Shown here: positions 1-33,248 of the stretch, in pieces | How positions within the stretch are numbered: the stretch's first letter is position 1 | Layout of the letters: each line of letters starts with the position of its first letter | DNA from: Arenicellaceae bacterium | GTDB lineage: Bacteria; Pseudomonadota; Gammaproteobacteria; Arenicellales; Arenicellaceae | Direction: 5' to 3' | Assembly: GCA_029246505.1 (NCBI GenBank) | Contig: JAQWNC010000021.1 | Span: forward strand, 1 to 33,248 | Length of the DNA stretch: 33,248 bases | Notes under the pieces: generated by a model | What the model was told of the DNA's origin: nothing | What the model saw: the letters and a program-made list of their open reading frames with translations, nothing else | Database searches by the model: none | Translations under genes and position numbers: made by a program

Positions 1-1137
1 ATGTTACTCCTATTTCAGTCGATATTTACCTGGGCTACCCCTCTTATGGATGCGGTGGAGGTAGGTATCGGGTGGATGGCTGTTCAGGTATCCGTAACTA
101 TGAGCGATGGCATTGGCAAAGATTTTATTGTTGACGCATTATTCGGTGGGGTAGGCTCGTTTCTGGTTTTTGTGCCACAAATAATGGTATTAACTTTTAT
201 TATCGGGCTGTTAGAGGATTCAGGGTATTTGGCGCGAGCCTCTATTTTGTGTCATCGGACTTTGAGTAAAGTAGGCTTAAGCGGTATGAGTTTTGTGCCG
301 TACTTATCTGGATTTGCCTGTGCGATACCGGCAATGATGGCGGCACGTACTATTCCTTCGACCAAGCGCCGCCTGTTAACGATTATAACTATACCGTTAA
401 TGTCGTGTTCTGCCCGATTACCAGTTTATAGTTTACTAATTCTAGTGCTGGTGCCGGCGGATAAATTGCTCGGTGGCTTTGTTGATTTGCGTGGGTTAAT
501 TTTTTTCGCGTTGTATTTTCTAGGGATCATTGCTGCTCTCTTGGTTAGCGCCTTGCTATCTAAATATGTAGTTCGTGAAACTGACGATGCGCCGTTTCTT
601 TTGGAGCTCCCTCCTTATCGATTGCCTGCGCTTAAACCACTACTTTCTCGTGCGCTAAATGCTGGCAAGGCTTTTGTGGCAAAGGCGGGCCACGTTATAT
701 TTGCAATTACAGTAATTATTTGGGTATTAGGGTATTTTCCACACGGCCCCGGTAATCTGGATAGTTCTTACCTTGGTGTGATGGGAAAGTGGATCGAACC
801 AATATTTGCACCAATAGATTTGGATTGGCGTTACGGCGTCGCTATTCTGGCTTCCTTTGCCGCACGCGAGGTGTTTGTAGGCACTTTGGGAACCATGTTT
901 GGAATTGATGGTGCGGATGAAAATATTGCTGGGCTGGCGGCAAATGTACAAGCTGATGGATTATCGCTGGAGTCAGGGGCAGCGTTATTAGTATTTTATG
1001 TTATTGCCCTGCAGTGTGGCGCTACACTTGCTGTGATGCGTAAAGAAACGGGTAGTAGTCGCATACCGATAGCGACTTTTGTGGGTTATAGCTTGTTCGC
1101 GTATGCAGCAGCATTATTTACTTACATCATTATATAG
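1..1137 (+). CDS. feoB: Ferrous iron transporter FeoB, C-terminal part (5' end outside window)
   Basis: Inner-membrane ferrous iron permease. The 378 residues seen cover only the membrane-embedded part; FeoB proteins are about twice as long and carry an N-terminal GTPase domain, so the gene almost certainly begins upstream of the window and the ATG at position 1 is internal. Diagnostic segments are the first gate region FVPQIMVLTFIIGLLEDSGY (about residues 57-76), the block GFACAIPAMMAARTI, then IPLMSCSARLPVYSLL, and near the end AAREVFVGTLGTMFGI. These match the conserved FeoB gate and core motifs, including the cysteine before the IPA motif. At least eight hydrophobic helices are visible. 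No feoA or feoC lies downstream. A Fur gene sits about 30 kb away in the window, consistent with iron control, but the feoB promoter is not visible. Confidence 0.95.
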   Translation: MLLLFQSIFTWATPLMDAVEVGIGWMAVQVSVTMSDGIGKDFIVDALFGGVGSFLVFVPQIMVLTFIIGLLEDSGYLARASILCHRTLSKVGLSGMSFVPYLSGFACAIPAMMAARTIPSTKRRLLTIITIPLMSCSARLPVYSLLILVLVPADKLLGGFVDLRGLIFFALYFLGIIAALLVSALLSKYVVRETDDAPFLLELPPYRLPALKPLLSRALNAGKAFVAKAGHVIFAITVIIWVLGYFPHGPGNLDSSYLGVMGKWIEPIFAPIDLDWRYGVAILASFAAREVFVGTLGTMFGIDGADENIAGLAANVQADGLSLESGAALLVFYVIALQCGATLAVMRKETGSSRIPIATFVGYSLFAYAAALFTYIII

Positions 1138-1190
1138 ATAGCGATTCAGGGAAAATACGAAGTCCCGCATGAAGTTGAGAGGTTATTTAG

Positions 1191-1801
1191 ATGAATACGC
1201 ACAATCATGAGTATCTTTTCCTGAGACCGAACCCGCGTGGATGAATAATTATTTGTGGAAACCGTTGACGAAATGGATTACTACCCAAGAAGCAGCTGAT
1301 CGCCGAATTTTGAAGTTGGTTGTGGAAACGGAGCAACTGCGGGGATACCCGCCGAATTGGGATTTAAGGTGACGGCCATTGATCCATCGGTATCAGGTAT
1401 TAAAGTAGCGCGAGTAAACTTCCCGGCGGGCACTTTTGAAAATGCATCTGCTTATGAAGATCTGATTTATCGGTTTGGCACATTTCCAGTTGTAGTGAGT
1501 CTAGAGGTGGTTGAATACTGTGTTATCCAGCTTGTGAATTCGCCAGAACAATTTTTAATTTACTAGAACCTGACGGTACGGCTTATATTTCTATACCGTA
1601 TCATAGCCACCTAAAAAATCTGGCATTAGCAATTACTGGCAAGCTTGACGCGCACTTTACTGCGTTATGGGATAGTGGTCATATAAAGTTTTGGTCCAGA
1701 AAACATTAGCGACTTTATTGGTAGAAGTGGGGTTTGAGCGAATCGGCAGAAGCCCTCCTTTCTCGAAGTCCATGGTAACGATTGTAACCAAGCCAGAATA
1801 G
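1191..1801 (+). pseudogene. Decayed class I SAM-dependent methyltransferase
   Basis: Remnant of a class I methyltransferase broken by several frameshifts. A possible start at 1191 reads MNTHNHEYLF. A second frame from about 1225 reads ETEPAWMNNYLWKPL. A third carries the SAM-binding glycine motif EVGCGNGATAG followed by GFKVTAIDPS (about 1308-1386) and a motif like VVSLEVVEYC. Another shift near 1560 leads into EPDGTAYISIPYHSHLKN (from about 1567), then WDSGHIKFWSRK, which ends at an early TAG near 1708. Shifting frame again restores a plausible tail ending at 1801. The order of pieces matches an intact methyltransferase of about 200 residues, so this is decay and not chance. No single start or product can be assigned, and assembly errors cannot be excluded from the sequence alone. 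Confidence 0.8.
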
Positions 1802-1933
1802 CGTCAATCAGTTTTGTGAGAAGCGTATGTTTTGGATAGATATAAGATCGTCATCTTATTCGTTTCGTTATTTACACTGATTACGGGTAATATGTTGGTG
1901 GATTCCATATTAGTGATGATAGAGGAGGAAGAT

Positions 1934-2647
1934 ATGTGTTGGAAGTGTTTGCTACGCAGTTGGTGGATCATTCTGCCGGTATTCTTGGTGCTGGGTTACT
2001 TTGCGATTCAAGACAAATGGCCTGATATTGAAGCAGACCTCCAGGGTCGAGCCACTACGAATGTGAGGGCTAACGGGCTTGACGAAATTGAAGTTAGTTT
2101 TCGCGACCTGGGCCGAACCGGTAGGTTGATAGGTACGGTGGAATCCAAGGAGCTTCGTGATCAAGCCGTTAGTTTAACCCAAGCGACGTATGGCGTATCT
2201 GGAGTCATTGATCAAATTTTAGTGGTCGAACCTATAGTTGTTGACAACCCCGAGTTCAATCAGAATGCGATTGTGGGACAAGTATTTCTCGATGGAGTAG
2301 TGTCGAGTTCGGAGGAGCGAAATTTATTAGTGGCGGCCGCGGTCAAACGGTTCGGAGCGAGCAATATTGTAGATAATATTGTGATTTCCGAGGCCGTAGC
2401 CTCTCAACATTGGTTTACTAAGTTAGTAGATCAGCTGAATGTTCATTATGGATTGACGACCATTAGCGTTGAAGGGGATAGGGTAACGGTTACTGGGGTC
2501 GTTGTATCCGAGGCGCTACGTGAACAAGTGTTAGCTGACATTCGTGCCCGAATTGGTGATAGCTATCTACTGGTAGATGATATTACTGTTGAGGAGTCCC
2601 CGGTCCTTGATAACACGTCAGCGGGTGTAGCTAGTCAGCAATGGTAA
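1934..2647 (+). CDS. Membrane-anchored BON-repeat protein (OmpA-associated type, lacking the OmpA domain)
   Basis: The start was chosen at 1934 because an AGGAGG ribosome-binding site lies about 6 nt upstream. The reading frame is open back to 1832, but there it simply translates the RBS as a glutamate run. The 237-residue product begins MCWKCLLRSWW followed by one hydrophobic helix (about residues 10-25) and then a soluble region. At least three BON-like units are visible: the first includes RLIGTVESKELRDQA, the second VFLDGVVSSSEERNLLVAAA, the third VTVTGVVVSEALREQVLADI. BON domains bind phospholipid or envelope surfaces, so a periplasmic location with an inner-membrane anchor is likely. 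Related proteins often end in an OmpA peptidoglycan-binding domain; that domain is absent here. Substrate or partner is unknown. Confidence 0.7.
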   Translation: MCWKCLLRSWWIILPVFLVLGYFAIQDKWPDIEADLQGRATTNVRANGLDEIEVSFRDLGRTGRLIGTVESKELRDQAVSLTQATYGVSGVIDQILVVEPIVVDNPEFNQNAIVGQVFLDGVVSSSEERNLLVAAAVKRFGASNIVDNIVISEAVASQHWFTKLVDQLNVHYGLTTISVEGDRVTVTGVVVSEALREQVLADIRARIGDSYLLVDDITVEESPVLDNTSAGVASQQW

Positions 2648-2783
2648 CCGGTGTTTGCATCGGTCCTGATTTCGTGCAGGGGGTATTATTCGGTTGATAG
2701 CTGAAATGTTAGTGTCCGCCATAGGTCGTTGTGTTGACGTGGTCACCGGGGAATAAAGTTGTGGAATTGAAAGGGGAATACTT

Positions 2784-3218
2784 ATGATTTATTTAATTTT
2801 AGAAATGAGCGCATGGTTGCTGGCGGCTTTTGTTGTAGGTTTGCTATTAGGTACCTGGATTGGTTGCGCGCGTTGTCGTAACTCTAAAAGCGAGAGGCCA
2901 GATTCTGGAGAGATTGTTGGAGAGGGTAACAATACAGAAGCTAATGATGCAAAACCGGCTAATTTAATTTCTGAGGTAGTGTTGGATGGAGATGATTTAA
3001 AGAAGATAAAGGGAGTCGGCCCAAAGCTGGAAAAATTGCTTAACGAACTAGGTATATCTAATTATCAACAGATTGCTGATTGGCAACAAAAAGATATCGA
3101 TTCGGTAAATGCCAAGCTATCATTTTCGGGCAAAATAGACCGTGAGGACTGGGTGACACAGGCAAAACGCCTGAGTCGTGTTACCGAGTTGGCGGAACGC
3201 TATCAAAAAGACGAATAA
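2784..3218 (+). CDS. Small membrane protein with helix-hairpin-helix (flap-endonuclease-like H3TH) domain
   Basis: The 144-residue protein has an N-terminal transmembrane helix (about residues 8-26, WLLAAFVVGLLLGTWIGC), a polar linker, and a C-terminal domain opening with DDLKKIKGVGPKLEKLLNEL (about residues 71-90). That helix-hairpin-helix is typical of the 'predicted 5' DNA nuclease, flap endonuclease-1-like' group, also found fused to some NADH-quinone oxidoreductase subunits. Nuclease active-site acidic residues are not evident, so a DNA-binding or protein-interaction role is more likely than catalysis. A GGGG-containing RBS precedes the ATG. It lies 136 bp after the BON-repeat gene on the same strand, and the two may belong together. 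Confidence 0.75.
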   Translation: MIYLILEMSAWLLAAFVVGLLLGTWIGCARCRNSKSERPDSGEIVGEGNNTEANDAKPANLISEVVLDGDDLKKIKGVGPKLEKLLNELGISNYQQIADWQQKDIDSVNAKLSFSGKIDREDWVTQAKRLSRVTELAERYQKDE

Positions 3219-3339
3219 AACTAATTCAGCTGTGAAACGTAGAGGCTAACGTAGTATTTACCAGCAACCGTTTTTACAATTTAGGTTTTTCCGGTAGTGC
3301 AAAACATGTTCTCGTAGTTTCTTTTGATATATAGCCGCA

Positions 3340-6300
3340 CTAGAAGAGGTGCAGCGATCTAACCAGGTTTTTTAGTTGCTTGGCGGATACCTTCTCAGCC
3401 GTGCGGATTTCCTGAGCGAAAACGGATAATCGATATTCTTCCAGTAGCCAACGGAATTGTTGGAAGCTTTGCGCTTGTTCTCGTGTTTCCCAATTGGTTT
3501 CAAACCCTTGTTCCTGTGCATCCATGAGGAGGCCGATATCATTGAGCTTGTTGATATCTTTGTCTGGCGCGTAACTTGCGCGTTCAATGCGAATTTTTAT
3601 TCCTCTAAAATAGACGGGTAGTCGATTAAACGCTGACTCAGGTGTGCGCTGTATAAAACCTGGAAATACTAAATAGGCTAGCTGGTTTCTTATGTCAGCA
3701 GAGGTCTCTGTATTAAGCTCAACTAGCCGGTTGCGGAGGGTGTGATAGTTTTGTAGGTATTGACCGGTTTGGTCGCAAAATTTTTGCGCAACAGAGACCA
3801 TCGATTGCTTGCCAAAGTGTAGTCGTTCGGAGAAGTCTGCAGACCGGCGCAATCCGTAATCAGGTAGTTTGAAAGACATATCTATTGTGTTAGCCAGAAT
3901 ATCTTCAAGTAGCTCGGGCTTGCTACCGATGCTGGCATACAATAATGCGGTTTGATCAATGCCGACCAGCTTTTGCTGCAGGTACTTTGTTTGTTTAGCG
4001 AGCGATAAGCGGATTAAGCGTTGCAGGCCTCCGTGGTGATTCGTGCGTGCATGATCAATTGAATCGAATAGTTGAATAGCAACACTATCTATTTTATCAA
4101 CTAGGGCTGGATACAAAACGATATTCGCACCGCCTATACTCGAGTTGATCTCGTCAGGTAGGTCTCCAAAGTTCCAGCTGAGAATGTTTTCTTGTTCAAT
4201 GCTGCGGTCAATAGCTTGCTGAATTTGTGTGGAGCTATCGATGCGTAGACTTGATTGAAGTTCAGCTAGCGAGCGAGAGGAGCCAAGTGTTTCACCTTTA
4301 GTATCAAAGACTCTAATATTCATTCGTAAATGGGTAGGCAGGGCTAGTTCGTTGAAATCTGTTGCCGTGACGTCCGTACCAATGATTTTTGAGATAGCAG
4401 TGGCGAATTCAGCATTAAAATTTACCTTGTTGTTTTTATCTGAGTCGAGCAAGGCAAGGGCTTTATTCGCAGTATCGGGTGCGGGCACACACAGTCGACG
4501 GACAGGTTTTGCCAGAGACCGGATAAGAGCAATGGCTTTTTCAATTAATAAACCAGGCACCAGCCATGAAAGTGAATCCTCGGTAATTTGTTTTAATAAG
4601 CTTTGGGGTAATGACATGGTAACGCCATCGTTGGGGTGCCCAGGTTCAAAGTGGTAGGACAGGGATAGTTGGTTTTTACCAATTTGTATCTGTTCCGGGA
4701 AACGGTCTATATTTGTATCTTGATCGTTAATTCGCAAATCATCTTCGGACATTTGCAGTGCTTGCTTTTCGCCATCCGAAGCGTTTTTTAGCCAATTGTT
4801 TAAAGTTGCCACAGAATTTATATGTGGAGGGATTTTAGTGTCATAAAATTTAGCAACGACGTGGTCATCAACTAATATGTCGCGACGCCGTATTTTTTGC
4901 TCTTCTGATTCGAGTTTGGCGGTTAATTGAATGTTGTGGGTATAAAATCTCTCTATACGGCTATGGTTTTTAATCTCAATTTGTCCTGCAGCCAATCCAG
5001 CTAACAGGAATAGCTCACGGCAATCTTGTGGTGCGATTCGACGGTACGACACCTTTCGGTTAGCCACAATAACCAAACCAAACAGGGATACTTGCTCATA
5101 TGCAATTACCTCACCTCGAGATTTTGACCAATGTGGGTCAAGATATTGCTTATTAACAAGGTGCGAAGACCATCGTTCGATCCATTCCGGCTCAATACGG
5201 GCGACAGTTCGGGCGTACAGTCTGGATGTGTCAACGAGGTCTGCTGCAACTATCCATTTTGGTGGTTTTGTGCGCAAATTACTTGAAGGGTGCAGTAGCA
5301 GCTTTTTTCCTCGGGTTCCAAGGTATTCCCCGTGTTCATTTAATTTTGCAATATTGCCCAGAAACCCGCATAGCAAGGCTTGTTCAAGCTCGTTATTTTC
5401 TAGTAACCTTTCAGGCGAGATTGTAAGGGATAGACCCTTACAGGCTTGCTCTAGCTGGATCATGGTGTCGGACCACTCACGCATACGAATCCAAGATAGA
5501 AAGTTAGTTTTACACCATGCTCGTTGCTTGCTTTGACTAAGCTTGCGAATCGGTAACCAATCACGCCACATCAGGACGAAGCTGGCAAACTCAGAATTTT
5601 TGGAGATCCACTTTTTGTGTTTTTCGTTTGCCAGCTGACGAAACTCTTCGGGCGCGTCTCGGGGGTCCCGTGAGGCTAGCGCGGCTATGATGGGCAAACA
5701 GGTCGCTAGGCATTTAAGTTCGTTAGCAGCGAGTATGATTCTCGCTAGACGGGGGTCAAGTGGAAAGCGTGCTAATTGTTGACCAAGTTTGGTTATTTTC
5801 TGATTTTGGTTTAATGCACCGAGTTCTACAAGCAATCGTTGCCCGCTACGAATGGCCCCCTCCGTGGGCAATTCTATAAAAGGGAAGTCTTCAAGTTTAC
5901 CTAGGTGCTGTGATTCCATTCGCAGAATTACGGAGGCTAGCGAGGTGCGCAGTATTTCGGCCTCTACAAATTGAGGCCGATTGTCGTGGTCAGTCTTACT
6001 ATAGAGCCGAATGCAGATGCCGTTGGCGGTCCGTCCGCAGCGCCCAGCACGCTGTTTGGCAGATGCTTGAGATATTGCCTCTATAGGCAAGCGTTGCACC
6101 CCTCGTCCTATACTGAAGCGACTTATTCTAGCGGTACCACAATCAACAACATAGCGTATTCCCGGAACGGTGAGGGAAGTCTCAGCGATATTCGTAGCCA
6201 GTACTACGCGAATTCCAGTGTGATCAGTAAATATTCGTTTCTGCTCATCGTTTGAAAGTCTCGCATACAAAGGAATAGCTTCGAGGTGTGCGATATGGCA

Positions 6301-7191
6301 TTTATTAAGGTGTCTTTGAGTTTCACGAATATCTTGTTCGCCGGGTAGAAACACCAAAACGTCCCCAGCCTGAATAGCAATAAGATCGCGGATTGCCTGC
6401 TCGATTAATTGAGCTTGTGATTGGCTGTCGAGTTCGACTTCGTTTCGATAAATAATTTCCACCGGGTATGTGCGTCCGGATACTTCGATGATCGGGGAGC
6501 TGTTGAAGTGTTTTGCAAAAGAATCTGGGTCAATGGTGGCCGATGTAATAATAAGTTTTAGTTTAGGGCGTTGAGGTAGTAGGCGTTTTAGGTATCCAAG
6601 TAAAAAATCAATATTGAGTGAGCGTTCGTGCGCTTCATCGATAATGATGACTTCGTATTGGTTGAGGGCCTTGTGGTGCTCAACTTCACTTAACAACATG
6701 CCGTCTGTTAACACCTTTATGCGAGAGTGATCTGTAACCGTGTCGTTAAAGCGAATTTTGTAGCCAGCCACTGGATAGGCTTTATTTGGTAGTTCTTGGT
6801 TTAGTCGCGATGCAATACTGCGAGCTGCGATTCTTCTGGGCTGGGTTTGACCGATTAGACCCGCTGCGCCGTAGCCAAGTTCAAGGCATATTTTTGGAAT
6901 TTGAGTACTCTTCCCTGAGCCGGTTTCGCCACAAATAATAATAACCTGATTTTTCTGGATGGTGGCTTTAATTTCCTCGATGCGCTGATTGATGGGAAGC
7001 TTTGTGTCGAATGATGGCTTAGGGTGGCTTTTAATTCGATTGCTCAATTTGGCTTTGCTGGACTGATAACGCAGCAAAGTTTTTTTAAGAGGCGAACCGC
7101 TCCCTCGCTTTAATTCATGAGCTATTGCTGTTCGATCCTCGAGCATGCATAAAGAGAGGTCGATCTCTGGTTTGGATTGCTTTGCAGGCAC
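3340..7191 (-). CDS. hrpA: ATP-dependent RNA helicase HrpA
   Basis: DEAH-box helicase of 1283 residues, close to the usual length of about 1300 for HrpA. Visible motifs: Walker A GETGSGKS (residues 88-95), QTQPRR (motif Ia), DEAH (185-188), SAT in ITSATID, LATNIAETSLTVPG, and QRAGRCGR (motif VI). After the helicase core come the HA2/winged-helix region, the OB-fold region and the long C-terminal domain characteristic of HrpA (DUF3418). The family acts on mRNA and on stalled ribosomes. The start is taken as GTG at 7191 because the segment IDLSLCMLEDR just after it aligns with the N-terminus of E. coli HrpA. An ATG fifteen codons further in would remove part of that conserved stretch. Neither start has a clear Shine-Dalgarno sequence. 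It is transcribed divergently from cysI. Confidence 0.95.
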   Translation of the reverse strand: MPAKQSKPEIDLSLCMLEDRTAIAHELKRGSGSPLKKTLLRYQSSKAKLSNRIKSHPKPSFDTKLPINQRIEEIKATIQKNQVIIICGETGSGKSTQIPKICLELGYGAAGLIGQTQPRRIAARSIASRLNQELPNKAYPVAGYKIRFNDTVTDHSRIKVLTDGMLLSEVEHHKALNQYEVIIIDEAHERSLNIDFLLGYLKRLLPQRPKLKLIITSATIDPDSFAKHFNSSPIIEVSGRTYPVEIIYRNEVELDSQSQAQLIEQAIRDLIAIQAGDVLVFLPGEQDIRETQRHLNKCHIAHLEAIPLYARLSNDEQKRIFTDHTGIRVVLATNIAETSLTVPGIRYVVDCGTARISRFSIGRGVQRLPIEAISQASAKQRAGRCGRTANGICIRLYSKTDHDNRPQFVEAEILRTSLASVILRMESQHLGKLEDFPFIELPTEGAIRSGQRLLVELGALNQNQKITKLGQQLARFPLDPRLARIILAANELKCLATCLPIIAALASRDPRDAPEEFRQLANEKHKKWISKNSEFASFVLMWRDWLPIRKLSQSKQRAWCKTNFLSWIRMREWSDTMIQLEQACKGLSLTISPERLLENNELEQALLCGFLGNIAKLNEHGEYLGTRGKKLLLHPSSNLRTKPPKWIVAADLVDTSRLYARTVARIEPEWIERWSSHLVNKQYLDPHWSKSRGEVIAYEQVSLFGLVIVANRKVSYRRIAPQDCRELFLLAGLAAGQIEIKNHSRIERFYTHNIQLTAKLESEEQKIRRRDILVDDHVVAKFYDTKIPPHINSVATLNNWLKNASDGEKQALQMSEDDLRINDQDTNIDRFPEQIQIGKNQLSLSYHFEPGHPNDGVTMSLPQSLLKQITEDSLSWLVPGLLIEKAIALIRSLAKPVRRLCVPAPDTANKALALLDSDKNNKVNFNAEFATAISKIIGTDVTATDFNELALPTHLRMNIRVFDTKGETLGSSRSLAELQSSLRIDSSTQIQQAIDRSIEQENILSWNFGDLPDEINSSIGGANIVLYPALVDKIDSVAIQLFDSIDHARTNHHGGLQRLIRLSLAKQTKYLQQKLVGIDQTALLYASIGSKPELLEDILANTIDMSFKLPDYGLRRSADFSERLHFGKQSMVSVAQKFCDQTGQYLQNYHTLRNRLVELNTETSADIRNQLAYLVFPGFIQRTPESAFNRLPVYFRGIKIRIERASYAPDKDINKLNDIGLLMDAQEQGFETNWETREQAQSFQQFRWLLEEYRLSVFAQEIRTAEKVSAKQLKNLVRSLHLF

Positions 7192-7397
7192 TTATATTAA
7201 AACCATATATAAAAATAACTTTATATTATTACTAATTATAAATAACTGAAGCTATGATGCGTAGCCTAATAGATTACGGCCTTTACCGCATTGGTTTATT
7301 GGGTTCTGAGGGAAAGCAACAGCAATATAGGAGTGATGGATTAATAGAGGATTGCAGCCGATATATCGGCGCGATTTGATGTGGCACCATTAAAATG

Positions 7398-7417
7398 GTC
7401 TAGAATTAATTCTAGAC
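7398..7417. promoter_or_regulatory. Perfect 20-bp palindrome upstream of cysI, candidate operator
   Basis: GTCTAGAATTAATTCTAGAC reads identically on both strands and ends 27 nt before the cysI start codon, in the gap shared with divergent hrpA. There is no spacer and no following T-run, so it does not look like a terminator. The dyad and its position fit a dimeric repressor or activator site. The regulator is unknown: CysB sites are not normally perfect dyads, so I do not assign it to CysB. Confidence 0.5.
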
Positions 7418-7444
7418 GAAATTGAATTCTATAGTAATTGATTT

Positions 7445-9106
7445 ATGTATCAATACGATCATTTTGACCACACGCTGGTACAAGAAAGAGTAGCTGAATT
7501 TCGTGGGCAGGTAGAGAGGCATTTGAATGGTGAGCTTTCTGCAGAGCAGCTGATGCCCTTGCGGTTACGCAATGGCCTATACATGCAGCGTCATGCTCAT
7601 ATGTTGCGAGTGGCCATTCCGTACGGCTTGCTCAGTTCAAAGCAAATGCACATGTTGGCTCATATAGCGCGAAAATATGATCGCGATTATGGTCACTTTA
7701 CAACTCGCCAAAATATTCAATACAACTGGCCCGAATTAAAGGACGCTCCTGATTTGCTAAAAGATTTAGCCAGCGTAGAGATGCACGCTATCCAAACATC
7801 AGGTAACTGTATTCGAAATACTACTACTGATCAGTACGCGGGTGTGGCGGTTGATGAGTTACAAGACCCCAGGCCGTATTGTGAAATGATTCGGCAATGG
7901 TCTACTTTACATCCGGAATTCTATTGGCTTCCACGAAAATTTAAGGTTGCGGTAATTGGCGCTAAGAATGATCGAGCGGCGGTACTATTTCATGATATAG
8001 GTCTACGGGTACTCAAAAATGAGCAGGACCAACTTGGTTTGCAGGTGTTGGTGGGTGGTGGCATGGGTCGTACGCCTGTTATTGGGAAAGTTATAAGGGA
8101 GTTTTTACCACGAGAGCATATGCTGTCTTATTGTGAGGCGATACTGCGTATATATAACCTGTATGGAAATCGCGATAATAAGTACAGGGCCCGTATTAAG
8201 ATTTTGGTTAAATCTCTTGGTATTGATGAATTTAGGCGGCAAGTGGATGCCGAGTGGGAGCAAATCAAAGATTCAGATTTATTGCTTAAAGGTGAAGACT
8301 TTGAGCGGATGCAGTCTTTTTTTAGTGGCCCGGATTATGTAGCACCAAGCGCTAACGCGAAAAATGGCATCGATAGGGTTGCCAAATGGCGCGCGCTCGA
8401 TACCCGATTTAGGCAATGGTATGACAACAATACAGTAGAGCATAAGGTTGATGGGTACCGCATAGTTGTTATTTCTCTTAAAGAGCCCGGTGCTCCTCCT
8501 GGTGATGCTACAGCTGACCAGATGGATCACATTGCAGATTTAGCCGAACAATATTCGTTTGGAGAGCTTCGTGTTACACACGATCAAAATATTATATTTG
8601 CTGATGTCGCGCAGGCTGATTTGTTAGAGCTATGGAAAAAACTTGATAGCCAGGCATTAGCAACCCCGAATGTAGGCACATTAAATGACATGATTTGTTG
8701 TCCAGGGCTTGATTTTTGCTCATTGGCGAACGCCGGGTCTATTCCAATTGCTAAGCAAATTAATGAGCGCTTCGATTCATTGGATGAGCTTTACGATATT
8801 GGTGAGCTGAAGATAAAAATGTCGGGGTGTGTGAACGCATGTGGCCATCATCATGCCGGGCATATTGGGATATTGGGCGTCGATAAGAAAGGGGTTGAGT
8901 GCTATCAGTTAACTCTGGGCGGATCAGCTGAAGACGACGCGTCTATTGGTGAACGGCTCGGTAAGGCAATTGCAAAAGAAGAGGTTGCTGATGCAATCGA
9001 CAAGCTTGTTTCGGTGTATCTGCAGAATAGGAATAAAGATGAACGTTTTTTGGATACCTACCGTCGAATAGGTATTGAGCCATATCAGGAGAAGGTCTAT
9101 GCCTAA
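7445..9106 (+). CDS. cysI: Sulfite reductase hemoprotein subunit CysI (Pseudomonas type)
   Basis: Assimilatory sulfite reductase, reducing sulfite to sulfide with siroheme and a [4Fe-4S] cluster in cysteine synthesis. The 553-residue protein follows the Pseudomonas CysI pattern from its start (MYQYDHFDHTLVQERVAEF). It contains the ferredoxin-like half-domain segment YGHFTTRQNIQYNWP and the siroheme-binding stretch HAIQTSGNCIRNTTTDQYAG. The cluster and siroheme cysteines are C419-x5-C425 (CPGLDFC) and C462-x3-C466 (CVNAC), the standard spacing. A nitrite reductase is the alternative, but the downstream DUF934 partner and overall length favour sulfite reductase. No strong RBS is visible before the ATG. 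The stop overlaps the next gene's start by 8 nt. Confidence 0.93.
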   Translation: MYQYDHFDHTLVQERVAEFRGQVERHLNGELSAEQLMPLRLRNGLYMQRHAHMLRVAIPYGLLSSKQMHMLAHIARKYDRDYGHFTTRQNIQYNWPELKDAPDLLKDLASVEMHAIQTSGNCIRNTTTDQYAGVAVDELQDPRPYCEMIRQWSTLHPEFYWLPRKFKVAVIGAKNDRAAVLFHDIGLRVLKNEQDQLGLQVLVGGGMGRTPVIGKVIREFLPREHMLSYCEAILRIYNLYGNRDNKYRARIKILVKSLGIDEFRRQVDAEWEQIKDSDLLLKGEDFERMQSFFSGPDYVAPSANAKNGIDRVAKWRALDTRFRQWYDNNTVEHKVDGYRIVVISLKEPGAPPGDATADQMDHIADLAEQYSFGELRVTHDQNIIFADVAQADLLELWKKLDSQALATPNVGTLNDMICCPGLDFCSLANAGSIPIAKQINERFDSLDELYDIGELKIKMSGCVNACGHHHAGHIGILGVDKKGVECYQLTLGGSAEDDASIGERLGKAIAKEEVADAIDKLVSVYLQNRNKDERFLDTYRRIGIEPYQEKVYA

Positions 9107-9638
9107 CAACGCTAGTAATAGTGAATGTCTGAAGGTACAAGGGGCGCTCATTGTTGATAGGCAGTTAGTTGTCGAAAATTCTTGGCGTCATTTAGCTACT
9201 GAGGAGGAAGTTCCAGAGACCGGCAGTGTTAGTGTTGATTTAGCTCGCTGGCTGATAGAAAAAAGTCAGTTGATCGCGAGACAGGCACCTGTGGCCGTTC
9301 GTTTGGTAGCGTCAGACGATGTATCTTTATTACAAGACGATTTGGATGATATTCCAATGGTCGTGTTAGACATGGTTAGTTATGTGGATGGGCGCAGTTA
9401 TACGCACGCGTATTGGCTGCGCGAACGGTACGCTTATAGCGGAGATATTCGTATAATCGGTGAAGTTTATCGAGACCAGTTAAATTTTCTAGAGCGGGTG
9501 GGTGTTACTCAATTTGAGTTGGCTGCGGATCAGGATCTGCAAGATGCGTTGCAAGGGTTTGACGAGTTTTCTGTTCTGTATCAGCCATCCGCTGATGAGG
9601 GCCGTAATATTTTTAGTCGTCGCCGCGCGAGCGACTAA
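9099..9638 (+). CDS. DUF934 protein, probable sulfite-reductase accessory oxidoreductase
   Basis: The 179-residue protein belongs to the DUF934 family that follows cysI in Pseudomonas and relatives. Landmarks are SVDLARWLIEKSQ, the conserved centre FSVLY near the end, and YTHAYWLRERYAYSGDIRIIG in between. The start is taken at ATG 9099, which has AGGAGAAG about 5 nt upstream and overlaps the cysI stop. A longer TTG-initiated frame from 9075 is unlikely. The overlap means translational coupling with CysI, so the pair should be made together. The family's biochemical role is not settled; it is thought to help deliver electrons or support sulfite reduction. No cofactor motif is evident. Confidence 0.88.
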   Translation: MPNNASNSECLKVQGALIVDRQLVVENSWRHLATEEEVPETGSVSVDLARWLIEKSQLIARQAPVAVRLVASDDVSLLQDDLDDIPMVVLDMVSYVDGRSYTHAYWLRERYAYSGDIRIIGEVYRDQLNFLERVGVTQFELAADQDLQDALQGFDEFSVLYQPSADEGRNIFSRRRASD

Positions 9639-9789
9639 ACAGTAAGTTTGCGCTGTTAAGAAAATCCTCGTTTTAGTGGTCTAGAAATAAAAGGCGACTT
9701 ATTTTTAGCTACATGTCGCATATAATCCTTGTTAAAAAAACTCTCCTTAATGGCGAGCTCTGTAAAAATTTGGGGAGGTATCAGCGCGC

Positions 9790-10050
9790 TTGGAACGAGA
9801 TGGTTTGTTAGATTTTGTAAATCAAATTGCCATTGCAGACGAGTCTGATAGCGAGTCCGAGGGTATGCGATTGGTGCGTAATTATAGTGTCAGTCGGGGA
9901 CCATTTTTTGTGGTCGAAGAGGATGATGGAACGATCTGAATTTTCGATATTTATTTTAAATTTAAGAAATACCTGTCTAATCGCGCAGAAGTTGAGCATC
10001 AATATTTGACCGGCCATATTGACCAAAACCCGGGTCTCGATTTAATTTAG
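9790..10050 (+). pseudogene. Small ORF interrupted by one in-frame TGA (thioredoxin-like remnant?)
   Basis: One reading frame from a TTG at 9790 to TAG at 10050 encodes 86 codons with a single TGA at 9937-9939. Upstream it reads through SEGMRLVRNYSVSRGPFFVV. Downstream, in the same frame, it continues IFDIYFKFKKYLSNRAEVEH and ends NPGLDLI. Both halves look protein-coding and continuous. SRGPFFVVEEDDG resembles the cis-proline strand of a thioredoxin-like fold, but there is no CxxC, so the family call is weak. A GGGGAGG ribosome-binding site lies at 9772-9778. The best-placed codon for it reads GTA or TCA, so the start codon may also be lost. It lies 151 bp after the DUF934 gene and could be a former member of that operon. 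Confidence 0.55.
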
Positions 10051-10094
10051 GGATATCTCTAACCATGGCGAGGAGGGAATTAGATTTTGTCACG

Positions 10095-10406
10095 TTACGT
10101 TTCCAGATTCTGCACCAGGACGTACGGTGCAACCACGACTGCCCACACGCTTGATTTTTGGTCTAGCCAGGTGCGAGCTTGAGTATCACTTACGAGTTTT
10201 AGATTTCCTGTATCGAGTAGTTGCTCAATGTGTTTGGCATCGTCACTTTTAAACTTTTCGGCAAGTAACGGCAAATCTTGGCCAGAACTTAAGTGATAAA
10301 CGTTCCCGGCGGCAAAAAATCTCTGTAATTCGGCCCACTCAATCTTTGCGGTTTCCATACTAAGAGTAGCTGGATGAGGAAGGTCAGACCGAGTATTAGT
10401 ATTCAT
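10095..10406 (-). CDS. DUF2288 family protein
   Basis: The 103-residue cytosolic protein carries the DUF2288 signature: METAKIEWAELQRFFAAGNV near residues 17-36 and WLDQKSSVWAVVVAPYVLVQ near the end. The first sixteen residues are a variable extension. The chosen ATG gives the full domain; translation from M17 would still leave the core, but starting directly at METAK is less usual. Function of the family is unknown. It stands alone, convergent to the preceding plus-strand genes and 94 bp downstream of the cyclophilin gene on the same strand. Confidence 0.85.
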   Translation of the reverse strand: MNTNTRSDLPHPATLSMETAKIEWAELQRFFAAGNVYHLSSGQDLPLLAEKFKSDDAKHIEQLLDTGNLKLVSDTQARTWLDQKSSVWAVVVAPYVLVQNLET

Positions 10407-10500
10407 GTTCAGGTTGCTATTCGAAAATTAGCAGCCAAATATAGATACTGGCGATGCACATGCGCCATATAGTGCGTTCGCCCGGTTGGTGAATTTTAGA

Positions 10501-11124
10501 CTAGTTTTCGGAGACCGTAATTGATTCAAGTAGCACGTCTTCAACAGGAACGTCACCGTGGCCCCCACTTTGACCAGTAGCAACTTGTTCAATTAATGCG
10601 ACCACGTCCATCCCGGTGGTTACTTTCCCAAAAACAGCATAGCCCCACCCACTTGGGTTCTCACCGGTATGATTTAGAAAGCCATTATCAGAAGCGTTTA
10701 TAAAGAATTGTGAAGTAGCAGAGTGTGGGTCTCCAGTACGCGCCATTGCAAAGGTGCCTAGTTCATTTAACAGCCCATTGTTTGCTTCGTTGGGGATGGG
10801 CTCGCCATTGTCTTTGCTTACTAAGCCGGGTTCAAAACCACCGCCTTGAATCATAAATCCTGGAATTACCCGATGGAAAATTGTGCCATCATAAAATCCT
10901 TCACGAATATACTTTAGAAAGTTATCGACGGTTACCGGCGCGTCTTCTGAGTAGAGTTCTGCTTCTATCGTTCCGTGATTAGTTTGTATGATTATCATAA
11001 TATTTTGCTCGTTATTAGTTGTTTGGTCGGGTGTTTGAGCCAAGGCTAAGTTGACAGAAAGTATAAAGGAGATTGAGATCAGTGCCAGAAATACAGCTGA
11101 TGTTTTTTGTAATATTGAAGTCAT
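10501..11124 (-). CDS. Exported cyclophilin-type peptidyl-prolyl cis-trans isomerase
   Basis: Catalyses cis-trans isomerisation of peptidyl-proline bonds, here probably in the periplasm. The start at 11124 gives a signal peptide (MTSILQKTSAVFLALISISF, cleavage likely after LALA). The frame is open to 11256, but that would overlap the upstream 5-FCL gene by more than 100 bp. The mature protein has the cyclophilin motifs FHRVIPGFMIQGGGF, MARTGDPHSATSQFFIN and VFGKVTTGMDVV, including the catalytic arginine in FHRV. At 207 residues it matches PpiA-type proteins. Internal initiation at MIIIQTNHG would give a cytosolic PpiB-like form, but the clear signal sequence argues for export. The start lies 16 nt after the stop of the 5-FCL gene. 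Confidence 0.9.
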   Translation of the reverse strand: MTSILQKTSAVFLALISISFILSVNLALAQTPDQTTNNEQNIMIIIQTNHGTIEAELYSEDAPVTVDNFLKYIREGFYDGTIFHRVIPGFMIQGGGFEPGLVSKDNGEPIPNEANNGLLNELGTFAMARTGDPHSATSQFFINASDNGFLNHTGENPSGWGYAVFGKVTTGMDVVALIEQVATGQSGGHGDVPVEDVLLESITVSEN

Positions 11125-11140
11125 AGCGTGAGGTATAAGT

Positions 11141-11746
11141 TTAGTTATAGTGAGTAAATAGTTTGAATCCTGATTCGGTAAATACGCCATCAAGCGGGAT
11201 ATCCCATGCTTGTGGAGTAATGGCCAATTGTTTCTGATTATCGTGCGCCAAGCCAATTAGTCGCGGACGTCGATAATACTGGTCGTAGCGGTTAAATTCC
11301 AGCGTGCGGTCGTAGTAACCTCCGCCCATGCCAATGCGAGATCCAAAGCGATCAAATCCCAACAAAGGAATTAGTATTACATCGAAGCGGCTAATAGGCA
11401 TGCTGTTTAGACCGACCGGCTCAGGAATACTATAAGTGTTTTCCTTTAAGACTGTGCCGGCGCCCGTTCTGATAAATTTCATAGAATGGCTGGTTCTGTT
11501 GATCACAGGCAAAAAACATTCTTTACCGTCTTTTAGTGATTGCATGAGGATATCTATGGAACCAGCTTCATTTTTTACTGGGTAGTAAAAAGCAATGCGT
11601 CTGGATTTTTGATATACGCGTGAAGCAAAAAAATACCTCGTCAATAACTGACAATTGCGTCGAATCGTCGCCTGAGGCATATCAGAACGTGTGCGCCGAG
11701 CCGTGCTGCGAAAAGCAACAATATTTTGTGTAAGGGGTTGATTCAC
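11141..11746 (-). CDS. fau: 5-formyltetrahydrofolate cyclo-ligase
   Basis: Converts 5-formyl-THF to 5,10-methenyl-THF using ATP. The signature PLLGFDRFGSRIGMGGGYYD is intact, with SRRIAFYYPVKNE before it and WDIPLDGVFTE near the C-terminus. The start is uncertain. The frame is open to a TTG at 11791, and the first better candidate is GTG at 11746, giving 201 residues with a family-typical basic N-terminus; neither has a clear RBS. The gene lies just downstream of the 6S RNA on the same strand, as fau (ygfA) does with ssrS in E. coli, where the two are co-transcribed. That synteny supports both calls. Confidence 0.9.
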   Translation of the reverse strand: MNQPLTQNIVAFRSTARRTRSDMPQATIRRNCQLLTRYFFASRVYQKSRRIAFYYPVKNEAGSIDILMQSLKDGKECFLPVINRTSHSMKFIRTGAGTVLKENTYSIPEPVGLNSMPISRFDVILIPLLGFDRFGSRIGMGGGYYDRTLEFNRYDQYYRRPRLIGLAHDNQKQLAITPQAWDIPLDGVFTESGFKLFTHYN

Positions 11747-11814
11747 GGGGCTTTTGGGTATGTTTGCGGGAATACACTGCGCAGCTAACAACTGTAGATG
11801 TTGTACAGTTTAGT

Positions 11815-11995
11815 ACCACCCGCAAGCGCCGTGCCACCCTGTGACCTTGAACCAGAGAGTTCAAGTGGGGATTCCACGATATCATCAGGCTTTCCGGTCA
11901 GGCCGGACCTGCACAACAGTTATCGTTTTTAATCCCCGGTTACAAATTTAGGTTCAAAGGGATTTAAGGGCAGTCACGTACGCCGCAGGCAATAC
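11815..11995 (-). ncRNA. ssrS: 6S RNA
   Basis: Regulator of sigma70 RNA polymerase. Nested pairing on the minus strand matches the 6S fold. The closing stem pairs CCTGC.GCG..CGTG...GCCC (from 11989) with GGGT..CACG..CGC..GCGGG (to 11819). Then GGGGATT (11937-11931) pairs with AATCCCC (11873-11867). Next CGATA pairs with TATCG, CAGG with CCTG and CCGG with CCGG in the apical arm. The 3' side of the central bubble carries a hairpin CTTGAAC-loop-GTTCAAG followed by GTCACAGGGTGG, closely like the E. coli RNA. It lies between zapA and 5-FCL, the standard gammaproteobacterial location. Ends are approximate to about 10 nt; TACAGT at about 12006-12001 could be its -10 box. Confidence 0.92.
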
Positions 11996-12121
11996 CAAAA
12001 ACTGTAAATCTATTGCTATTCTAACCTAATGAACTGCGGTTGGATCGAAATTAAGTTATTTTAAGCCAAATTCAGCTGATTACTTTTTTGGTCTGGCTTT
12101 TCAATAATTGGCTAGACAAGG

Positions 12122-12418
12122 CTAATCGCTAGGTAAAGCATTTTCGATCATGTCGCTTAACGATTTGATTCGATTGGTTATGGTCTTACTTGATTCAGCA
12201 TTTTCGCGAAGCGCGAAGAGTTCAAAACAAATATTCATTGCCGCCATAATGGCAATTCGATCATTACCCAAAATCTTGCCAGCTTGCTGAATATCGCGCA
12301 TTTGAGAGTCCAAATACGCTGCCGCTTCTTTAACGCGACTTTCTTCGTCAGGCTCACAGGCAAAGGAGAAGCCGCGGCTTAGCACTGAAACGGTAATATT
12401 TTTACGACTATCGCTCAC
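12122..12418 (-). CDS. zapA: Cell division protein ZapA
   Basis: Bundles FtsZ protofilaments at the division ring. The 98-residue length and the pattern are typical: an N-terminal globular part (VSVLSRGFSFACEPDEESRV), the helix EAAAYLDSQMRDIQQ, the block GNDRIAIMAAMNICFEL, and a C-terminal coiled coil. Translation starts at GTG 12418, with AAAGG about 9 nt upstream as a weak RBS. It lies 37 nt downstream of a small coiled-coil gene and upstream of 6S RNA, the expected gammaproteobacterial order. Confidence 0.93.
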   Translation of the reverse strand: MSDSRKNITVSVLSRGFSFACEPDEESRVKEAAAYLDSQMRDIQQAGKILGNDRIAIMAAMNICFELFALRENAESSKTITNRIKSLSDMIENALPSD

Positions 12419-12455
12419 GTGTTAATACCTTTAATAAACTCTGCTGCGGGATTAT

Positions 12456-12665
12456 TTATGATGCACTATTTTCCAGCGTGCGCAATCGGTGTACGATAGA
12501 TTCAAGGCGTGATCGAGCTAGACGATTATTTTCAGTCAGTTTCTTTTTATCTTCAAGCAAGCTGTCACGTTCTACTTTTAATTTTCGGTTTTCATCAATC
12601 AGCCGGCGACACTCTTCAATAAGAGTGTTAATGCGCTGTTCGAGGCCGACTAAATCATTGTCCAT
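12456..12665 (-). CDS. Small coiled-coil protein (TIGR02449-type, ZapB-like)
   Basis: The 69-residue protein is almost entirely heptad-patterned coiled coil (LEQRINTLIEECRRLIDENR and onward), rich in Leu, Glu, Arg and Lys, with no hydrophobic segment. Short coiled-coil proteins of this kind precede zapA in many gammaproteobacteria and are annotated as TIGR02449 or ZapB-like. A role with ZapA at the division site is likely from position, not proven. ATG start at 12665; the RBS is weak. It is divergent from ygfB across a 119-bp gap. Confidence 0.82.
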   Translation of the reverse strand: MDNDLVGLEQRINTLIEECRRLIDENRKLKVERDSLLEDKKKLTENNRLARSRLESIVHRLRTLENSAS

Positions 12666-12758
12666 TGTTCTAACCAGAATGGGCTTGATCTCGAATAGTA
12701 GGCATACTTGCTTTATACGTCAATGCTTTAAATTCAGATGATAAGATACTGCAAACAT

Positions 12759-12764
12759 TATAAT
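12759..12764 (+). promoter_or_regulatory. Candidate -10 box for ygfB-pepP-ubiH
   Basis: A consensus TATAAT sits 20 nt before the ygfB start codon in the divergent gap. No convincing TTGACA-like -35 lies 16-18 nt upstream, so this is a position-based suggestion. The implied leader is only about 14 nt. Confidence 0.3.
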
Positions 12765-12784
12765 TTTAGTGCGAGTGGCCATAG

Positions 12785-13351
12785 ATGACGCAAGACAACA
12801 TACCCGACTATCAACAGGTTGCCGATGCTATTTCGCTCTCTGGCAGTGAGCTCTTACCTAGTGAATGGCAAGGTTTGATTCTCGGCTCAATTTGCTATCA
12901 TCTTAAAACTGGAGTGGAGCCTAATTTAGGGGCGCTAATGTTTGATGCCAAGAACAAATCTGATAGCAAACAGTCACTAGTTGAATTAACCTTTTCGACT
13001 TATCGCGCGATTATGGAGGAGCTACTATCCGCCGAAGATATACTTGCACTGATGATGCCGGATGACGATGATTCGATTGGTTCTCGTACTGAAGCGATGG
13101 CTGCCTGGTGTCAGGGTTATACATTAGGGTTGCTGCAAAACGAAAAATTTAGTATTGATCAATTGCCGCTAGAAGCTGCAGAATTTACCCGTGATGTCTT
13201 GGATATTAGTATGGCAAGTTTAGGCGAAGATGAACAAGAAAATGAACGAGCGCTGGTGGAGGTTGTCGAGTTTTTGCGGGTGGGGGCTCAACTTAGTTTT
13301 GAGCTGATATATGCGGAGCAGGCACACTCTACGTCGTCTAGTGTTCAGTGA
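12785..13351 (+). CDS. ygfB: UPF0149 family protein YgfB
   Basis: The 188-residue alpha-helical cytosolic protein has family landmarks SELLPSEWQGLILGSICYH near the N-terminus, AWCQGYTLGL in the middle and ERALVEVVEFLRVGAQLSFE near the C-terminus. It is the first gene of the conserved ygfB-pepP-ubiH run. In Pseudomonas aeruginosa YgfB influences expression of AmpDh3 and beta-lactam resistance; whether that holds here is unknown. pepP begins 13 nt downstream, so co-transcription is expected. Confidence 0.92.
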   Translation: MTQDNIPDYQQVADAISLSGSELLPSEWQGLILGSICYHLKTGVEPNLGALMFDAKNKSDSKQSLVELTFSTYRAIMEELLSAEDILALMMPDDDDSIGSRTEAMAAWCQGYTLGLLQNEKFSIDQLPLEAAEFTRDVLDISMASLGEDEQENERALVEVVEFLRVGAQLSFELIYAEQAHSTSSSVQ

Positions 13352-13364
13352 GAGTATTCGCATT

Positions 13365-14678
13365 ATGAGAAAGGTATTAGAACAAAAGGTATTTGACCGA
13401 CGTCGCGTTGATTTGATGCAATTGATTGGCGACGGGGTGGTTGTAGTCCCAACTTCTATGGTGAGAAGTCGCAGTAACGATACTGAATTTCCATTTCGGC
13501 CTGATTCGGATTTTTACTATTTATCCGGGTTCCCAGAGCCTGAGGCTGTATTGGTATTGGCACCTGGACGTGAGGCGGGCGAATATTTGATTTTCTGCCG
13601 TGAGCGTGATCTGGAGTATGAAACTTGGCATGGTCGCCGCGCGGGTCTTGAAGGCGTGTTAGAACACTTCAATGCCGATGATACTTTTCCGATTGAAGAC
13701 ATAGATCAGATTCTCCCCGGAATACTAGAAGGGCAGGAGAAAATCTATACTAATGTTGGTCGATACCCAGAATTTGACGCCCGTATTTTGGGTTGGCTGA
13801 ATCGAATTAAAAAATCTAGTCGCTCCGGAATTAGTGCACCATATGAGTTGGTCGATTTGAGTCATATATTGCATGAGCAGCGATTACTCAAACAGACTGA
13901 AGAAGTGCGGGTGATGAAGATTGCCGCCAAAGCAACAGCGGCAGGCCACACTCGGGCTATGCAGGTGTGCGAGCCGGGAATGTGGGAGTATGAGATACGG
14001 GCTGAACTTGAATGTGAATTTCAAAAATCAGGGTCACAAATTCCTGCTTACTCTTCGATTGTGGCGGGAGGTGACAATGCCTGTATATTGCATTACACTG
14101 AATGCAATCAACAACTTAAACATGGTGATTTGTTATTAATCGATGCGGGCGCCGAGGTTGATTGTTATGCCAGCGATGTGACGCGTACGTTTCCGGTCAA
14201 TGGCAAGTTCTCCCGCGAACAAATGGTCGTGTATGAAATAGTACTTGCTGCCCAGCAAGCGGCTATTGATAAATCGATCTCTGGAAACCACTGGAATGAG
14301 CCGCATGAGGCGGCAGTCCAAATGCTCGCTCAAGGTTTGTTGGATATTGGCTTATTAAATGGTGAGTTGAATGAGCTTATTGAAACCGAACAATATAAGC
14401 GTTTTTATATGCATCGAACCGGGCATTGGCTAGGCATGGACGTACATGATGTTGGAGATTATAAGGTCGAAGGCAAGTGGCGTGCATTTGAGCCAGGTAT
14501 GACGTTCACGGTAGAGCCGGGTTTATATATCGCTGCAGCATCAGATATTGATCCACGTTGGCACAATATTGGAATTCGTATTGAAGATAATGTGTTGATT
14601 CAACGAAAAGGGAATATTGTATTAACGGAAGCGATGCCAAAATCAGTGGATGCCATTGAGCGTCTCATGGCGAGTTAA
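13365..14678 (+). CDS. pepP: Xaa-Pro aminopeptidase PepP
   Basis: Removes N-terminal residues preceding proline, using two metal ions. All metal ligands are in place: the aspartates in DAGAEVDCYASDVTRTFP, the histidine in HRTGHWLGMDVHD, and the glutamates in FTVEPGLY and IGIRIEDNV. The N-terminal creatinase-like domain is recognised by FPFRPDSDFYYLSGFPEPEA. Start taken at ATG 13365 (437 residues, close to E. coli PepP at about 441). The frame extends to 13311, but that overlaps ygfB in a stretch with no family similarity. It is in the same operon as ygfB and ubiH. Confidence 0.95.
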   Translation: MRKVLEQKVFDRRRVDLMQLIGDGVVVVPTSMVRSRSNDTEFPFRPDSDFYYLSGFPEPEAVLVLAPGREAGEYLIFCRERDLEYETWHGRRAGLEGVLEHFNADDTFPIEDIDQILPGILEGQEKIYTNVGRYPEFDARILGWLNRIKKSSRSGISAPYELVDLSHILHEQRLLKQTEEVRVMKIAAKATAAGHTRAMQVCEPGMWEYEIRAELECEFQKSGSQIPAYSSIVAGGDNACILHYTECNQQLKHGDLLLIDAGAEVDCYASDVTRTFPVNGKFSREQMVVYEIVLAAQQAAIDKSISGNHWNEPHEAAVQMLAQGLLDIGLLNGELNELIETEQYKRFYMHRTGHWLGMDVHDVGDYKVEGKWRAFEPGMTFTVEPGLYIAAASDIDPRWHNIGIRIEDNVLIQRKGNIVLTEAMPKSVDAIERLMAS

Positions 14679-14697
14679 CGTTAAGAGTCTCTAATTT

Positions 14698-15951
14698 ATG
14701 CAAGATTGTGATATCGCTATAGTTGGCGGTGGCCTAATCGGTGCCTCGCTCGCGACTGCTTTGCAGCGCTGCGGTATGCAAGTAACTATGATCGAGGCGG
14801 CTGGTGCTGTGCAGCAAAACTTGGATCAGATCGAGTTGGGCTCTCGAGTCATTGCCATCGGTCATGCCGGTGTAGGATTAATGCAATTTTGCGGTGCATG
14901 GCCATTAATTGATCCAAAACGAGCCTGTGCATATACCAATATGCAGGTTGAAGCTGGTGCGACCGGAAAAATAAGCTTTAATAGCGATGCTATTGATTCT
15001 GCTAGTTCGCTAGATTGTTTGGGTTATATTGTTGAAAACCAAGTGCTGTTGGCAGGCCTGCAGGCTTCTGCTGAAATACAAGGGGTTGCGTCTTATTACA
15101 ATACAACAGTAAATGAAATTCGTGAGGAAGATTCTGACATTCAACTTGTTATGGATGACAAGCGAGTTTCTGCAAAATTGGTTGTTGCGGCCGATGGTGG
15201 ATCTTCCTGGGTTCGTAAAAAGGCGGGAATCGACATGCGACGATTGTCGTTTGAGCAATTGGGTTTGGTTGCAAGAATACAGGTAACACGGCCCTTACAG
15301 CATACAGCTTGGCAACGATTCACCGCCGACGGGCCGCTCGCCTTATTACCCATGTCAGATGGAGCATATTCTATTGTTTGGAGCACGGGCAAGGCGCGGG
15401 CACAGCATTTGATGTCTATGTCTGTAACGGAATTTGAGGAATGTTTGCTAACCGTTACACAAGGTAAGTTTGGCGCTGTAAGGCTGATCGACAAATTAAA
15501 AGGATTCCCGTTGGTGAGTGCCCAGGTAGAGGATTATTTTAGCGGACGGGTTGTCCTGTGTGGTGATTCTGCTCATCAGATTCACCCGTTGGCTGGTCAA
15601 GGTGCTAATCTTGGCTTTAAGGATGTTATCGAGTTGACCGACCAATTACTAGCCGCTAAACAGTCGGGAAAAGACCTGGCTAATCGGAAGCATTTACGGG
15701 CTTATGAGCGTGCAAGGAAGGCTGATAACACAGTTACGGATACTCTGATGTGTACACTTCACGATATGTTTGCTGGCCGTATGAGTGCGGCGTCGCCAGT
15801 ATTCGCAGTAAGCATGAGCTTGTTTGATTTACTGTCTTCAGTAAAACGCTGGTTGATTGCGCAAGCAATTGAAGCTGAGCCGGTGTCAGCTGAATTACAG
15901 GCACTTGGGTATTTGGTGCCCTTATCTAATGATGCTAGTGGGCGAGACTAG
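14698..15951 (+). CDS. ubiH: FAD-dependent ubiquinone biosynthesis hydroxylase (UbiH/UbiI/UbiF family)
   Basis: Flavoprotein monooxygenase acting on a polyprenylated ring in ubiquinone synthesis. Three hallmark motifs are visible: the N-terminal dinucleotide fold DIAIVGGGLIGASLA (residues 5-19), the DG motif VVAADGGSSWVR, and the GD motif VVLCGDSAHQIHPLAGQGAN. At 417 residues the length is right. Its place directly after pepP points to UbiH, as in E. coli, but UbiI is usually the next gene there and is missing here, so this single enzyme might cover more than one hydroxylation. The gap to pepP is 19 nt. Confidence 0.87.
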   Translation: MQDCDIAIVGGGLIGASLATALQRCGMQVTMIEAAGAVQQNLDQIELGSRVIAIGHAGVGLMQFCGAWPLIDPKRACAYTNMQVEAGATGKISFNSDAIDSASSLDCLGYIVENQVLLAGLQASAEIQGVASYYNTTVNEIREEDSDIQLVMDDKRVSAKLVVAADGGSSWVRKKAGIDMRRLSFEQLGLVARIQVTRPLQHTAWQRFTADGPLALLPMSDGAYSIVWSTGKARAQHLMSMSVTEFEECLLTVTQGKFGAVRLIDKLKGFPLVSAQVEDYFSGRVVLCGDSAHQIHPLAGQGANLGFKDVIELTDQLLAAKQSGKDLANRKHLRAYERARKADNTVTDTLMCTLHDMFAGRMSAASPVFAVSMSLFDLLSSVKRWLIAQAIEAEPVSAELQALGYLVPLSNDASGRD

Positions 15952-16406
15952 TCCTTTCATAGGCTGTGATTGAAATTTTATGTCAGTGTTTTGTAGTCTT
16001 GGACTGTAGCTAAATCTTAGTGGCCACTTTTTAGTAAAAAGGCTCTGGGATGGCGGCTCGCTAGGTGCGAGGTGCGAGGTCGTGGCCTTGGTGTTACCCT
16101 TGTCAGCAAGGCTAGAGAGATATATTTAATCAATAACTTAGATGGTTGCCGTCATTTTGATCATCGAATAGGACTAGAGATCAAAGGAACACTGTTGAAT
16201 AGGCATACCAAGCAATATTAAAAGTAGTTAAATTGTTGCAATAAAAGGGGTTTTCACCGGTTCATATCATACTCTCGGTAGTGTAATAATCTTTTAACTA
16301 AAGAAATAGTAAACGCAGGTTGATCAGCAAGATGCAGGGGTGCCCGTTACGACGCGTGTGTTCGCGGTAATAGCCCAACTCAGTGTTTGAACAGTAGGGG
16401 TAAGTA
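15952..16406 (+). other. 455-bp gap without a gene, upstream of the 13-gene operon
   Basis: No ORF of useful length or RNA gene is evident. It contains a short direct repeat (AGGTGCG twice, then AGGTCG, around 16064-16081) and a small AT-rich hairpin near 16028-16042. No convincing sigma70 -35/-10 pair was found. It must hold the promoter of the downstream operon if that is transcribed independently of ubiH. The 3' half is AT-rich. Confidence 0.5.
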
Positions 16407-18101
16407 TTGTCGATGGTTCCAGGTTCTATATGTTTGCTTGTTCGTAGCCACATTCAAGTTAAGTTGCTTAGCTTGGTATTGCTGGCCATTTGTGTCCCTG
16501 TATCCGCTCAGGATTCTAATGCTTTGCCCGAATCTGAGCAGGAAGTTGTTAATCCCCAACCGTTAATTATAGAAGAAAACGAACCCGTTCCCGGTAGCGA
16601 TCAGATTTCAAATATTGGTATTGGTTTGTCGGCGGAGGTCGATCTGGAGGCAAGTCGTGGTCTGCAACGAAAGCGCAATCAGCTTGAGCATCAAATTAGT
16701 CAATTAGAGAACGAATTTGGCCCCTATTTCCAGGAATTGACTGAGCCTATGCTGGAACTGTCTGAAGTTTATCGTGATCTAGGCGATCAAGAATCCAGTC
16801 TGGTACTACTTGATCGCAGTTTGCATATGGTGAGAATAAATAGCGGTCTTGACTCTATCGAGCAGATGCCAGTATTACGCTTGTACGCAGATGCCCTTGC
16901 TTTCGGTGGGGAAGACGAAAAGGCAGGGGCTAAACAATTCCAATATTTCCAGATTGCACAACGCACAATGAATCCTAGCAGCGATGAGTTTATAGAAGTT
17001 ATGCTCGAGATGCGAGAACACCATGCCGCTCGCTTTATCGCTTCAAAAGATGGTGTCTCCGTAAGAGATTTGGTTGGTGGGTATTCCTTATCGTTGAATC
17101 TTGCCGATGCACTTGAAGACAAGTATTTGGTTGAAGTGATCGTTGAGGAGGATGTTGTGGTTCGAACCATGACGGTAAATCCAGAGTATCGGGATAACTT
17201 GCTATGGTTACTGTCCTTGGATTATTTGTTGTTTAAATTCGGATTCCACGAGCGAGACTCAATGTTTCAAACTTATAGTCCTGCATTAGTCTCTAGAATT
17301 GGCGCGCAACGATCGGGAGCGTATGCCAGTGAGGCTGTATTTTTTAGGGACCCTGAATCTAACTACCGCCGCGGCATACAAAGGGCAGTCGCCTTGGTAG
17401 AAATGACCGCACAAATTGAGGGCTGGGGTTCTATCGAACATGTTTTAGCGCAGGTGATTCTGGGTGATTGGTATATGTTGTTTGGGCGCCGTGAGCGCGC
17501 AGGTGCTAGTTACGCTGAGGCTCTTGAGCTTGCAACTACACCCGCAGTTCGGGAGCCTTTGGAGCGTATATTTGCATCGGCATCGGAGTTGCCGATTACT
17601 AAGCTTTCTGCTGAAGCGTTTTATGTAAAAGCATTTGAGTATTTAAATGAGCAAACCGAACAGACCGAGCAGATTCAAAACTCTGAGGTTCAGCGTGGAT
17701 TCATCAAGTTCTCGTACAATTTGAGTGTTAGTGGCCGCGTAAATGGTGCAGAAATTATTGAAACAAACCTTCGTTATCCAGAGTCTGTATTGCGGCAAGA
17801 GCTGCGTGAAATGCGTTCTACGCGTACCCGTCCGATTTTTTCTGAGGCCGGTTTTGTTGAGAGTAATGGTTTGGTGAAAACTAGATATCCTAGGGGATCT
17901 GAGTTACAGGATAATTTGGAGGACCTCGAAGACCCAGCCGAGATGGAGGACAGTCTAGGAATTGCTACGGAGAACAGCTTAAGCACTGGCGAAGCAGGTG
18001 AAGAGCAAACACAAGCGCGGTCGGCTATAGAGGCATCAAACACTGAACCGCTAAATATTCTCGATGATTCTACGCGCGAAGCATCTGAAGGTGCCTTTTG
18101 A
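16407..18101 (+). CDS. Exported TPR-like protein with TonB-like C-terminal domain
   Basis: First gene of the operon. It has a signal peptide (hydrophobic core about residues 19-32, likely cleavage after PVSA, residue 34), then a short coiled coil (about 78-105). A long helical region follows with TPR-like segments such as ELSEVYRDLGDQESSLVLLD and, later, GDWYMLFGRRERAGASYAEA. From about residue 430 FIKFSYNLSVSGRVNGAEII and the next 50 residues follow the pattern of a TonB/TolA-type C-terminal domain. The last 60 residues are acidic and disordered. The start may be TTG 16407, with AGGGG at good spacing, or ATG two codons later. Its stop overlaps the next start by 4 nt. No exact family recognised; a periplasmic coupling role is inference. 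Confidence 0.7.
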   Translation: MSMVPGSICLLVRSHIQVKLLSLVLLAICVPVSAQDSNALPESEQEVVNPQPLIIEENEPVPGSDQISNIGIGLSAEVDLEASRGLQRKRNQLEHQISQLENEFGPYFQELTEPMLELSEVYRDLGDQESSLVLLDRSLHMVRINSGLDSIEQMPVLRLYADALAFGGEDEKAGAKQFQYFQIAQRTMNPSSDEFIEVMLEMREHHAARFIASKDGVSVRDLVGGYSLSLNLADALEDKYLVEVIVEEDVVVRTMTVNPEYRDNLLWLLSLDYLLFKFGFHERDSMFQTYSPALVSRIGAQRSGAYASEAVFFRDPESNYRRGIQRAVALVEMTAQIEGWGSIEHVLAQVILGDWYMLFGRRERAGASYAEALELATTPAVREPLERIFASASELPITKLSAEAFYVKAFEYLNEQTEQTEQIQNSEVQRGFIKFSYNLSVSGRVNGAEIIETNLRYPESVLRQELREMRSTRTRPIFSEAGFVESNGLVKTRYPRGSELQDNLEDLEDPAEMEDSLGIATENSLSTGEAGEEQTQARSAIEASNTEPLNILDDSTREASEGAF

Positions 18102-18718
18102 CTCGCTTGCCAATTTTACTTTTCGGATTGCTCTGTGGGTGTGTGATGGGCGCAGGTTCTGAAGTGGCTGATGCCCAAGATATTCCAAAGTCATCATCAC
18201 AAACGCTGGAAGATGATTTTGCTACCGTTGGACAAGACTTTGATGATTTGATTGCACGTGAGCGCGAGGGTATTTTGCAAAGCGGTGGTATAGATGATGC
18301 CTTACTTGGTCCAGAAGCAGATCTTGAGTACGGAGATGAAACCGTATCGTTGGAGGACCTGGTTGATGTTGATGTGCAAATTAGAGGGATTCCTGTACCG
18401 CCAACAAGCTCAGGTTCGGGCCAACAGGATGAAGGTGAACAGGGTGAAGGTGAACAAGGTGAAGGTGAACAAGGTGAGCAGGAAGGTAGTGAAGGTCAGG
18501 GTTCCCAGGATGCCGCGGGCCAACCCGGTGGTTACCAACCTGGTGGTGCGGAAGGTGCTGAGGGTGAGGAAACGGAGCAGGAGCCAGATGATATTCCCGA
18601 TGGCCAGGATGATGATATTGTCGCGCGACAGTTGAGAGAATTAGCAGAAAATGAAACCGACCCTGAGCTTAAGGAGCGGTTTTGGGACGAATACCGCAAG
18701 TATAAAGCGGAAAACTAG
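18098..18718 (+). CDS. Small acidic exported protein with EGEQG repeats
   Basis: The 206-residue protein starts at TTG within a TTGA overlap with the preceding gene, with GAAGG upstream as RBS. The N-terminus is a signal sequence (MTRLPILLFGLLCGCVMGAG). LCGC could be an imperfect lipobox, or signal peptidase I could cut after ADA (residue 26). Then comes an acidic helical region, a low-complexity Gly/Glu/Gln stretch with three exact EGEQG copies, and a well-formed final helix (DDDIVARQLRELAENETDPE onward, ending YRKYKAEN). The tail is probably the conserved, binding part; the middle is a flexible spacer. Not a recognised named family. Confidence 0.65.
   Translation: MTRLPILLFGLLCGCVMGAGSEVADAQDIPKSSSQTLEDDFATVGQDFDDLIAREREGILQSGGIDDALLGPEADLEYGDETVSLEDLVDVDVQIRGIPVPPTSSGSGQQDEGEQGEGEQGEGEQGEQEGSEGQGSQDAAGQPGGYQPGGAEGAEGEETEQEPDDIPDGQDDDIVARQLRELAENETDPELKERFWDEYRKYKAEN
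18431..18475 (+). repeat. In-frame 15-bp tandem repeat, three copies
   Basis: Three head-to-tail units GAAGGTGAACA(G/A)GGT occur within the preceding coding sequence, each encoding EGEQG. Because the unit is a multiple of three, copy-number change by slippage would lengthen or shorten the spacer without breaking the frame. Degenerate units continue to about 18510. Confidence 0.85.
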
Positions 18719-18748
18719 GTTAATTAGATGCAGGGTTAACGGGGGCTT

Positions 18749-19939
18749 ATGATAAGGCAAGTTTTAGTTATAGGATTAGCGAGCGCGTTGAGCGGGTGTG
18801 CATCGTATACGGTTCGTACTACTGACCATACGCCGCTGCGGCCAGCGACAGTTGCACAAGAGCAGCAGGCGGTATACTTGGATGTTGGTGTGGTCGCGAT
18901 GGACCCTGGTTTAGATGTTAGCGCTGAAAATGAGGAAGTGATCTTTCCAGAGATTAGAATAGCGGAATCAAATTTTCATGCACAAAAATTGGTCGCCACC
19001 ATTCAACGCAGTGGATATTGGGGTGCAGTGCGAGTGGTGCCGAATATGGATGTACTTACTGAAGTGCAGGTAGACAGTAAAATCTTGAAGTCAGATGGGG
19101 AATCATTGGAGCTTCAGGTAAAGGTTACCGATGCGGCTGGAAAGCAATGGTTCGATCGCAAATTCGTAGAGGTAATCAGTCAGCTAGCGTACGAACGACA
19201 GCAATTACGGCGAGCCGACCCATTTGATGGCATGTATAACCAAATAGCAAATGCAATGGCGGACTATCTGCTAAAACAAGACGCAGATAATTTAAACAAC
19301 GTGCGAATAATTACGGAATTGCGCTTTGCTGGTGAATTTTCCCCTGAAGTCTTCAGTGATTATCTTTCGAGGAATCGAAGTGGAAGGTATAGCTTCAGCC
19401 GCCTGCCGGCAGAGAATGATCCGGCAGTTGAAAAGATACGCTTTATTCGTGAGCGTGATTATTTGTTCGTCGACACTTTGCAGGAGTACTACGATATCTT
19501 TAGTCGTGATATGGAAGTGCCCTATAATGAGTGGCGGAAAGCCAGCTATACCGAAGTGCAGGAATTGCGGGACCTAAAGCGACGTTCCAATATGGAAATG
19601 TTGGCTGGGGCGGCTGCGATTGTTGGAGGAATAGCGTCGGCTGCAACCAGTGGGACGGCTGGAGGGTATTTGGGTGGAGCATCTCTAGCCTCTGCTGGGG
19701 GTTATTTAATACGCCGTGCAGTTGAAACTCGAGATCAGATGTCTACGTCGATTGATGTGCTGCAAGAGCTGGGCAGTTCGTTACAATCGGAAGTGGAACA
19801 GCGTGTGATCGAACTGGACGATCGAACAGTTCGATTGACCGGCTCTGTGAACGAGCAGTACCTTAGATGGAAGGAAGTACTAAGAGAAATTTATCGAGAT
19901 GAGTATGGTGAAGTCGAAGCACCGATGGATGCAAGTTAA
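18749..19939 (+). CDS. Outer-membrane-type lipoprotein with glycine-rich segment
   Basis: The 396-residue protein has a lipoprotein signal with lipobox LSGC (cysteine 17) followed by Ala, which predicts outer-membrane sorting by Lol. The central region looks like a mixed alpha/beta domain (YLDVGVVAMDPGLDV, VQVDSKILKSDGESLELQVK, VTDAAGKQWFDRKF). Around residues 285-325 a glycine/alanine-rich stretch (GAAAIVGGIASAATSG then GGYLGGASLASAGGYL) resembles a glycine zipper and could insert in or pack against membrane. It is followed by a helical C-terminus. The gap from the previous gene is 30 nt and to the next 26 nt. No named family recognised; it is likely the outer-membrane anchor of the operon's complex. 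Confidence 0.68.
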   Translation: MIRQVLVIGLASALSGCASYTVRTTDHTPLRPATVAQEQQAVYLDVGVVAMDPGLDVSAENEEVIFPEIRIAESNFHAQKLVATIQRSGYWGAVRVVPNMDVLTEVQVDSKILKSDGESLELQVKVTDAAGKQWFDRKFVEVISQLAYERQQLRRADPFDGMYNQIANAMADYLLKQDADNLNNVRIITELRFAGEFSPEVFSDYLSRNRSGRYSFSRLPAENDPAVEKIRFIRERDYLFVDTLQEYYDIFSRDMEVPYNEWRKASYTEVQELRDLKRRSNMEMLAGAAAIVGGIASAATSGTAGGYLGGASLASAGGYLIRRAVETRDQMSTSIDVLQELGSSLQSEVEQRVIELDDRTVRLTGSVNEQYLRWKEVLREIYRDEYGEVEAPMDAS

Positions 19940-19965
19940 ACTTGCGGCTAATTTGAGAAATATCG

Positions 19966-21501
19966 ATGCCGCAAAGTAATGACATACAACGAAGTCGGGG
20001 TAGGAGTCTTCGCGAAGCGAAGATAGAAGCTATATCGGTAAGTCTTAGCAGTGCTAGCGTTAGTGATGCCAACGACGAAAAGCATTTGAACAAGTTATTA
20101 ATTGGGGGTATCTCTGCGGGTGTTTTGCTCCTTGTATTATTAAGCCTGTGGAAGCCACAACCAGTTAAGGTAGAGGCAGCTGTAGCCGAAGAATTATCAG
20201 AACCATCTGCTGAGGAAAGTACCGACGTTTTTCAGAGCGCTATAGTATCTAAAAGTTTTGAGGTGGCTGAGCAAGCAAGGCTTAGGCGATCTGCGCAAGA
20301 TAAGCTCGCTCAATTATTGCTGATTCAGGTAGAGTTGGCAGCAGTGAACGTTGATAAGTGGGCGGTGACACGACTTAACGAGTTAGTGCAAAAAGCGGAA
20401 TCAGGCGATCGAGCCTACCGTGATAGAAACTATGTGATGGCAGATACTGAGTATGGCGATTCGCTAGCAATTGCGGAATCTCTAAAACAACAGAGTCCAC
20501 AGATTCTCGAGGAGGCATTGGAGTCAGGTCGATCTGCGTTAACTAGAATGGATGGAGAGGGGTCGAAACAGGCTTATGCACGCGCTTTATTGGTAGATCC
20601 AGAGAATTCTGAAGCGTTAGCTGGACTGCGCCGGGCTGAATTGCAGGATGAGCTGTCGCAATGGATGATTAACGCACAAAAGTTACAAGCCGCTGGTGAT
20701 TTAGATCAAGCGCTCGCCGCTAGTGAGGACCTTGTACTGATAGATCCATTGAGTGAGCCGGTCCAAAAATTTAAACGGCAGCTGGAGCAAGCGATTTTGG
20801 AGCGTGACTTTACAGCGGCAATGTCTAGCGGTTACCGATATTTGGATAGTGAAGAACTAGCGGCGGCGCGCAGTGCTTTTTCGCGGGCAGATAAGCTGCG
20901 CCCAAATTTAACCGAGGTGGCTGTAGCGTTGCAGAGCGTGAGTAGTGCGGAAATTTCTCAACGAGTGGGCTTGCTTTCCGGTCGTGCGCGCGAAGCCGAA
21001 GCCGAAGAGGACTGGCAGCAGGCAGTAGAAGCTTATAGTCAGGTTTTGCAGCTAGAGTCTGGAAGTATTGATGGATTGATTGGCCAGGCTAGAGCGCAAG
21101 TGCGGTTGTCATTAGATCGAAAACTAGTTGCCTATCGAGGTGATTTTGACAGCTTGCTTGACCCTGTGGTTCGTGAACAAGCTCGAACCACCCTCAACCA
21201 GGCGCGGGAATTGCCTTCAGCAGGTTCGCGATTGCTGGAGCAAATAGCCAGTATATCGGCAGAATTGGATAAACTGGTTGGTGAAGTAAACGTGCAACTG
21301 GTTTCAGATGGTGTGACTGACGTGAGAATTCTTCGACAATCACGACTTGGTGTGTTTCAGCAAGAGGAGTTGATTTTGTCGCCTGGGAAGTATGTTGCAG
21401 TTGGATCCAGGACCGGCTTCCGTGATGTTCGCCTGGAATTTGTTGTGCGCTCCGGAGAGCCGCTCGAACCTCTGAATATAGCCTGTACTGAGGCTATTTA
21501 G
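19966..21501 (+). CDS. Membrane-anchored TPR protein with PEGA-like C-terminus
   Basis: The 511-residue protein has a cytosolic basic N-terminus of about 40 residues, one transmembrane helix (43-62, KLLIGGISAGVLLLVLLSLW) and a long periplasmic helical domain. TPR-like helix pairs include GDLDQALAASEDLVLIDP, ARSAFSRADKLRPNLTEV and DWQQAVEAYSQVLQLESGSI. The last 70 residues end in a PEGA-like unit, LSPGKYVAVGSRTGFRDVRL, matching the repeats of the next gene. PEGA units are beta-sandwich surface modules and TPRs bind proteins, so a scaffold role in the periplasm is likely. It is 7 nt from the next gene, so co-expression is nearly certain. Confidence 0.72.
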   Translation: MPQSNDIQRSRGRSLREAKIEAISVSLSSASVSDANDEKHLNKLLIGGISAGVLLLVLLSLWKPQPVKVEAAVAEELSEPSAEESTDVFQSAIVSKSFEVAEQARLRRSAQDKLAQLLLIQVELAAVNVDKWAVTRLNELVQKAESGDRAYRDRNYVMADTEYGDSLAIAESLKQQSPQILEEALESGRSALTRMDGEGSKQAYARALLVDPENSEALAGLRRAELQDELSQWMINAQKLQAAGDLDQALAASEDLVLIDPLSEPVQKFKRQLEQAILERDFTAAMSSGYRYLDSEELAAARSAFSRADKLRPNLTEVAVALQSVSSAEISQRVGLLSGRAREAEAEEDWQQAVEAYSQVLQLESGSIDGLIGQARAQVRLSLDRKLVAYRGDFDSLLDPVVREQARTTLNQARELPSAGSRLLEQIASISAELDKLVGEVNVQLVSDGVTDVRILRQSRLGVFQQEELILSPGKYVAVGSRTGFRDVRLEFVVRSGEPLEPLNIACTEAI

Positions 21502-21508
21502 ACCGGGC

Positions 21509-23554
21509 ATGTCGAAATCGTTTACGCGGCCGCTAACGGCTACTCCTTTTGAGCCGACCTCAGTAGATAAACCATCCGGGAAAGTTGGTTATAGCCGCCT
21601 GCTTGTCTGGTTTGCAATTGCTTCAGTAGGAAGCATTTTGTTATTCATATTATTGGCTCGTTCTGTCTATATTGATGCAGAGCCTATCGAGGGTTTAGTA
21701 GCCCTGGATGGCGGATTTTCCTTGTCGATTGGTAAACGGTATTTGGCCATCCCGGGTGAGTATCGGGTTGCGGTAAGCAGGGAAGGCTATGTTGACGTTG
21801 ATGACACCGTATCTGTGTCATGGGAGTCGGTGCAGAATTTTCACTATCGATTGGAAAAATTACCTGGCTCGTTGAGCTTATTTGCAACCGATGATGCAGG
21901 CGGTCTGGTTTATATGAACGGTCGATTGCGTGGTCGGTTGCCGTTACAAGTTGATGAACTTGAGGCCGGGACCTATCGTTTGAGGGTTACCTCTGATGGT
22001 TATTTACCATACGAGCAGGAATTATTGGTGGAGGGTATGGGCACTCATCAAGATGTCGAATTGGCTTTGATTGCTAATGGCGCCCGTCTTTCCGTAGAAT
22101 CTAGCCCAGCGGGTGCAACTTTTTCGGTAAATGGCAAGGAACTCGGTACCACGCCATTCAAAGGGGTGATACCCCCAGGTAGCGCTGAATTTATATTGCA
22201 GCATACCGGTTATAAACCATGGAAGGATTTGGCGGTAGTTCGGGTTGGTGATGAGATTAGTTTGGGAGAAATCAATTTGTTGCCTGCCGCAGGCGTGCTT
22301 GATATTACGTCAACGCCCAGCGGAGCAGCGGTGACATTGAATGACGAGTATCGGGGCACCACACCGTTAAGCGTTGCGATGCCTGATGAGTCGGAGCATC
22401 AAATAGAAATTTACAAGGATGGGTACCAGCGATTAGTGCGTCGAATGAGCATTGCCAAGCAATCGAAAGAACGGTTGATAGTGGAGTTGGCTCGTAGCTC
22501 CGGCGATGTAGTTTTCGAGGCAAATTTGGAAGACGCTGAAGTCATTATTGACCAGCGATCATATGGAAAGGTCAATCAGACCGTTAAATTACCAACTCGT
22601 GCACACCAGGTATTGATTCGTAAAACCGGTTATCGTGATTATGTTACTTCGGTTACTCCGCGTGAAGGCGTGGAGCAACTAATTAGAGCTGAGCTGGTAT
22701 CCCTACAGTCCGCCGCTTCGTCTCTGGCATTGGTAACAAAAAATTCCATTGGTATGCAGCTTAAGCTATTGCGCCCAACTGAGACGTTTCGTATTGGTGC
22801 GCCTCGGCGCGAACAGGGTCGACAAGCAAATGAAGTAGAGCGGACGATAAAACTTAGCCGACCTTTCTATGTAGCAACGCATGAGGTAACTAATACCGAG
22901 TTTAAGCGGTACTTGCCATCACATAGTAGCGGCCGTGTTGGAGATCAAAGTTTGGATCAAATCTCGCATCCGGCAGTAAACCTGAGCTGGGATCAGGCCG
23001 CTGGTTTTTGCAATTGGTTAAGCCTGCAAGAGGGGCTTGATCAGGCATATGAAATAGCTGAAGGTAGGGTTGTTTCTTCGAATTTAGAAGCCAGTGGATA
23101 TCGGTTGCCAACAGAGGTGGAGTGGGCATATGCAGCGCGATTTTCAAATCAAGGAATGATGCGTTATACCTGGGGGGATAGCGCAGAACCCCTTATGGAT
23201 AGTGCAAATATTGCAGATGAAAGCGCTATAAAATTTATCGCACGAATTTTCCGGGGTTACAACGACCGCTTTTCATTAACCGCTCCGGTGGGGAGTTTTA
23301 CGCCGAACCAATTAGGACTTTTTGACATGTCCGGCAATGTGGCCGAGTGGGTGCATGATTTCTACGAAGTTAAGGTGATCGCGCCCGGCAAGGTTGAAAC
23401 AGACCCTAGCGGAGCAGCACGCGGGCGCTATCATGTTGTTAGGGGCTCGGGTTGGAAGCATGCTAGTGTAACCGAGCTACGGCTATCGTTTAGGGATTAT
23501 AGCGATCAACCAAGAAACGATTTGGGGTTTCGGGTGGTGAAATGGGCGAATTAA
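21509..23554 (+). CDS. Membrane-anchored five-PEGA protein with catalytically dead FGE/SUMF1-like domain
   Basis: The 681-residue protein has a transmembrane helix at about 30-50 and then five PEGA-like repeats. Characteristic pieces are LAIPGEYRVAVSREGY, LEAGTYRLRVTSDGYLPY, SSPAGATFSVNGKELGTTPF, STPSGAAVTLNDEYRGTTPL and RAHQVLIRKTGYRDY. From about residue 415 a formylglycine-generating-enzyme fold follows: FYVATHEVTNTEF, VNLSWDQAAGFCNWLS, GYRLPTEVEWAYAAR, LGLFDMSGNVAEWVHDFY, VVRGSGWKH and LGFRVVKW. Active FGE enzymes carry two cysteines shortly after the RGGSW/Y motif; here the stretch WKHASVTELRLSFRD has none, so sulfatase maturation is unlikely. A structural or binding role fits better. 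The stop overlaps the next start by 13 nt. Confidence 0.85.
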   Translation: MSKSFTRPLTATPFEPTSVDKPSGKVGYSRLLVWFAIASVGSILLFILLARSVYIDAEPIEGLVALDGGFSLSIGKRYLAIPGEYRVAVSREGYVDVDDTVSVSWESVQNFHYRLEKLPGSLSLFATDDAGGLVYMNGRLRGRLPLQVDELEAGTYRLRVTSDGYLPYEQELLVEGMGTHQDVELALIANGARLSVESSPAGATFSVNGKELGTTPFKGVIPPGSAEFILQHTGYKPWKDLAVVRVGDEISLGEINLLPAAGVLDITSTPSGAAVTLNDEYRGTTPLSVAMPDESEHQIEIYKDGYQRLVRRMSIAKQSKERLIVELARSSGDVVFEANLEDAEVIIDQRSYGKVNQTVKLPTRAHQVLIRKTGYRDYVTSVTPREGVEQLIRAELVSLQSAASSLALVTKNSIGMQLKLLRPTETFRIGAPRREQGRQANEVERTIKLSRPFYVATHEVTNTEFKRYLPSHSSGRVGDQSLDQISHPAVNLSWDQAAGFCNWLSLQEGLDQAYEIAEGRVVSSNLEASGYRLPTEVEWAYAARFSNQGMMRYTWGDSAEPLMDSANIADESAIKFIARIFRGYNDRFSLTAPVGSFTPNQLGLFDMSGNVAEWVHDFYEVKVIAPGKVETDPSGAARGRYHVVRGSGWKHASVTELRLSFRDYSDQPRNDLGFRVVKWAN

Positions 23555-23736
23555 AATGGCTACTGATTTCTGGGCTTGTATTAATGCTTATCGCTCCCGG
23601 GGCATTTTCTCAAACTGAGGAAGAAGCCGCTGAAGAAGACGAGACCGAGGATAGACTAGTTATCCCTGAAGACGAATTTGTGCCAACTGAACAAATTTCC
23701 GAAGATAATGCAGTCCCGTTCCCAGTTGATATTTAA
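23542..23736 (+). CDS. Tiny exported acidic protein
   Basis: The 64-residue product has a clear signal peptide (MGELKWLLISGLVLMLIAPG, cleavage likely after AFS, residue 23). Only about 40 mature residues follow, very rich in Glu and Asp with no cysteine. It overlaps the preceding gene by 13 nt and starts at ATG after a GGTGG-containing RBS. That overlap and the classic signal sequence argue that it is real. The length suggests a small subunit or a tether. An 88-nt gap without a gene separates it from the channel subunit gene, the largest gap inside the operon. Confidence 0.6.
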   Translation: MGELKWLLISGLVLMLIAPGAFSQTEEEAAEEDETEDRLVIPEDEFVPTEQISEDNAVPFPVDI

Positions 23737-23824
23737 CAGTATGTTAAAAAATTTAAAGACCCAATTGAACGATTATTAATAGCTATAGACTTGGCCGTAA
23801 AAAGCGTTTGGAAAAAACCTGACT

Positions 23825-24646
23825 ATGAAAATAATATCTATGAACCAGAACAGCGCCAAATCTGAATTGATGTATCAATTGTTAGCTTTGCTTATTGTGA
23901 CCATTGTGGTGCATTCAGTGTATGTGACTATTATTCGGCCCCAGGCAGCATCACTTGTAGCTGAGCAATTGGTAAGGCAAGAGGCTGGTGAAACATATGA
24001 AGCGCAGCGGTCTGTGTTTATTATTCTAAAAGATCTTGAACAGGAAGCCTGCTTTATTTTAATGCTTTGGGCGATGCTGATTATGTATCGAAAGTCTCAA
24101 CAGGTGGGAGGTGAGCGCTCGATTATGGACCGATTCCTATTGGAAATACCTGATGGGACCAGGGTGCTACCCGAGGATGCTCGACAGCTCGCCCGCCCGA
24201 TTGAGGCATTGAGCGAGGATGAGCAAGACTGGTTGCCTGCAAGAGCAGTTTCTGCTGCTTTATTGCGCTTTTCTTCCACTCGAGATATAGGTAGTGTGTC
24301 CACAGCAATACGTGAAGTGTGTGACAGTCATTCCGAGCGACTGGATTCAGAGTTATCGATGATTAGATACATTGGCTGGGCGATTCCATCGATTGGTTTT
24401 ATTGGAACGGTTCGTGGTATCGGTGATGCACTTGGTAAAGCGCATGAGGCTGTCGAAGGTAATATCTCCGGGGTGGCTGCGAGTCTCGGGGTAGCTTTTA
24501 ATTCGACTTTTGTCGCATTGTTGTTAAGTATCGTGTTGATGTTTTTTATGCATCAACTTCAATTACAGCAAGAGCGTCTGGTGCTGGATACCGAGAAGTA
24601 TTGCGATCGAAAGTTATTACGCTTTTTGAAGGTGGTTTCTGAATGA
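23825..24646 (+). CDS. MotA/TolQ/ExbB-family proton channel subunit
   Basis: Inner-membrane protein of 273 residues. Transmembrane helices lie at about 17-37, 74-88, 182-200 and 219-243. The third and fourth carry the family signature: YIGWAIPSIGFIGTVRGIGD (182-201) corresponds to the ExbB/TolQ 'A-P-LLGLLGTV-GI' motif, and GVAASLGVAFNSTFVALLLS (216-235) corresponds to the helix with polar Ser/Thr residues lining the proton path. Long cytosolic segments lie between helices 2 and 3 and after helix 4. In known systems five such subunits surround two ExbD/TolR/MotB chains; here the partners would be the two vWA proteins downstream. ATG at 23825; an in-frame ATG at 23840 is possible. It overlaps the next gene by ATGA. 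Confidence 0.87.
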   Translation: MKIISMNQNSAKSELMYQLLALLIVTIVVHSVYVTIIRPQAASLVAEQLVRQEAGETYEAQRSVFIILKDLEQEACFILMLWAMLIMYRKSQQVGGERSIMDRFLLEIPDGTRVLPEDARQLARPIEALSEDEQDWLPARAVSAALLRFSSTRDIGSVSTAIREVCDSHSERLDSELSMIRYIGWAIPSIGFIGTVRGIGDALGKAHEAVEGNISGVAASLGVAFNSTFVALLLSIVLMFFMHQLQLQQERLVLDTEKYCDRKLLRFLKVVSE

Positions 24647-25995
24647 GTGAGTCCACCGTATTTGAACTTAATGATGCTTGCTTGCGCTGGGTAGCTGGTG
24701 AACATGCAGTCGAAAGTATCGGTATCGCCCTGGTAGAGGGTGATGGGTCGGTGCTATTTGGCGACGCTGCTGTCGCCCAAAGCTACCTTCGTCCTACACA
24801 GATCTCCAGTGAATATTGGCATCGATTGGATACCCAGCCTATCAAGGCAAAGGCCGGTAAAATACAACACCATGCTGATTTGGTATATGCCCACCTGATG
24901 CAGTTAAAGAACAGCTCAAATAGTGATGCTAAAGTGGATGTTATCGTGCCGTCGAGTACTTCGGAGGCTCAACTATCGATGTTGTTAGGTGTCGCGCAGC
25001 ATGCGAAATTAGATATTGGTCGGGTGGTTGGCAGGGCAGTGCTGGAAACGGCTGCCGTAAGTGGCTCTTTTGAATCAGTAATTCATTTAGAAATGACCTT
25101 GCATCAATGTGTTGTAAGCCGAGTGTTTAAACAAGAGGGATATTGGGAAGTTAGCGAAGTAAAGTCAGTATCTGGCGCAGGTTACCTGAGCTTTTTGGAA
25201 TCGTGGTCTCGCGGAGCGGCTGAGCTATTTGTTAAAGAAACTCGATTTGATCCACTGCATGATGGCCACAGTGAACAAACACTAATCGACTTGTTAAATA
25301 AATCTTTTGCGGGAGGCGAATTGCATAATGGATTGACAATCGAGCTATCTGGTCGAAGACTTGAGGTATCGGACATGCAGATTCAGGGCTGGGGTGCAGC
25401 CCCGTTAGGCCGTATTGCCAAGGCGATCGAAGAGCTCAAGTCTGCAGTGGCTGCTGGATTGAGCGAAGATTTAAAGTCTCATCAAATCCTGTGTTCTGGC
25501 TTGATAGCTGAGATACCGGGCGTGCGGAGTGCAATTTCTGAATTCGATCGGGTGGAATTGCACCACCAGTGGCTCGATGAGTTGCTAGAACCCGCCACCG
25601 ATGGTGGTGTGCATATTACTAATATACTGGCACGTGGTACTACGCCCCTAGAACAAGAACTTGTTGATAATAGTAAGGCGAATCCTAAAGTTTCTACTGA
25701 AAGCGATTCGCCTACGCATTTGTTGATTGGCTCAATTGCTCATTCCCTAAGTGCGAAGAATGTACTAAAGGCTGAAAACGGAGAATTGATATTCGAGCCG
25801 GTTAGTCAAGGTGTTGATTTGGCTAATCAAATGTGTGCAATCACCTGTGATACAGAAGATTTCGCTGGTTATCAACTTGCTGGAGTATTGGATGGTGTAT
25901 TGCTTAATGAGGAAACAGCCGGTACGGAAGAACTGCAATCAGGCGACCAGCTAAACATTAACGGACTTACAGCGACCCTGATCCGGGTGTTTTAA
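24643..25995 (+). CDS. Degenerate Hsp70/actin-fold protein, cytosolic
   Basis: The 450-residue protein has no signal or membrane helix. The segment VIVPSSTSEAQLSMLLGVAQ (100-119) with KLDIGRVVGRAVLETAAV after it follows the Hsp70 'VPAYF..QR...AGL.V.R.INEPTAAA' pattern. QILCSGLIAEIPGVRSAI (281-298) follows the 'LVGGSTRIPGV' pattern. The phosphate-2 loop, normally DLGGGTFD, reads HLEMTLHQC (148-156), so nucleotide hydrolysis may be lost. The last 50 residues (GVLDGVLLNEETAGTEELQS then GDQLNINGLTATLI) resemble the end of an FHA domain; this is weak. ATGA overlap with the channel gene and a 1-nt gap to the next indicate stoichiometric production. A cytosolic cap on the channel is my inference. 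Confidence 0.68.
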   Translation: MSESTVFELNDACLRWVAGEHAVESIGIALVEGDGSVLFGDAAVAQSYLRPTQISSEYWHRLDTQPIKAKAGKIQHHADLVYAHLMQLKNSSNSDAKVDVIVPSSTSEAQLSMLLGVAQHAKLDIGRVVGRAVLETAAVSGSFESVIHLEMTLHQCVVSRVFKQEGYWEVSEVKSVSGAGYLSFLESWSRGAAELFVKETRFDPLHDGHSEQTLIDLLNKSFAGGELHNGLTIELSGRRLEVSDMQIQGWGAAPLGRIAKAIEELKSAVAAGLSEDLKSHQILCSGLIAEIPGVRSAISEFDRVELHHQWLDELLEPATDGGVHITNILARGTTPLEQELVDNSKANPKVSTESDSPTHLLIGSIAHSLSAKNVLKAENGELIFEPVSQGVDLANQMCAITCDTEDFAGYQLAGVLDGVLLNEETAGTEELQSGDQLNINGLTATLIRVF

Positions 25996-25996
25996 T

Positions 25997-27073
25997 ATGG
26001 CGAAGAAGGCAAAGCGGAAATTTTCAACGTTTAGCCTGTCATTTCTGGACATTATGTCCTGTGGACTTGGCGCGGTGGCGTTGTTATTTTTGATTTTGAA
26101 GCACGATATTGATAACCAACCGGCCCCAGCTGAGCCGATGCAAGCAGAGATAAATTTACTTCAAGAAGAAATTACTGAGGGTGAAAAAGATTTGGTGGTT
26201 GCACGTAATACAGTGGATAAAGCTGATGACCAACTTGCCGAGGCGCAGGGACGTGCACGGCGAATTCAGGAAAGAATTGATGAGCTGCGTGCAGCTATCG
26301 AAGCCGAGCACCCAATCGCGACTGGTGATGCGATCGAACAATTACAGGCAGAAATTGCTGCACTTGAACAACGTACTCGTGAGCTGGGAGAGGATCCTGG
26401 CGATAGCTACGTTAGGGCTATTCTTGGTGAAGGCGACCGTCAATACTTAACCGGCCTGAAAACTGGCGGGCGAAATATTCTTATCTTGGTGGATGCTTCT
26501 GGAAGTATGCTGGATAGAACGATCATAAATGTAATTCGCCGCCGCAATATGAGTGATGCTGAACAGCGCGGTTCACGCAAGTGGCAGCGTGCATTGGACA
26601 CCGTTGATTGGATTGTGTCTCGTATGCCGCGAACTAGCCAGTATCAAATATATTTGTTTAACACTGATTTTGAATCTGCTCTACCGGGGACTGAAGGCGA
26701 GTGGCTAGAAGTTAGCGACAGAAGTGAATTGGGTGATGCAGTAGCGAGTATGCGTGACCGAATTCCGGCTGGGGGTACTAACTTGAGAACTATTTTTGAG
26801 GCCGCGGCAATAATGTCACCACAGCCTGATAACATGTTTTTAGTAACAGATGGGTTGCCCACACAGGGCCAAGCTGAACCTAAAAAGGGAACGGTGACAG
26901 CAGCTCAACGAATGGGATTTTTTCGTGAAGCTATTGAGCGATTACCGCGAGGGGTTCCAGTAAACACTATTTTGCAGCCTATGGAGGGTGATCCAATTGC
27001 GGCTTCTGCTTTTTGGCGATTGGCAGTAATAACTAACGGCGCATTTATGAGTCCAGCGCCGGATTGGCCATAA
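25997..27073 (+). CDS. vWA-domain protein with ExbD/TolR-like membrane anchor (first copy)
   Basis: The 358-residue protein has a short basic cytosolic N-terminus, then one membrane helix, SFLDIMSCGLGAVALLFLIL (15-34). This matches the ExbD/TolR/MotB anchor pattern, with Asp18 in the place of the proton-carrying aspartate. A coiled coil (about 47-133) follows, then a von Willebrand A domain with a complete metal-ion-dependent adhesion site: DASGS (166-170), Thr261 in AGGTNL, and Asp285 in LVTDG. The ExbD periplasmic domain is replaced by vWA. It starts 1 nt after the Hsp70-like gene. It probably pairs with the MotA/TolQ-like subunit and binds an envelope partner through the metal site. Confidence 0.85.
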   Translation: MAKKAKRKFSTFSLSFLDIMSCGLGAVALLFLILKHDIDNQPAPAEPMQAEINLLQEEITEGEKDLVVARNTVDKADDQLAEAQGRARRIQERIDELRAAIEAEHPIATGDAIEQLQAEIAALEQRTRELGEDPGDSYVRAILGEGDRQYLTGLKTGGRNILILVDASGSMLDRTIINVIRRRNMSDAEQRGSRKWQRALDTVDWIVSRMPRTSQYQIYLFNTDFESALPGTEGEWLEVSDRSELGDAVASMRDRIPAGGTNLRTIFEAAAIMSPQPDNMFLVTDGLPTQGQAEPKKGTVTAAQRMGFFREAIERLPRGVPVNTILQPMEGDPIAASAFWRLAVITNGAFMSPAPDWP

Positions 27074-27085
27074 ATTCAGAATGCT

Positions 27086-28078
27086 ATGAAAAAAAATAGA
27101 GCTCAATCAGAAGATGCGAGTATTTCGTTTCTGGATGTTATTTGCTGCGGTTTTGGAGCAATCGTTTTGTTGATGATGATCACCCGGACTATGCCACCAC
27201 ATTCGCTAGAGCAAGCGGCGCCGGAAGAGGGGAGAGTGGCCGATTTACAAGCAGCGCTATTCGAGATTCGCGGCGAGACTACGGTATTGAATCGGGATAT
27301 GACTGTTAAACAAGAACAGTTATCAGAGTACCTGGAGAAGATTGCCCTTCTTACCCAACAATTTAATGCCATGGCTGCTGCTATGGATGACAGTGGTGGG
27401 GAAGAGGACGAAAGGTCCAGCGAACTCGAGGAATTGCTGGCGGCTCGACAAAGTATGACTGAGGAAATGGAGAGGCTACTGCAAGATAAGGAAATTCAGA
27501 ATAAAGACTTGGTGGGGGGTATCCCCGTTGATAGTGAATATATTGTGTTTATTATCGATACCTCGGGCAGTATGCAATCAGCTGCGTGGAGTAAGGTTGT
27601 CAACGAAGTGGTAGCGACACTCGACGTATATCCTAATGTTAAAGGCATACAGGTGCTGAACGATATGGGCGACTATATGTTTCGGCAGTTTCGTAATCGA
27701 TGGATTCCAGATACTCCAGAACGGCGAACAGCGATTGTTCGTAGCTTGCGAACCTGGAGGCCATTTAGTAATAGCAGTCCGGTTGAAGGAATTGATGCCG
27801 CCATCCGTTCCTTTTATGATGAGAACAAGAAAATAAGCCTGTATGTTTTTGGTGATGACTTTACTGGTGGCTCGGTTGCTCGTGTAGTAACTGCAGTGGA
27901 TCGGCTTAATCGAGAACGGCAGGACGGTGAACGCAGAGTGCGAATTCATGCGATCGGTTTCCCTGTTTATTACATGGGACAACGAGCGCAACCGGAAAGT
28001 AGCATACGATTTGCGGCGTTGATGCGTGAGTTAACTTGGCGTAACGGCGGAACATTTGTAGGTCTAAACGGTCTTTAA
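27086..28078 (+). CDS. vWA-domain protein with ExbD/TolR-like membrane anchor (second copy)
   Basis: The 330-residue paralogue of the preceding protein has the same layout. The membrane anchor ISFLDVICCGFGAIVLLMMI (13-32) has Asp17 at the equivalent position. A coiled coil spans about 48-140, followed by a vWA domain with DTSGS (158-162). The usual MIDAS threonine is replaced by a serine-rich SNSSPVEG stretch, and the acidic position falls in VFGDDFTGG. The vWA parts of the two copies are well diverged while the anchors stay close. That fits an obligate heterodimer in the channel pore, since ExbD and MotB act as dimers. Gap to the first copy is 12 nt. Confidence 0.85.
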   Translation: MKKNRAQSEDASISFLDVICCGFGAIVLLMMITRTMPPHSLEQAAPEEGRVADLQAALFEIRGETTVLNRDMTVKQEQLSEYLEKIALLTQQFNAMAAAMDDSGGEEDERSSELEELLAARQSMTEEMERLLQDKEIQNKDLVGGIPVDSEYIVFIIDTSGSMQSAAWSKVVNEVVATLDVYPNVKGIQVLNDMGDYMFRQFRNRWIPDTPERRTAIVRSLRTWRPFSNSSPVEGIDAAIRSFYDENKKISLYVFGDDFTGGSVARVVTAVDRLNRERQDGERRVRIHAIGFPVYYMGQRAQPESSIRFAALMRELTWRNGGTFVGLNGL

Positions 28079-28088
28079 GGTTCTAATA

Positions 28089-28709
28089 ATGAATAATATA
28101 GTTAATAAATACCAAATCTATATATTGCTGCTTAGCGCTTTGTTGGCGGGCTGTGGAGGCACTAGGGTAGTTGTAACGGATGAATACCCTATTCCCTCGC
28201 TAAAGAAGTATCCATATTCTGCCGGTCTTGTCATACCGCCCGAATTTTCGACCTATATATATCAAGAGGCCCGAACCGATCGAGGGATGAAGTCAGTTGA
28301 TCTTGGTGCGGCGCAGGCTAGGATCATTGGTAACGTTCTTAGGGGTATGTTCGCTACTTTGGAGCAGTACGAGTCACGACCAGAATCAATTAGTGTTGAT
28401 GTGATGTTTGAGCCCAGGCTGGAAGCCTTTCAATACGCATTGCCTGCCGAAACCAGTGTCGAAGTGCTTGAGGTATGGGCCAAATATGCTATACGAATAT
28501 CGGATCGTGGAGGGCGTGAAATAGCCGATTGGGGTGTTACAGCCTACGGTAAATCAGGCGAAGGATTTATGTCTAATATGGGTTCGATCTTTGCCGAAGC
28601 AGTTCGAGTGGCGGTTCGTGATCTTGGGGCGAATATAATACTGGGCTTACCACGTGATATTGGTTTTAAATCCTGGTTAGATGATCAAGGTGCGGAGCTA
28701 ACGCCATGA
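28089..28709 (+). CDS. Outer-membrane-type lipoprotein, unknown family
   Basis: The 206-residue lipoprotein has lipobox LAGC (cysteine 22) followed by Gly, which predicts outer-membrane sorting. The mature part has mixed strands and helices (YSAGLVIPPEFSTYI, AQARIIGNVLRGMFATLEQY, ISVDVMFEPRLEAF, EVWAKYAIRISDRGGREIAD). This layout recalls small periplasmic lipoproteins that modulate transport or assembly complexes, but I recognise no specific family. RBS is AAGG upstream of the ATG. Gap of 10 nt from the vWA gene; the stop overlaps the next start by ATGA. Confidence 0.68.
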   Translation: MNNIVNKYQIYILLLSALLAGCGGTRVVVTDEYPIPSLKKYPYSAGLVIPPEFSTYIYQEARTDRGMKSVDLGAAQARIIGNVLRGMFATLEQYESRPESISVDVMFEPRLEAFQYALPAETSVEVLEVWAKYAIRISDRGGREIADWGVTAYGKSGEGFMSNMGSIFAEAVRVAVRDLGANIILGLPRDIGFKSWLDDQGAELTP

Positions 28710-29377
28710 ACCAAATTATTAAAAACTTAATTGTGTCGGCCGGAGGAGTGGTGTTAGTTGCTTGTTCAACCGTGCGGGTCGAGGAAAATCGTATGGAGAC
28801 CGTTGTATTAGATAAGACTGATGCAATTGCGGTTCTCGGACGACGACACGGAAGCAGTTACAATACCGAATACGACTTAGTGTCTTGTGTTGCTAGCAAT
28901 ATTGGCCATGATGGTTTGCAGGTGATTAGCGAGACCGAGCTATCTGACGAACTCTATCCATGGCTTGAGCCGCGTATTGCGCCCATTAGAATCGAAGCTA
29001 TGTTGTATATGATGAATAGACCCACAGTACGCGAACGGCTAAATGCTATGAATTTGCGGTATGTAGTCTGGGTTGATGGATCTACGCAGACTACCGACCA
29101 ATCTGGTTCAATGAGTTGTGCAATAGCACCTGGATTTGCCGGGTGTTATGGCATGGGGATATGGACAAACGAATCTGGGTATGAAGTGTCGATATGGGAT
29201 ATTGAACAAAATCGAGAAATCGATCAAATTTCTGTAAGCGCTGAAGGAACATCATACTTACCCGCAATAGTTGTGCCTATCCCAATAATTGCGCGAGTGC
29301 AATCTAGCGCTTGTAATGGAATAGCTATGCAAGTTAAGAGCTACTTTAAAGGTGAGACAGGTGAAACACCGAATTAA
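28706..29377 (+). CDS. Lipoprotein with several cysteines, unknown family
   Basis: The 223-residue lipoprotein has lipobox LVAC (cysteine 20) followed by Ser, predicting the outer membrane. The mature chain has further cysteines in DLVSCVASN, MSCAIAPGFAGCYGMG and SSACNGIA, an even number that could form disulfides in the periplasm. The rest looks like a small alpha/beta domain (LRYVVWVDGSTQTT, YEVSIWDIEQNREIDQISVS). No family recognised. It is coupled by ATGA to the preceding lipoprotein gene, and its 3' end overlaps the protease gene, so the three are probably translated together. Confidence 0.66.
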   Translation: MNQIIKNLIVSAGGVVLVACSTVRVEENRMETVVLDKTDAIAVLGRRHGSSYNTEYDLVSCVASNIGHDGLQVISETELSDELYPWLEPRIAPIRIEAMLYMMNRPTVRERLNAMNLRYVVWVDGSTQTTDQSGSMSCAIAPGFAGCYGMGIWTNESGYEVSIWDIEQNREIDQISVSAEGTSYLPAIVVPIPIIARVQSSACNGIAMQVKSYFKGETGETPN

Positions 29378-30797
29378 GATTTTCTCTCGTGCGCTAATGT
29401 GCGCAATAGGTATGTTAGGAATCGCATTACTATGCGTGATGCCGGTTTATTCTGCTGAAGAAGTCGGAACCTACGCGAAATTGCATCAGCAATATATAGC
29501 AGACAACCCGCTTTACCCGGATGCTAATGTTCAAAGGTATATAAATAAAGTGGGCCAGCGTATGGCAGAGGTTAGTAAGTCCAGAGGGTTCGAATACAGA
29601 TTTTTTCTAATCGATAGTTTCGATGTCAACGCCTTCGCTGCACCAGGAGGATATATATATTTTAACCGAGGTTTATTCCTACAGCTTAAGACGGAGGCGC
29701 AGCTAGCGGCGGTATTAGGTCATGAAGTCGGCCATATCGCTGGGCGGCACCATGAGCGTGGAAAAGCGAAACGGGGCGGTGGTACGTTTTTAACGATATT
29801 GACGGCTCTTATGACTGGGAGTGGCGATGCGATGCAGGCTGCTGATTTGTTGTCGCAGGTATCTACTTATGGCCACCAGCGAGAGTTGGAAATGGAGGCG
29901 GATGAATATGGACTGGAATATCTCTCTAAGGCGGGATATGACCCCGCAGCGATGGTCGAGGTAATCGAAATATTGAGGAGTAATCGACGCTTTGTTGGTG
30001 AGATTGCAGATGCCGAAGGTAAAACTACGGGTACTTACCATGGTGTTTATGCGACCCACCCGCGTGACGATCAGCGCTTACGGCGAGGAGTAGGTAACTT
30101 ACCTGGCGAGTCGGTAATTAAGTTTGGCGATAATGGAGAGTTTCGTGCTGCAGTTGATGGCATGCTATATGGAGGTGGCACGATGCCTGTAAATGTCCCC
30201 AAACTCGCGCCTGAGACTGTTATTGATAAGGCTAATAGATTTTCGATTTTATTTCCGAAAGATTGGATTACCGAGTTAGGCCCACCGTTACGTTCAACTT
30301 CTAAGAGTAAGAACGAGTGGTTAGAACTGCGGGTAAGTGCGCGTAACGGCAGTAAGACTCCCGTCGAGTATGTTCAAGCGAATATGTCTAAGCTAATACT
30401 TTTTGGTACCAAAGATGTTCGATTGAGTGGTTTGTTGGGCCACATGGGGGCGGTTAATACGACTGAAGATAACGCCAAATCTGAACGGCTTGCTGTGTTT
30501 TTCAATGGTAATCGAGTGTACGAAATCAATTACTATAATTCTGCCTCTTCCTCGCCAAAACATGACGAGCGATTTCAGGAATTATTGGAGTCACTTAGAC
30601 CCTATCGAGATGTTAGTAGTTCGCCGAAAAAGTTGCCTCGCGTTCGTTATGTAAAAGCTAAACAAGGGATGACATTTCGAGCCTTGGACCGGGCACTAAA
30701 TATGGGTAGTTATGGAGAGCAGCAGTTACGATCTATTAATGGCTATTACCCATTTGGTGAGCCTAAACCCGGTGAGTGGATAAAAATAGTTCAGTAA
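29361..30797 (+). CDS. Exported M48-family zinc metalloprotease
   Basis: Periplasmic peptidase of about 478 residues, resembling the LoiP/BepA/Oma1-like group. A signal peptide (MKHRIKIFSRALMCAIGMLG, cleavage likely near VYSA) precedes the catalytic domain. The domain shows FDVNAFAAPGGYIYFNRGL, the zinc motif HEVGH in VLGHEVGHIAGRHHERG, and the third ligand in EMEADEYGLEYL. A C-terminal domain (about the last 170 residues, from NRFSILFPKDW) follows, with a final segment QGMTFRALDRALNMG as in other exported M48 proteins. Start taken at GTG 29361 because AAAGGTGAG sits just upstream; GTG 29352 is also in frame. It overlaps the lipoprotein gene and closes the operon. A quality-control or maturation role for the complex is inference. 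Confidence 0.87.
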   Translation: MKHRIKIFSRALMCAIGMLGIALLCVMPVYSAEEVGTYAKLHQQYIADNPLYPDANVQRYINKVGQRMAEVSKSRGFEYRFFLIDSFDVNAFAAPGGYIYFNRGLFLQLKTEAQLAAVLGHEVGHIAGRHHERGKAKRGGGTFLTILTALMTGSGDAMQAADLLSQVSTYGHQRELEMEADEYGLEYLSKAGYDPAAMVEVIEILRSNRRFVGEIADAEGKTTGTYHGVYATHPRDDQRLRRGVGNLPGESVIKFGDNGEFRAAVDGMLYGGGTMPVNVPKLAPETVIDKANRFSILFPKDWITELGPPLRSTSKSKNEWLELRVSARNGSKTPVEYVQANMSKLILFGTKDVRLSGLLGHMGAVNTTEDNAKSERLAVFFNGNRVYEINYYNSASSSPKHDERFQELLESLRPYRDVSSSPKKLPRVRYVKAKQGMTFRALDRALNMGSYGEQQLRSINGYYPFGEPKPGEWIKIVQ

Positions 30798-30901
30798 ATT
30801 AGTACAGTTTTTCGTTCATGTGGTGCGGGCGCTGCGTATAATTCTGAACTCATGATAAGCTTTCAGTCGTTTTATACTTAAGGAATTATATAGAGATTAT
30901 T

Positions 30902-31315
30902 ATGCCAAGTAGCGAAGAGCTGAGACAGGCGGGTTTAAAAACCACATTACCCAGACTTAAGATATTGGGGATTATGGAAGAAGCTGCAGACCAACATTTT
31001 ACTGCAGAAGATGTGTATAAAAGGTTACTCGAGACTGGTGAGGAGATCGGGTTGGCCACTGTTTATCGAGTGCTAACTCAATTTGAAGATGCTGAGCTGG
31101 TTATTCGGCATAACTTTGAGGGTGGTCGATCGGTATTTGAACTTAATGACGGGCACCACCATGATCATTTAGTTTGCGTAAAGTGCAGTACAGTTATCGA
31201 GTTCTACAATGAGAGCATTGAAAAGCTTCAGGATAAAGTTGCCGAAGAGCACAATTTTAAATTGCAGGAGCACTCTTTAGTGATGTATGGGTTGTGCGAA
31301 AGTTGCTCGGCTTAA
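30902..31315 (+). CDS. fur: Ferric uptake regulator Fur
   Basis: Iron-responsive repressor, 137 residues. The winged-helix DNA-binding half contains GLKTTLPRLKIL and the recognition helix region IGLATVYRVLTQFEDAELV. The metal-binding half has HHHDH (85-89), CVKC (92-95) and the C-terminal CESC (132-135), the structural zinc cysteines of classical Fur. The motif set excludes Zur and PerR as better calls, though metal specificity cannot be proved from sequence. It stands in its own unit, 104 bp after the operon. A -10-like TATACT lies near 30875; no good autoregulatory Fur box was found upstream. Confidence 0.95.
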   Translation: MPSSEELRQAGLKTTLPRLKILGIMEEAADQHFTAEDVYKRLLETGEEIGLATVYRVLTQFEDAELVIRHNFEGGRSVFELNDGHHHDHLVCVKCSTVIEFYNESIEKLQDKVAEEHNFKLQEHSLVMYGLCESCSA

Positions 31316-31459
31316 GTTTTCTATTTAAACTTATAGGTTCTTAACTTTTAATTTTCAATTGTTATTTTCAACTCTAAATTTGGCGCAGATTATCTGGATT
31401 CAGAATAGAGTTCATAACCAAGTTGTAACGCTAAATTAGACTAAAGATAGGGTGCTAGA

Positions 31460-31846
31460 ATGAGTAAAACTCCAACTGAGCTTAAATATGTGGCGACTCA
31501 TGAATGGGTTCGTTTGATTGGCGATAATCTGATAGAAGTTGGATTGACCGATTATGCGCAGGAGTCACTAGGTGATGTTGTGTATGTTGAGTTACCAGAA
31601 GTTGGTTCGGTGGTATCAGCGGCTCAGGAATGCTGCGCTGTTGAATCTGTTAAAGCGGCTTCAGATATATATACGCCGCTAAATGGTGAAATTACCGAGG
31701 TTAATTCGGCGCTTGATGAAAATCCTGAACTGATTAACCAAGGACCATATGACAAAGGTTGGATGTTTCGAATTCGTTGTGCTGACGTGTCTGATTTTAA
31801 CCATCTGCTTTCAAGCGAAAGCTATACCGCCACACTTAGCGATTAG
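31460..31846 (+). CDS. gcvH: Glycine cleavage system H protein
   Basis: Lipoyl carrier shuttling the aminomethyl group between the P, T and L proteins of glycine cleavage. The 128-residue length is standard. Markers are KYVATHEWVR near the start, VGLTDYAQESLGDVVYVELP, and the lipoylation site VESVKAASDIY with Lys65. ENPELINQGPYDKGWMF completes the family pattern. No gcvT, gcvP or glycine riboswitch is adjacent, so the other components must be elsewhere. The 144-bp leader is very AT-rich and shows no RNA structure I can name. Confidence 0.95.
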   Translation: MSKTPTELKYVATHEWVRLIGDNLIEVGLTDYAQESLGDVVYVELPEVGSVVSAAQECCAVESVKAASDIYTPLNGEITEVNSALDENPELINQGPYDKGWMFRIRCADVSDFNHLLSSESYTATLSD

Positions 31847-31963
31847 TACTTAACTTTTGATCGACAGATTGATTCCTCCTTTAACTGGTCATTGTGACAA
31901 GTTTGTTAACCCGCCAAATTGAGCACAGAACACGATTTTTAAAAACAATAATTAAGAGACATT

Positions 31964-32914
31964 ATGGAAAGTAAAAAGCGCGCCCTAATTTGTGGGTCAA
32001 TGGCGTATGACACCATTATGGTGTTTGAAGATAAGTTTAGAAATCACATTTTGCCTGACAAAGTTCATATGTTGAATGTAAGCTTTTTGGTTCCTGGCAT
32101 GCGTCGCGAATTTGGCGGGTGCGCGGGAAATATAGCCTACAACCTGAGGCTGATTGGTGGCGATCCGTTGATTATGGCGACGGTGGGTGATGATTTTTAT
32201 CCGTACTCAGAGTGGCTAGACAAGAATAAAATCGACCGGATGCATGTTCGCCAAATTAAAGGTACGTTTACTGGGCAGGCTTTTATTACCACGGATATGG
32301 AAGACAACCAGATCACAGCATTTCATCCTGGGGCTATGTCTCGGTCAGATAAGAACACAGTGAAGATGGCTAAAAATATTGGAATAGGCATCGTTTCACC
32401 CGATGGGCGCGATGGCATGATTGAGCACGCTGCCCAATTTTCCAAGTTGGGCATTCCCTTTATTTTTGATCCTGGCCAGGGTCTTCCCATGTTTACTGGA
32501 AGTGATCTGGAGAACTTTATTGCACAGGCCAATTTTATGGTAGTCAATGATTATGAAGCGCAGATGATCGAAAATCAGACTGGCCGTAAGATTGGTTTGA
32601 TCGCGCGTGATCTGGAAATGCTTCTAGTCACTAAGGGAGCCGAAGGCGCTAGTTTGTATACCGATGGTCGAATTACCGAGATTCCAGCTGCACCAATAGG
32701 CACACCTTTGGATCCTACTGGTTGCGGTGATGCGTTAAGAGGAGGCCTGCTCTATGGTTACCTTAATGGCCTGGATTGGGAGACCTCTGCTCTAATAGGT
32801 TCGTTGTTGGGAGCAACTAAAATCGAATCAGTTGGCCCGCAGAATCACAAGTTCTCTAAAAAGGCCTTCTGTGATCGATTTGAACTCAGCTTTGGGCGGA
32901 AGCTAAAACTATAA
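31964..32914 (+). CDS. PfkB-family sugar/nucleoside kinase (adenosine kinase-like)
   Basis: Ribokinase-fold kinase of 316 residues. The N-terminus ICGSMAYDTIMVFEDKF and the motif GGCAGNIAYNLRLIGGDP are the first PfkB signature. GTPLDPTGCGDALRGGLL near residue 250 is the second, with the anion-hole/catalytic aspartate in GCGDA (the more usual form is GAGDA). The sequence pattern matches proteins annotated as adenosine kinase in proteobacteria, but substrate cannot be fixed from sequence; ribokinase or fructokinase activity remains possible. Stands alone on the plus strand, 117 bp after gcvH. Confidence 0.87.
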   Translation: MESKKRALICGSMAYDTIMVFEDKFRNHILPDKVHMLNVSFLVPGMRREFGGCAGNIAYNLRLIGGDPLIMATVGDDFYPYSEWLDKNKIDRMHVRQIKGTFTGQAFITTDMEDNQITAFHPGAMSRSDKNTVKMAKNIGIGIVSPDGRDGMIEHAAQFSKLGIPFIFDPGQGLPMFTGSDLENFIAQANFMVVNDYEAQMIENQTGRKIGLIARDLEMLLVTKGAEGASLYTDGRITEIPAAPIGTPLDPTGCGDALRGGLLYGYLNGLDWETSALIGSLLGATKIESVGPQNHKFSKKAFCDRFELSFGRKLKL

Positions 32915-32953
32915 AATTAACTAGCAAGCTTTATGATCGATTTTCTATCTAAT

Positions 32954-32978
32954 GCGAATAAGAATCTTTTGCATTATC
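32954..32978 (+). promoter_or_regulatory. Two overlapping Fur-box-like sites
   Basis: GCGAATAAGAATCTTTTGC (32954-32972) and AAGAATCTTTTGCATTATC (32960-32978) each match the 19-bp Fur consensus at 12 of 19 positions by hand count. They are offset by 6 bp, the usual overlap of Fur dimers. They lie about 100 bp before the partial lipoprotein gene. A Fur gene 2 kb upstream makes iron control of that gene plausible. Confidence 0.5.
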
Positions 32979-33010
32979 ATAACTGTTTCGATATAGTTTC
33001 GCGTTCTGGT

Positions 33011-33028
33011 GTTAGCGCAATTGCTAAC
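33011..33028. repeat. Short inverted repeat GTTAGC-N6-GCTAAC
   Basis: A 6-bp perfect inverted repeat with a 6-nt spacer lies between the Fur-box-like sites and the lipoprotein start codon. It could be a second operator or a small 5'-leader hairpin. No T-run follows, so a terminator is unlikely. Confidence 0.35.
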
Positions 33029-33080
33029 AAGGCTTGCGAGTTGGTTTAATCTGCCTCGCCTTAATATAGAGATTGAGACA

Positions 33081-33248
33081 ATGAAGAAAATGTTTGTACG
33101 GGCAGTAAAAGCCATTTTTATTTCTAGTATTGCTTCAAGTTTGTTGTTACTGGCAGCTTGTGGAAATGAATCGACTACAGGGCAAGTCGAAGTAGAAGTT
33201 AACGTTCAGCCACAAGTGGCTGCTCAAACTGCGAACGAGCCTCCAGCC
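33081..33248 (+). CDS. Lipoprotein, N-terminal part only (3' end outside window)
   Basis: Only 56 codons are visible. The N-terminus is a lipoprotein signal (MKKMFVRAVKAIFISSIASS, then LLLLAAC), with the lipobox LAAC and Gly next, predicting outer-membrane sorting. A low-complexity linker rich in Val, Gln, Ala and Glu begins straight after. The Fur-box-like sites upstream suggest an iron-regulated lipoprotein, for example an imelysin/IrpA-type protein, but no domain is visible to confirm that. Confidence 0.7.
   Translation, partial: MKKMFVRAVKAIFISSIASSLLLLAACGNESTTGQVEVEVNVQPQVAAQTANEPPA

Follow-up and report, generated by a model that had tools for sequence, protein, structure and literature searches.

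Extent of the block

This locus raises the question of what is built by a run of thirteen closely spaced genes in which a TolQ-like channel gene keeps company with two vWA genes, a scaffold carrying a dead FGE domain and several lipoprotein genes. The window, meaning the whole stretch of DNA analysed (33,248 nt), belongs to a host genome that is Gram-negative and gammaproteobacterium-like. In its ORF listing, thirteen tightly packed plus-strand reading frames (g1–g13) span positions 16407–30797, and the maximum gap of 88 nt given in the original prediction is found between 23736 and 23825. The previous ORF ends at 15951, 455 nt before the block, and a fur-like ORF starts at 30902, 104 nt past it; these limits support a 13-gene unit. 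Because promoter and terminator scans performed no better than shuffles (22 versus a shuffle mean of 24.8, and 13 versus 13.6, respectively), it is the spacing that argues for a single transcription unit. The neighbours in the window are ubiH and pepP upstream and fur and gcvH downstream. The core comprises g2–g7, g9 and g10, and g1, g8 and g11–g13 are accessory; membrane segments are assigned by hydropathy only.

16407..18101, plus: g1, exported protein, accessory (weak TPR and TonB_C-like signal in relatives)
18098..18718, plus: g2, exported acidic low-complexity protein, core (48 of 50 long loci)
18611..18703, plus: g2 conserved C-terminal motif DDxVARQxREAAxxExDPxLRxKLWxEYRKYK (10 invariant columns, n=23 sequences)
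18749..19939, plus: g3, outer-membrane-type lipoprotein, core (Cys17 invariant, n=28)
18827..19279, plus: g3 N-terminal domain resembling FlgT/PelC/CsgG/TolB-N (VIA fold comparison)
19421..19789, plus: g3 predicted long helical hairpin, Gly/Ala-rich hydrophobic tip (AF2 model)
19966..21501, plus: g4, inner-membrane-anchored TPR scaffold, core (hydrophobic 44–62; TPR in relatives)
21509..23554, plus: g5, inner-membrane-anchored PEGA repeats and FGE-fold domain, core (Pfam, alignment, hydropathy)
22784..23542, plus: g5 FGE-like domain without catalytic cysteines (Pfam FGE 7.6e-43)
23542..23736, plus: g6, small exported or membrane-anchored protein, core (found by its tail between g5 and g7)
23719..23733, plus: g6 C-terminal tail FPVDI-COOH (coordinates checked)
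23825..24646, plus: g7, TolQ/ExbB/MotA-like channel subunit, core (Pfam MotA_ExbB 1.1e-15)
24643..25995, plus: g8, degenerate Hsp70-fold protein with FHA-like C-terminus, accessory (profile and AF2 fold match)
25696..25992, plus: g8 FHA-like domain (Pfam FHA in 2 of 23 members, best 1.8e-12; alignment)
25997..27073, plus: g9, transpore-helix vWA protein 1, core (Pfam VWA_2 2e-6)
26033..26098, plus: g9 transpore helix with Asp18 (alignment and hydropathy)
27086..28078, plus: g10, transpore-helix vWA protein 2, core (Pfam vWA weak, 0.036)
27119..27184, plus: g10 transpore helix with Asp17 (alignment and hydropathy)
28089..28709, plus: g11, lipoprotein, accessory (Cys22 invariant, n=19; 50 of 50 long loci)
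28706..29377, plus: g12, lipoprotein, accessory (Cys20 invariant, n=21; 50 of 50 long loci)
29352..30797, plus: g13, exported BepA-like M48 metalloprotease, accessory (Pfam M48 1.2e-30; 48 of 50 long loci)

Recurrence across genomes

The system recurs in many related marine gammaproteobacteria. Gene counts were taken from 50 loci longer than 20 kb among 80 named loci, the 80 being the best matches, with near relatives over-represented; the long loci reach 6.2–7.3 kb past g13 and just 0.1–1.3 kb before g2. All 50 contain g7 and g9–g12, with g8 present in 49 and g2–g5 and g13 in 48. Neither fur nor gcvH, which follow the block in the window, occurs in any of the 50; about 5 kb separate a gcvH-like gene from a stray g7 (genome G213, locus L043). 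By coordinates, a g1 relative directly precedes g2 or the start of the locus in 19 of 20 named genomes, and in the twentieth (L103) g1 has a blastp match. An ORF-calling artefact was ruled out: relatives of 12 of the 13 genes follow one another in the long named loci as they do here, g1 has its relative upstream and g6 was found by its tail.

Among 274 genomes of the class, g7 (family taken at E up to 2.1e-51, with the next match at 2.3e-23) is present in 20, g10 in 18, all inside those 20, and g3 in 19, of which 18 are inside. The three genes thus co-occur almost perfectly, in counts that ignore kinship. A second class of the phylum has the core, g2–g7 with g9 and g10, arranged identically, and since gene order is kept both there and in the named loci, the arrangement is more than chance. 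The co-occurrence in other genomes that the original prediction proposed to look for therefore extends far beyond the genome of origin, across the 50 long loci, the 274 genomes and the second class. In L180 and L181 the contig stops just after g10, placing g11–g13 outside view there; g11 was not found in distant loci. Two genomes depart from the pattern. G185 retains only g3 and g4, both broken, with the rest of the system gone, which looks like loss of the system as a unit, and G213 has g7 and g10, with g7 located apart and g3 not detectable.

Putative motor subunits

The Pfam match of g7 confirms the channel subunit of MotA/TolQ/ExbB type that had been proposed from the sequence. Its residues T195 and T228, which we equate by position with the channel threonines of TolQ, are invariant in all 95 members, five of them from the weaker-matching loci L050–L054. 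The score against the NCBIfam TolQ equivalog is 32.2 of 221 bits, far under the cut-off, and a search of the PDB with the g7 profile (E up to 0.001) gave no match and thus no channel chain. As to the two vWA proteins of the original prediction, g9 is upheld by its Pfam match and conserved MIDAS residues, while the Pfam match of g10 is weak. In g9, D18, D166, S168 and S170 are present in 96 of 96 members, D285 in 95 and T261 in 94; in g10, D17, D158, S160, S162, S230 and D257 are present in 97 of 97. The transpore aspartate of both proteins is accordingly invariant and the MIDAS residues nearly so throughout, and the three alignments retain the residues one would expect in a PMF-driven 5:2 unit with a pair of vWA subunits. 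The g9 profile matched only coiled-coil regions in the PDB and no vWA chain (E up to 0.01). Because these PDB searches found neither channel nor vWA chains, the assignments of g7 and g9 rest on Pfam, motifs and a published description.

That description predicts motors of transpore-helix vWA proteins with TolQ-like subunits, mainly in Proteobacteria and Verrucomicrobia (PMC12204202, Mol Biol Evol 2025). As in the family outlined there, the block has a TolQ-like gene adjoining a heterologous transpore-helix vWA pair with conserved Asp and Thr, and tolR/exbD are absent; with E up to 0.1, none of the 13 proteins matched an ExbD/TolR family in Pfam. By description, the motor core fits this predicted family, whose seed is from Idiomarina. 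The text of that paper on this family names no neighbour genes, whereas here the motor sits in a 13-gene block with a dead-FGE hub, lipoproteins, an Hsp70-FHA protein and an FPxDI protein. The combination had originally been called unrecognised. This holds only in part, as the motor core fits the predicted family; for the remainder of the set, no description was found among the full-text search matches listed.

The pairing of one TolQ-like gene with two different vWA partners is reminiscent of AglQRS, in which AglR and AglS are a pair of different TolR-like subunits, and would suit a motor for gliding, surface motility or adhesion of the AglQRS-Glt kind, where each TolQ-like subunit is matched by two distinct TolR-like proteins. 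We regard this as very unlikely, as Pfam finds no domain of adhesin type among the 13 proteins and several hosts of the system are presumably plankton, although gliding is raised for the first vWA family in the passages of PMC12204202 on these motors. A defence system related to Zorya, which shares a MotA/ExbB-type channel with the block, is extremely improbable. PADLOC, which like NCBIfam was run on 10 of the 13 proteins, returned a weak ZorA match for g7 (5.9e-4) and no further Zorya match at E up to 0.001, so that ZorA together with other Zor proteins was not found, and g10 has no plasmid match. Likewise, the lack of a plasmid match for g10 speaks against a plasmid gene or defence island, the only other PADLOC result linking the g9 coiled coil with LmuB (1.2e-5).

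Scaffolds and C-terminal tails

The g5 protein combines five PEGA stretches (Pfam) with a domain that shares the fold of sulfatase-modifying FGE enzymes but lacks their catalytic cysteine pair. None of 75 members has a cysteine in the last 60 residues, where we take the pair to lie, and the PEGA scaffold with a dead FGE-like domain proposed earlier is thereby confirmed. The TPR scaffolds proposed alongside it fared less well: the window copies of g1 and g4 fall below the Pfam cut-off, and three of four g4 relatives scanned pass it.

A parallel to g5 comes from T9SS, described as a PMF motor with the FGE-fold protein PorK, devoid of catalytic cysteines, as a hub and with an outer-membrane ring (PMC12421860). 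PorKLMN/GldKLMN and the block would have in common a PMF motor, a cysteine-less FGE-fold hub and an outer-membrane ring; PorK is itself the ring lipoprotein, whereas in the block the FGE domain belongs to a PEGA protein that has a membrane segment at its N-terminus, and the vWA heads would stand where PorM does. The match of g5 to GldK (9.9e-31) lies, at 107.4 bits, below the NCBIfam equivalog cut-off of 350. The joint presence of this domain, a PMF-type motor and an outer-membrane-type lipoprotein could indicate a secretion or surface-assembly machine, in which a motor-driven FGE hub moves cargo through or along the outer membrane. We consider this unlikely, since Pfam detects neither a translocon nor a beta-barrel domain among the 13 proteins and no conserved cargo was seen downstream in 73 loci with g13 (gene clusters, kinship ignored), where the two commonest clusters, which lie on the opposite strand, occur in 29 and 24 loci and the third in 16. 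A search of the host genome for SprA gave no match, and the control likewise matched nowhere.

The small protein g6 ends in [FY]P-x-D-I in 82 of the 84 loci that have both g5 and g7 in the stretch examined, always between these two genes; of the exceptions, L045 is without the tail and in L179 the tail overlaps an over-long g7 start. Among 25,346 reading frames, 90 of the 91 with such an end are g6, making the FPxDI tail a hallmark of the system. Literature matches to FPVDI look unrelated by title.

The Hsp70-like protein g8

The g8 window sequence alone has no Pfam or PDB match (phmmer). The family profile matches DnaK (1.3e-5), and the predicted AF2 model superposes on the Hsp70 nucleotide-binding domain 4kbo (Z 27.0, rmsd 2.8 over 308 residues), in agreement with the degenerate Hsp70 originally proposed; these VIA matches span residues 1–321, and the C-terminal domain is barely covered. 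Compared with Hsp70 chaperones, g8 shares the nucleotide-binding fold but has an FHA-like region after it and no substrate-binding domain. The FHA-like domain was absent from the earlier description. The Hsp70 phosphate-loop motifs were not seen in 23 aligned sequences, and what we take to be the usual phospho-binding positions of FHA are not kept in the window copy.

The FHA-like domain invites the reading of a mechanosensory or signalling unit, in which the channel and vWA heads sense the envelope and report to the cytoplasm via g8. We judge this distinctly unlikely: g8 was not found in distant members of the system, the block has no kinase or phosphatase, and the presumed phospho-binding positions are lost from the window copy. 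The next-best g7 matches are TolQ-like proteins of a different cluster, FHA-TolQ-PP2C-kinase/PEGA-vWA (L052, partly L050), which also shares a membrane-anchored vWA, FHA and PEGA but has a single vWA gene, a kinase and a phosphatase in L052, and no FPxDI tail in the stretch.

Lipoproteins and the protease

The three lipoproteins of the original prediction are borne out by invariant lipobox-region cysteines in g3, g11 and g12, and its M48 protease by the Pfam match of g13, which scores 110.7 bits against the NCBIfam BepA cut-off of 570. The TonB-like domain of that prediction is visible only as a sub-cut-off signal in two of four g1 relatives (E 0.0072 and 0.0031), with no match in the window protein. 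The AF2 model of g3 (pLDDT 82) weakly suggests an N-terminal domain resembling those of outer-membrane lipoproteins, with VIA Z-scores of 11.1 for FlgT, 10.3 for PelC, 9.2 for CsgG and 9.2 for TolB; Foldseek returned nothing at or below 0.001 and the g3 profile had no PDB match. The predicted hairpin (helices 225–298 and 310–347, with pLDDT below 50 at 292–294 and 296–315) is barely covered by these fold matches. Profiles of g11 and g12 gave nothing convincing in the PDB.

Tol-Pal likewise combines a TolQ-like channel, lipoproteins and a TPR protein, but the 13 proteins of the block contain no TolR/ExbD, TolB or Pal domain (Pfam). A replacement for Tol-Pal was ruled out, since all 20 of the system genomes also carry TolB_N outside the block. 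TolB_N lies on a different contig from the block.

Proposed machine

We consider it probable that the block encodes a PMF-driven 5:2 trans-envelope machine, additional to Tol-Pal, whose parts include an outer-membrane lipoprotein and a dead-FGE hub resembling that of T9SS. We infer its stoichiometry, proton use, topology, partners and function as follows. Five copies of g7 would form a TolQ-like pentamer, into whose lumen the N-terminal transpore helices of one g9 and one g10 would insert; protonation of the paired aspartates would make the g9/g10 dimer step or rotate. In the periplasm, the vWA heads would be the parts that move, and their metal (MIDAS) sites could serve to grip partners. The inner-membrane-anchored g4 and g5 would act as scaffolds, the FGE domain serving as a docking hub as in PorK, and the g6 FPxDI-COOH tail and the g2 C-terminal motif may be plug-in peptides for the hub or the vWA heads. 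The outer-membrane partner would be g3, possibly as a ring, an idea drawn from a Z-score of about 11 over 127 residues, and its long hairpin may extend toward the inner-membrane part; g11, g12 and the protease g13 would be accessory factors. The output would most likely be a force exerted on an assembly of outer-membrane lipoproteins, serving to maintain or remodel the envelope beside Tol-Pal. The PMF-driven inner-membrane unit of the original prediction is thus favoured by the conserved motor residues, and its tie to outer-membrane lipoproteins is conjectural. A more specific version, which we hold to be rather unlikely, is a distinct class of 5:2 rotary machine in which a vWA heterodimer would serve as shaft with "hands" that cyclically grip and release the FPxDI tail of g6-type proteins, via metal sites or a dead-FGE receptor, and so move the outer-membrane lipoprotein assembly.

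Few PMF-driven trans-envelope machines are known, and Tol-Pal, Ton and T9SS explain large parts of Gram-negative biology. Conservation of the block is good across many marine gammaproteobacteria, with its core in another class, and no name or phenotype for it was found in the literature. It brings a T9SS-like combination of motor and dead FGE domain into a proteobacterial operon, gives the vWA motors predicted in 2025 a concrete parts list and, in the FPxDI tail, offers a marker by which such motors may be found and tested.

A conserved block with a core and accessory genes

The gene set is real and conserved. Thirteen packed plus-strand genes had been predicted at 16407–30797, and the ORF listing confirmed thirteen ORFs (g1–g13, numbered in order), none of whose gaps exceeds 88 nt; the flanking gaps are larger, at 455 nt to the upstream ORF and 104 nt to a fur-like ORF. 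The window is one contig (C12) of a 30-contig genome of 2.64 Mb, and its content looks gammaproteobacterial. It also carries a 6S RNA (RF00013, 91.5 bits) on the minus strand at 11813–11994, flanked by two minus-strand ORFs that resemble zapA and 5-formyltetrahydrofolate cyclo-ligase.

When 274 genomes of the class were searched with g7, the TolQ/ExbB/MotA-like channel, a protein family emerged in 20 of them, that of the window included, at E ≤2.1e-51. The g7 proteins of the 19 other genomes are 41–58% identical to that of the window, and the next match drops to 2.3e-23, followed by ordinary TolQ-like proteins. Thirteen families are represented among the 20 genomes. Co-occurrence had been proposed as a check, and it held when run with g7, the vWA protein g10 and the lipoprotein g3: g10 was found in 18 and g3 in 19 of the 274 genomes, and all 18 of the former and 18 of the latter fall within the 20 g7 genomes (hypergeometric p 2.8e-26 to 6.5e-24, relatedness ignored). 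Among the exceptions, the block of G087 and G098 sits on short contigs that end inside it, and G213 has no g3 match and carries g7 on another contig (L186:10658–19143 and L187:13299–14342). In locus L044, from the same family as G213 with its displaced g7, the channel gene has moved behind g10. Genome G185 has g3 and g4 in pieces with neither g10 nor a close g7 found, a state that looks like loss of the unit. Locus L185:7370–10174, in a single-contig genome of 2.16 Mb, shows fragmented g3 and g4, and no motor gene lies within the 20 kb retrieved around them.

The order recurring in the fetched neighbourhoods is g2-g3-g4-g5-g6-g7-(g8)-g9-g10. Across the phylum, g10 was found in 16 of 398 genomes. 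Thirteen of these 16 belong to a single family outside the class, and there the core order and the C-terminal tail of g6 are kept in all five fetched loci (L179–L182, L188). An alignment of 16 g10 proteins scanned against contigs gave at least 590 confirmed stretches of 593; the named loci are the best 80 of these, and hence the most similar. Their record titles are gammaproteobacterial (e.g. Halieaceae, Microbulbifer, Porticoccaceae, Bowmanella), with one 'Proteobacteria bacterium'. Halioglobus japonicus, Microbulbifer and Bowmanella are hosts that can be cultured and are not pathogens. Two MAG contigs with the block (L125, L135) are titled Klebsiella pneumoniae amid otherwise marine relatives, and the title may be wrong.

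Within the 50 of these 80 loci that exceed 20 kb, g7, g9, g10, g11 and g12 are each present in all 50, g8 in 49, and g2, g3, g4, g5 and the M48 protease gene g13 each in 48. By blastp g6 was matched in just 14 of the 50, though its tail is near-universal. Neither fur nor gcvH, the downstream neighbours of the block in the window, turned up in any of the 50, and these loci barely cover the upstream side. Most loci stop just short of g1. A g1 match occurs in 19 of 20 named genomes, and each of the 19 has one within roughly 1.5 kb upstream of either g2 or the start of the locus, as judged by coordinates, contig numbers not being tied to accessions. Several of the genomes G274–G293 hold further g1-like genes away from the block.

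The lipoprotein and protease genes g11–g13 were not seen in the distant loci L034, L036, L038, L044, L045 and L047–L049, nor in L179, L182 and L188 from another class; g8 was not seen in L036, L038, L047–L049, L179–L182 and L188. Because of these absences, the core is g2–g7 with g9 and g10, and g1, g8 and g11–g13 are accessory.

The predicted motor proteins g7, g9 and g10

The channel protein matches Pfam MotA_ExbB at 1.1e-15 and scores far under the TolQ equivalog cut-off, and its profile matched no PDB chain at 0.001. All 95 members, of which five come from weaker-matching loci, keep T195 and T228; by position these would correspond to the two pore threonines of TolQ/ExbB. The transpore-helix Asp is found in 96/96 g9 and 97/97 g10 proteins, and the Asp, Ser and Ser of the vWA metal site (MIDAS) are invariant in both. 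Of the 96 g9 members, 94 have T261 and 95 have D285, and in g10 both S230 and D257 occur in all 97. No ExbD/TolR domain was found in the block with Pfam.

PMC12204202 describes a family of membrane-tethered vWA proteins, with an Idiomarina seed and an AF3 model, that are encoded in heterologous pairs next to tolQ-like genes where tolR/exbD is lacking, bear a transpore helix with a conserved Asp and are of unknown function. Since no ExbD/TolR was found in the block and the conserved residues fit this description, g7, g9 and g10 are taken to belong to that family, a match by description and not by sequence comparison. The section on the family mentions no further genes, and Hsp70, PEGA, FGE and formylglycine are absent from the main text.

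The Hsp70-like protein g8 and a second motor cluster

The g8 family profile matches DnaK (1.3e-5) and, weakly (~0.01), further chains that are presumably FHA proteins. Pfam finds HSP70 in one of 23 members (5.6e-4) and FHA in two (best 1.8e-12), and neither in the g8 of the window. The description of g8 as a degenerate Hsp70-like protein is borne out by its AF2 model (pLDDT 83), in which residues 1–321 match Hsp70 nucleotide-binding domains with a Z-score of 27.0 (Foldseek 6.7e-15). As the phosphate-loop motifs were not seen in the alignment, g8 is probably not an ATPase.

A weaker g7 match led to a cluster (L052) in which a TolQ-like protein is encoded together with just one membrane-anchored vWA protein, the latter scoring 26.7 bits, slightly below the cut-off of 27.

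Second motor cluster in three loci
L052:9078–18952, FHA, TolQ-like, PP2C, trypsin-FHA, single vWA and kinase-PEGA genes (Pfam)
L050:7313–10550, FHA and vWA genes in the same place (Pfam)
L054:119–2704, second motor cluster, read by eye

From the content of L052 and L050, FHA and PEGA therefore adjoin such motors more widely.

A proposed hub, a conserved tail and a putative outer-membrane part

In the g5 protein a hydrophobic segment at the N-terminus is accompanied by PEGA repeats and an FGE domain. That this domain is dead, as first proposed, agrees with the finding that none of 75 members has a Cys in the last 60 residues, where we would expect the FGE catalytic cysteine pair; the pair is thus missing. 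The FGE domain of g5 resembles PorK of the type 9 secretion system (T9SS) in this respect: PMC12421860 describes PorK as an FGE-like fold without active cysteines that serves as a docking hub, also docks a C-terminal segment of PorN and adjoins the PorLM motor driven by proton motive force (PMF).

Between g5 and g7 sits the small gene g6, in whose product a variable linker joins a hydrophobic N-terminus to a fixed end. Of the 84 loci with g5 and g7 on one strand, 82 contain, between these two genes, a frame that ends in [FY]P[VITAL]DI. Among 25,346 stop-ended frames of at least 40 codons in the loci scanned, this ending was counted 91 times, spread over 90 loci, and 88 of the 91 end no more than 158 nt upstream of g7. 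In L044, where g7 has moved, the tail lies between g5 and g8; in L179 it overlaps the assumed g7 start, and it is absent from L045. One further copy, on the opposite strand at the extreme end of contig L100 (L100:2), is perhaps an assembly fold-back. In seven loci the tail ends just 22–23 residues past the most hydrophobic stretch, and its target there should therefore be close to the inner membrane. The tail may act as a plug-in ligand of the vWA metal site or of the dead FGE pocket.

In g3 the Cys of the lipobox region is invariant. In its AF2 model (mean pLDDT 82), the N-terminal domain compares best with FlgT (Z 11.1, 3.7 rmsd, 127 residues), followed by PelC (10.3), CsgG and TolB (both 9.2), PqiC (8.7) and TraT (7.0), and several of these matches are listed as rings. 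Foldseek with the model returned nothing at or below 0.001, so the likeness to these domains is a lead only. A very long helical hairpin follows, with a Gly/Ala-rich tip of low confidence. TraT is anchored through an alpha-helical barrel (PMC11733297), and such anchoring is one possible use for the g3 helices.

Placement among known systems

The original prediction called the system unrecognised. Full-text literature searches gave no name for the whole set; the motor had already been published as a prediction in PMC12204202. Within the literature searched, no earlier description combines the hub, the tail and the outer-membrane parts. The block does not belong to Tol-Pal, to which it is additional, to the T9SS (by equivalog cut-off) or, judged from ten of the 13 proteins, to Zorya. 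It would work like the known PMF-driven 5:2 machines. We consider it moderately probable that g1–g13 encode a PMF-driven machine; with less assurance, its purpose would be to exert force on an outer-membrane lipoprotein assembly in the upkeep of the envelope.
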